Shown in pieces: positions 1-64,000 of a stretch of 64,000 nt of DNA. Numbering within the stretch: position 1 is the first letter of the stretch; each line of letters begins with the position of its first letter. Source of the DNA: Tubulanus polymorphus (Eukaryota; Nemertea; Palaeonemertea; Tubulaniformes; Tubulanidae); the NCBI RefSeq assembly GCF_964204645.1, contig NC_134025.1, forward strand, positions 8,315,001 through 8,379,000. The letters run 5' to 3'. A model generated the notes under the pieces. The model saw nothing but the letters and a program-made list of their open reading frames with translations, made no database searches and had not been told where the DNA came from. The position numbers and the translations under genes were made by a program.

Positions 1-3000
1 AAACAGCCGAGGATCAACCTGAACACATAACAGAGGAAATTACTTTAGACATCAAGCCTGACCAGATGCAAGAACAAGAAGTTACACTTCAACTTGTTGT
101 TGGTGAACAGTCTAAACCTGAATCCCTTGTTCAACCAGTAGCTGAGGATCAGCCTGAAAACATAACTGAAGAAGTTAGTTTTGAAGTCAAGCCAGACAAA
201 ACTGAACAGAAAGAGGTAACTCTTCAAGTAGATGTTGGTAAGAAAACTAAATTGGAATCCCAAATTCAACTAACCGCTGAAGATCAACCTGAACAAATGA
301 CTAAAGAATTACATTTTGAAATCAAGCCAGACAAAACTGAACAACAAGAGGTAACTCTTCAAATCGATGTAGGTGAGAAAACTAAACTGGAATCCCAGGT
401 TCAACTCACTGCTGAGGATCAACCTGAACAAGTGACTGAAGAATTACATTTTGAAATCAAGCCAGACAAATCCGAACAACAAGAGGTAACTCTTCAAGTC
501 GATGTAGGTGAGAAAACTAAACTGGAATCCCAGGTTCAACTCACTGCTGAGGATCAACCTGAACAAGTGATTGAAGAATTACATTTTGAAATCAAGCCTG
601 ACAAATCCGAACAACAAGAGGTAACTCTTCAAATCGATGTAGGTGAGAAAACTAAACTGGAATCCCAGGTTCAACTCACTGCTGAGGATCAACCTGAACA
701 AGTGACTGAAGAATTACATTTTGAAATCAAGCCAGACAAATCCGAACAACAAGAGGTAACTCTTCAAATCGATGTAGGTGAGAAAACTAAACTGGAATCC
801 CAGGTTCAACTCACTGCTGAGGATCAACCTGAACAAGTGATTGAAGAATTACATTTTGAAATCAAGCCAGACAAAACTGAACAACAAGAGGTAACTCTTC
901 AAATCGATGTAGGTGAGAAAACTAAACTGGAATCCCAGGTTCAACTCACTGCTGAGGATCAACCTGAACAAGTGACTGAAGAATTACATTTTGAAATCAA
1001 GCCAGACAAATCCGAACAACAAGAGGTAACTCTTCAAGTCGATGTAGGTGAGAAAACTAAACTGGAATCCCAGGTTCAACTAACTGCTGAGGATCAACCT
1101 GAACAAGTGACTGAAGAATTACATTTTGAAATCAAGCCAGACAAATCCGAACAACAAGAGGTAACTCTTCAAATCGATGTAGGTGAGAAAACTAAACTGG
1201 AATCCCAGGTTCAACTCACTGCTGAGGATCAACCTGAACAAGTGACTGAAGAATTACATTTTGAAATCAAGCCAGACAAATCTGAACAACAAGAGGTAAC
1301 TCTTCAAGTCGATGTAGGTGAGAAAACTAAACTGGAATCCCAGGTTCAACTAACTGCTGAGGATCAACCTGAACAAGTGACTGAAGAATTACATTTTGAA
1401 ATCAAGCCAGACAAAACTGAACAACAAGAGGTAACCCTTCAAGTTGATGTAGGTGAGAAGACTAAACTGGAATCCCAAGTTCAACTCACTGCTGAAGATC
1501 AACCAGAACAAGTCACTGAGGAAGTCAGCTTTGAAGTGAAACATGATAAAACTGAAGAAGGGGAAGTGACGATTCAAGTTGACGTTAGTCAGCAGACCAA
1601 ACCTGAATCACTAGTTCAAGAAACCTCTGAGGAACAGCCAGAACATGTGACAGAGGAGATAAGTTTTGAAGCTAAGCCGGATAAGACTGAACCACGGGAA
1701 GTAACTTTGTCAGTTGATGTTAGCCAAAAAACCAAACTAGAAATGAGAGTTGAATCAACAGCTGAAGATCAACCGGAACAAATTACACAAGAAATTAGTT
1801 TTGAGATCCAACCTGATCAGACCCAACAAAGAGAAGTAACAATTGAAGTTGATGTGGGTAAAAAATCTATTCCAGAATCTCTTGTTCAGCAGACAGCTGA
1901 GATCCAACCTGAACATGTCACCGAAGAGGTCAGCTTTGAGGTTAAACCAGACACAACTGAACAACAAGAAATTGCTTTAACTGTTGACCTTGGTAAGCAA
2001 ACAGAAATTCAGACTCGTGTTCAACAGTTGGAAGAAATTCAGCCAGAATCATTCACTGAAGAAATTGCTCTGGAGTCAAAACAGCAGAAGGTAGAAGAAA
2101 AGGAAATATCTCTTGATGTTGACTCTAGCCAGAAAACTAAATTGGAATCAAGAGTTCAACAAACTGATGAGGATCAACCAGAACATGTTACGGAAGAAAT
2201 TAGCTTTGAGATCAAACCAGACAAAACTGATCAACAGGAAGTCACACTTCAGGTTGATGTTGGTAAGAAGACTAAACTTGAATCACAAGTTCAACTGATT
2301 GCTGAGGATCAACCTGAACAAGTGACTGAAGAAATCAGTTTTGAAATCAAGCCTGAAAAAACTGGACAAGAAGAAGTGAAACTTCAGGTTGATGTTAGCC
2401 AAAAGACTAAACTTGAATCATTGGTGCAGCAAACAGCTGAGGAACAGCCAGAACATATGACAGAGGAAGTCAGCTTCGAAATAAAGCCTGACACAACTGA
2501 ACAACATGAGGTCACCTTGTCCATTGATGTTAGTGAAAAGACTAAAGTGGAATCAAGAGTTCAACCAACAGCTGAGGATCATCCTGAACAGATGACGGAA
2601 GAAATAAGTTTTGAGATCAAACCAGATCAGACTCAACAGCAAGAAGTAACACTTAAAGTTGATATGGGTAAGAAATCTAAACCAGAATCCCTTGTTCAAC
2701 AAACAGATGAAGACCTACCTGAACATGTTATAGAAGAAGTCAGTTTTGAAATTAAGCCTGATCAAACCGAGCAACATGAGGTAACGCTTCAGGTTGATGT
2801 CAGTGAGAAATCGATACCTGAGTCTCTTGTCCAACAAACTGCTGAAGATCAACCAGAGTATGTTACTGAGGAAGTAAGTTTTGCAATCAAACCTGATAAA
2901 ACTCAACAACAGGAAGTGACGCTTCAAGTTGATGTTGGCCAAAAGACTACTGTTGAGTCTTTAGTTAAGCCAACAGCAGAAGACCAACCGGAACATATGA

Positions 3001-3180
3001 CTCAAGAAATAAGTTTTGAAGTCCGGCCTGACAAGACTGAAGAACAAGAAGTTACATTGATGGTTGATGTAGGTGGAAAGACAGAAATCCAAACACGTGT
3101 TCAACAATTAGAAGAACAACAACCTGAGTCCTTCACTCAAGAAATGACTATTGATATCCAGAAAAAAGAGATAAAACCAG
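1..3180 (+). repeat. 135-bp (45-aa) PEVK-like tandem array, first section
   Basis: About 23 units lie on an exact 135-bp lattice; the GAGGTAACTCTTCAA segment recurs with its AAGAG at 346, 481, 616, 751, 886, 1021, 1156, 1291 and 1426. Units between about 346 and 1500 are almost identical, differing mainly at Ile/Val, Thr/Ile and Ser/Thr positions, so they were homogenised recently. Flanking units are clearly diverged. No indel breaks the lattice in the core. Confidence 0.93.
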
Positions 3181-6100
3181 AAGAAATTGAGCTGAAACTG
3201 TCAGTTTCGGAACAATCGCGTTTACAGACAATGGTAGGTGCACAGGAAGAAGTCAGGTCAGAACAAGTTACAGAGGATTTTGTTGATGGTCCAAGACCTT
3301 CAACTACAACTCCAGCAGAAATAACTGTTGAGCTTAGCGAAGCAACTGGTGAGGTCGTACATACTTTAGTCCAACAACAGCTAGAAGATATTAAAACACA
3401 TATCACGGATACAGAAATTACATCAGATATAACATCTGAAGTAACAGAGCCTCAAGAAGTAACATTGACCCTAGATATTGCTGGAACTGGCAAGAAAGAA
3501 ATGCATGTTGAAGTCTCTGAAACAGAACTTCAACCACAAACTACTGAAACTGTGTCAACTGAAATATCTACTGAGGAGATTAAACCATCAGAAGTCAAAG
3601 TAAATGTCCGTCGATCTTCCATTTCATCTCCTGTATCACGTGTGCAGTCACTTACAGTTGTGCAGGAAGGAGAAGAAATTGAGGAAGCTGTTTCAAGTTT
3701 GGCTACTGATGAGACATCCCCTGAAGAGGTAACTGTAAATTTAGAAAAAGCAGCTGTTACTGGTAAGCAAGCACAGCGAACAGAAGCAGTAATGGAGTTA
3801 AGAGAATTTGAAGAAATTTCAACTGTTGATGAAGCATCTTCACAAGAAACAACACCCTCAGAAATTACAGTAGAATATTCAAGACCTGAAATAAAACAGA
3901 AGCTTACCACTAAAATTCAACACACAATCGAGGAAGAAAAATCTGATGAAGTTACATCAGTTGAGCAGATTCAAACAGAAGAAACAAAGACTTCAGAAAT
4001 TAAAGTTGACTTTCGACGACACAGCATCGATATGTCAACTCGCATTTCACGTGTCCAGCCACTTACAGAGTCAAATGAATTAGAGGAGGTTCATGATGTG
4101 AGTGGGGTGTCTACTGAAGGATCGACTCACAAAGAGGTCTCAGTCACTTTGGATAAACCAGATATTGAGACTAAAAAAGAAACTCTGGTAATGCTTATTG
4201 AAGAGGAACAGACTACGGAAGAGGTTGGAAGTACACAAATCTTGGCCAAAGAAGAAACAAAATCTGAAGAAGTTAGTGTTCCCCTAGAAAAACCTTCCAT
4301 TGAGGTTAAACCAGTGACAAGGGCTGAGGCTGTTCAAGAAGAAAAGGTTACTGAAGAAATTTCCTCTGTTGAAGAACCAACTACAGAAAAGACAGATCTC
4401 ATGGATGTAACCATTCAACTGTCTAAACCAAAGGTCCAACAAAAAATGACTACAAAGGTAACTGAGACTACTGATGATCGTACTTCTGAAGACATAAGTC
4501 AGTTAGATGTATTGGCAATGGAAGAAACAAAACCAGTTGAAATAACATTTGACTTAAATAAATCTACTAAAGAAAAGACTGTTACTCGAGTTCAAACTCT
4601 GACTGAGGTTCGTGAGTTAGAGGAAACAATTGATGTAGCAGGGATAATTTCTGAAGGTAGTACCCATGACAAAGTCGCTGTGGATCTAGAAAAACATGAA
4701 ATAGTTTCTAAGCAGGAGACTTTAATTCAGCAAGTAGAAGAAGATAAATCTGCTGAGGAGGCAAGTACAACTGATGAAGTACCATCTGAATGGACTGAAC
4801 CCACTGAAATTGTGCTTGAGTTAGAGAAATCTTCCATTAGTGTAAAGCCTGTCACTCGGGCTGAAACCATTCAACAGTTAAAGGAATCAGAAGATATTAC
4901 TTCAGTCGAACAAATAATGCCTGAAAAATCAGAATCTAGTGAAATAACAGTTGCATTGGGTCGACCACAAATTCAACAGAAGATTTCAATGAAAGTTACT
5001 CATGTGACTGAAGAGAAACCATCAGATGAACTCATGGAAGTAAGTGAAATAACCCCAGAAGAAACAAAATCCTCTGAGATTTCTGTTGATCTAGGCAAAT
5101 CCTGCATTGATAAAATGGTTACTCGTGTTCAAGCTCTTACTGAGGAGCGAGAAGATGAAGAAGCTGTTGACGTTACAGGTGTTTCTTCTCAGGAAACGAC
5201 ACATGACAAAGTAACTGTAGAATTTGAACAGCATGAGGTTACTCCTAAACAGGAAACACAAGTCCTGTTTGTAAAGGAAGATAGAGCAATAGAAGAAACT
5301 GGCAAAACTGTAGACATACCTAGTGAAAAAACTGAACCGCTAGAAATTGTACTTAAATTAGAGAAATCATCAGTTGATGTGAAACCTGTCACTCGGACCG
5401 GTACTATTGAAGAACAAAAGGAATCAGAAGAGGTATCATCTGTTATTGAATTAACAAGTGACAAAACTGAACCAACTGAAATTTCAACGATGTTTGATAA
5501 GCCGAAAGTTCAGCAAAAGATCTCAACTAAAGTGACTCATGTAACAGAGGAAAAGAAATCTGATGAAATAGCTGAGGTCACTGCTCATGCAGCTGAAGAA
5601 ACCCAACCTTCAGAAATTTCTGTTGAATTAAGAAAGTCAACAGTTGAGAAGATGGTAACCAGAGTTCAAGCAATCACTGAAGAACGTGAAGGTGAAGAAA
5701 CAGTTGATGCAGCTGGTGTGTCATCAGAAGGAACAACACATGATAAGATTACTTTTGATCTTGCACAACATGATGTTTCTCCTAAACAGGAAACGCTCGT
5801 TGTATTAGTCGAAGAAGAAAAGTCTGACGAAGAAACTGAAACTACGGATGAATTAGCCATGGAACAAACAAAACCTTCAGATGTCATTGTTTCTTTGGAA
5901 AAATCTTCTGTAGATGTTAAGCCAGTTACTCGAACAGAGGCAGTACGTGAAGAAGAGTTCGCTGAGGAAACATCATTAGTTGATGAATTACCCTCAGAAA
6001 AGACTGAAAGTTCAGAAGTTAGTCTCAAATTTGACAAACCAAAAGTTCAACAAAAGACTGCAACAAAGGTTAGCCATGTCATTGAGGAAAAGCCACTAGA

Positions 6101-8379
6101 GGAAACATGTGATGTTGGTGAACTCAATACAGAAGAAACTGGGCACTCTGAAATAACTTTTGACTTGGGAAAATCAAAGTCAGAGACTACAGTATCAAGA
6201 GTCCAGGCTTTGACTGAAGTTCAAGAAGGTGAAGAAGTTGTCACAACTGAAGGCGTTTCATCTGATGAGACTGCACATGAAGAGATAAAGATGAAATTAG
6301 ATAAACCAGCTCTTGAAAAGAAAATAGTCACAAGGACTGAGGCTGTATTGGAGAAAAACGAGATTGAGGAGGCTGTTGAAGTGGAGCTGACAGCTCCTGA
6401 AGAGACACAAACAACTGATATTGTATTTGATTTGTCACAACCTAAGGTCGTACAAAAGGTAGTTACAAAAACTACACATACAACTGAAGATAGATCTGCT
6501 GAAGAGATTATTGATGTAGATAAATTAACTACTGAGGAAGCACTACCCTCAGAGGTTATGATCGATTTAGGAAAGCCAACCATTGATAAAGCAGTTTCTC
6601 GTGTACATATTGTTACCGAAGTATGTGAAGATGAAGAGACAGTTGATGTTTCTGGTATTAAACCTGATGGGATGACACATAAAGATATAACTGTTGACTT
6701 GGAAAAGCCAACAGTTGAAGATAAAACAGAAACAATGGTTGGTATATCTGAGGAAGAAAAACCAGCTGGTGAATTTAGCACAACTGAAGCTCCCATAACA
6801 GAAGAGACAACTTCTTCTGAAATAAGTATTGAATTGGACAAACAGTCACATGTACAACATAGACGTGAGAGTTTGGTTATGATAACATTAGAAGAAAAGC
6901 CAACTGAAGAACTTACTACTACTACTGAGCTTATCAGTGAAGAGACTCAACCCACAGAAATGACAATTGAGTTAGACAAACCCGATATTTCAGAGAAAAA
7001 GGAAAGCAGAGTTGTTGCTGTCCTTGAGCAGTTGGGCCCAGAAGAAGCAGCCTCATTGACAGTTACTAAAAAAGAACCTCTAGAAATTGCTCCTACTGAG
7101 ATTGAAGTACCATTAGATGCTGCAGAAGTCAAACCAATTGAAAAGCCTGGTAAGATTGAAGTTACATCTGTTGATATTGGCCCCCAATTATTGACTGAAG
7201 AAGTGATGATGACTCTTGAAGCTCCAACAGAGACGGTTACAACTGAGCTTACAGTTACAAAGAGGGAAACATCCGAAGTTGAAATGGAAATACCCAAACC
7301 TAAAACAGAAGAAGTCCAAATGTCTATTACCATGGATGCTGAAAAACCAAAACAGATCGTTGAGGAAACTCTAAGTTTTGAGGTGAAACCATCTGTTCAG
7401 GAGGCTGTCTCCATGGATGTTAATTTAGAAACTAAAAAACCAGTCAAACCAATTGAAAAGCCTGGTAAGATTGAAGTCACATCTGTTAATATTGGCCCAA
7501 AATCATTGACTGAGGAAGTAACAATGTCTCTTGAAGCTCCAACAGAGACGGTTACAACTGAGCTTACAGTAACAAAGAGGGAAACATCCGAAGTTGAAAT
7601 GGAAATACCAAAACCTAAAACTGAAGAAGTCCAAATGTCTATTACCATGGATGCTGAAAAACCAAAACAGATTGTTGAGGAAACTGTAAGTTTTGAGGTG
7701 AAACCATCTGTTCAAGAGGCAGTCTCCATGGATGTTAATTTAGAAACCAAAAAACCAAAGAAAACTGCTACAGAAGTATTTTCGACCATTGAATTAGATA
7801 TCAGCCCACAGGAAATTGTGACACAAGAGATTACATTGGATGTGAAGGCTGAAAAGCCTAAACATGAAGTGACAGAAGAAGTGATAACTGAAGATAAGAA
7901 ACCAGATGTCCATTCTGAAATTTCTTTTGATTTGAAACCCAAAGAAAAGAAGGTTGTCACTTTTGATATAGATGCTCAAACTGAAACTACAATGGTTTCT
8001 GAAATCACTTGTGATTTCGGACCACAGTTTGAAGAAGTACAGATTCAAATTCCTGGTCCCGAGAAAGAAATCAAAACTGAAAAGTTTAAGGAGACCTTGG
8101 AAGTTTTACCAACCTTTACAAAAGAATTAACAGATATTATGGTGCATGATGGAGAACGAGCTACTTTTGTTGTGGAATACCAACCTGAGCCAAAGTCAGT
8201 GCAATGGTATGTCAATGGCATAGAAATTAAGCCTACCCCAGATTTTGAGATAACTTATACCAAGTACTCATCAACATTGACAATAGTCGATGTGATGCCT
8301 GAAGACGAGGGTATATATTCTATTAAAATTACCAATGACGCAGGAACTACTACCTCTGAATGCCATCTTACTGTCCTAG
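1..8379 (+). CDS. Exon 1 in window: PEVK-like 45-residue repeats ending in an Ig domain (5' partial)
   Basis: The frame with codons at positions 3, 6, 9 and so on is open from the left edge through the donor CTAG|GTAAAG at 8379/8380 (phase 1). Nearly all of it is acidic repeat sequence on a 45-residue lattice: strands of the type EVTLxVDVG followed by TAEDQPE and SFEVKPDKT. From about 8100 it becomes an I-set Ig domain: PTFTKEL, DGERATF, QWYVNG, then EDEGIYS and NDAG. This Ig keeps the core Trp, but both disulfide cysteines are replaced (Val and Ser), as is tolerated in cytoplasmic Ig domains. Two RRxS basic sites (RRSSIS near 3608, RRHSID near 4015) look like kinase sites. By analogy with PEVK regions this would be an extensible spring; that role is inferred. 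The exon begins before the window. Confidence 0.88.
3540..7080 (+). repeat. Diverged 45-aa repeats organised as a 537-bp super-repeat
   Basis: The 45-residue pattern continues but neighbouring units differ, while every fourth unit is alike. The marker V(T/S)RVQxLTE starts at 4581, 5118, 5655 and 6192, spaced exactly 537 bp (179 residues). Earlier and later markers (3633, 4044, 6594) are spaced 411, 537 and 402 bp. The four subtypes in order are VTRVQ...DLGKS, HDKV...QH, LEKSSVxVKPVTR and FDKPKVQQK. This implies that a four-unit block was the unit of duplication. Confidence 0.85.
7128..7757 (+). repeat. Two-copy 315-bp (105-aa) tandem duplication
   Basis: Copies starting at 7128 and 7443 both begin with VKPIEKPGKIEVTSV and run through KRETSEVEMEIPKPK to SMDVNLETKKP. 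They are nearly identical, so this is a recent in-frame duplication just before the Ig domain. Confidence 0.9.
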
Positions 8380-8473
8380 GTAAAGGAACTTTTAATCCAA
8401 TTTTTTCACTTGAAAATTATCTATTCATTATAGCACAATGAAGTTCAATTTCATTTCTTTTTTACAATTTCAG

Positions 8474-8590
8474 AAGAAGTCACTAAAGTTACTGAGGAAA
8501 AAGTGACTTTGGAATATAAAGTTGACACTGTACAGGAATCCTTTAAGTCTGTAGAAGTAGATATTGCTGTTGAAGGACCTAAAAAGAAAG
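8474..8590 (+). CDS. Exon 2: short acidic linker
   Basis: Acceptor TTTCAG at 8473, donor AAAG|GTAATG after 8590, phase 1 to 1. It encodes about 39 residues (EEVTKVTEEKVTLEYK...) still in the style of the upstream PEVK-like repeats, ending in GPKKK. It links the first and second Ig domains. Confidence 0.85.
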
Positions 8591-8690
8591 GTAATGAAAA
8601 TTATTTTCAATATTACTTGATATATTATTTCATCATCTTATTTGAAAATAAATAAGGTGTTCACTTTATCTGGATTTGACTGTTTTGTAG

Positions 8691-8839
8691 AAGAACCTCT
8701 GCCCACTCTGACCGAGGAAGGTCCTGTTGCTCCGAAAGTCATAAAGCCTTTGATGCAGAAAACAGTCTATGAAACCCAGCCTGTTACACTTGAATGCACA
8801 ATTATGGGTAGACCAGAACCAGAAATAACTTGGTATCAG
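8691..8839 (+). CDS. Exon 3: first half of Ig domain 2
   Basis: Acceptor TTTTGTAG at 8690; donor CAG|GTATGG after 8839; phase 1 to 0. It encodes strands A to C of an I-set Ig: APKVIKPL, ETQPVTLECT and PEITWYQ. The B-strand Cys and C-strand Trp are present. The intron falls just after the Trp, and the domain is completed by the next exon. Confidence 0.88.
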
Positions 8840-8936
8840 GTATGGATTGATGAATTTGTTTCATGCTAGAAACCAATTCTGATATAACATTATGCACAGC
8901 TGAATTATACTTAATATGCATCAAATCATTTGACAG

Positions 8937-9102
8937 GATGGAAAGAAAATAACTTCTTCCGAACATTTTGTATTGAAATATACCAGTGGAATTAGTACTC
9001 TGTATATTCCAAAGACAATCCGTAATGATGAAGCTGAATACATGGTAGAGGCAAAAAATCCGCTTGGAAAAGTTACAACTCATGCAGAGTTATTTGTCGA
9101 AC
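8937..9102 (+). CDS. Exon 4: second half of Ig domain 2
   Basis: Acceptor TTTGACAG at 8936; donor GAAC|GTAAGT after 9102; phase 0 to 1. It continues DGKKITSS and ends with DEAEYMVEAKNPLG. The F-strand cysteine is replaced, so no disulfide is possible in this domain. Confidence 0.88.
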
Positions 9103-9213
9103 GTAAGTATAAAATATGAATATATGTTTGGGATTACTATATACAAGCACTCTGGTTAAAAATTTTATTATGAACTAGATTAATCTAGTTTTATCTGCAT
9201 TGCATTCATGTAG

Positions 9214-9267
9214 GTTTTTTAGATGCTAAGACACGCCTTATTCGTGAGGAATATGTAGAAATCGAAT
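9214..9267 (+). CDS. Exon 5: 54-bp linker exon
   Basis: Between TTCATGTAG and the strong donor GTGAGT, phase 1 to 1. It adds about 18 residues (FLDAKTRLIREEYVEIE). Support is its splice sites and phase only; it could be a regulated cassette. Confidence 0.6.
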
Positions 9268-10462
9268 GTGAGTTGAACATTGTTTGGCAAAAGATATCTA
9301 AGCCAACCTCTTCTCCAATGAATGGGATGTTACTGGACAGTATTTAGGAGAAATATGTATTGATATAACAATGAACAATCTAATTTGTAATGGATAAAAG
9401 CTTATTCAGTTATATGAAAAGTGGACACTTCATAGATGATTGAGCTCATGCCACCTTCTTTAGGCTTGCGTTTATTTTCTTCAAATAATATCCATGTTAT
9501 CTATAACTGTTATATACTGGTATATGAGGTATTTTTTGTGATCCATGAAATCACTCATTGGCACACAGCACCTTCAATGGGAATAACTTTATCTATCAAA
9601 TGTAGATTATAAATAATGTGATACTTTTGTACTGATGATTTTCCCTAATAATAGGATGTACCTTGTTTAAACTACAACTATATCCAGCCGTATTTCAATC
9701 TAGGAATCATAGGAATTCTGATGAGCAATTATGGAACTTCAGATTTGGAATTAACTGAGATTCCGTGTAACATTACTACTTCAGAATCGTACTTGACAGT
9801 TGAGGCTTAGCAGTTTAATTATATAGAAACAAAAAGATGATTGATGGGTTATCTAGTCAGCAGCCTTTTTAAGTTCCTTGATGCACAGAAGAATAGGTTT
9901 TATTTTTTTCTTATATTTGTTTTCTCAAAAAGTATGTGTGCCAAAGCCCTGTACAATCAGAATGTTGTAGCAGACATCCGAAAGTAAATTTGTTTCAGCA
10001 TTTAATTTATTTGTAATAGATATGCAAAACGTATCAAGATATTTGTATAAAACATCAAAAGTAAACAGGAAAGACAGTTATTTATTCAATGCAATTCATT
10101 ATTCTCCAAAAAGGCCGGTCCTTGTCATTTTGTTAAAAGAAGAATTTCAATTATGAATGAATATTCTATAACCGGTGTTATATGTGGATTCTATGTGCCT
10201 GGATTTTTTCTCTTGTTCACAAATACTGGATTACTATTTCTATTTTGCCTTTTATTCAGCTAGAACATATACATCAAGTATATAATCGCATATTTTCTTT
10301 TTTTTTAAACCGATAGCAGTTTTGATGATTTAATGATATGTGTTATACTTAAGATGATTATGTCATTGGTTTGGTTCACTTAATGCACACATTCGGTTTA
10401 CCATAAAGTCGTGGTACGCTTCATGTGGGCAGAAATTAATCTCTGATTCTTTATAATTTTAG
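9268..10462 (+). other. Intron 5 (1.2 kb)
   Basis: AT-rich non-coding sequence with stops in all + frames. I see no Ig-like or repeat-like exon and no clear mobile element. Confidence 0.6.
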
Positions 10463-10549
10463 TCCCGATGAAAAGTGAACCGGACCAAGAAGTTGAAGTC
10501 ACCGCAGTTACTGTGGAAGAAAAGCCTGAAGAACTTACCCTCACTCTAG
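10463..10549 (+). CDS. Exon 6: 87-bp acidic linker
   Basis: Acceptor TTTTAG at 10462 and donor CTAG|GTTGGG after 10549, phase 1 to 1. It encodes PMKSEPDQEVEV...EKPEELTLTL, which matches the acidic style of the flanking exons. The donor is weaker than its neighbours, so skipping is possible. The frame stays open to 10662, but that tail is hydrophobic intron sequence. Confidence 0.75.
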
Positions 10550-13450
10550 GTTGGGGATCATTTTGTATTGGGGATGCAGGCATGTTGAGTTGGATTTTCG
10601 TTTTTCACATATTTTTCGTGCTGGCTCATACACTGGTAACAATGAACTCCTTGGCCATCTGAAATAGAAAGGAATAGCTACATTTCACTTAGCTATGCAT
10701 AGGATCACTTAACCTTTGAAAGAGACAGTAGCATAAGTATTTCCCATAGGGTGCATGTAAAGTTGCTTTCCATTCATTCCTCTGTGAAATCATCACCATC
10801 CCTGCTAATGTGGGCTTCTCTGTTTTTACTGTGTGGCTTTCATATACTGTATTGTATATGTACCGTCCCAAAACTGCAGTTTGTCTTTTGTATATGTATT
10901 GTTATGATACTGCTTTTTCCACTTAAACATGCAATCCAAGAGTGCATTTCTCTATCATAGATATGGTGTTGGTACTTACTATTGAATGTATACCAATTTA
11001 CATATTGGAAATATAATGCAGCCACCATTTTCAGGGTTAGTTTTGATTGTGAATTTATTATAAAACAACGTCAACTAAATCAACTAGGTTTTTCCTGTAA
11101 ATTTACTTGTCCAGATATATTTTTCTAGATATAGTGTAGTTTAATATGCTAATGTAGATCCATCTTAATCACATCACCACCTTTCATATTACATATCAAA
11201 GCATTCACCATTACATAATTATTCCTTGGTCCCAGACTAACTGAAAGAATCGTGAGGGCCAACTTTTCAAAACTTAAATTGGCCTTCTATGTACTCTTAT
11301 CATTTTTGGCAGCTAGGTTGGGACCACACGTTGCTGTGCCGTGACTTCAATTTCACTGATTTTCAGTGTTATAAAGCCTTCTCTGTGTATAATAAATGCG
11401 TATTCATATAGAAATTTCTGCTCTCCTCTCCATTAAATGATGTGTTATGCTTTCCATTTCTTGACCAGGTTTGGATTTTATCATTTTTATCTGTTGTCAT
11501 CCATGTGACATTTTTTCATATTGTTTGTTTTTATTCATATATCAATGATATATTATTCAACTAATTCTAGTTTGTCAGCTATTCAGCAATAACATTTTAT
11601 GCCACATCTTGCATGAAAAAATTATTAGGAGTCTGTGACGTTGTTTTATATTTGTATATACTTGGTGGGAATACCTGTCGTAAAACATGTCTTGAGCCCT
11701 AAGCGCCATCAGTAGCAGATCTGATACCACGATAATAACAGCCAATTTGGATAGATGGCGCATGGGCATAGACAAGTGATATCTTAAGCTTGATATTTCT
11801 CATTTGAACTGATGCATTTGTTCTAATGCCTCTGAAATTCCACTTTGATTTCATAGGTAGATTGACCAACTAGCAATCAGTTCGTTAATATTATTCTTAG
11901 AGGAAATATATGCTTATTCGTTCATCAATTCAATATTCACCCCTGGAAATATTTGTGTGTGTCCTGTCTTTGTCTCAAATGGAGCTTTTCGTGTCATGTT
12001 TAGCGCAAATATGCATAGCAAGATTATCACATTTCTCAATAGACCCTTCTAGAAAAGATGGCTGAAAAAATTCCTGATGCAGTTTGACAATATTGATAGC
12101 AGCTATCTATTCTGGAAGCGAAGATAAATAGTCATTCTTATTCCAATCTGCACATTATTGTCAATTTTCTGATTGAATGGAAATATCATTCATCATTGAC
12201 AAAACTTTTCATACATGTAGATCAACTTAAGATTATTTTTTGTATGAGCCAGACAGTTGCATGTAGACTACGAAGAATGCCTAAAACCATTGCAGTACCA
12301 GTATGCTTGCAAGACTTTGATATGATAAAGAATAGGTGACTGCGAGAATTGACTGAAAAGTGCCTTGATATGAATACATATTGGATGATTAATATTTGAA
12401 AATAATATCCTGCAAGTGCATTAAAACCTTGCTAGGTGAACACCTCTCTTTAGTGAACTGTGAACACTTTTTCTGGGGTAAAAGGTCGAATTTACCTCCC
12501 TGAATGAACAGTGGTTATGTGCCAACCTGGCTGATTAGTCAATTGGCCATTTCAAGTCTTGCATTCAGGTCAGCCATTGTTCAAATCTAGCTACCTTAAG
12601 CATATTGTACCTGGTATTTCCATTTACCTGATGAAGTACTATACACTAGCAGCAAAAGCTTGTACTGTTTATAAGAACTAGTTAACTTACTAAGTACTAC
12701 ACATCTTCACGTTTACTATTTAAGTATGTGTGACCATTACTTTCTTAAAAAATTGAAAAGATTGGTAATTTTTACTTAAATGAAAGCCCATTTTGGTCAT
12801 AATATCAGTTAAGCATTTGGCTTAATTTGTAGTTGTGGATTGGTAGGACACTTACGTGTCACCCCATGCTGTATTACATCGTGACCCTCCCTATAGAGAC
12901 CACCTCCAATAGTGAACACTTAGTCCCTCAGGCATTCACTATAGAGAGGTTTTACTGTATGAAAAAGTGCTTTGCATGATATTTTTGTTTTTTATAATTT
13001 TTGATTTGTTGCTAGACTTTAAGGGAAGTTGAAAAATTATAATGTATCCCCTGTATTTTTTGTTTTTTGCAGGTGTATATTTCTTCATAATTTTCATGTG
13101 ATATGTAGCTAACAAGGATGTATTTTTAAGTGTCTCTAATACTGCATGGTCTGTAGGCTATGAGATATTAGTCAGTAAAATATTTGCATGCTCATTTTGT
13201 CAGGTCTGTGTGCGAGATATGTTACATGATGACATTTATTTATCACTTCTGAAGTTAATGCAAGAATCAGCATACACCCTGAAAATATATAATATATCAA
13301 CTTTTTTTCTGGGCCATAATTTTAGATTATAAGAACGTTAAATGTTCAATTCCTTCTGCTAAGTTTAAGTTTTCAAATGGGTACATTGCAACCAAACTCT
13401 GAAAGGATGTATACTGTAGATTAAGTTATATTTTCCCATTTGGCTTGTAG
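10550..13450 (+). other. Intron 6 (2.9 kb)
   Basis: Long AT-rich intron. It contains a degraded pogo/Tigger-like element (12419-12957, separate entry). I see no other coding signal on either strand. Confidence 0.6.
12419..12957. mobile_element. Degraded pogo/Tigger-like non-autonomous element
   Basis: The left end reads CATTAAAACCTTGCTAGGTG and the reverse complement of the right end reads CAGTAAAACCTCTCTATAGT. These align as imperfect terminal inverted repeats and resemble the CAGTAAAACCTC..AGTGAAC ends known from pogo/Tigger elements. More GTGAACAC copies sit just inside both ends. About 540 bp, no transposase ORF. The TA target site is kept on the right only, so the copy is old. Confidence 0.5.
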
Positions 13451-13831
13451 CAGTGGAAGAGGTGGGGCCTGTAGATGTGACCATTGATGTCACTGATGCT
13501 CCTGTTACTGTAGAAACAGTTGCCCAAGGGATCACCATTACCACAGAAGATATCAAACCCAAATTCATCCAACCTCTCAAGGATCTAGACATAGATGAAG
13601 GAAAGCCTGCTTTATTTGAGTGCCAAGTCATTGCATCACCACAACCAGAAATTACTTGGCTTCTCGATGGGGAAGCACTTACCGATACTGCTATCTACAC
13701 AATGGTTTATGAAGATGGTGTTTGTAAGATGACTATTCAAGAGACCTTCCCAGAAGATGAGGGGCAGTACACATGCCAAGCTGTGAATACAATAGGTCAA
13801 GACACTACAAGTTGTGAGCTATATATCAGAG
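13451..13831 (+). CDS. Exon 7: linker plus Ig domain 3
   Basis: Acceptor GCTTGTAG at 13450, donor AGAG|GTAGGT after 13831, phase 1 to 1. After about 35 linker residues (VEEVGPVDVTIDV...) comes a complete I-set Ig: PKFIQPLKDL, FECQVIASPQPEITW, then EDEGQYTCQAVN. Both disulfide cysteines and the Trp are present, one of the few fully canonical Ig domains here. Confidence 0.92.
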
Positions 13832-14943
13832 GTAGGTGAACTATTCTCCAATTATACATTTAATAATAGATACATTTTGAAAATGGTATGAAGGAAAAGG
13901 TAATCTAAACATTGATTACTTCTACTTTCTTTTTCTGTTAATTTTGTGTTAAAGTTGTATTTCCAATGATAATTTTGATAATATGATTTGATATAAGCCA
14001 TTAACGTGAAACTAATATACACATTGAAATGGCTGGTTTTTTGTTTATAACACTTTCTCTTCTGCCTATCATCTTTTAACTCAAAATGTGGCATGCAGTT
14101 ATGAAATGTGAACGCAGCAGCAATTGCACAATATCAGCAGCGCTTGTTATCTATTTCAGTTGATATATAGATGATTTCTGCTCATTGTTATTTTCAGTAG
14201 AAAAGCATAATCACACAAATGTTTAATTCAAATAATGTTGCATGTGAATTTGCAGCGTTCCAGTATGCATTGATTTATTCGCAGAAATAATTTCTGCATG
14301 GCGTAAATTAGTGCGCAGCGCATGTCTTTTCAGGAGAATAGGTTATCTTATGTTCTTGACTCACTGCCTTTTGGAGAAATGTGTAAAAAACAGGTGGGCT
14401 TACTTAATGTTATTCATTTGGCATGTTGACAAATTGATTATCTTGTTTCATTCTGTTCTATCATAAATATATGTTTATACAAATTTTTGAAACTATGGAT
14501 TACAAATCGACTCCTAAATACTAAGCTATTTCTGTGACATTTAAGTAATCTGTAGATTTGTGTCTCAATTTCGAAGTTTACTACAATACTACCTTAGACA
14601 CCTACCGGTAGCAAAGCAGAGATGCTAGTTTTCCGGAAATATCCGGAATTCCGGAAATTTAGGATCGCCGATGTCAATTCCGGAAATTCTATGAGAATTC
14701 CTCGCGGCGACCAGTAATGGCACGGACCGTAAAAGCGTTCGTTTGCTTGTACTCGTCGTCGCTTCTGTGTTATTTTATCTTGGTCTCCGTTTCCGAGGAT
14801 GTTCTGCTACAATGTATATATGTGTGCTTGTGGTGGTATCTGTGCGTGCGTAGGTGGAGTGCCACTGTTGTGACGCCATTTCCAATTATCTTTACGCGCA
14901 GTTGTACATCGTCCCGCTGACGGCCAACAATGTGAAGATGCAC

Positions 14944-14994
14944 GTGGTAATAATTAAGATGATATTTAATAAATATCATCTTAATTATAACCAT
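14944..14994. repeat. Inverted repeat / hairpin inside the hAT-like element
   Basis: AATTAAGATGATATTT pairs with AAATATCATCTTAATT around a 3-base loop (AAT). Arms of 16 perfect bases extend to about 24 with a few mismatches. It could be a subterminal structure or a nested palindromic insertion. Confidence 0.8.
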
Positions 14995-15071
14995 GCGCGT
15001 GCTATGTCCTGAGGCACGCAGCTTTGTAACTTTCTTTTTGCCTGCAGCTGTCAAGCGGGACGGTCTGCAAA

Positions 15072-15461
15072 ATGAGCACGCACGGAAAGATTGTCAGTCG
15101 GGAGTCGGCCGATATAAAGGCAATTGACAGCGGTATAAAAAATAAATTTAACTGGCACTGGCTAGAGTGTAAGGACAGTAACGGGGACTACTTATCGAAC
15201 TACATTCGTAAGTTAGACTTAGCTGGCGTGGCGTACTGCGTCGTTTGTAAAGACCAGGTCAAATACGGTAGTGGCGGGAAAAAAGATATTCTTCGTCACC
15301 CGGATAGCGCGCGGCATAAGAAGGCAGCGAGAGATGTGAAGCACAACGAATGCCTGCCGTCGTATTTTCAGATGAAAGATGCCGATCGTGATACTGCATC
15401 TCCGGTGATGCAAAAACGCAAAATTTTTCCTGGGGAGAATTTTTCTGACCCCCCGTTCTAA
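15072..15461 (+). CDS. BED-like zinc-finger fragment of a transposase (129 aa)
   Basis: ATG at 15072 after CTGCAAA, stop at 15459-15461 just inside the right end of the element. It carries C-x2-C-x16-H-x5-H: CVVC at residues 56-59 and His76/His82 in ILRHPDSARHKKA, preceded by a WLECKDSNGDYLSNYIRK-type segment. Such N-terminal fingers bind DNA in hAT-type transposases. The catalytic RNase-H-like domain and C-terminal dimerisation region are absent, so it cannot act as a transposase by itself. Whether it is expressed is unknown. Confidence 0.6.
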   Translation: MSTHGKIVSRESADIKAIDSGIKNKFNWHWLECKDSNGDYLSNYIRKLDLAGVAYCVVCKDQVKYGSGGKKDILRHPDSARHKKAARDVKHNECLPSYFQMKDADRDTASPVMQKRKIFPGENFSDPPF

Positions 15462-15713
15462 ATTCCGGAATTTTGGTACTTTGGCCCTAGCATCTCTGGC
15501 AAAGGTGCTGCCATAGTTTTATTAATTTTAGAATTACCTAAAATTGTTGCATGATATATTGTCTTGTATTAATTGATCTTAAATGCCTAGGTGCAAGACT
15601 CATTCCTGTGGTATCAATTTCCATTAATAGAATTGAACACTTGTCACTCAATAACAACGGGTTATTATATTTTGTACGATAAACCATGATCATATTCTAT
15701 ATTTCTTTTTAAG

Positions 15714-18700
15714 GATTATCTGAATACAGTGGCGAATCAAGTGAAGAGTCTCAGCCAGAGACCACAGTAAGTAAGGGGTTAGTCTATATAGAGCCCGATG
15801 AAGCATTGACTCATCTGGAAACACTAGCAGTTGACATTGATTCAACTCATCCACTGACTTCTGTTGGCCCAGAAGATGCAACAGTTGGTACTGAACGGAC
15901 TGTTGACATCACGGTTAAAAAAGGAGAAACTGCCCCTTCTGAGACTGTAACACTAGTCGTAGACAAGGCCGATAAGAAACCCAAAAAGGAAACACTTGTT
16001 GGTCCAGAAGAGGTTACAGTTGGTACTGAACAGATTGTTGACATCACGGTAAAAGAAGGAGAAACTGCCCCATCTGAAACTGTGACACTTGTTGTAAATA
16101 AGGCGGATAAGAAGCCCAAAAAGGAAACACTTGTTGGCCCAGAAGATACAACGGTTAGTGCTGAACAGACTGTTGACATCACGGTAAAAGAAGGAGAAAC
16201 TGCCCCATCTGAGACTGTCACACTTGTTGTAGACAAGGCCGATAAGAAACCCAAAAAGGAGACCCTTGTTGGTCCCGAAGATACAACAGTTAGTGTTGAA
16301 CAGACTGTTGACATCACAGTCAAACAGGGAGAAACTGCCCCATCTGAGACTGTCACACTTGTTGTAGACAAGGCCGATAAGAAGCCCAAAAAAGAGACAC
16401 TTGTTGGCCCAGAAGATACAATGGTTAGTGCTGAACAGACTGTTGACATCACAGTAAAGGAAGGAGAAACTGCCCCATCTGAGACTGTCACACTTGTTGT
16501 AGACAAGGCCGATAAGAAACCCAAAAAGGAAACACTTGTTGGTCCAAAAGAGGCAACAGTTGGTACTGAACAGATTGTTGACATCACAGTAAAAGAGGGG
16601 GAAACTGCCCCATCTGAGACTGTCACACTTGTTGTAGACAAGGCCGATAAGAAACCCAAAAAGGAAACACTTGTTGGTCCGAAAGAGGCAACAGTTGGTA
16701 CTGAACAGATTGTTGACATCACAGTAAAAGAGGGGGAAACTGCCCCATCCGAGACTGTCACACTTGTCGTAGACAAGGCCGATAAGAAACCCAAAAAGGA
16801 AACACTTGTTGGCCCAGAAGATACAATGGTTAGTGCTGAACAGACTGTTGACATCACAGTAAAGGAAGGAGAAACTGCCCCATTTGAGACTGTCACACTT
16901 GTTGTAGACAAGGCCGATAAGAAACCCAAAAAGGAAACACTTGTTGGCCCAGAAGATACAATGGTTAGTGCTGAACAGACTGTTGACATCACAGTAAAGG
17001 AAGGAGAAACTGCCCCATCTGAGACTGTCACACTTGTTGTAGACAAGGCCGATAAGAAGCCCAAAAAAGAGACACTTGTTGGCCCAGAAGATACAACGGT
17101 TAGTGCTGAACAGATTGTTGACATCACAGTAAAAGAGGGAGAAACTGCCCCATCTGAGACTGTCACACTTGTTGTAGACAAGGCCGATAAGAAACCCAAA
17201 AAGGAAACACTTGTTGGCCCAGAAGATACAACGGTTAGTGCTGAACTGATTGTTGACATCACAGTAAAGGAAGGAGAAACTGCCCCATCTGAGACTGTCA
17301 CACTTGTTGTAGACAAGGCCGATAAGAAGCCCAAAAAAGAGACACTTGTTGGCCCAGAAGATACAACGGTTAGTGTTGAACAGACTGTTGACATCACAGT
17401 AAAGGAAGGAGAAACTGCCCCATCTGAGACTGTCACACTTGTTGTAGACAAGGCCGATAAGAAGCCCAAAAAAGAGACACTTGTTGGCCCAGAAGATACA
17501 ACGGTTAGTACTGAACAGATTGTTGACATCACGGTAAAAGAGGGAGAAACTGCCCCATCTGAGACTGTCACACTTGTTGTAGACAAGGCCGATAAGAAAC
17601 CCAAAAAGGAAACACTTGTTGGCCCAGAAGATACAATGGTTAGTGCTGAACAGACTGTTGACATCACAGTAAAGGAAGGAAAAACTGCCCCATCTGAGAC
17701 TGTCACACTTGTTGTAGACAAGGCCGATAAGAAGCCCAAAAAAGAGACACTTGTTGGCCCAGAAGATACAATGGTTAGTGCTGAACAGACTGTTGACATC
17801 ACAGTAAAGGAAGAAGAAACTGCCCCATCTGAGACTGTAACTCTAGATGTAGACAAGGCCGATAAGAAACCCAAAAAGGAGACCCTTGTTGGTCCAGAAG
17901 ATACAACGGTTAGTGCTGAACTGACTGTTGACATCACAGTCAAGGAAGGAGAAACTGCCCCATCTGAGACTGTCACACTTGTTGTAGACAAGGCCGATAA
18001 GAAACCCAAAAAGGAAACACTTGTTGGTCCAAAAGAGGCAACAGTTGGTACTGAACAGATTGTTGACATCACAGTAAAAGAGGGGGAAACTGCCCCATCT
18101 GAGACTGTCACACTTGTTGTAGACAAGGCTGATAAGAAACCCAAAAAGGAAACACTTGTTGGTCCAAAAGAGGCAACAGTTGGTACTGAAGAGATTGTTG
18201 ATATCACAGTAAAAGAAGGAGAAACAGCCCCATCTGAGACTGTCACACTTGTTGTAGACAAGGCCGATAAGAAACCCAAAAAGGAAACACTTGTTCGTCC
18301 AAAAGAGGCAACAGTTGGTACTGAACAGATTGTTGATATCACAGTAAAAGAAGGAGAAACAGCCCCATCTGAGACTGTCACACTTGTTGTAGACAAGGCC
18401 GATAAGAAGCCCAAAAAGGAAACACTTGTTGGTCCAGAAGATACAACGGTTAGTGCTGAACAGACTGTTGACATCACGGTAAAAGAAGGAGAAACTGCCC
18501 CATCTGAGACTGTCACACTTGTTGTAGACAAGGCCGATAAGAAGCCCAAAAAGGAAACACTTGTTGGTCCAGAAGATACAACGGTTAGTGTTGAACAGAC
18601 TGTTGACATCACAATAAAGGAAGGAGAAACTGCCCCATCTGAGACTGTCACACTTGTTGTAGACAAGGCCGATAAGAAACCCAAAAAGGAAACACTTGTT

Positions 18701-20192
18701 GGTCCAAAAGAGGCAACAGTTGGTACTGAACAGACTGTTGACATCACTGTAAGGGAAGGAGAAACTGCCCCATCTGAGACTGTCACACTTGGTGTAGAGA
18801 CTGTCACACTTGGTGTAGACAAGGCCGATAAGAAGCCCAAAAAGGAGACCCTTGTTGGTCCAGAAGATACAACAGTTAGTGTTGAACAGACTGTTGACAT
18901 CACAGTCAAACAGGGAGAAACTGCCCCATCTGAGACTATCACACTTGTTGTAGACAAGGCCGATAAGAAACCCAAAAAGGAAACGCTTGTTTGTCCAAAA
19001 GAGGCAACAGTTGGTACTGAACAGACTGTTGACATCACAGTAAGGGAAGGAGAAACTGCCCCATCTGAGACTGTCACACTTGGTGTAGACAAGGCCGATA
19101 AGAAGCCCAAAAGGGAGACCCTTGTTGGCCCAGAAGATACAACGGTTAGTGCTGAACAGACTGTTGACATCACAGTAAAGGAAGGAGAAACTGCCCCATC
19201 TGAGACTGTCACACTTGTTGTAGACAAGGCCGATAAGAAACCCAAAAAGGAAACACTTGTTGGTCCAGAAGAGGCAACAGTTGGTACTGAACAGATTGTT
19301 GACATCACAGTAAAAGAGGGGAAAACTGCCCCATCTGAGACTGTCACACTTGTTGTAGACAAGGCCGATAAGAAGCCCAAAAAGGAGACACTTGTTGGTC
19401 CAGAAGAGACAATAGTTGGTACTGAACAGATTGTTGACATCACGGTAAAAGAACGAGAAACTGCCCCATCTGAGACTGTCACACTTGTTGTAGACAAGGC
19501 CGATAAGAAACCCAAAAAGGAGACAATTGTTGGTCCAGAAGATACAACAGTTAGTGCTGAACAGATTATTGACATCACATTTAAAGAAGGAGAAACTGCC
19601 CCATCTGAAACTGTGACACTTGTTGTAGATAAGGTTGATAAGAAGCCAAAAAAAGAGACACTTGTTGGCCCAGAAGATACAACAGTTAGTGCTGAACAGA
19701 CTGTTGACATTACAGTAAAAGAAGGAGAAACTGCCCCATCTGAAACTGTCACTCTTGTTGTAGACAAGGCGGATAAGAAGCCCAAAAAGGAGACACTTGT
19801 TGGCCCAGAGGAGCCAACAGTTGGCACTGAACAGAGTGTTAACATCACAGTCAAAGAGGGGGAAACTGCCCCATCTGAGACTGTCACACTTGTTGTAGAC
19901 AAGGCCGATAAGAAGCCCAAAAAAGAGACACCTGTTGGCCCAGAGAGTACAACGGTTATTACTGAACAGATTGGCGACATCACAGTAAAAGAAGGAGAAA
20001 CTGCCCCATCTGAGACTGTAATACTAGATGTAGACAAAGCTGATAAGAAGCCCAAAAAGGAGACACTTGTTGGACCAGAAGCTACAACGGTTGGTACTGA
20101 ACAGACTGTTGACATCACTTTGAAAGAAGAAATTGCCCCATCTGAATCAGTTGATTCAACAGACATAATTGAACTTAAACGGCCAGCAATTG
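15714..20192 (+). CDS. Exon 8: 32-unit PEVK-like array exon
   Basis: Acceptor TTTTTAAG at 15713, donor ATTG|GTAAGT after 20192, phase 1 to 1, 4479 bp. About 50 acidic residues (GLSEYSGESSEESQPETT...) lead into 32 copies of a 45-residue unit with VGPEDTTVSAEQTVDITVKE, GETAPSETVTLVVDK and ADKKPKKETL. Composition is dominated by E, K, T, V, D and P, with no Cys- or Trp-bearing folded domain. By analogy it would be an elastic or entropic spring. The alternation of an acidic VDITVKEGE segment and a basic KADKKPKKE segment resembles the charge alternation of titin PEVK modules. The opposite strand happens to be open throughout, which I attribute to the repeat. Confidence 0.93.
15863..20145 (+). repeat. 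32 x 135-bp tandem array
   Basis: Unit starts (GTTGGCCCA/GTTGGTCCA) fall at 15863, 15998 and so on to 20069, which is 31 x 135 plus one 21-bp insertion. Two subtypes are interspersed: PEDTTVSAEQ and P(K/E)EATVGTEQ. Some adjacent units are almost identical (for example near 16538-16800 and 17990-18400). The last unit is shortened. Confidence 0.95.
18776..18817 (+). repeat. 21-bp perfect tandem duplication inside one repeat unit
   Basis: GAGACTGTCACACTTGGTGTA occurs twice back to back and adds seven residues (VETVTLG) to one unit. It is the only break in the 135-bp lattice. Confidence 0.95.
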
Positions 20193-20324
20193 GTAAGTAC
20201 ATAAACTTTTTTATTGTAACTGTTAGCTATCAACACCAAATATCTACCTTGCTGTATTGATTGATATTTGCCATAAAGTGTTTTTCAAATATAAACATCA
20301 AGCTTATAACAATCTTTTATGTAG

Positions 20325-23300
20325 GTGATACCAAGTCAGCTAATTCTAAAATGTCCATAACAACTGCATCCGTCATTTCACATCAACCTGATACCTCTGA
20401 CCTGTTTTCCAAAGAGCCATGTCCTAATAAATTGAGTATCATTGAAATACAAAAAAGAGGGGTAGATTGTGGAGAACCTTTAGGCTCGGTGATTGAGTTG
20501 GGTTTAGACATTTTGGGTAAGAACTTTATTGTATCTGAATCTAGTGATACTGAAATTAAAGAATTTCCTGATAAGCACAGATGTGAAGCATCACTCAAAC
20601 TAAGCGACTATGATGAAAGCTCCGAAATTTTGCCAGTTTTGATCGATGATGATGAGGAACCAAGGAAACAACCATCATTTAAACACCCGAAAGATAGTAA
20701 TTTATCAAACTTTCAAATGATAACATTAGATCTAGATGTAAATCAAACATTGGATATAATAACCACTTCTGCTAATATAGAAGAAACGCCTGATCAACCA
20801 TCTGATTGCAACTTAACTCCGAAACCTTTTCAAAATAAAGAAAGTGTTACTAGGGAGGATGTAGTATCAGAAGATATTTCTACCTCAAATATTCAACCAA
20901 TAAGGAGAGAATCAGTAACATTCCAAATAATTAATACAGTCATTGGACCAGAATCAGTTGAATCAGTTGAAATCGATTTGACGAATTTACTGCATTCAAG
21001 TTCAAATGACTTAATTGTAGAAGAGGTTGAACCACTTGAACCATTTAGTCTGAGAAAAATGACATCCATAGAAACTGAGCCAGACTCATTTACTGTAATT
21101 GAGCTTACACCCGAGGGGGGAAAACTGACCGACGAGCAGCCTGAATTGGTTGATGATGCACCAGTTAATATTGACACAGTCATTAATGAAAATAAATCAC
21201 TGACACCTAAACCAGTAGCTTCTGATTTAAAACTTGAAAATGAACCAAAGATAAACAATCAACCTGAATCGGTTGAAATCAATCTAGTAGATGACCTACC
21301 AACTCTGCATTTGTTGCATTCAGAAGAGGTCAAACCACTTGAAAGTCAAGTGACAATCATAGACACTGAGCCAGACTCATTTACTGTAATTGAGCTAAAA
21401 CCTGATGAGTTTGAACCATCTGAGCAGCCTGAATTTAAATATAATATTGATTTACCTATCAATGAAAATGAATTGCTGACACCTAAACCCGAATCAGATA
21501 CAGTTGACATAAAAGATAGAGATGTTCATCATACTTTAGATTCTATTACTATTGATTCAATTCATGAAAGTGAACCTGAATCAGCTAGTCCTAGTGAAGT
21601 GACATCCATAGCAACTGAACCAAACTCATTTAATGTAATTGAGCTTAAACCTGCAGAGATCAGACCATCTGAAGAGCAGCCTGAATTACTTCTGTCATCA
21701 GTGGTTGATGAATTAGTTACTTTTGACTTAGTTAAAGCTAAAACTGAATCAGTGGTTGAAAATGAACCAAACATAGATAAACAACCTGAATCAGTTGAAA
21801 TCAATTTTAAGCTGGGAGATGACCTACCAACACAGAAAATGTCGCATTCTGATTCAAATGATTTGATTCTAGAAGAGGTCAAACCACTTGAACCATTTAG
21901 TCCAAGTAAAGTGACATCCATAGAAACTGAGCCAGACTTATTTACTGTAATTGAGCTTAAACAAGATGATTATGAACCATCTGAAGAGCAGCCTGAATCA
22001 CTTCTGTCTTCAGTTGTTGATGAATTAGTTACTTTTGACTTAGTTAAAGCTAAAACTGAATCAGTGGTTGAAAATGAACCAAACATAGATGAACAACCTG
22101 AATCAGTTGAAATCAATTTTATGCTGGGGAATGACCTACCAACACAGAAAATGTCGCATTCTGATTCAAATGATTTGATTCTGGAAGAGGTCAAACCACT
22201 TGAACCATTTAGTCCAAGTAAAGTTACATCCATAGAAACTGAGCCAGACTCATTTACTGTAATTGAGCTTAAACAAGATGATTATAAACCATCTGTAGAG
22301 CAGCCTGAATCACTTCTGTCTTCAGTTGTTGATGAATTAGTTACTTTTGACTTAGTTATCGATGAAGAAAAATCACAGAAAGCTAAACCTGAATCAGTTA
22401 CAGTTGACCTAATTGATACAGTAGCTATTGATTTAAAACATGAAAATGAGCCTAAAATTGAAGAACTAGATGAACCAATTGAAATCGATTTGAAGCTTGC
22501 CATTGGCCATCCGATACAGAATTTGCTACATTCAGATTCTAATGATTTAATTCTAGAAGAGATTAAACCGTTTGAACCATTTAATCCGAGTAAGGTTACA
22601 TCCATAGAAACTGAGCCGGAATCATTTACTGTAATTGAGCTAAAACCTACGGGGGTCAAACCAACTGAAGAGCAGCCTGAATCGGGTCTGTCATCAGTTG
22701 ATGATGCATCAGTTATCATTGACTTAGTCATGAATGAAGAAAAGTCACTGAAAGCTAAACCTGAATCAGCAGTAGCTATTGATTTAAAACCTGAAAATGA
22801 ACCAAAAGTAGACGAACAACTTGAATCAGTTGAAATCAATTTGAAGCTAATAGATGACCTACCGACAATGAATTTGTTGCATTCAGAATCAATTGATTTT
22901 ATTCCAGAAGAGGTCAAACCACTTGAACCATTTAGTCTGAGTAAAGTGACATCCATAGAAACTGAGCCAGACTCATTTACTGTAATTAAGGTCAAACCAG
23001 ATGAGTTTGAACTGTCTGAACAGCAGCCTGAATCAGGTCAGTCTTCAGTTGATGATGCACCAGTTATGATTGACATAGTCATGGAGGAAGAAAAATCACT
23101 GAAAGCCAAATCTGAATCAGTAGCTATTGATTTAAAACCTGAAAATGAACCAAAATTAGACGAACAACTTGAATCAGTTGAAATAAGTTTGAAGCTAGTA
23201 GACGATGTACCCACACTGAATTTGTTGCACTCAGATTCGTTTGATTTAATTCTAGAAGAGGTCATACCCCTTGAACGAATTAGTCTGAGTAACGTGACAT

Positions 23301-24449
23301 CCATAGAAACCGAGCCAGACTCATTTACTGTACTTGAGCTTAAACCTGTAGCATTTGAACCATCTGAAGAGCAGCCTGAATTGGATTTGACTGTTATTGA
23401 CATTGAATCAGTTACTAATGATTTAGTTATAAATGCAGAGAAATTACTGACACCTAAACCTGAATCAGTTACAGTTAACCTAAAAGATAAAATGATTCGT
23501 CATACTATAGATTCAGTTACTAATGATTTGAAACCTGAAAATGAACTAAAACTAGAACAACCGGAATTATTTGAAATACATTTGGAATTGAGAGAAGAGC
23601 ACCAACCAACAAAAAATTTACTGCATTCCGATTCAATTGATTTCATTCTGGAAGAGAGAAAACCACTTGGACCATTGAGCCCAAGTCAAGTGACATCCAT
23701 AGAAATTGAGCCAGACTCATTTACTGTAATGGAGCTTAAACCTGATGAGTCTGAAGAGCAGCCTGAATTGGATTTGACTGTTATTGATGATGAATCAGTT
23801 ACTATTGACTTAGTTATCGATGAAGACAAATTACTGACACCTAAACCTGAATCAGTAGCGGAAAATGAACAAAAGATAAACGAACAACCTGAATCAGTTG
23901 AAGTCAATTTGAAGCTAGTAGATGATCTGAATTTGTTGCATTCAGATTCAACTGATTTAATTCTAGAAGAGGTCAAACCACTTGAAGCATATAGTCCAAG
24001 TAAGGTCACACCCAAAGAAAGTGAGCCAGACTCATTTACTATAATTGACCTTAAACCTGATGATTTGATACCAAATGAAGTCATACCTGATTTAGAGCTA
24101 GAAGATGTTGATGTATCATTTGCTTTTGATTTGGCTAGAAATGAAGAAAAATCAGATATACCTCAACCCGAAACAAGTGGTAGTGAAATACAAATAGTTA
24201 AGAACAAGCAAATAGCTGATGATGAAACAGATCAAACCAGGCAACCCAAGGATATACCTATTGAGGCACCAGATGATCTCACACCTATTCATGGAGAGCC
24301 ATTAGATAGTTTTGAGATACTTAATCCCCTTGCCAAAAAACCTATAGATTCATTTGTCCTTGTGAACTCGACGGATCAGTTGTTAGGAGATATGGATATT
24401 GCTGATGGATTGATAGTAACAGAAGAAATCGAACTTCTACCATTCAAAG
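20325..24449 (+). CDS. Exon 9: acidic exon with ten SFTVIEL-type motifs
   Basis: Acceptor TTTATGTAG at 20324, donor AAAG|GTATTA after 24449, phase 1 to 1, 4125 bp (1375 codons). Highly acidic and Ser-rich, probably disordered. An irregular 83-132-residue repeat contains LLHSDSxDLILEEVKPLEPF, then VTSIETEPDSFTVIELKP, then EQPES and PESVEINLKL segments. The final ~150 residues have two related motifs (LDSFEIL, IDSFVLV). No known domain is recognised. Open frame continues past the donor to 24517, but the phase-1 donor fits exon 10. Possible role: a multivalent docking platform for short motifs (inference). Confidence 0.9.
21059..24370 (+). repeat. Ten-copy TEPDSFTVIEL-type repeat plus two terminal relatives
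   Basis: The VTSIET start of each copy lies at 21059, 21350, 21599, 21911, 22223, 22595, 22946, 23294, 23690 and 24005. The spacing is irregular (249 to 396 bp), unlike the strict 135-bp arrays. The 11-residue motif is better conserved than the sequence between copies, which suggests selection on the motif. Confidence 0.92.
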
Positions 24450-25684
24450 GTATTAGGTGGCATGATGCTCTGTGCATCAAAATGTTGCATAATGATGCAT
24501 CTATTGTATTCATTTAGGCATGGTTGTCCCATGTATCATCATCATGATATTTTCAGTTCTTCATTTTCAAATCTCTGTTATATAGAGATTTTCTTTATTT
24601 GAAGGACCATTGCATGTCGCCTGCGCGTGCGTTTAGCGCGAATACTGCATTTACATTCATTTTCAGAAATGAACAGAATAATAATTTTTTTCTTATAGGT
24701 ACTTGGTTAGAAATAAGTTTTTCTTGATGAGCAAACAGTTGTACAACCCATACAAATTCAATGAAAGTTAATTCAACATGGAATAAATGCTGAATTTCTA
24801 GCGTGATGATAAACTTCTTGACAGATTCCATTTAGCTATTTTAAAAGTTGGGTTATTAAGGCATGGGAGCATGCTGATAGCGCGATATGTTAGAAGAAGT
24901 AGTTATTATAGCAATTTTTTTAAGTGTAAAGTTTTTAGTCTATTATTTTCAGTACCTGGAGTAGCATTTTATTAGTCTACATCTATACATGGACATATCC
25001 TGACACTAGTGTATACGTCCATGATCACTACCATGTTTATCTTTGATACCTTGAGTATATGCATATTGATGATCATAGTCTGGATTAGTTCCTCTAGACA
25101 GCATCCTTATAGAAAGAATTATGTATGATTCACTTGCATGGATATGAAAATCACAGTTATTGTTAATACCAGATGTCAAGAAGTCACATGTTTCATGGGT
25201 TCATCTTATCATGGGTTGCATTGATTATAGGCCAATGGTCTAGAAGGCTCAATTCCAAGCTTTTGGACTGAAAATATGTCCAACTTGAGTGATATCCAAG
25301 TTGGATGGAATATTAAGTTATATAGGGTGAGAAAGGTATTTCAACCATCATCCAACTGAAACAGTTAACCAAGTTAATCTGCCTGATGTAAAGTTGCTTT
25401 AAATGCATAATTTAGAGTACAAATTGATCTACTTTATTTCACTGAATTTTATGAAATTTATAATGAATTGATGAGTCTCTTTTTCAGATACGTATTGCTT
25501 ACTGATGTTTGACAATAGATATAACTAATATAAAAATGAAATGCGCAAGCGAAATAGCAATCACTGATGCAAACAATGCTGCATGTCACATTGCGATATC
25601 AATGCTCTTTATTCTAATAAGCACTTATATCCTTTCAATTTCGATCTGTTTGTGGAGTGTCATAATTCTCGTAACAACTTTTAG
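24450..25684 (+). other. Intron 9 (1.2 kb)
   Basis: AT-rich. It contains an imperfect inverted repeat at about 24989-25023 (CATGGACATAT / ATACGTCCATG). No supported gene or exon. Confidence 0.6.
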
Positions 25685-25882
25685 AAAAACCCAAAGAAGT
25701 CGTAGAAGAGACTGTAGAAGTATCTCTTAAACCCACTGAGGAAACCCCAGTTCAACAAGTGGAAGCTGAGATTACCTTGACACCAGCTCCTGAAAAGAAA
25801 CCTGAAGAACAACCACCAGAGGAAATATCAATCACAGCTGATCTAGTGACATCTGATTTTACTAGTCCAGCTCAGACTGCTC
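25685..25882 (+). CDS. Exon 10: P/E/V/K-rich linker
   Basis: Acceptor ACTTTTAG at 25684, donor CTGCTC|GTAAGT after 25882, phase 1 to 1. About 66 residues rich in P, E, V, K and T (KPKEVVEETVEVSLKPTEE..., TPAPEKKPEEQPPEE). A genuine PEVK-type segment leading into the Ig-rich region. Confidence 0.88.
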
Positions 25883-26046
25883 GTAAGTGACAGTTATTGA
25901 AGAGAAACTGATAATGTATATATACACGCACTTAACTTTGGTGATGGATCTTACCTAATAGCTATATTTTATACTTCCTTTTTAGGAGAACTGATCATTT
26001 TTCTTTCAAGCTTTTAATTGAAAGTTTTCATGTACATATCGTTTAG

Positions 26047-26358
26047 CTGAAGAGGTTGGTGCTGAATTGACTGTTCCATTATTCACAAAACCTTTGGAAG
26101 AGACCACACCAGTTCATGATGGAGACGAGGTTACACTTGAGTGTGTCGTTGAAGGAAAACCAAAACCTAAGGTTAGCTGGTATCATGAAAAAGAAAAGAT
26201 TCAGCCGTCAACTGATTTTGTGATTGACTATGATGACAATAACCTAGCAACATTGACGATAAAGGAAGTTTATCCTGATGATGCTGGAATCTATACAGCT
26301 GAGGCTGTTAATGAAGCAGGCACAACCAAGTCCACTACTGAACTGATTGTTGAAGGAG
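26047..26358 (+). CDS. Exon 11: Ig domain 4
   Basis: Acceptor TCGTTTAG at 26046, donor GGAG|GTTAGT after 26358, phase 1 to 1. One complete I-set Ig in one exon: PLFTKPLEE, VTLECVVEGKPKPKVSWYH and DDAGIYTAEAVNEAG. B-strand Cys and Trp are present; the F-strand Cys is replaced by Ala. Confidence 0.92.
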
Positions 26359-26462
26359 GTTAGTTAATATATATTATATATATATAAGATATTTTCACCC
26401 GCAGGTATCTAGTTTCAAAGCATTTTCATCACATAACATTTCTATCTTATTCATTTATAAAG

Positions 26463-26780
26463 CTATATCTGATGAAGAAGGTATTGCTCCATCCTTCATT
26501 GTCAAACCAAAGTTCCAGACAGCTGATGAGGGATCCACTTGTACATTTGAATGTAAACTTATTGCATCTCCCGAGCCTCATATTACATGGAGTAAAGATG
26601 GTGTGAATGTCACTGGCATTGATTCCAGTCGCATGTCAGTGGATGTAACTGCTGATGTTCACATGTATATTGTGAGATTTACTATAGAAAATGTCAGACC
26701 AGAGGATGAGGGTCCTTACAGAATAACAGTATCAAATACTGAAGGTGATGTGAGCACTTCAGCGTCGCTTACAGTCAATG
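26463..26780 (+). CDS. Exon 12: Ig domain 5
   Basis: Acceptor TTATAAAG at 26462, donor AATG|GTATGT after 26780, phase 1 to 1. Complete I-set Ig: APSFIVKPK, CTFECKLIASPEPHITWSKDG and EDEGPYRITVSN. The F-strand Cys is replaced by Ile. Confidence 0.92.
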
Positions 26781-26862
26781 GTATGTATTTTTGTCTGATA
26801 TTGATAGTGATAGAAAATTAATTGAATCTATTTACACCTTTCTCTTAAAACATAAGTTTCAG

Positions 26863-26899
26863 AAGATGTTGACCAAAGAAAGACTCTCACCAAGAAAGT
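26863..26899 (+). CDS. Exon 13: 37-bp linker exon
   Basis: Acceptor GTTTCAG at 26862, donor AAAGT|GTAAGT after 26899, phase 1 to 2. It encodes about 12 basic residues (EDVDQRKTLTKK), and its phase exactly fits the phase-2 start of exon 14. That fit is the main support. Confidence 0.75.
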
Positions 26900-27713
26900 G
26901 TAAGTTACATGCGTATCATTTTTATGAACTTTTGATGTGGTTATGATTTTTTAAATGTTCCTTCATTTTAAATTGTTCATATTTGGTTGTAACAGTTTTG
27001 CTACTAATTTATGCTGATTTCTATGTTAATGAAAGCATGATTGAATGAAATATCACATTTAAAACCTAACTACTAAGTTGAATCACCACTAACCGCTAAG
27101 CAGACTTTCATCTAACTTCAAAGAATAAGATTAATTTCGGTTTTGCTTTTTCATCCTCAAATTCATTGAATTAATTCAAATTTTGATAAATGAAAGTATG
27201 CATGTCTGTGATTATTGATTCGATTTAAGATTTATATCCAATGCTTTTTAGCTCAGATATATGCCACAAAGAAAAATTGTTTTGCCTGGTTGATAGTACA
27301 ATTTTTTAAACTTTCTTGCTTTTACAGTAGCCAATTCAACAAAAGTCAGCATGAATTATTAGTCTGCGGAGTACTGGAGCAATATCCCTTGCCACCAGTG
27401 CTTGTACAACCTGAGTTCCTTCCACCAGTAATAGTGCAACCCATTATGTGTAATTATGTTGATTGCATGGTTAATTCTCATTTCCCTGCATGCAGAAAAA
27501 CTCGTGTTGGTGTGCAGCATGGTCTTAACCAGATGGACTTCAGGCATATGCTTAAACCATGCAATGACCGATATCAATTTTATTCTATTCAGTAAGTTAG
27601 ATTGCATGCCATATAAAATGTGTTTCCTATGGTGATTGTATTACTGGATCTTTTTTTATGAATGATATATGTTTGATTGTATTTTTGAATGTCATTATCA
27701 CCTGTTTTTACAG
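26900..27713 (+). other. Intron 13 (0.8 kb)
   Basis: Contains a chance open frame (27215-27595) with no domain similarity that I can see and no matching splice phase. Otherwise AT-rich and featureless. Confidence 0.6.
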
Positions 27714-27890
27714 GGAAGAGGAAGCCACCCTTACCATTAAAGGAGAATCCCCTGTATTTGTACAGAAACTGACTGACACATCAGTGATAATTGGAAAAAC
27801 AATAACTTTGACATGCAAGGTGAAAGGCAGTCCTAAACCAACTATAACTATCTTGAAAGATGACCAAGAAGTATCAGGACCACATTATAA
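27714..27890 (+). CDS. Exon 14: first half of Ig domain 6
   Basis: Acceptor TTTTACAG at 27713, donor ATAA|GTAATT after 27890, phase 2 to 2. EEEATLTIKGE, then PVFVQKLTD and ITLTCKVKGSPKPTITILKDD. The core Trp is replaced by Ile (TITIL), unusual for an Ig fold. Confidence 0.87.
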
Positions 27891-27993
27891 GTAATTATCC
27901 CATCAACTTTGAAAGAAATATGCGGGCATTTTTATTTTGAATTAGCATTTATGCATATCTGTACTCTGTATGAAATTTTCTTTAAATTTTCAG

Positions 27994-28409
27994 AATTGAT
28001 TTTACTGATGATGGCATTGTCCAATTGACAATTGATAATTGTACCGGGGATGATGAGGGTGATTATATGATCAAGGCTACAAATGACAAAGGCACAGCTG
28101 AAACAACCTGTGAACTTTTAGTTAACGAACCACCGAAGTTCACTAAGGAATTATGTGACATAACTGTCCTACTTAAAGATACAGGCATTTTCGAATGCAC
28201 ATTATCAGGTGTACCTGAGCCAACTGTAACCTGGTATGTTTCTGGTATAGAAATCAAGGAGACTGAAAAATATCATATCATACATAAGGATGAACTCTGT
28301 TCGTTGGAAATACATGATGTCACACCCGAAGACGGTGATATTGAGTACACCTGTAAGGCAGTCAATACTGCTGGTGAAACGTCAACTACAGCAAAGCTAA
28401 TTACCAAAG
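27994..28409 (+). CDS. Exon 15: end of Ig domain 6 and complete Ig domain 7
   Basis: Acceptor TTTTCAG at 27993, donor AAAG|GTGTGT after 28409, phase 2 to 1. It completes Ig 6 (DDEGDYMIKATNDKG). It then encodes Ig 7 with almost no linker: PPKFTKELCD, GIFECTLSGVPEPTVTWYVSG and IEYTCKAVNTAG, with both cysteines and the Trp. The directly abutting pair suggests a rigid tandem. Confidence 0.92.
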
Positions 28410-30699
28410 GTGTGTTCTAAAATGCTTTTAATTTGGTCAATAAATGCTCTTGAAAGCTTTCTGGAATTTTGACAAATTTGACAAGAACACGTGCACGAAT
28501 TGAGACATGTATTTTTTACAGAGCATCAAATAATCTATTGTTTAGAATGAAAAAATATGTTTAGATGTGCAATTGATCTACACCCGTATATGCATGTGTT
28601 ATACCTTATATTTCTTCCAATCCAGAATAGAAAATATGCAGTGCTTAAGTTCTTCTCAAACAATCATAACCAATTATGATGGTGTTTTTTGCTTCATGGA
28701 AACTTCATGCATTGTTATAATTCTACTTCATAGCTATTCACTATGTGTACCCCTAATTGAAATATAATATTCTCCGTATAGAAAGCTCATCGATTCTTCA
28801 ATCTTGAATAGACAAATCTGGACTGGTCTCTTATATGGTTTAATGCAATCTTTGTAGAATTCGAAGCTTGTCCAATTAATGCTGTGAAGTAAAAAATGGC
28901 AATCTTTCACTGTTGGACGAAAATTCCGTCCATTTACAATCATCCTCATACTATATGATTAGTCCAGTTTTGTAAGCACTATATGTTATGCTGCCTGCTG
29001 TTGCTTAGATCCTTGCATGTTATTATTTATACTGTTCTGACTGTTCTACAAATCAGTTATTCAAAGAAAATGTTTAGTTTATTTGTGCATGCATTGCATT
29101 CTTTTTATTGCGGTTTCTTGGTGACTTTTTTGCGTGAGTACACCAAATGACTAACTGCCAATTATATTATATTCTGGACGTTATATGTTGTTATTTAGTT
29201 ATGTTTGATGAGATCATAGTATCCAGAATCCTTATTTAAGATCAATTTCTGTAATATAAGAAATTTGAGTAAATAGATAGTGTAAATGATAAGTTAACCA
29301 AGCTTCATATCATTTTTAATCTCATGTTCAAAGCTGCCATACTAATTACTTCGCTAATAATCTTGAATTTGAAAGAAGTTTGAGTATTCATAACCAAAGG
29401 TCAACACCTGTACCCTCAACAAAGTGCCATAAAAAAGCCTCTGGAAAGGTTTCATGATATTTATCAAATAATATATTTGATTCTATGATTTGAACAATGC
29501 AGTTCAACTCATTCATAGCATATCAATCTTGAATAATGGACTGGCATATCGGCAGAGATTTATGTATCAAATGTGTCATTTTTCTCTAACCGAAAAATAC
29601 ATGAATTAGTACTTAATGTACTGTTTAATTATAGATTTAATTGCGTGGTTTTCTCAAATCTAAATAATCAAAATTATATATAGCATAATTTGTAAAACAA
29701 TATATATATATATATTGAATGGTTAGGAAATATTTAGTTTATACCCTCCTTGGTACTTACTTCTTACTTACAGCATGGAAATGTGATTTACATTATTTGT
29801 TTTACTTTTTTTGTAAAATGAAATTCGACGCAGCAAATAAAAAAGTGAAAGTCAATTTTACCGAATTTCTTTTTGTTTATTTGTTTTGAGGTAGGATGCG
29901 TGCACGAATAACTTAATTCTTCTACTGTCCAATATCTGAATCCCAACCAATTTTCTGTTCCACCAATCTCCTATCATTAAATATTTCTGAATTTCCCTTA
30001 CCTCTCGCTATCAATATTCTGTGTGATTCTTGAATATGCAATTTACCCTTCGTTTATATCTGGTGGCCGATGAGTCATTATGAAAATTCTCCCACAATTG
30101 CATGTCAGGAATTTTAGGTAATGGTCCCATCAGCCACCATGCAGATTGATTCTACTACTCTACTGTACCGGTTAGTTGTTTAATTCATTAGGCCCAGTTT
30201 AATATATTGGGATCGAGTTAATCGTTTATCATTGGGTAAGAACTTAACCGTACCAAGAGTGATAACAATGGTAACCATAATCCATTGAAATGTCCAAATT
30301 CAATTTCCTTTAATTGCAGTCTACAACCAGCGCGGAACTAGTTGCTAAAGGCCACTGGAAATTTAAAAGTCCCCACCCTCTTTATTGCATGTGTGATTGA
30401 CTAAAGTGAAGGGACTCAAAATCGAAGAGTCCATGACATATTGTATGATACTAATATTCACCCTGACCGCATTTATGACTAACTCACTAACAATCCTTGT
30501 GTGTGTTTGTTCGTTCTTTTAACCATCTCCCATTATTATAAAGGCTCGATTGCAATAATAATCTTGTGTGAATACCAAATCTTAACTGGAATCGTATGAA
30601 ATATATATCCATTAGGTCTAATGAATTCATACTTGACATGTAAACTTTAAATGAATATTCATCGTTCATGTACCAATCTTAGTTGTCCCCTGTTTCCAG
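28410..30699 (+). other. Intron 15 (2.3 kb)
   Basis: AT-rich, with a short (TA)n run near 29699-29715. No supported exon, RNA gene or transposon. Confidence 0.6.
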
Positions 30700-30969
30700 C
30701 TGCACCTAAGATTACTGGACCGGAACAGGTGATTGTTCCCAAAGGCCAAACTATCACTATCGAATGTACGTACACTGGCCATCCGGCACCCACTGTGTCC
30801 TGGACTAAGGCTGGCAAGAAAGTTGTTCCAATGCCAAGAAAAATCAACATTAACAAAGAACCTGGAAAGTGTACATTGGTCATTCTCAATGCAAGTCCTC
30901 AGGATGTTGCTGATTATATCATAACCGTCACAAATGAATATGGAAAAGACAGTTTAACGATCAAAGTCG
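30700..30969 (+). CDS. Exon 16: Ig domain 8
   Basis: Acceptor GTTTCCAG at 30699, donor GTCG|GTAGGT after 30969, phase 1 to 1. Complete I-set Ig of about 90 residues: PKITGPEQVIV, ITIECTYTGHPAPTVSWTKAG and QDVADYIITVTNEYG. The F-strand Cys is replaced by Ile. Confidence 0.92.
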
Positions 30970-33400
30970 GTAGGTTTTCTTCACAGTCCTATTTGCGTTG
31001 GTTACAGTCCATTAAGTATGATAATTGCTGTGATGGTGCAATACGAAAACAATCATAATTGAAGTTCCTGAGAACCATGTAAAAAACGTTTTCTCAGTGT
31101 TGTTTGGTTATAGATTTTATGATGATCAATTCATTTTCAAGGTTAATCCACTTGTATTATATATGTTTATCAAACTATCATAGTTACAATGAACTATGAG
31201 TTGAGAGCTGAAAATGAGATTTGAGGGTTTCCACCTAGATACATATTTTTCTGTTATATTCTAAAGAAAAATCTTATTTCCACTTGCCACTTTAACCAAT
31301 AAATATTCCTGTATCATATAAAGATATGTTGTGGATTTTTGTTCAAAATCCTTCGAGGAATGTTTGATCCATTCCTTCGTCAAGTGTACTTGAAAAGAGT
31401 CCTTAAAAACTTTGACATGTGGCCCCGATATCAATAGCTTGTGTAAATTTACTTCTGGCACTAAGGAATTGCAATAACGTATCCTATCTATCGAGCTGGT
31501 GGGCGATAATCTAAAACCAATAAAAAATCTTTTATGAAAAAAACTTACTTTTTCAAGCAAGGGATTAATTAATTGGACTTGATTACTATGTATATTTCAG
31601 ATAAAGGCCTTTATGTAGAATAATCATAAATAGTTTTCTGAGAATAATATAATGTACCAAAATATTTTAGTGAATATTGATTGATTAGGTATTTACTGGC
31701 CTGATTACCTATGAAATATTATCAGTCGGAAATCGTTGTACTGATAAGCCGTGTACATGGTCGCTTGCCTTCATTCACTATGATCTGGCTGTGACTGTTG
31801 TATTGTCATACACAAGCTGGCTCGCAGTCATAGCAGTAGGCGGGATTGAAGGTCCTTGTGTGTATATTTGATATAACTTTCATACCTGGATATTGGAATC
31901 GAAAATGACATTTGTGGATAGATTCTTTCGCATTTAGGATTGAATTAGTAATGATTTAATCAGACTTTTTCGACACTTCTGCCAGCGAGTTGATTCACTG
32001 GTGGTGTGAAGATAATTTCGCTTTCGATAAAACTCTTCTACTAATTTTATTAGTAGATAAGACGATAAGAATTTTCGCTGCTAGCATTTATCGTCTTTAA
32101 GACTCAAAAGGTGATAGAAATGAGAACATTCAAGAGTTTAGTTCTGGTTCAGATTCGGACTAATACAAAATTAGACCATCTGTCCTTATTTCTATGTCCA
32201 CACGGGAAAGATGACTGGGAAACATCTGGTAAGTTGTATATATAAGATAGCACTTCATTATGAAAATCTTTGAGGCAAATTTAAAACACACAATATACAG
32301 GTATTGTTCTAAGACTTGTATCTTCAAGGGGACAGGCAAGTTACTCTAATACCTTAATGACTATTAACACTAAAATTAACAATTAACTCAAAAAGGGAAT
32401 TATATTACTGGTAACATATATACATGTGTTTTGTATGAAACATCTGAGTTTACTGAAGTTATTTAAGTTCAAATTAAGTAATGCGGCAATAGTAGAATTG
32501 AAGGCAGTGTGTGAAACTGGTGTATATAATCATATATTATCAGTGAGCTGATGTTTAGTATAAAGTTAATGTTTATTTACTCCGCATGAGTGTTATTGGA
32601 CTGACCTAAGGACATTCTTGAACCGTCCTGTTATGTAAATATATACATGAGGAGTATTTGCTTTACCTAAAGGTGACAGATATATATGTTATATTTAAAC
32701 CGACCACCAATCTAGTCATTCTTTCTGATAATTCGTTCCTGTTTCTTAAAATGAAATATATATAGATAGATAATCAAAGGTACAAGTAATTTTACATATC
32801 ATTATGCATAATGTCAAATCGATGATTGAGCAATGATTTCTACTAGTTATGTCTAAAGGCATTTTATATTCATCTCAATTATTTGTAGGATCATTGAATT
32901 AAGAGGTGAAATATATTTTCTATAGCTGTCATTTAATTTTGAATCTCAACAAGCAAATTAATTATATTCAGTTTCAATGAATTCTACATGTCAATACTTA
33001 ATCAGTACAGGTACTGCGTACTTTCTATGTCAACAGGTTGGAATTTCTGCCAAAAGTATCTAGGTGCGCCCTCTTCGAAACATACCACACTTATTCAAGT
33101 ATTGTTGACACTGATTATCTAAGGGTTGTGAGGTTTTTATATGCTTCCTGCAAACACGTAACTTGATATTTAAAAAGTTCCTTCACACAGTGAGAGGTCT
33201 ATGAGTCTCATCGGAATTTAGCCCCCTATCTAATTTAACACAAAATTACCAAATTATCATACTCAAAATTGGTTTTATGACTAGAATGCAGATATAGTCA
33301 ATAGAAGTAATTATATTATATCTTTCTTGTTTTGTGTGTTCATAGTGTTAAGAATGGTTGTCCGAAATACTCTTGTTCAATTGAATTAACCCCATTACAG
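30970..33400 (+). other. Intron 16 (2.4 kb)
   Basis: AT-rich. Short inverted repeats lie at 32036-32056 (TCTACTAAT / ATTAGTAGA) and 32059-32097 (AAGACGATAA / TTATCGTCTT), possibly a decayed MITE. No supported exon. Confidence 0.55.
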
Positions 33401-33787
33401 GTCTCGAAAAACCACCGGAGGAATTGAAAAAGGATGAACCGAAAAAGGATGAACCGAAAAAGGATGAACCCACAGAAGAAAAGGTTGTCTTGAAAACGCC
33501 TACAGGCAAGGCCCCTGAATTTGTCCTTAAAATCAAAACGAAAAATGTCCAGGAGGGTGAAAATGCTGATTTTAATTGTGAAGTTGTTGGTGAGCCAAAG
33601 CCATCCATTAATTGGCAGTACAATGGTAAAAGTCTCAAGGAGGGTGGACATTATACAATGCAAGAAGAAAATAACCTTCATAAGCTTGAGATTTATGACA
33701 TTGTGCCGACAGATGCAGGCAAATACAGCGCTGTGGCCAAAAATGATCACGGAAAAGCAATATGTTCAGCTGACTTGAAAGTTAAAG
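33401..33787 (+). CDS. Exon 17: KKDEP linker plus Ig domain 9
   Basis: Acceptor CATTACAG at 33400, donor AAAG|GTATGT after 33787, phase 1 to 1. The linker holds three perfect copies of KKDEP from a 15-bp repeat (33427-33471), then an I-set Ig: PEFVLKIKTK, ADFNCEVVGEPKPSINWQYNG and DAGKYSAVAKNDHG. The F-strand Cys is replaced by Ala. Confidence 0.92.
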
Positions 33788-34065
33788 GTATGTTAATTGA
33801 ATTATGAACAACACATACGTCGTATTTTGCTATTGAAAAATATCCAGTTTTGTCAATATAAGAATCTAATTTGTGACATCAAATTGAATGGGTGACAGGG
33901 GCTCTTTGAGTTCGAAAACCAAATATTTCTTGTTTCACATGCTACGCAGTTGAAGCGTTTGAAATCTGCTGCTTGAGTTACTGGAATTAATGGGAATTGT
34001 CAAATTATGAATTTTTTAGAGCATGTTGATTGCATGAGCATGTCGCATGTTTTGTTTTTTTCTAG

Positions 34066-34365
34066 AATTGAAACCATCCCCACCACATTTTGTTTTGGAT
34101 ATACAAACAACCGAGTGCAATGTTGGCGATTCGGCTCGACTTTTTGGACGTGTCGTGGGTTCGCCTAGGCCTAAGCTGCTATGGTATAAAGACGGATCTG
34201 AAATAAATCGCAGAGACAATCGTTTCATCATTGAGTATGGAAATGATGAAGAGTGTTCATTGGTGATCGTAGAAATAATCAGCGAAGATGAAGCACTGTA
34301 CACTTGCGAGGCCACCAACGAGTTGGGAGTTGCGACATCAGAAGCTGGCCTGCATGTTGCCCCTG
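34066..34365 (+). CDS. Exon 18: Ig domain 10
   Basis: Acceptor TTTTCTAG at 34065, donor CCTG|GTAATA after 34365, phase 1 to 1. I-set Ig: PPHFVLDIQ, ARLFGRVVGSPRPKLLWYKDG and DEALYTCEATNELG. Here the B-strand Cys is replaced by Gly while the F-strand Cys is kept. Confidence 0.92.
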
Positions 34366-34857
34366 GTAATAATAATTTTATTTAAAATAATCCAAATACA
34401 TTATATGTACTGCCTATGATTGCTGGACGTATGTTTATGTGGCTATTTCATAAGCATATACCCTATCACTCGGCTTGATTATTCCTTAAAATTCTCACGC
34501 AAGATTTTTACATTACATATAACTAACCGTCGAATGGCTTCGTTTTGATTTTAATTGATGTGATCATGGGATTATTTTAATTGCTGTGTTTCGAATGTAT
34601 GTTTGACTCTTTGTACATCGTTCTGTACATAAAATGCATTAATAGAGGCACTATATAGTTAGCTGACTGCACATTTTGTAGAATATTGGTAAGATGTATA
34701 TTTTAGACCACTTACATATGACAGATTCCTGATGTATGCTTGAACAAATCTTTGGTATTTTCAACTCGAGAGCCCACTGGCGGACGGGGGGGGGGGGGGG
34801 TTACAATGTGATGTTGGTTTTGTGCTTGTAATATATTTATGGTTGTCGTGTTCGCAG
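34366..34857 (+). other. Intron 18 (0.5 kb)
   Basis: AT-rich, with a G-homopolymer of about 15 near 34786-34800. No coding signal. Confidence 0.65.
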
Positions 34858-35157
34858 CCAAACCCAAACCCAAGATGGAACCACCGAAGATCGTGAAAAA
34901 ACCCACCAAAGAGGTAGTCAATGAAGGTGACCGTACTCAGTTCTTGTGTCGAGTCACAGGCTCACCCCGACCGACTGTCACTTGGACCAAACGTGGCAAA
35001 AAATTGACCGATGAGAAACTCTATCATATTGAAGATTATGAAGAGACATATGTGTTTGAGATCATCAATTCTAAAATATCAGACTCTGATGTTTACCTAT
35101 GCAAGGCAAAGAATGAGGCTGGAGAAGACAAATGTAGTATTAAATTAGATGTGAAAC
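34858..35157 (+). CDS. Exon 19: Ig domain 11
   Basis: Acceptor GTTCGCAG at 34857, donor AAAC|GTAAGT after 35157, phase 1 to 1. A basic linker (AKPKPKMEPPKIVKKP) is followed by a fully canonical I-set Ig: TQFLCRVTGSPRPTVTWTKRG and SDVYLCKAKNEAG. Both Cys and the Trp are present. Confidence 0.92.
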
Positions 35158-35359
35158 GTAAGTCAGTGCTTAGACTGCAGTGTGATGATGCTTTGAAATC
35201 TTCTGACAAATATCATAATGATTTCCAAACGGATTATCATTATCATTCTGTGCTTAGCAGCGTTCTTTTCCAGCAGCAATGTGCGTGTTTGTGCGAACCG
35301 TCATATCAGTGATCATTTGATAGTAATAAAGGATTTATCACAATTTCTTTATTTCTCAG

Positions 35360-35451
35360 CTGTGAAGAAGGAACCACCAAAGTCACCTCAGATTCTTCGA
35401 CATAAAGAGGAAACACAGCCTCCAAAGTTTACTGAAACTTTAAAGGACACG
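35360..35451 (+). CDS. Exon 20: linker and first strand of Ig domain 12
   Basis: Acceptor ATTTCTCAG at 35359, donor GACACG|GTATAT after 35451, phase 1 to 0. Pro/Lys-rich linker (VKKEPPKSPQILRHKEE) and Ig strand A (PPKFTETLKDT). The phase-0 donor matches exon 21. Confidence 0.87.
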
Positions 35452-35534
35452 GTATATACACATTATTGAAATGTGGAATAGTACTGGGTGCATTTTTGCA
35501 TTATTGAAAATGACATTTATTTTTCATATTACAG

Positions 35535-35611
35535 ACTCTGAAAGAAGGGTCAGGTCTGACGCTGAAAGCTAAAGTCACCGGGGTACCTAGACCAGATGTG
35601 GAATGGATGAA
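35535..35611 (+). CDS. Exon 21: middle of Ig domain 12
   Basis: Acceptor ATTACAG at 35534, donor ATGAA|GTAAAT after 35611, phase 0 to 2. It encodes TLKEGSGLTLKAKVTG and RPDVEWMK. The core Trp is kept; the B-strand Cys is Ala. Confidence 0.87.
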
Positions 35612-36106
35612 GTAAATATTAATATATATCTATACATATCACCTCCAATTTTCTCAGAAATCTTTCATTTTCGTAACTTACTGAACTGTCTTCAGTAATT
35701 CATTCAAATGGATCACTGAACTCATAGTTAAAAATCCACACTTTATATAGACATTGTTGAAAGTTAGAAAGTTAGATTTAGAATTAAAAACAAGGGATAT
35801 ATAGGGATCTATTTATATTGATTATGAGAAAAACCGTTGCTTAAATTGATGTTAATTCATTTAAGAATGATTAGTAATTAGAACAGACAGCTGTGTGACA
35901 TTGATCATAGCAAGATAATCATAGCGTATTTTAGAAACTAGGATTTCTTTCAGAAATTGTAACTTTTATGGGTGACTTTTGTTGTTAATATAATAATTTT
36001 CTTATATACATGTATTTCAATTTGAATGTAGTAGGATATAGTGGGTTTAATATTACAGTTCCCCACGTGTCTGAGAGTGGCTATTTCTGACATTGCTTGT
36101 TTTTAG
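35612..36106 (+). other. Intron 21 (0.5 kb)
   Basis: AT-rich intron inside an Ig domain. Nothing else seen. Confidence 0.65.
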
Positions 36107-36273
36107 GAAAAGTTTGCCTATCAAACCAAGTGATAATATTTCAATGACTTATGAAGAAGATACTTGTTCACTCACTATCGCTAAGACAACTACAAAAGAC
36201 ACTGCCGAATATGTTTGCAAAGCAACAAATCCAGTTGGTGAAGATACATGTACTGCCCGTGTCCTTGTTGAAG
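36107..36273 (+). CDS. Exon 22: end of Ig domain 12
   Basis: Acceptor GTTTTTAG at 36106, donor GAAG|GTAAAT after 36273, phase 2 to 1. KSLPIKPSDNISMTYEE, then KDTAEYVCKATNPVG with the F-strand Cys. This Ig is split over three exons, unlike most of its neighbours. Confidence 0.88.
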
Positions 36274-36378
36274 GTAAATCTCTTGGTCTGTGTAAATGTA
36301 ATTTTCAACTTAATGCTTAAGATCTATTGAGTTGAGTTGAATCACTTAAATTGATTTTTTTTTCTGTTACATTTAAAG

Positions 36379-36417
36379 CAAAACCCAAGGAAGTTCAACC
36401 ACCAGAAGTAGAAGAAG
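36379..36417 (+). CDS. Exon 23: 39-bp linker exon
   Basis: Acceptor ATTTAAAG at 36378, donor AAG|GTATGA after 36417, phase 1 to 1. It adds 13 residues (AKPKEVQPPEVEE), a PEVK-like spacer between Ig 12 and Ig 13 that could be skipped without a frameshift. Confidence 0.75.
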
Positions 36418-36773
36418 GTATGAACATGTTTTATTACCATTTTGCTGTATTCATAATTGTTTTATTATGTGTTAAAAATTGGCATATACACTGATAGTCA
36501 TTATTTGTTTAATGCTGAACTCTATTGACATTCATCGGATGCTCTAGATTTTTCGCTTACCCAGATTGACAGATAATTTAAATGAGTTTGTCTTAAAAGC
36601 ATTCATTATAATGTATTGATTTTTATCACGGAAATTTGATTGTGTCCTGAGTGCAAGTTAGCATTTATCGTTATTCTTAAATTCAACATCTTTCAAGATA
36701 AAGATATCTTCTCACGGTATGATTTATGACAAAAAAAATTCCCAGTTGAAACTGACTTCTTTGTAAAATGCAG
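36418..36773 (+). other. Intron 23 (0.36 kb)
   Basis: AT-rich intron with no other feature. Confidence 0.65.
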
Positions 36774-37082
36774 ATTACAAGGAGGAACCCGAATTCACAA
36801 AGCCACTGAAGAACGATGAGGTGAAGGAGGGGCGCACACTGAGAGTCGATTGTCGGGGAACTGGTGTTCCAATTCCTGAGTTTACATGGTTCAAAAACGA
36901 TGAACCACTCGCGATAGACAACAAACGAGTTAAGGTTGACAGGAAATATAATAAACGTGATGATGAGACTGCCCTGATTTTAACTGTTGAAACTATCACC
37001 ATGGATGATGCTGGTACATACAAGTGTATTGCAAAGAATTCCGAGGGTCAGGCCGATACAGTATCAGTTGTTACTGTTGAAG
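36774..37082 (+). CDS. Exon 24: Ig domain 13
   Basis: Acceptor AAATGCAG at 36773, donor GAAG|GTAGGC after 37082, phase 1 to 1. Canonical I-set Ig: PEFTKPLKN, TLRVDCRGTGVPIPEFTWFKN and DDAGTYKCIAKNSEG. Both Cys and the Trp are present. Confidence 0.92.
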
Positions 37083-37174
37083 GTAGGCAAAGTGATAACA
37101 AAATCACCTTGCACAAGATAAGTATTTTTCATTTGAATATCTCTGTCAACAATCGCTCTATAAATTCTTTTCAG

Positions 37175-37289
37175 CGAAGAAAATACGACCTGATTTTATC
37201 AAAAAACCAGACAATTATGAGATTTATGAAAAAGATTCTGTGACATTTGAAGTCGAGGTCAGTGGTTTTCCGCACCCAACAGTGACATG
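37175..37289 (+). CDS. Exon 25: first half of Ig domain 14
   Basis: Acceptor TTTTCAG at 37174, donor ACATG|GTAAGT after 37289, phase 1 to 2. PDFIKKPDN, VTFEVEVSGFPHPTVT; the intron splits the core Trp codon (TG|G). The B-strand Cys is Val. Confidence 0.9.
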
Positions 37290-37406
37290 GTAAGTTATTA
37301 GGTTCTCTGTATTTTATGTGAAGAAAAGCTGATGTTGATTATCGATGTTACTGTCGTGAAAAATGGTAACCTGTACGATAATAATAATTTTTTTATTCAT
37401 TACTAG

Positions 37407-37579
37407 GAATTTTAGTGATAAGGAGTTGAAACCATCGGATCAGGTTATCATCACTGAAGATTTCCCCAAGTATTCATTGACCCTCAAAGACTGTGTTGTT
37501 AATCAGACTGGTGTGTATAACTGCCGACTGACCAATGAAGCTGGTGGACAATTTGCTAATGGTCGACTTAAAGTACGGC
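37407..37579 (+). CDS. Exon 26: second half of Ig domain 14
   Basis: Acceptor ATTACTAG at 37406, donor CGGC|GTAAGT after 37579, phase 2 to 1. It completes the Trp codon, then NFSDKELKPSDQV and TGVYNCRLTNEAGG with the F-strand Cys. Confidence 0.9.
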
Positions 37580-37691
37580 GTAAGTATCATGCTTAATTTG
37601 CAGTTATTACGCCTATCTTTCTACTTTGAAAAATCGCTTTTCTTACATCAATTTTATACTACTTAATTCAGTGTCATAACTCCTATTTTAG

Positions 37692-38033
37692 CTGCCAAAC
37701 CACCAAAGTTTGTCAAAAAGACTGAAGATGTTGTATCACCAGAGCATGGTACTGCCAAGTTCACATGCAAGGTCGCTGGTGTCCCGAGTCCGACTCTTAC
37801 TTGGTTTATCAATGATAAACAAATCGAAATGAGTGAGTCAATTACTTCTGACTATGACAAGAAAACCGATTTACATACATTGACTTTTATTGATACAATG
37901 CCTGATATTGGTGGAAAACTTAAATGTTTGGCCAAGAACAATGCTGGAGAGGCATCGTGCGAGGCGATTCTGACGGTACGAGGTCGTGCACCAATATTCA
38001 TTGATAAACCAATCAAATGCACAGTACTAGCAG
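37692..38033 (+). CDS. Exon 27: Ig domain 15 and start of Ig domain 16
   Basis: Acceptor ATTTTAG at 37691, donor GCAG|GTAAGA after 38033, phase 1 to 1. Ig 15 has both cysteines and the Trp (AKFTCKVAGVPSPTLTWFIND, KLKCLAKNNAG). It runs with a two-residue linker into strand A of Ig 16 (APIFIDKPIKCTVLAG). Confidence 0.92.
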
Positions 38034-39304
38034 GTAAGACACTGAACCACATACAGAAACTTGCACTTATATTGGTTTATAGCCACTTCTGAAAAATATG
38101 AAATTACCGTAGTGTTTCATGCATGCGAGTCCAAAGCACCACAGCTTAGTTACACAAAAAGGTTGAATTCTTAAATCGATTCAATTTATTTGTTAATCCA
38201 ATTTATCTTATAGCGATTTGCGAGTAAATCCTTTTTGGGAAACTAAGCCTAGTACTGTATGTTTCCGAATACGATGCACCCAGTTTCTAATATATTTCAA
38301 TAATGTATTATTTAGGCAGTTAGTCAGAATACTTTTCATATTAGAACTGGATCTTTTTGTGGTGAAATTGCATTTTTTACTATTACTCAATATGTTCATA
38401 TACACGCACAGATTTAACAGATGACAGTGATAGTACACCGGGTATGTTATTGCAAAATGAAGATCACGGTCTCATATTATGAACTTTTATGTTATTTCAA
38501 AACCAAGTCTCTACATTTTGTTATCATCTAATGAAGCAGTTGTGAAACCACGATTTAAAAAGCCAAGGAGTTTTTGAAGAGTTTCAATACAGATGATAGA
38601 GACTGGGTTAGAATGACACATCCCCTGGCTGCAAAACACACGCTTCTCCAGCATTCAAGTAATCTCCCTCATATTCTGTATAATTCTCTGTTGCAGATAA
38701 ATCAACTATCTTTAAGAGATGCACGATATTAAAGATTCTAAACATAATGTAATTGTTTTGATAAATGGTCATGTCTGCATTTCCTTTTCATTTTTTACGG
38801 AAAACTAAATAATCAAATATATAATGTTCTATTATATTTTCTGTATATACTCGCATCTCATATAATATCTCTCATTCGTTGAACGATATATAAAGCTGTT
38901 TGTGGATGTTTTGTTTTAACTATATTACGCAAATCAAATATTTATAATGAGTTTTATTGTTTGATTAATACTGAAAAGTCTGAAAATGAACATTTCTTTG
39001 CATTGTATCTGGCGCATCAAAGCATGGATAATCTAAATTGCAGGCCAAAGTTGTTGTAAGATACAAGGATCGCGAATATCGATTGTGTTTTGTAGGCCAT
39101 TTAACTATTCGTGATAATTGCAAATATGCATATCTTAGGAAGTGATCTTGGGCGCTTTTCTTGAAAAGATTAATTCCTCATACATACTGTTATACGTACT
39201 GAAAACAGTGGTCATTCTCGTGTTCCTAACTTAAACTTAAAACGATTAGCAAATCTTCATTATTATGCTTTAACTAATTAAGTAACTTATACTCGCTGTT
39301 GTAG
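38034..39304 (+). other. Intron 27 (1.3 kb) inside Ig domain 16
   Basis: AT-rich intron placed in the A'-B loop of an Ig domain. It contains one candidate microexon at 38421-38441 (separate entry). Confidence 0.6.
38421..38441 (+). CDS. Candidate 21-bp phase 1-1 microexon
   Basis: Flanked by ATTTAACAG and GTATGT. It would insert seven residues (DDSDSTP plus the junction residue) into the A'-B loop of Ig 16 without shifting the frame. Only splice sites and phase support it. Confidence 0.3.
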
Positions 39305-39593
39305 GACAAACAGGATTATTTCAAACCAGAGTTGATGGTGAACCAAAACCAAAGGTTGAATGGACGAAAGGAAAATGGACAAAACTACAGGCTAAGAAGG
39401 ATAAATACAAAATACACTATGATGAGACTAAGGACATGCATATCCTTGAGATTGAGAATGTTAAAGCAGGTGATGCCGGCACATACGTTTGTACAATCAG
39501 CAATGAGCATGGGTCTGATAATGTATCAGTAACGCTGATTGTCACGCAAGATGAAACTCTAGTTACTGATTGGAAAGCATCACTGCAACATAT
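39305..39593 (+). CDS. Exon 28: rest of Ig domain 16 plus linker
   Basis: Acceptor GTTGTAG at 39304, donor CATAT|GTAAGT after 39593, phase 1 to 2. QTGLFQTRVDGEPKPKVEWTKG and DAGTYVCTISNEHG (Trp and F-strand Cys kept, B-strand Cys is Thr). A TDWKASLQH tail begins a helical-looking linker. Confidence 0.92.
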
Positions 39594-39680
39594 GTAAGTT
39601 TATTGAACCATCATTGAACCAACACCTCATCTTGAAAATTTGTTAGAAATTGAATATCGGATTTTTTTACTTGATCTTAG

Positions 39681-39852
39681 TGAGAGAGCCGAGAAACCAA
39701 TTGAAGAGGAAGATGTTGATTTTGGTGTTTCTCTACGTCGAGTTTCCGAAGTTCAAGCCCCAGAGGAAATTAAAGAAGACAAAATCACTTTAACACACTT
39801 AGAAATGGATGAAAGCAAACCTACACCTTATGAACGTACTGAGGTTGAACAC
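39681..39852 (+). CDS. Exon 29: charged linker
   Basis: Acceptor GATCTTAG at 39680, donor CAC|GTGAGT after 39852, phase 2 to 0. About 57 residues (ERAEKPIEEEDVDFGVSLRR..., THLEMDESKPTPYE). Not an Ig; an acidic linker with a conserved-looking DFGVSLRRV segment. No family assigned. Confidence 0.85.
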
Positions 39853-39926
39853 GTGAGTACAGAACTCCACAAGTCAAACAAGAAATCGACTGAAAAAGAT
39901 ATCAATCTTATTTTTGTATTGTTTAG

Positions 39927-40124
39927 GTCGAAATGGAGTTCAAGCCAATGGACTTTGGGGAAAAGCATGAGCGTTCTCCTATTGACGAAGGGGAGATGAT
40001 TAAACCAATCAAAGAGAAAGATGTTGAAGCAGAACCAGATGATAAAGATAAATATCAACGGGAGCCTAAGAAGAAGGAAGAAGGAGAAGTAACAGCCCCC
40101 AAACTGGTTATACCTAAAGTCAAG
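39927..40124 (+). CDS. Exon 30: charged linker
   Basis: Acceptor TTGTTTAG at 39926, donor AAG|GTAATA after 40124, phase 0 to 0. 66 residues, Lys/Glu-rich (EFKPMDFGEKHERSP, EPKKKEEGEV). It connects Ig 16 to the diverged Ig 17. Confidence 0.85.
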
Positions 40125-40835
40125 GTAATATTTCAAACTGTTTTAGATTTTGTTCATTGAATCATTTACAGTTTATTATAGAATCACATAAACCTCAATA
40201 TCTATCATTTATTCAGTTGATAAAACCAACTTTATAATTTTCAAACCAGATTTAATTACATTTTGATTGATATTGTTTGTAGCAATCGCTATCAACCGAA
40301 GAGGTATTAGAATTGTAAACAATATATGCATGGTATCAACATTTTTTGCATTCATTCATTCTTCCATATATCATTGAAATATTTCTTTTGCAATTTTAAT
40401 CATCGTTGCAATATGTTTTGCATATACATGTTTCAGGGACCATCACAAAGTATTGGTTTCACTATAAAAAGTTTTAGCCACATTATATATTCTTCTATTT
40501 TATTTTTATACATGTACATAACAATAAGCATCACAATACTATGCAAAATGGTTCCTTCTGAGTGTATGTTATTTTAATTTTCATGACATGTTCTTATATT
40601 TTTTGCATTCTTTTTCATTCATGACCAATCTAATGCATGCAATAAACAGTACGACATAAGATCAAAAATATTTATTCACATTTTTCTCATAATCACGGAC
40701 AATGCTCTTGTTTCCAACAACTTGGAAAAGGAAAATTATTTTGTATATTACAAATCGTTGATTACAAAATGCAGTGATTTAAATGTCTTATGAATATGAA
40801 ATAAATAGTCAGAATAAAATCATTATCTTTTTTAG
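40125..40835 (+). other. Intron 30 (0.7 kb)
   Basis: AT-rich. It holds one candidate microexon (40283-40303); the open frame at 40326-40577 is hydrophobic AT-rich noise. Confidence 0.6.
40283..40303 (+). CDS. Probable 21-bp phase 0-0 microexon
   Basis: Flanked by TTGTTTGTAG and GTATTA. It would encode QSLSTEE between two exons that are themselves phase 0 on the facing sides. This phase match is rarer in this gene than 1-1, which strengthens the call. Confidence 0.45.
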
Positions 40836-41097
40836 TGGGTCTTTGAGAAAGAAATTGAAGATGTCTCTACCATGGAAAAAACATCTGCGGACTATGAGTG
40901 TGAGGTCACTATAAAGGACTTCAAGGTAAAATGGACAGTCAATGATGTGGAGGTTGTTCCAGGACCAAAATACCAAGTTAAAATGGATGGCAAGAAGCAT
41001 ACACTGTCTGTGAATATGTGTGAAATCACTGATAACAATGCTGTAATCAAGTGTCAATTTGGCAAGGCAGAAACAAAGGCTAAACTCTTTGTTACAC
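40836..41097 (+). CDS. Exon 31: diverged Ig domain 17
   Basis: Acceptor TTTTTTAG at 40835, donor ACAC|GTAAGT after 41097, phase 0 to 1. FEKEIEDVSTME, ADYECEVTIKDFKVKWTVND and NAVIKCQFG. Cys, Trp and Cys are all present at Ig spacing, but the usual DxGxYxC motif is lost. Short loop between B and C strands. Confidence 0.85.
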
Positions 41098-41899
41098 GTA
41101 AGTAAACTACGTTTGTAGTGTGTGCTTGTGATTTTAACTGGCAATTATCAAAAATTCATAAAACTTCAGTAAATAACATTATGAGTGCTCAGATGCTTTT
41201 CCAAAAAAGCCCCTGATACTGTTCTCAAGAAAGCGAGCTTTAATATAAAGTGCATTAAAAAAGCAAAATGCATGTAAGTGCTACCCAATGAAAGTAATAC
41301 ATTCCGTGATATCCATTGTTAAAGGCAAAAGATAATAAATCCTTCCTGAAAATGAAAATCTCTCCCGGTTAAAAAACCCTACCCGGTAAATATCCCCTCA
41401 GGTAAAGGAAAATCCCCCAATTCAGTCATTGCTCTTAGATGTTCATAACAAAGGAAATCTAGCTAAGAAATCCTTTAAATTTTGAATTTAAACTTTCATT
41501 ATCAATTATGTAGAAACCAATTTCAGCTGACTCTTCGATCTGATTCAAAGAAATAAAGGCTTGCTGCTGATTGTGGAACATTAGAAACATTTGGAAACCC
41601 AAATGATATGTGTGACTTCGTAAAACCTAATTAATTTGATGCATCCTAAAATCGATCTATGTATTTCGTAAAAAACATCATAACATTGATCAATTTTGTA
41701 GTGAAATTCAACTTGGGGATGTTTACCAGGGCGACCTCAAAACCTATGCATATACTAATTTCCTATCTGAAACACAAGAAAACATGTGAAGCATGCTGCT
41801 TCTTGCACACATTGCACATACAAGGAAAACAAAATCGATGCCAAAGATTTACTTAAAAGATTCTGAAGATTTTGTGTTGCTGTTCCCTTTCATGCACAG
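41098..41899 (+). other. Intron 31 (0.8 kb)
   Basis: AT-rich intron. No supported feature. Confidence 0.65.
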
Positions 41900-42166
41900 C
41901 AAGAGAACGTAAGTTCATTCGCCCATTATCTGATGTTACTGTGGAAGAATCAGAAACCGCCACATTTGAATGTGAATTTTCACTGGATGATGTACCAGCA
42001 ACATGGTATATTGCTGGTAAATCTATCAAGGAGGATGATCGTTTCAAACTTGAGCAAGATAGCTGCATCCATCGTTTGATTATATCAAACTGTGTTTCCA
42101 AAGATGCAGGTCCTGTTGCAGTCAAGTTTGAAAAGTTTGATTCCACTGCGAATCTGACTGTGAAAG
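41900..42166 (+). CDS. Exon 32: diverged Ig domain 18
   Basis: Acceptor ATGCACAG at 41899, donor AAAG|GTAGGA after 42166, phase 1 to 1. RKFIRPLSDVTVEE, ATFECEFSLDDVPATWYIAG and KDAGPVAVKF. B-strand Cys and Trp are kept, the F-strand Cys is lost. It resembles Ig 17 in its short B-C connection. Last Ig domain in the window. Confidence 0.88.
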
Positions 42167-42969
42167 GTAGGAAAATTTCCAATAGATATCAGTTATTGTC
42201 ATCGGACATTAGATTTAGAATGTTACGTATAGTAAATGTAGCACAGCCATGTTAATACTAACTTGAATAGTTTGATAAGTAGATATTAATTAACATTGAT
42301 TATGATAATTATTATCCTCGCTTCAATCAAAGGAATGGCAAGGTAATTAAGTAAATCTAATAAGAGAGATTTCCTTGATTTGTTTATTGTTATGAAATTG
42401 ATATACCTTCCAAATTCGTTGATTTAGTGCATTTAGGTTAATGTTGTAGGAATGCTATTTCTGATTTGTCACTCTACCCACAATGCTTGTCTTGACCTCT
42501 CTTATGATGATTATGGACCACCTTGCTAAATCCGAAATTAGATCAGTTGTCTGCTTGTATTCTAAATAATACCTCATCGATTATTACTGTGATGATAAAT
42601 GTTATATTTCCGAAAAAGTTGAAAAATTTAATTGAAATGTTAATTCTTACTTTTTTCTAATTTCTTTCATATTTCTTTTCGATGTAGATTTCTCAATATG
42701 ATATTCCTACTTTCTATCAAATCTTCATTTAGCTTATATAGTTATCATGTGGTTGTTTTCATCTGCTTGAATTTTCAAAACTCATTCTTACACTAAACGT
42801 TTTAAGCAGACAACTGCCATAGTCTTATACTGTCCCATCTGTTTATCCTGGTTTCTAGTTCCGCTGCTTATCTTATTCCCCTGCCTAGCAATATGTAGCA
42901 TTTATACTTTTGTGGGTAAGTGGCACCTTTTTAGATATTGAATACTGACTGAATGATTTTCCTGTGCAG
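42167..42969 (+). other. Intron 32 (0.8 kb)
   Basis: AT-rich. No supported exon. I looked for promoter-like structure that would start a separate gene before exon 33 and saw none that I can defend. Confidence 0.55.
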
Positions 42970-43427
42970 AGGTTAGCTTTGGTGGTTTGAGTCGATGTCA
43001 AGATGTTATCAGTCCTCACGAGGTTGCCTGCATGCAAGATACCAACAGAACATACATTCCACAATCTGTCGTCCACATTTCTTCTCCATTATCACCCCAA
43101 TCATCACTGGATCCCTTTTTAAGATCTAATTCTGAGATCTCTGGTTCCAATACTAACGCTAAAAATGATAAAATTGACCTAACGTACAGAGAAAATTTAT
43201 CTGGCAGTATACAACCAGACACTGCAACTGATACAATAAGCGAAGAAGATAATTCCATATCTTCTAATCATAGAACCCCTTTTGATATACCCATGGAAGA
43301 AAAAGGAGAACAACAAGTTATCTATTCCAAGCCGATTAGTGTAAATCATGAGGATCAGGATAGATCGGTGCATTTTTGGGATGTTATTATTACAAGACAA
43401 GCTATCAAAGCAGAATGTAATGTCATC

Positions 43428-43470
<43 letters not shown>

Positions 43471-46400
43471 GCGGTGACGAGGACAATGTATGTTTCTCAG
43501 ATGAATGCTCCACTCAATCGTATACGTCAGATGAAGAGATGACTAAATATGATCTTGTAGAGGCTCGTAGGAAGAGTATGGATGCAGATGAAGGTAAACT
43601 ATTCTTAGGTACTCGTAGGTCACATGACTGGAATTCATCGTTTTCTCAATTCTCTGATCTATGTGTGGAAGCCAAATATGATGAAACTAATGCAGATGAT
43701 TTCGGTAGAAACAGGGGAATATCTAATTATTGCCCATCTTCTAGTACGGACGAAAGTTCCATTGGACAGCAAAACTGTGTACATATCCAATCAAGATCAA
43801 GTGATGACAAAGAATGTCATCCTTTAAGCGATGGTGAAGAAGGTTCTGATGCCTATGAGTTACAGAAGCAATCAATGATAGTTGATTCGATTGATTCAGG
43901 TGTGCCCTCATTATCATCTTATGATCTTCCACTCCTAAAACTCGATGGGAAAAAGTACAATTCATCGGACACTTCTATCGTACTGGCGCCAGTAGTAGAA
44001 AAAATATTACCACAAAACTCATTCCTAGATTACGAAGATGAACAGAGTGAAAATCGTACCCGTTTTGAAACAACTGATGCAAGAATTGCAAAGAAGAGTG
44101 ACGATAAGCTATCAAAAGGTACAGGTCAAGTATTGCGTAAGGTAGATGTTTCAAACATGGATTCAGATGAAGAACATTTTCAATTTCGTGTAAATGGAGA
44201 TATGTCGTCTCATAAAACTGATGATGAAAACGATTCGTGCCAATCGCTGGTCGATGAATGTGTAATCGGATCTGACAGGACAAACATAGGCAAAGAGCAA
44301 ATCACATTCGCGCAAAGTAAATTATCAGAAAATTTGATTTTACCAGATGTGGGCCATTTTGATGATACGATTACTTTGCGGCGGATGCGTATACTCGGGC
44401 CGCCTAGAATTGAAAACATCATTGAAATGACCAAAGAAATGATTATATCAAAAACGAAAAATTGTGATTATTTCGAGAACGAACGAGAGCATGACATAAG
44501 GCGATATAATGTGGATGACCACAACGACCAGAACACTGAGAGGATTAAAACAGATACACGAATAGATGAAGGTGGTATCAGTCCCAGATTTGACAAAGAA
44601 ATATCATTAAATGAAGATCAAGATGATGTATATCTCGGGGATAATTCTTCATTTGAATCGATAACGTCAGAGAAGGAATGTAATAATCCAGCAAATGTTT
44701 CCAAAAGAGTGAATGAATTGAACGAGGCGGTGGATACATGCAGTCATTTAAAAGATGTTGTCCAAAATGCACAACCGATACCGGATGAATTAATAAAAGA
44801 TATGGACTACTCCAGTGATATAAAATATTCCGATAACCTGTCTCACGCGGATTGTCTTCAAGTAGTACATGCTAGGCCAGTTATGGCAATAAACCCCCCT
44901 GACAGTCTACCTGATCATGGAATTGAAATTGTGCACGCAACGCCAGCCATGGTGATTAATATCTATCCAAATAACCACGTTGATACTTCCAAACTATTCG
45001 ATGATCAAATGCAAATAGTCCACGCGCGCCCTGCATTTGCATTGTGTGAAGGTGATGACATCGGTTCAAAACAAGACTCTTCCCATTACTGTTGTTTATC
45101 TGATATCGCTGCTGAAACAAATCCAAATAAGGTTGATAGGTCACCTATAACGAGACCAGCAAATCCTTACTATGATCTAACCCCAACAGGAAGTGATGAT
45201 TTTGATGAGATGAGATTTGTGGATCGTCGAACTATTGATTCCCATTCTTTGTCAATGTGCGAGAAAGAATCTAAATCCGAACCTAAACCGTCAAAGAAAG
45301 TAGAGGCAATGTTAAATAATACCTGGCCTGAATATTTAGACTTCCCCCAGAGTGAATGTGATGACGAAATAGATATGTTCAATTTTTCCTATGAAGATTT
45401 GGAATCTTATTGCCCTCAGCATGTAGGCGCAGGTGAACGTTATCCACCAATGACCCCTCATAGACGCAGCAAAAGTGTTGAATTAGGGATGCTACCACAA
45501 AATCGGGATTCGAGTCAACTTGATTATATTGAAATACAATCCTCAAAGGCTACTGAGGGTGTTGATGAATCGAAGCGCAATACTAACACGAACTACAGAG
45601 GACGAATGCTCTCAAAAGAAGTACAGGTTAATCTCTCAACTGAACGACCCCGAAGTCGAAGTGTTGGCCCTTCGATCAATCGTAAACGACTGAAAACATT
45701 TGACATAGACATATCAGAGAAAAAACGAGACCACGCATTGAAAACCAATATCACACCATTCGTCCGAAACGAGCTGAAAATGATCACAAGTGGGATTCGT
45801 TTATTATCAGGAACATCCTTTGAAGAGAAAAAAGTAGGAACCACACCTATTTTCGCAGACTCTAAGAGCGATCCCCTCAAAAAGGTATCCGGTGATTGTA
45901 ATCTTGCAATGGAAACCCCAAAGGTCAACTTGTTTCATGGCATTCCAAGTAATTATAGTGCAAAAAGTGAGAAGATGATTATCCTAAAAAAAGAGATGGA
46001 AACATTACCACCGGTTGAGTTTGTGTTTAGATTTCCAGACGGACAGGTTAAATCATATGGTGTTTATAATCTATCCTCCCCTAATCGTCAGCTTGAATGT
46101 AGTGCCCTTGATGTCACTTGTGATAGTGTGTTTGGCGATGAACTAGAGGAAAGATATTCGCCGGATGGCAATATCGTCAGGCCAAAAAGAATTCCAGGAA
46201 TATTCAGAGGTGTTGAGCAAAAGTGCAATATAGAAGCCACGTGTTCATCACCTGGCGATGTCAGTGAACCTTGTACAGCTGCAGTGTCTGGGGAAGAAAT
46301 CTTTAGAACTTTTCATCCAAATGATGATGAAAGTAATTTTAAGGTCACCCAAACTAACAGTATCAAAGGAACTAGAGGCTCTTCCTTCCTTCCATCGATT

Positions 46401-46473
46401 ACATCATCCTCATGCCCTCCTTTCTCAAAACGAAAATCAAACCACAGTGTTTGCAAACCAATCATGAATGAAG
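42970..46473 (+). CDS. Exon 33: 1168-codon acidic disordered exon
   Basis: Acceptor CTGTGCAG at 42969, donor GAAG|GTATGT after 46473, phase 1 to 1. No recognised domain. Rich in Ser, Asp, Glu and Asn, with little repeat structure. Visible elements: a 14-Asp run, many SDE/SSDE acidic phospho-type motifs, RRKSMDAD, RRSKSVELG and RSRSVGP basic Ser sites, and three VHARP-like motifs. The C-terminal part (about 46000-46250) looks more ordered (VEFVFRFPDGQVKSYGVYNL). Probably a scaffold or docking region linking the Ig part to the AHNAK-like part. Retention of the next intron would stop translation at 46523, giving a plausible short isoform end. Confidence 0.85.
43428..43469 (+). repeat. (GAT)14 coding microsatellite
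   Basis: Fourteen consecutive GAT codons encode poly-Asp, followed by GGC GGT GAC GAG GAC. Likely length-polymorphic. Confidence 0.97.
44862..45044 (+). repeat. Three-copy VHARPxxxI motif
   Basis: VVHARPVMAI at 44862, IVHATPAMVI at 44928 and IVHARPAFAL at 45015. Spacing is 22 and 29 codons in otherwise non-repetitive acidic sequence. Confidence 0.85.
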
Positions 46474-46887
46474 GTATGTCTTACAACATCAACAATATAT
46501 TACTTTTGGAAACATATCCATAAATGTGGCAAATATCGTTGCATCATTCAACACAATTACAAGATATTGTGCACATTTTCTCATTACTATATGATTTTAT
46601 TACTTTTCACACATAAACAGTGTATCATATAGTTCGAAATGAACAAAGGGTAATTGCCCGATGCTTGATACGTACCACGTATGTATGTGTGTCCATGACT
46701 TAATTATTATGATTATTAAATTTTTGATGAATTGTAGAGAAATGAATATAATGTTTGGTAAAACATGTGCACGTTTTGCATTATTTTCGCCATGTTTATT
46801 AGAAAAACAAAAAAGAATTGATTGATGTATTATTCACATGGCATTTTCTTTTCATTAATAATGTATATTTTGTCTAAATTTTTACAG
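46474..46887 (+). other. Intron 33 (0.4 kb)
   Basis: AT-rich, stop codon in frame at 46521-46523 if retained. No other feature. Confidence 0.65.
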
Positions 46888-46914
46888 GAAAAAAGGTGAA
46901 AGAGGAGCCAGCAG
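46888..46914 (+). CDS. Exon 34: 27-bp exon
   Basis: Acceptor TTTTTACAG at 46887, donor GCAG|GTAAGA after 46914, phase 1 to 1. It encodes GKKVKEEPA. It joins exon 33 to the AHNAK-like exon in frame and could be skipped without frameshift. The PEVK-like composition fits the rest of the gene. Confidence 0.7.
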
Positions 46915-47277
46915 GTAAGACGAATTCCGTTTTTATTTTCGGTCAGGTTTACATAATGATAATGACTTAATGATAATACAGATATAAAAAAGACAATAAG
47001 TGGCTGTTGCTTTTTGTTAAGAAAAAAAAAGGATGACTATCATTTACATTTGAGAGTGAAAGATTTAGTTTTAGTTTCTAAACAAAACAACTTTTCGAGA
47101 AAACTACTCGAGTCTAGTTGCATAGTCTAGATTTGGGTCAAGAACTGGTTTTAATTTATTAGATTGGCTATAGAATCAAGATGATCTTAAACTAGTTTTA
47201 AAAAAAACCATGACTGCGCAACTAGGCCCTGCTTCCGATTGCATTGTTTTTATTTCAATTTTGTTTAATTTAACTAG
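46915..47277 (+). other. Intron 34 (0.36 kb)
   Basis: AT-rich intron. Nothing else seen. Confidence 0.65.
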
Positions 47278-50200
47278 AAGTACGCATGCATTGTACTAAC
47301 GATAAAGGTGATGACAGTGACTCTGGTTCATCTACATATTCCGCTCATTCATCATCAGAAAAAGATGAGAAAACACTTTCTAACCTTAAAGACAAAAATC
47401 AAATTAGAACAAAAAGGAAATACAGAAAGCAAAGTATTAGTTCTAAATCATCACTATCTGACTCAACTAACGAATCGGATAGTAATCCCCTTAGTTTTAA
47501 GAGAAAAAATGATCAAAACAGCAAACAATCTGAACAAAATATCTTAAACGAACAAACGGAACCTAAAATCGAATTAGCTGACTCCGATGAACATACAGAT
47601 GACTCCATTAGTCATACAGATATTAAGATCACAAAACCCGACCTTGATTATCCAGAAATCGATATTGCGTTCCCAGTGAAGGCCGATAAATCATCATCGT
47701 CATCATCCTCATCATCCAGCGACAGCGATGATGACGATAAGGATATCGATGTTAAAGCACGGATTGTCATACCGCAACCCGATATACAAGCACCTTCGCC
47801 TGAGAAAGGCCCATCGTCTTCGAGTAGTAGTGAATCCGAGGACGAAGACGGCGAGAAAACGAAACGTAACTTCAAATTGCCATCCGTGTCATTACCAAAA
47901 CCTCACTGGAATAGACATGATAGATATGAATTACCGACTGGTGACTTGCCCGACGATGAGGTCGAAATACAGGCTCCGGTCGTCGAGCCTCCTATTGTAA
48001 AACAAGAACGCAAATCCAGCACTAGCTCTAGCACAAGTGCTGACAGTTCCGACGGTATCAAACCTGAATTTCAATCAAACGTTCAAATTCAAAAGCCCGA
48101 CGTCGACGTTGAACTTCCCGAGGTGCACGCAGAGGTCGAGTTAGACAAACCAAAAATCGAAATGCCGAAGCGTCCTACGCTCGATATCGGCTTCGACAAT
48201 AACGACATTCAACAAAAGGACAGCAGCGATAGTAGTGGCAGCGAGTCAGATGACGAGGAAGGCAAATTGAAAAGCAAAAGTAAACTTTACATGCCCCATA
48301 TCAAAATGCCAAACCTTCGCAGAGATAAAGGCTCAAAAGAGCCGAAAGATGACGATGACGACAAAAAGAAAAGAAAATCGAAATTCAAAATGCCTGCGTT
48401 CAATATAAAGAAACCTCATTTCGGTGGCAAGCGAGGAAAATATGATCTACCCGATAGAGAACTGCCGGAACCAGAAATCGAATTAGAGATTGCTCCACCG
48501 GACGTAAACGCCGAAGTGAAAATTGAACGAAAAACCAGTACTTCATCAGCTGAATCCGATAAAGATACACAGGTCGAAATTACAAAACCCGACATTGATT
48601 ATCCAGAAATCGATATTGCGTTACCAGTGAAGGTCGATAAATCATCATCGTCATCATCCTCATCATCCAGCGACAGCGATGATGACGATAAGGATATCGA
48701 TGTTAAAGCACGGATTGTCATACCGCAACCCGATATACAAGCACCTTCGGCTGAGAAAGTCACATCGTCTTCGAATTGTAGTGAACCCGAGGACGAAGAC
48801 GGCGAGAAAACGAAACGTAACTTCAAATTGCCATCCGTTTCATTACCAAAACCTCACTGGAATAGACATGGTAAATATGAATTACCGACTGGTGACTTGC
48901 CCGACGATGAGGTCGAAGTACAGGCTCCGATCGTCGAGCCTCCTATTGTAAAACAAGAACGCAAATCCAGCACTAGCTCTAGCACAAGTGCTGACAGTTC
49001 CGACGATATCAAACCTGAATTTCAATCAAACGTTCAAATTCAAAAGCCCGACGTCGACATTAAACTTCCCGAAGTGCACGCAGAGGTCGAGTTAGACAAA
49101 CCAGAAATCGAAATGCCGAAGCGGCCTACGCTCGATATCGGCTTCGACAATAACAACGTTCAACAAAAGGACAGCAGCGATAGTAGTGGCAGCGAGTCAG
49201 ATGACGAGGAAGACAAATTGAAGAGAAAAAGTAAACTTCACATGCCCCATATCAAAATGCCAAACTTTCGCAGAGATAAAGGCTCAAAAGAGCCGAAAAA
49301 AGACGACGAAGTCGACGACGACAAAAAGAAAAGAAAATCGAAATTCAAAATGCCTACGTTCAATATAAAGAAACCTCATTTCGGTGGCAAGCGAGGAAAA
49401 TATGATCTACCCGATAGAGAAGAGCCGGAACCAGAAATCGAATTAGAGACTGCTCCACCGGACGTAAGCGCCGAAGTGAAAATTGAACGAAAAACCAGTA
49501 CTTCATCAGCTGAATCCGATAAAGATACACAGGTCGAAATAACAAAACCCGACTTTGATTATCCAGAAATCGATATTGCGTTACCCGTGAAGGCCGATAA
49601 ATCATCATCGTCATCATCCAGCGACAGCGATGATGACGATAAGGATATCGATGTTAAAGCACGGATTGTCATACCGCAACCCGATATACAAGCACCTTCG
49701 GCTGAGAAAGGCCCATCATCTTCGAGTAGTAGTGAATCCGAGGACGAAGACGGCGAGAAAACGAAACGTAACTTCAAATTGCCATCCGTGTCATTACCAA
49801 AACCTCACTGGAATAGACATGATAGATATGAATTACCGACTGGTGACTTGCCCGACGATGAGGTCGAAATACAGGCTCCGGTCGTCGAGCCTCCTATTGT
49901 AAAACAAGAACGCAAATCCAGCACTAGCTCTAGCACAAGTGCTGACAGTTCCGACGGTATCAAACCTGAATTTCAATCAAACGTTCAAATTCAAAAGCCC
50001 GACGTCGACGTTGAACTTCCCGAGGTGCACGCAGAGGTCGAGTTAGACAAACCAAAAATCGAAATGCCGAAGCGTCCTACGCTCGATATCGGCTTCGACA
50101 ATAACGACATTCAACAAAAGGACAGCAGCGATGGTAGTGGCAGCGAGTCAGATGACGAGGAAGGCAAATTGAAAAGCAAAAGTAAACTTTACATGCCCCA

Positions 50201-53200
50201 TATCAAAATGCCAAACCTTCGCAGAGATAAAGGCTCAAAAGAGCCGAAAGATGACGATGACGACAAAAAGAAAAGAAAATCGAAATTCAAAATGCCTACG
50301 TTCAATATAAAGAAACCTCATTTCGGTGGAAAGCGAGGAAAATATGATCTACCCGATAGAGAAGTGCCGGAACCAGAAATCGAATTAGAGACTGCTCCAT
50401 CGGACGTAAACGCCGAAGTGAAAATTGAACGAAAAACCAGTACTTCATCAGCTGAATCCGATAAAGATACACAGGTCGAAATTACAAAACCCGACTTTGA
50501 TTATCCAGAAATCGATATTGCGTTACCAGTGAAGGTCGATAAATCATCATCGTCATCATCCTCATCATCCAGCGACAGCGATGATGACGATAAGGATATC
50601 GATGTTAAAGCACACATTGCCATACCGCAACCCGATATACAAGCACCTTCACTTGAAAAAGGCCCATCGTCTTCGAGTAGTAGTGAATCCGAGGACGAAG
50701 ACCGCGAGAAAACGAAACGTAACTTCAAATTGCCATCCGTTTCATTACCCAAACCTCACTGGAATAGACATGGTAAATATGAATTACCGACTGGTGACTT
50801 GCCCGACGATGAGGTCGAAATACAGGCTCCGGTCGTCGAGACTCCTATTGTAAAACAAGAACGCAAATCCAGCACTAGCTCTAGCACAAGTGCTGACAGT
50901 TCCGACGATATCAAACCTGAATTTCAATCAAACGTTCAAATTCAAAAGCCCGACGTCGACGTTGAACTTCCCGAGGTGCACGCAGAGGTCGAGTTAGACA
51001 AACCAAAAATCGAAATGCCGAAGCGGCCTACGCTCGATATCGGCTTCGAAAATGACGACGTTCAACAAAAGGACAGCAGCGATAGTAGTGGCAGCGAGTC
51101 AGATGACGAGGAAGGCAAATTGAAAAGCAAAAGTAAACTTCACATGCCCCATATCAAAATGCCAAACTTTCGCAGAGATAAAGGCTCAAAAGAGCCGAAA
51201 AATCTCGACGACGACAAAAAGAAAAGAAAATCGAAATTCAAAATGCCTACGTTCAATATGAAGAAACCTCATTTCGGTGGCAAGCGAGGAAAATATGATC
51301 TACCCGATAGAGAGGAGCCGGAACCAGAAATCGAATTAGAGATTGCTCCACCGGACGTAAACGCCGAAGTGAAAATTGAACGAAAAACCAGTACTTCATC
51401 AGCTGAATCCGATAAAGATACACAGGTCGAAATTACAAAACCCGACATTGATTATCCAGAAATCGATATTGCGTTACCAGTGAAGGTCGATAAATCATCA
51501 CCGTCATCATCCTCATCATCCAGCGACAGCGATGATGACGATAAGGATATCGATGTTAAAGCACACATTGCCATACCGCAACCCGATATACAAGCACCTT
51601 CGCCTGAGAAAGGCCCATCATCTTCGAGTAGTAGTGAATCCGAGGACGAAGACGGCGAGAAAACGAAACGTAACTTCAAATTGCCATCCGTTTCATTACT
51701 AAAACCTCACTGGAATAGACATGATAAATATGAATTACCGACTGGTGACTTGCCCGACGATGAGGTCGAAATACAGGCTCCGGTCGTCGAGCCTCCAATT
51801 GTAAAACAAGAACGCAAATCCAGCACTAGCTCTAGCACAAGTGCTGACAGTTCCGACGATATCAAACCTGAATTTCAATCAAACGTTCAAATTCAAAAGC
51901 CCGACGTCGACGTTGAACTTCCCGAGGTGCACGCAGAGGTCGAGTTAGACAAACCAAAAATCGAAATGCCGAAGCGGCCTACGCTCGATATCGGCTTCGA
52001 AAATGACGACGTTCAACAAAAGGACAGCAGCGATAGTAGTGGCAGCGATTCAGATGACGAGGAAAGCAAATTGAAGAGAAAAAGTAAACTTCACATGCCC
52101 CATATCAAAATGCCAAACTTTCGCAGAGATAATGGCTCAAAAGAGCCGAAAGATGACGACGACGACGACGACAAAAAGAAAAGAAAATCGAAATTCAAAA
52201 TGCCTGCGTTCAATATAAAGAAACCTCATTTCGGTGGAAAGCGAGGAAAATATGATCTACCCGATAGAGAAGAGCCGGAACCAGAAATCGAATTAGAGAT
52301 TGCTCCACCGGACGTAAACGCCGAAGTGAAAATTGAACGAAAAACCAGTACTTCATCAGCCGAATCCGATGAAGATGCACAGGTCGAAATTACAAAACCC
52401 GACATTGATTATCCAGAAATCGATATTGCGTTACCAGTGAAGGCCGATAAATCATCATCGTCATCATCCTCATCATCCAGCGACAGCGATGATGACGATA
52501 AGGATATCGATGTTAAAGCACGGATTGTCATACCGCAACCCGATATACAAGCACCTTCGCCTGAGAAAGGCCCATCATCTTCGAGTAGTAGTGAATCCGA
52601 GGACGACGACGGCGAGAAAACGAAACATAACTTCAAATTGCCATCCCTTTCATTACCAAAACCTCACTGGAATAGACATGGTAAATATGAATTACCGACT
52701 GGTGACTTGCCCGACGATGAGGTCGAAATACAGGCTCCGGTCGTCGAGACTCCTATTGTAAAACAAGAACGCAAATCCAGCACTAGCTCTAGCACAAGTG
52801 CTGACAGTTCCGACGATATCAAACCTGAATTTCAATCAAACGTTCAAATTCAAAAGCCCGACGTCGACATTAAACTTCCCGAAGTGCACGCAGAGGTCGA
52901 GTTAGACAAACCAGAAATCGAAATGCCGAAGCGGCCTACGCTCGATATCGGCTTCGAAAATGACGACGTTCAACAAAAGGACAGCAGCGATAGTAGTGGC
53001 AGCGATTCAGATGTCGAGGAAGGCAAATTGAAAAGCAAAAGTAAACTTCACATGCCCCATATCGAAATGCCAAACTTTCGCAGAGATAAAGGCTCAAAAG
53101 AGCCGAAAAATGACGACGACGTCGACGACGACAAAAAGAAAAGAAAATCGAAATTCAAAATGCCTACGTTCAATATAAAGAAACCTCATTTCGGTGGCAA

Positions 53201-56200
53201 GCGAGGAAACTATGATCTACCCGATAGAGAAGAGCCGGAACCAGAAATCGAATTAGAGATTGCTCCACCGGACGTAAACGCCGAAGTGAAAATTGAACGA
53301 AAAACCAGTACTTCATCAGCTGAATCCGATAAAGATGCACAGGTCGAAATTACGAAACGGGACATTGATTATCCAGCAATCGATATTGCGTTGCCGGTGA
53401 AGGCCGATAAATCATCATCGTCATCATCCTCATCATCCAGCGACAGCGATGATGACGATAAGGATATCGATGTTAAAGCACGGATTGTCATACCGCAACC
53501 CGATATACAAGCACCTTCGCCTGAGAAAGGCACATCGTCTTCGAGTAGTAATGAATCCGAAGACGAAGACGGCGAGAAAACGAAACGTAACTTTAAATTT
53601 CCATCCGTTTCATTATCCAAACCTCGCTGGGATAGAAATGGTAAATATGAATTACCGACTGGTGACTTGCCCGACGATGAGGTCGAAGTACAGGCTCCGG
53701 TCGTCGAGACTCCTATTGTAAAACAAGAACGAAAATCCAGCACTAGCTCTAGCACAAGTGCTGACAGTTCCGACGATATCAAACCTGAATTTCAATCAAA
53801 CGTTCAAATTCAAAAGCCCGACGTCGACGTTGAACTTCCCGAGGTGCACGCAGAGGTCGAGTTAGACAAACCAAAAATCGAAATGCCGAAGCGGCCTACG
53901 CTCGATATCGGCTTCGAAAATGACGACGTTCAACAAAAGGACAGCAGCGATAGTAGTGGCAGCGAGTCAGATGACGAGGAAGGCAAATTGAAAAGCAAAA
54001 GTAAACTTCACATGCCCCATATCAAAATGCCAAACTTTCGCAGAGATAAATGCTCAAAAGAGCCGAAAAATGACGACGAAGTCGACGACGACAAAAAGAA
54101 AAGAAAATCGAAATTCAAAATGCCTACGTTCAATATAAAGAAACCTCATTTCGGTGGAAAGCGAGGAAAATATGATCTACCCGATAAAGAGCCGGAACCA
54201 GAAATCGAATTAGAGATTGCTCCACCGGACGTAAACGCCGAAGTGAAAATTGAACGAAAAACCAGTACTTCATCAGCTGAATCCGATAAAGATGCACAGC
54301 TCGAAATTACAAAACGGGACATTGATTATCCAGCAATCGATATTGCGTTGCCGGTGAAGGCCGATAAATCATCATCGTCATCATCCTCATCATCCAGCGA
54401 CAGCGATGATGACGATAAGGATATCGATGTTAAAGCACACATTGCCATACCGCAACCCGATATACAAGCACCTTCGCCTGAGAAAGGCACATCGTCTTCG
54501 AGTAGTAATGAATCCGAAGACGAAGACGGCGAGAAAACGAAACGTAACTTTAAATTTCCGTCCGTTTCATTACCCAAACCTCACGGGTATAGAAATGGTA
54601 AATATGAATTACCGACTGGTGACTTGCCCGACGATGAGGTCGAAGTACAGGCTCCGATCGTCGAGCCTCCTATTGTAAAACAAGAACGCAAATCCAGCAC
54701 TAGCTCTAGCACAAGTGCTGACAGTTCCGACGATATCAAACCTGAATTTCAATCAAACGTTCAAATTCAAAAGCCCGACGTCGACATTAAACTTCCCGAA
54801 GTGCACGCAGAGGTCGAGTTAGACAAACCAGAAATCGAAATGCCGAAGCGGCCTACGCTCGATATCGGCTTCGAAAATGACGACGTGCAACAAAAGGACA
54901 GCAGCGATAGTAGTGGCAGCGAGTCAGATGACGAGGTAGGCAAATTGAAGAGAAAAAGTAAACTTCATATGCCCCATATCAAAATGCCAAACTTTCGCAG
55001 AGATAAAGGCTCAAAAGAGCCGAAAGATGACGATGACGACGACGACAAAAAGAAAAGAAAATCGAAATTCAAAATGCCTACGTTCAATATAAAGAAACCT
55101 CATTTCGGTGGAAAGCGAGGAAAATATGATCTACCCGATAGAGAAGTGCCGGAACCAGAAATCGAATTAGAGATTGCTCCACCGGACGTAAACGCCGAAG
55201 TGAAAATTGAACGAAAAACCAGTACTTCATCAGCTGAATCCGATAAAGATACACAGGTCGAAATTACAAAACCCGACATTGATTATCCAGAAATCGATAT
55301 TGCGTTACCAGTGAAGGCCGATAAATCATCATCGTCATCATCCTCATCATCCAGCGACAGCGATGATGACGATAAGGATATCGATGTTAAAGCACGGATT
55401 GTCATACCGCAACCCGATATACAAGCACCTTCGCCTGAGAAAGGCCCATCATCTTCGAGTAGTAGTGAATCCGAGGACGACGACGGCGAGAAAACGAAAC
55501 ATAACTTCAAATTGCCATCCCTTTCATTACCAAAACCTCACTGGAATAGACATGGTAAATATGAATTACCGACTGGTGACTTGCCCGACGATGAGGTCGA
55601 AATACAGGCTCCGGTCGTCGAGACTCCTATTGTAAAACAAGAACGCAAATCCAGCACTAGCTCTAGCACAAGTGCTGACAGTTCCGACGATATCAAACCT
55701 GAATTTCAATCAAACGTTCAAATTCAAAAGCCCGACGTCGACATTAAACTTCCCGAAGTGCACGCAGAGGTCGAGTTAGACAAACCAGAAATCGAAATGC
55801 CGAAGCGGCCTACGCTCGATATCGGCTTCGAAAATGACGACGTTCAACAAAAGGACAGCAGCGATAGTAGTGGCAGCGATTCAGATGTCGAGGAAGGCAA
55901 ATTGAAAAGCAAAAGTAAACTTCACATGCCCCATATCGAAATGCCAAACTTTCGCAGAGATAAAGGCTCAAAAGAGCCGAAAAATGACGACGACGTCGAC
56001 GACGACAAAAAGAAAAGAAAATCGAAATTCAAAATGCCTACGTTCAATATAAAGAAACCTCATTTCGGTGGCAAGCGAGGAAACTATGATCTACCCGATA
56101 GAAAAGAGCCGGAACCAGAAATCGAATTAGAGATTGCTCCACCGGACGTAAACGCCGAAGTGAAAATTGAACGAAAAACCAGTACTTCATCAGCTGAATC

Positions 56201-59200
56201 CGATAAAGATGCACAGGTCGAAATTACGAAACGGGACATTGATTATCCAGCAATCGATATTGCGTTGCCGGTGAAGGCCGATAAATCATCATCGTCATCA
56301 TCCTCATCATCCAGCGACAGCGATGATGACGATAAGGATATCGATGTTAAAGCACGGATTGTCATACCGCAACCCGATATACAAGCACCTTCGCCTGAGA
56401 AAGGCACATCGTCTTCGAGTAGTAATGAATCCGAAGACGAAGACGGCGAGAAAACGAAACGTAACTTTAAATTTCCATCCGTTTCATTATCCAAACCTCG
56501 CTGGGATAGAAATGGTAAATATGAATTACCGACTGGTGACTTGCCCGACGATGAGGTCGAAGTACAGGCTCCGGTCGTCGAGACTCCTATTGTAAAACAA
56601 GAACGAAAATCCAGCACTAGCTCTAGCACAAGTGCTGACAGTTCCGACGATATCAAACCTGAATTTCAATCAAACGTTCAAATTCAAAAGCCCGACGTCG
56701 ACGTTGAACTTCCCGAGGTGCACGCAGAGGTCGAGTTAGACAAACCAAAAATCGAAATGCCGAAGCGGCCTACGCTCGATATCGGCTTCGAAAATGACGA
56801 CGTTCAACAAAAGGACAGCAGCGATAGTAGTGGCAGCGAGTCAGATGACGAGGAAGGCAAATTGAAAAGCAAAAGTAAACTTCACATGCCCCATATCAAA
56901 ATGCCAAACTTTCGCAGAGATAAATGCTCAAAAGAGCCGAAAAATGACGACGAAGTCGACGACGACAAAAAGAAAAGAAAATCGAAATTCAAAATGCCTA
57001 CGTTCAATATAAAGAAACCTCATTTCGGTGGAAAGCGAGGAAAATATGATCTACCCGATAAAGAGCCGGAACCAGAAATCGAATTAGAGATTGCTCCACC
57101 GGACGTAAACGCCGAAGTGAAAATTGAACGAAAAACCAGTACTTCATCAGCTGAATCCGATAAAGATGCACAGCTCGAAATTACAAAACGGGACATTGAT
57201 TATCCAGCAATCGATATTGCGTTGCCGGTGAAGGCCGATAAATCATCATCGTCATCATCCTCATCATCCAGCGACAGCGATGATGACGATAAGGATATCG
57301 ATGTTAAAGCACACATTGCCATACCGCAACCCGATATACAAGCACCTTCGCCTGAGAAAGGCACATCGTCTTCGAGTAGTAATGAATCCGAAGACGAAGA
57401 CGGCGAGAAAACGAAACGTAACTTTAAATTTCCGTCCGTTTCATTACCCAAACCTCACGGGTATAGAAATGGTAAATATGAATTACCGACTGGTGACTTG
57501 CCCGACGATGAGGTCGAAGTACAGGCTCCGATCGTCGAGCCTCCTATTGTAAAACAAGAACGCAAATCCAGCACTAGCTCTAGCACAAGTGCTGACAGTT
57601 CCGACGATATCAAACCTGAATTTCAATCAAACGTTCAAATTCAAAAGCCCGACGTCGACATTAAACTTCCCGAAGTGCACGCAGAGGTCGAGTTAGACAA
57701 ACCAGAAATCGAAATGCCGAAGCGGCCTACGCTCGATATCGGCTTCGAAAATGACGACGTGCAACAAAAGGACAGCAGCGATAGTAGTGGCAGCGAGTCA
57801 GATGACGAGGTAGGCAAATTGAAGAGAAAAAGTAAACTTCATATGCCCCATATCAAAATGCCAAACTTTCGCAGAGATAAAGGCTCAAAAGAGCCGAAAG
57901 ATGACGATGACGACGACGACAAAAAGAAAAGAAAATCGAAATTCAAAATGCCTACGTTCAATATAAAGAAACCTCATTTCGGTGGAAAGCGAGGAAAATA
58001 TGATCTACCCGATAGAGAAGTGCCGGAACCAGAAATCGAATTAGAGATTGCTCCACCGGACGTAAACGCCGAAGTGAAAATTGAACGAAAAACCAGTACT
58101 TCATCAGCTGAATCCGATAAAGATACACAGGTCGAAATTACAAAACCCGACATTGATTATCCAGAAATCGATATTGCGTTACCCGTGAAGGCCGATAAAA
58201 CATCATCGTCATCATCCTCATCATCCAGCGACAGCGATGATGACGATAAGGATATCGATGTTAAAGCACACATTGCCATACCGCAACCCGATATACAAGC
58301 ACCTTCACTTGAAAAAGGCCCATCGTCTTCGAGTAGTAGTGAATCCGAGGACGAAGACCGCGAGAAAACGAAACGTAACTTCAAATTGCCATCCGTTTCA
58401 TTACCCAAACCTCACTGGAATAGACATGGTAAATATGAATTACCGACTGGTGACTTGCCCGACGATGAGGTCGAAATACAGGCTCCGGTCGTCGAGACTC
58501 CTATTGTAAAACAAGAACGCAAATCCAGCACTAGCTCTAGCACAAGTGCTGACAGTTCCGACGATATCAAACCTGAATTTCAATCAAACGTTCAAATTCA
58601 AAAGCCCGACGTCAACGTTGAACTTCCCGAGGTGCACGCAGAGGTCGAGTTAGACAAACCAAAAATCGAAATGCCGAAGCGGCCTACGCTCGATATCGGC
58701 TTCGAAAATGACGACGTTCAACAAAAGGACAGCAGCGATAGTAGTGGCAGCGAGTCAGATGACGAGGAAGGCAAATTGAAAAGCAAAAGTAAACTTCACA
58801 TGCCCCATATCAAAATGCCAAACCTTCGCAGAGATAAATGCTCAAAAGAGCCGAAAAATGACGACGACGTCGACGACGACAAAAAGAAAAGAAAATCGAA
58901 ATTCAAAATGCCTACGTTCAATATAAAGAAACCTCATTTCGGAGGCAAGCGAGGAAAATATGATCTACCCGATAGAGAAGTGCCGGAACCAGAAATCGAA
59001 TTAGAGATTGCTCCACCGGACGTAAACGCCGAAGTGAAGATTAAACGAAAAACCAGTACTTCATCAGCTGAATCCGATAAAGATACACAGGTCGAAATAA
59101 CAAAACCCGACTTTGATTATCCAGAAATCGATATTGCGTTACCCGTGAAGGCCGATAAATCATCATCGTCATCATCCAGCGACAGCGATGATGACGATAA

Positions 59201-62200
59201 GGATATCGATGTTAAAGCACGGATTGTCATACCGCAACCCGATATACAGGCACCTTCGCCTGAGAAAGGCCCATCGTCTTCGGGTAGTAGTGAATCCGAG
59301 GACGAAGACGGCGAGAAAACGAAACGTAACGTCAAATTGCCATCCGTTTCATTACCAAAACCTCACTGGAATAGACATGATAAATATGAATTACCGACTG
59401 GTGACTTGCCCGACGATGAGGTCGAAATACAGGCTCCGGTCGTCGAGCCTCCAATTGTAAAACAAGAACGCAAATCCAGCACTAGCTCTAGCACAAGTGC
59501 TGACAGTTCCGACGATATCAAACCTGAATTTCAATCAAACGTTCAAATTCAAAAGCCCGACGTCGACGTTGAACTTCCCGAGGTGCACGCAGAGGTCGAG
59601 TTAGACAAACCAAAAATCGAAATGCCGAAGCGTCCTACGCTCGATATCGGCTTCGACAATAACGACGTTCAACAAAAGGACAGCAGCGATAGTAGTGGCA
59701 GCGAGTCAGATGACGAGGAAGGCAAATTGAAAAGCAAAAGTAAACTTCATATGCCCCATATCAAAATGCCAAACTTTCGCAGAGATAAAGGCTCAAAAGA
59801 GCCGAAAAATGACGACGACGTCGACGACGACAAAAAGAAAAGAAAATCGAAATTCAAAATGCCTACGTTCAATATAAAGAAACCTCATTTCGGTGGCAAG
59901 CGAGGAAAATATGATCTACCCGATAGAGAGGAGCCGGAACCAGAAATCGAATTAGAGATTGCTCCACCGGACGTAAACGCCGAAGTGAAAATTGAACGAA
60001 AAACCAGTACTTCATCAGCTGAATCCGATAAAGATACACAGGTCGAAATTACAAAACCCGACATTGATTATCCAGAAATCGATATTGCGTATCCAGTGAA
60101 GGTCGATAAATCATCATCGTCATCATCCTCATCATCCAGCGACAGCGATGATGACGATAAGGATATCGATGTTAAAGCACGGATTGTCATACCGCAACCC
60201 GATATACAAGCACTTTCGCCTGAGAAAGGCCCATCGTCTTCGAGTAGTAGTGAATCCGAGGACGAAGACGGCGAGAAAACGAAACGTAACTTCAAATTGC
60301 CATCCGTTTCATTACCCAAACCTCACTGGAATAGACATGGTAAATATGAATTACCGACTGGTGACTTGCCCGACGATAAGGTCGAAATACAGGCTACGGT
60401 CGTCGAGACTCCTATTGTAGAACAAGAACGAAAATCCAGCACTAGCTCTAGCACAAGTGCTGACAGTTCCGACGATATCAAACCTGAATTTCAATCAAAC
60501 GTTCAAATTCAAAAGCCCGACGTCGACGTTGAACTTCCCGAGGTGCACGCAGAGGTCGAGTTAGACAAACCAAAAATCGAAATGCCGAAGCGGCCTACGC
60601 TCGATATCGGCTTCGACAATAACGACGTTCAACAAAAGGACAGCAGCGATAGTAGTGGCAGCGAGTCAGATGACGAGGAAGGTAAATTGAAAAGCAAAAG
60701 TAAACTTCATATGCCCCATATCAAAATGCCAAACTTTCGCAGAGATAAAGGCTCAAAAGAGCCGAAAAATGACGACGACGTCGACGACGACAAAAAGAAA
60801 AGAAAATCGAAATTCAAAATGCCTACGTTCAATATAAAGAAACCTCATTTCGGTGGCAAGCGAGGAAAATATGATCTACCCGATAGAGAAGTGCCGGAAC
60901 CAGAAATCGAATTAGAGATGGCTCCACAAGACGTAAACGCCGAAGTGAAAATTGAACGAAAAACCAGTACTTCATCAGCTGAATCCGATAAAGATACACA
61001 GGTCGAAATTACAAAACCCGACTTTGATTATCCAGAAATCGATATTGCGTTACCCGTGAAGGCCGATAAATCATCATCGTCATCATCCAGCGACAGCGAT
61101 GATGACGATAAGGATATCGATGTTAAGGCACGGATTATCATACCGCAACCCGATATACAAGCACCTTCGGCTGAGAAAGGCCCATCATCTTCGAGTAGTA
61201 GTGAATCCGAGGACGAAGACGGCGAGAAAACGAAACGTAACTTCAAATTGCCATCCGTTTCATCACCAAAACCTCACTGGAATAGACATGATAAATATGA
61301 ATTACCGACTGGTGACTTGCCCGACGATGAGGTCGAAATACAGGCTCCGGTCGTCGAGCCTCCAATTGTAAAACAAGAACGCAAATCCAGCACTAGCTCT
61401 AGCACAAGTGCTGACAGTTCCGACGATATCAAACCTGAATTTCAATCAAACGTTCAAATTCAAAAGCCCGACGTCGACGTTGAACTTCCCGAGGTGCACG
61501 CAGAGGTCGAGTTAGACAAACCAAAAATCGAAATGCCGAAGCGTCCTACGCTCGATATCGGCTTCGACAATAACGACGTTCAACAAAAGGACAGCAGCGA
61601 TAGTAGTGGCAGCGAGTCAGATGACGAGGAAGGCAAATTGAAAAGCAAAAGTAAACTTCATATGCCCCATATCAAAATGCCAAACTTTCGCAGAGATAAA
61701 GGCTCAAAAGAGCCGAAAAATGACGACGACGTCGACGACGACAAAAAGAAAAGAAAATCGAAATTCAAAATGCCTACGTTCAATATAAAGAAACCTCATT
61801 TCGGTGGCAAGCGAGGAAAATATGATCTACCCGATAGAGAGGAGCCGGAACCAGAAATCGAATTAGAGATTGCTCCACCGGACGTAAACGCCGAAGTGAA
61901 AATTGAACGAAAAACCAGTACTTCATCAGCTGAATCCGATAAAGATACACAGGTCGAAATTACAAAACCCGACATTGATTATCCAGAAATCGATATTGCG
62001 TATCCAGTGAAGGTCGATAAATCATCATCGTCATCATCCTCATCATCCAGCGACAGCGATGATGACGATAAGGATATCGATGTTAAAGCACGGATTGTCA
62101 TACCGCAACCCGATATACAAGCACTTTCGCCTGAGAAAGGCCCATCGTCTTCGAGTAGTAGTGAATCCGAGGACGAAGACGGCGAGAAAACGAAACGTAA

Positions 62201-64000
62201 CTTCAAATTGCCATCCGTTTCATTACCCAAACCTCACTGGAATAGACATGGTAAATATGAATTACCGACTGGTGACTTGCCCGACGATAAGGTCGAAATA
62301 CAGGCTACGGTCGTCGAGACTCCTATTGTAGAACAAGAACGAAAATCCAGCACTAGCTCTAGCACAAGTGCTGACAGTTCCGACGATATCAAACCTGAAT
62401 TTCAATCAAACGTTCAAATTCAAAAGCCCGACGTCGACGTTGAACTTCCCGAGGTGCACGCAGAGGTCGAGTTAGACAAACCAAAAATCGAAATGCCGAA
62501 GCGGCCTACGCTCGATATCGGCTTCGGAAATGACGACGTTCAACAAAAGGACAGTAGCGATAGTAGTGGCAGCGATTCAGATGACGAGGAAGGCAAATTG
62601 AAGAGAAAAAGTAAACTTCATATGCCCCATATCAAAATGCCAAACCTTCGCAGAGATAAAGGCTCAAAAGAGCCGAAAAATGACGACGACGTCGACGACG
62701 ACAAAAAGAAAAGAAAATCGAAATTCAAAATGCCTACGTTCAATATAAAGAAACCTCATTTCGGTGGCAAGCGAGGAAAATATGATCTACCCGATAGAGA
62801 AGTGCCGGAACCAGAAATCGAATTAGAGATGGCTCCACAAGACGTAAACGCCGAAGTGAAAATTGAACGAAAAACCAGTACTTCATCAGCTGAATCCGAT
62901 AAAGATACACAGGTCGAAATTACAAAACCCGACATTGATTATCCAGAAATCGATATTGCGTATCCAGTGAAGGTCGATAAATCATCATCGTCATCATCCT
63001 CATCATCCAGCGACAGCGATGATGACGATAAGGATATCGATGTTAAAGCACGGATTGTCATACCGCAACCCGATATACAAGCACTTTCGCCTGAGAAAGG
63101 CCCATCGTCTTCGAGTAGTAGTGAATCCGAGGACGAAGACGGCGAGAAAACGAAACGTAACTTCAAATTGCCATCCGTTTCATCACCAAAACCTCACTGG
63201 AATAGACATGATAAATATGAATTACCGACTGGTGACTTGCCCGACGATGAGGTCGAAATACAGGCTCCGGTCGTCGAGCCTCCAATTGTAAAACAAGAAC
63301 GCAAATCCAGCACTAGCTCTAGCACAAGTTCTGACAGTTCCGACGATATCAAACCTGAATTTCAATCAAACGTTCAAATTCAAAAGCCCGACGTCGACGT
63401 TGAACTTCCCGAGGTGCACGCAGAGGTCGAGTTAGACAAACCAAAAATCGAAATGCCGAAGCGGCCTACGCTCGATATCGGCTTCGAAAATGACGACGTT
63501 CAGCAAAAGGACAGCAGCGATAGTAGTGGCAGCGATTCAGATGACGAGGAAGGCAAATTGAAAAGCAAAAGTAAACTTCACATGCCCCATATCAAAATGC
63601 CAAACTTTCGCAGAGATAAAGGCTCAACAGAGCCGAAAAATCTCGACGACGACAAAAAGAAAAGAAAATCGAAATTCAAAATGCCTACGTTCAATATAAA
63701 GAAACCTCATTTCGGTGGCAAGCGAGGAAAATATGATCTACCCGATAGAGAGGAGCCGGAACCAGAAATCGAATTAGAGATTGCTCCACCGGACGTAAAC
63801 GCCGAAGTGAAAATTGAACGAAAAACCAGTACTTCATCAGCTGAATCCGATAAAGATACACAGGTCGAAATTACAAAACCCGACATTGATTATCCAGAAA
63901 TCGATATTGCGTTACCAGTGAAGGTCGATAAATCATCATCGTCATCATCGTCCTCATCCAGCGACAGCGACGATGACGATAAGGATATCGATGTTAAAGC
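47278..64000 (+). CDS. Exon 35: giant AHNAK-like repeat exon (3' partial)
   Basis: Acceptor TTTAACTAG at 47277; phase 1 start gives EVRMHCTNDKGDDSDSG. The frame is open to the window end, at least 5570 codons. After about 120 Ser/Lys/Asp-rich residues come 17 full tandem units and the start of an 18th. Each unit, in order: KPDIDYPEIDIALPVK, a poly-Ser then SDSDDDDKD tract, ARIVIPQPDIQAPSPEKG, SSSESEDEDGEK, FKLPSVSLPKPHW, ELPTGDLPDDEVEIQAP, SSTSADSSD, KPDVDVELPEVHAEVELDKP, IEMPKRPTLDIGF, LHMPHIKMPNFRRDKG, a poly-Asp linker, KKKRKSKFKMPTFNIKKPHF, and EPEIELEIAPPDVNAEVKI. The KMPxF, KLPxV and alternating P-D-V-D/E-V-E-L strands are the hallmark of AHNAK/periaxin repeats. A single giant repeat exon is also how vertebrate AHNAK is built. 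AHNAK acts at the submembrane cytoskeleton; the role here is inferred. Confidence 0.85.
52380..58127 (+). repeat. Three-unit higher-order duplication (2 x 2874 bp)
   Basis: Units from about 52380-55253 and 55254-58127 share private variants: AAACATAAC, CGCTGGGATAGAAATGG, CACGGGTATAGAAATGG, AGATAAATGCTC, GACGAGGTAGGC. Reading them side by side I noticed one difference (GATAGAGAAGAG versus GATAGAAAAGAG). A very recent block duplication. Confidence 0.88.
59116..62938 (+). repeat. Two-unit higher-order duplication (1911-bp offset)
   Basis: The unit from 60067 and the one from 61978 share TATCCAGTGAAGG, GCACTTTCGCC, GACGATAAGG and GTAGAACAAG. The preceding units at 59116 and 61027 also match over most of their length. 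The unit at 47647 matches the one at 49558 at the same 1911-bp offset. Confidence 0.82.

Follow-up and report, generated by a model that had tools for sequence, protein, structure and literature searches.

In vertebrate titin, the A-band super-repeat comprises 11 domains, and the N2B-unique and PEVK regions are long, disordered and charged I-band inserts flanked by Ig domains. Titin novex-3 provides a precedent for a giant alternative exon, and in the AHNAK gene the repeats lie in one giant exon; to our knowledge, neither novex-3 nor Cronos carries AHNAK-like sequence. Titin Cronos is a precedent for an internal start (PMC4720518). As described in PMC12198301, urochordate and cephalochordate connectins possess both the I- and A-band regions, and the I- and A-band proteins are separate in arthropods and nematodes. 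No description of a titin with an AHNAK-like giant exon was found in the literature. The locus analyzed here is probably such a case: a titin/connectin gene in which a giant phase-1 AHNAK-like exon, captured or arisen by convergence, follows the I-band Ig block, precedes the A-band super-repeats and would act, when included, as a spring or spacer.

A titin-type gene around the window

The window, a 64,000-nt stretch of Tubulanus polymorphus DNA, lies in the whole-assembly reading inside a single-strand titin/connectin-like gene of ~205 kb. Among the matches listed, Ig matches flank it on both sides and on the same strand (8286661-8491810). The 264 kb of locus sequence scanned, which contain no N, yielded 137 merged Ig matches, one more Ig in exon 35 and 120 FN3, and no Ig or FN3 match was detected on their minus strand at the thresholds used. 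Along the gene, 26 Ig are found upstream of the window and 18 within it; past the window follow A-band-type Ig/FN3 super-repeats, the kinase and M-band-type Igs. The A-band pattern consists of Ig-Ig-FN3-FN3-FN3 repeated 33 times, a five-domain unit in contrast with the 11-domain super-repeat of vertebrate titin, and then of Ig-Ig and 16 FN3. The top match of an FN3 triplet of this region was thick-filament titin 8g4l (E 8.5e-206). The kinase, present as three Pkinase pieces, comes after Ig-Ig-FN3 and is followed by 18 Ig; the one fragment compared resembles MLCK4 and twitchin more closely than it does titin kinase. A stop codon is found after the last Ig of the gene.

The I-set Ig arrays are nearest titin, as judged from the one window Ig compared with the PDB (piece 33385-33804, Ig 33514-33783; top match titin 3b43, E 4.5e-52), and PEVK-like springs are present, with P+E+V+K amounting to 43% and 49% in two segments, clearly disordered in one and borderline in the other. 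The locus thus has in common with chordate titin/connectin the Ig arrays, PEVK-like segments, A-band super-repeats, FN3 run, Ig-Ig-FN3-kinase and M-band-type Igs in one gene, and differs from it by a 21.6-kb AHNAK-like exon. It reads as a titin/connectin gene, and a single Z-disc-to-M-band protein of about 39,500-43,800 aa is predicted from the gene model. In this model exon 35 is the largest exon and the reading frame is continuous throughout, no junction creating a stop; the splice models of the gene finder excluded the exon 32-35 region, exon 33 and a portion of exon 35 had served in its codon training, and in-exon stops were forbidden by design.

The features of the window, all on the plus strand, are as follows:

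3..8375, +: PEVK-like exon in which 45-aa repeats form an array, terminated by an Ig (8109-8375), from the open ORF, repeats and Pfam I-set; the ORF starts upstream of the window (full span 8313935-8323438)
8109-8375 and 8732-9098, +: two of the three Igs of window positions 1-25684, from Ig profile matches
13558..13827, +: the third Ig domain of this part
15714..20192, +: second PEVK-like exon with arrayed 45-aa repeats, its disorder borderline in the charge-hydropathy test
20325..24449, +: exon of acidic character and with longer repeats, coding prediction from the ORF, repeats and gene model
25685..25882, +: PEVK-like exon with both ends in phase 1, from the gene finder
26047..42166, +: exons encoding the distal I-band Ig block of 15 domains, from the Ig profile and gene finder
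41900..42166, +: exon 32, Ig domain, donor AAG/GTAGGA, phase 1, from splice-site reading
42970..46473, +: exon 33, 1168 aa, acidic, predicted disordered, from the ORF, charge-hydropathy and gene finder
46888..46914, +: exon 34, 27-nt PEVK-like mini-exon (GKKVKEEPA), from splice sites and gene finder
47278..64000, +: exon 35, continuing to 8383829 (window-equivalent 68829), from the ORF and gene finder
47628..63869, +: the 17 AHNAK-like units of exon 35 that are complete in the window, each 314-320 aa long, from repeat analysis and AHNAK similarity

The figure of at least 18 Ig domains put forward in the earlier note is valid for the whole window, whereas just 15 are found within 25685-42166. 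The 7,989 candidates scored for exon 33 included no homologue at E<=0.01.

Splice junctions and the giant exon

Introns 32/33, 33/34 and 34/35 start with GT donors after 42166, 46473 and 46914 and finish with AG acceptors before 42970, 46888 and 47278, and all six exon ends are in phase 1, as are 185 of the 195 other locus introns that served as the splice-model training set. Exons 32-35 were recovered identically by the gene finder with both penalty settings tried, and exons 33-34-35-36 were joined in frame, in agreement with the matching phase-1 ends claimed earlier. Scored against models from these 195 introns, junctions 32/33 and 33/34 are ordinary, and the acceptor of 34/35 is a weak one, at the 13th percentile of locus introns.

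A division into two genes, with the I-band titin stopping at exon 32 and the AHNAK-like exon and A-band half forming a separate gene, like the protostome I-connectin/projectin split, has its precedent in arthropods and nematodes (PMC12198301), the continuity of the present gene being inferred. Nevertheless, both ends of intron 32 are ordinary phase-1 sites and, as in chordate connectins, a single strand carries the I- and A-band parts contiguously. The 803 nt of this intron also contain neither AATAAA nor ATTAAA, a weak argument since chance alone would give only about one. We consider two adjacent genes quite improbable, and even then one protein would contain both Ig and AHNAK-like units.

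The inclusion of the array in full-length transcripts is a prediction and may not extend to every titin molecule; an internal promoter or an alternative terminal exon is also possible. A promoter in 42167-47286 would give, as in Cronos, a shorter titin with exon 33 or the AHNAK-like exon as N-terminus followed by the A-band half, and the full-length I-band titin may then skip the array. The weak 34/35 acceptor and the presence of an ATG at 47286, three codons into exon 35, are in favor of such a start, but a compatible phase-1 acceptor, used by the gene finder, precedes this ATG. This alternative, which we regard as somewhat unlikely, is compatible with the array belonging to a titin protein.

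The earlier note gave exon 35 a minimum of 16.7 kb; it is in fact a single exon of 21,552 nt (about 7,184 codons), in which a single frame encodes 19 AHNAK-like units, an Ig and about 910 residues of unique sequence. The last of the 19 unit starts is beyond the window, which holds 17 complete units and the beginning of the 18th, where the earlier note had about 18 units. The terminal Ig is barely above the Pfam I-set cut-off (25.2 bits vs 23.7) and was not reported by our own Ig HMM; its top PDB match is titin 5jdd (E 4.7e-11). Exon 35 (end 8383829) and the Ig exon that follows (8384060; Pfam I-set 2.7e-17) are connected in phase 1, and the gene runs another 108 kb beyond exon 35. As Ig and AHNAK-like repeats share exon and frame, their joining is independent of splicing. 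A chance phase match or pseudo-exon was ruled out because one ORF holds both and titin resumes downstream. The combination of Ig, PEVK-like springs and AHNAK-like array in one titin-type gene, suggested earlier from the window, is thereby upheld.

The donor of exon 35 (TGG/GTATTC) is weak, at the 7th percentile of locus introns; read-through meets a stop within 86 nt, and ATTAAA motifs are found past this exon (8383903) and past exon 33 (8361715), making shorter isoforms possible. Exon 33 or 35 would then be an alternative last exon of the novex-3 kind: a short I-band isoform would end in the AHNAK-like part and might extend to the membrane skeleton. On the other hand, the Ig of exon 35 is cut at a phase-1 donor, the pattern of an internal titin exon, and two ATTAAA in four introns (1.8 kb in total) are unsurprising at the locus rate of 0.62 per kb. 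Such a terminal exon appears to us distinctly unlikely.

Resemblance to AHNAK and origin of the repeats

The AHNAK-like unit, of about 319 aa, was related by database search to AHNAK or AHNAK2 in 10 of 13 matches (E down to 4.3e-42), with 23-26% identity to the 12 vertebrate ones. Against five AHNAK-type proteins it scored 192-221, compared with 119 for the best of 30 shuffles each and 148 for the best of 30 tract-preserving shuffles each, and the similarity persisted after masking. Against two AHNAKs, four other disordered segments of the gene scored close to their shuffles (z -1.2 to 2.4, 8 comparisons); against the unit itself, six gave z -0.8 to 1.5. A compositional artefact was ruled out by the shuffles, the masking and these within-gene controls; Pfam matches of the array such as Phage_tail_S were judged to be low-complexity chance.

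The repeats are of AHNAK type: they share with vertebrate AHNAK/AHNAK2 the charged Pro-rich character and the [ILV]x[ILV]xxP and (K)FKMPxF motifs, and differ by their SSSSSDSDDDD tracts and their position in titin between Igs. No AHNAK-type PDZ matched at E<=10 when stop-to-stop ORFs of at least 20 aa on both strands of the 264-kb locus, in which a PDZ split across short exons could escape, were searched with an HMM of AHNAK PDZs (positive for 12 of the 13 matches from whose set it was built); the N-terminal PDZ of AHNAKs was thus not found in this locus. The Daphnia PDZ/AHNAK-like protein P0008 (local score to the unit 221) has FKMP-motif repeats and SDSDDDDE tracts as well, but it carries an AHNAK-type PDZ and a hydrophobic N-terminal segment, and no Pfam domain, hence no Ig, is listed for it.

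Coding constraint on the units is indicated by a pN/pS of 0.54 (153 pairs of 18 units), and a single base among 2,874 distinguishes units 6-8 from units 9-11. The most likely origin would be the capture of an AHNAK-family repeat exon, or convergence on its motif, with tandem amplification afterwards. By convergence, a charged Pro-rich titin spring repeat would have evolved the [ILV]x[ILV]xxP and FKMPxF pattern without shared descent. Simple motifs can recur, and the low identity and the PDZ result are compatible with this, whereas the specificity of the similarity relative to the other disordered segments, its persistence after masking and the giant single repeat exon shared with the AHNAK gene argue for descent. 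Convergence, which concerns the origin only and is compatible with our preferred explanation, is a serious possibility, although we lean against it. No homologue of the Ig-bearing C-terminus of exon 35 was found at E<=0.001 among 2,610 candidates. Only proteins of 0.55-1.75 times the query length were considered in the three protein searches and the candidates sharing most words were scored, a selection that the giant titins of relatives would hardly have passed; absence elsewhere is not implied.

Proposed role

We read the array as a disordered stretch of AHNAK-like sequence closing the I-band, which would serve mainly as an extra spring or phosphorylatable spacer. Disorder is suggested by the charge-hydropathy call, a rough test as one true Ig domain was also called weakly disordered, and by an AlphaFold mean pLDDT of 45, obtained with only 14 near-identical sequences. 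When included, the ~7,000 residues would add an extensible entropic spring or spacer, phosphorylatable and rich in Ser and Asp, close to the I/A junction and in series with the I-band. At full extension it would measure up to about 2.6 micrometres, and its hydrophobic-proline motifs and basic patches of FKMPxF type may also offer weak binding sites. Like the N2B-unique and PEVK springs, it is a long charged disordered I-band insert with Igs on either side; unlike them, it is near the I/A junction, bears an AHNAK-like motif and occupies about 7,100 residues in one exon.

The array could as well be a scaffold. The tie between sarcomere and membrane proposed earlier finds no support in the results: no AHNAK-type PDZ was found in the locus, the array is internal and not terminal, and the costamere role is described for vertebrate AHNAKs (PMC8833689). 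A membrane link via the array is nevertheless possible. It seems rather unlikely that a complete AHNAK repeat region built into titin at the I/A junction makes of the ~43,000-residue protein both a sarcomere ruler or spring and a scaffold recruiting membrane or calcium-channel partners to the sarcomere.

Titin is usually viewed as Ig, FN3 and PEVK with few unique inserts, and here ~7,000 residues resemble the unrelated giant AHNAK. If expressed, this segment would be a new sort of spring or scaffold next to the thick filament and a natural test of the tolerance of titin to very large inserts, and would bear on where AHNAK repeats originate.

The titin gene around the array

The source assembly comprises 267.8 Mb in 77 contigs, and same-strand Ig matches span at least positions 8286661-8491810 of contig NC_134025.1 (150 of 681 candidates scored). 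The locus examined (8255001-8519000; N count 0) contains a total of 137 Ig and 120 FN3 domains, identified by HMM after overlaps had been resolved and split domains joined.

Distribution of domains along the locus
Upstream of the window: 26 Ig
Window 1-25684: 3 Ig
Window 25685-42166: 15 Ig
Exons 33-35: zero Ig called by the same HMM
Between exon 35 and the kinase: 75 Ig and 118 FN3
After the kinase: 18 Ig and 2 FN3

On the 3' side of exon 35, five Ig and two FN3 domains are followed by 33 super-repeats of Ig-Ig-FN3-FN3-FN3, then by Ig-Ig, sixteen FN3, Ig-Ig-FN3, the kinase (three Pfam pieces) and M-band-type Igs, with a TAA stop after the last Ig. The one FN3 triplet compared had titin of the cardiac thick filament as its best match (8g4l, E 8.5e-206). 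The locus reads as a titin/connectin gene that includes both the I-band and the A-band parts. In vertebrate titin the A-band super-repeat follows an 11-domain pattern, from which the one found here (8389049-8459867, locus pieces L008-L015) differs. The predicted protein has 39,452 aa when exons of at least 200 nt are used and 43,791 aa with all exons, a model in which false small exons, or exons never combined in one transcript, may be counted; if all exons were combined, this titin (~39,500-43,800 residues) would be longer than human titin (~36,000 residues). PMC12198301 places the I-band and A-band layout in one gene in vertebrates, urochordates and cephalochordates, and the split layout in arthropods and nematodes. 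In the kinase exons (2942-3682 of locus piece L015) the HLDLK and DFG motifs are kept, and the one kinase piece compared resembles MLCK4/twitchin more closely than the titin kinase of vertebrates, suggesting that the kinase may be active.

Other open frames were observed near or within the gene.
Window 15030-15458, plus strand: open frame whose Cys/His pattern recalls, by eye, a BED finger; no Pfam match; it may be an intronic remnant of a transposon
Window 15847-20226, 15953-17842 and 17843-20023, minus strand: long antisense open frames mirroring the 45-aa repeat array; rather than being genes, all three most likely result from the codon usage of the repeats
Locus piece L018, ~4936-7624, just 3' of the titin gene: two open frames resembling, by eye, Penelope-type reverse transcriptase

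Exon 35 and its splice junctions

Exon 35 (8362278-8383829; 21,552 nt) is stop-free over ~7,184 codons. It begins with 117 residues, after which come 19 unit starts of the AHNAK-like array, set apart by 18 spacings of 314-320 residues. A partial, degenerate unit and ~910 unique residues follow, and the exon closes with a stretch of ~85 residues. This last stretch scored 25.2 bits against Pfam I-set (cut-off 23.7), and among PDB structures it is closest to titin (5jdd, E 4.7e-11); it was not reported by our own Ig HMM at its threshold. A phase-1 donor closes it, and the exon that follows has the same phase and encodes an Ig domain (I-set E 2.7e-17). Since the terminal Ig stretch lies within exon 35, Ig and array are joined without splicing, and titin exons are found on both sides. 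This supports the proposal of the earlier note that one protein would carry both.

The three junctions on which that proposal had relied (32/33, 33/34 and 34/35) have GT-AG at each and phase 1 at every end. Donor and acceptor models were derived from 195 other locus introns, 185 of them phase 1, and the exon 32-35 region was kept out of the training.

Splice-site scores as percentiles of the 195 locus introns
Junction 32/33: donor 26th, acceptor 43rd
Junction 33/34: donor 68th, acceptor 47th
Junction 34/35: donor 47th, acceptor 13th
Exon 35 exit junction: donor 7th, acceptor 49th

With these splice models, a gene finder returned the following exons, identical at both penalties tried.
Window 42970-46473: exon 33, acidic
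Window 46888-46914: exon 34, the 27-nt mini-exon
47278-68829 in window-equivalent numbering, running past the window end at 64000: exon 35
Contig 8384060-8384326: the exon following exon 35

As its codon model was trained in part on exon 33 and on the last part of exon 35, and as in-exon stops are barred, the frame is tested at the junction codons only. Alternative last exons are known in titin (novex-3). The weak sites flanking exon 35, together with two ATTAAA motifs after exons 33 and 35, leave room for such a last exon or for a Cronos-like start, Cronos being described in PMC4720518 as the product of an internal promoter in vertebrate titin.

The 18 complete units, cut by spacings, have a mean DNA identity of 96.5% and a pN/pS of 0.54, so that the protein sequence of the array looks constrained while its copies undergo homogenisation. 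Between the three-unit blocks 6-8 and 9-11 (window 52389-58136) there is a single base difference over 2,874 positions, which reflects either a very recent duplication or an assembly artefact.

Likeness to AHNAK

The first 760 residues of exon 35, searched against ~5.8 billion proteins (E<=0.001), gave 13 matches among 1,155 scored. Ten of these bear the name AHNAK or AHNAK2; of the other three, two are uncharacterised proteins of fish and one comes from Daphnia. A PDZ HMM derived from one match and its relatives in the set recognises 12 of the 13, and I-set appears in the precomputed Pfam column of none of them. Identity is 23-26% to the vertebrate matches and 45% to the Daphnia match, the latter over 7% of the query. 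Against five of the matched proteins (P0001, P0002, P0004, P0005 and P0008) one unit scored 192-221; the maximum was 119 in 30 shuffles each and 148 in 30 shuffles each within 10-residue blocks. After acidic and serine tracts had been masked, the unit scored 143-183 (control maximum 84). Disordered segments from elsewhere in the gene had no clear likeness either to two AHNAKs (four segments, z -1.2 to 2.4) or to the unit (z -0.8 to 1.5 for six segments). By these shuffle, masking and within-gene controls, the AHNAK likeness of the array is specific, and the array may plausibly derive from an AHNAK gene.

The protein searches left out titins of a length very different from the query, so the titins of relatives were hardly sampled. 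Among the matches listed in the open-licence literature (titles and abstract starts), no description of AHNAK with titin/connectin in one protein was found. P0008 (Daphnia sinensis, 3688 aa) carries an AHNAK-type PDZ at residues 153-224 (E 1.6e-31) plus AHNAK-like repeats, which suggests that the AHNAK family predates vertebrates.

Possible function of the array

According to PMC8833689, AHNAK and AHNAK2 are located at costameres, between Z-discs and sarcolemma. It is possible that the array also scaffolds partners in the AHNAK manner, but it is internal, and no PDZ was found in the 264-kb locus with an AHNAK-PDZ HMM. The density of CK2-like sites is the same in the array and in the first PEVK-like segment (4.4 per 100 residues), so phosphorylation is no special mark of the array. 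Its residues are 39% charged and 27% Ser+Asp, and AlphaFold gave no confident structure (mean pLDDT 45; 14 near-identical sequences). The array lies in series with the I-band Igs and with five Igs that precede the first FN3, and exon 35 at full stretch is computed to reach ~2.6 micrometres. In the simplest case, the array would act as an extra entropic spring or spacer with a stiffness that kinases could tune.
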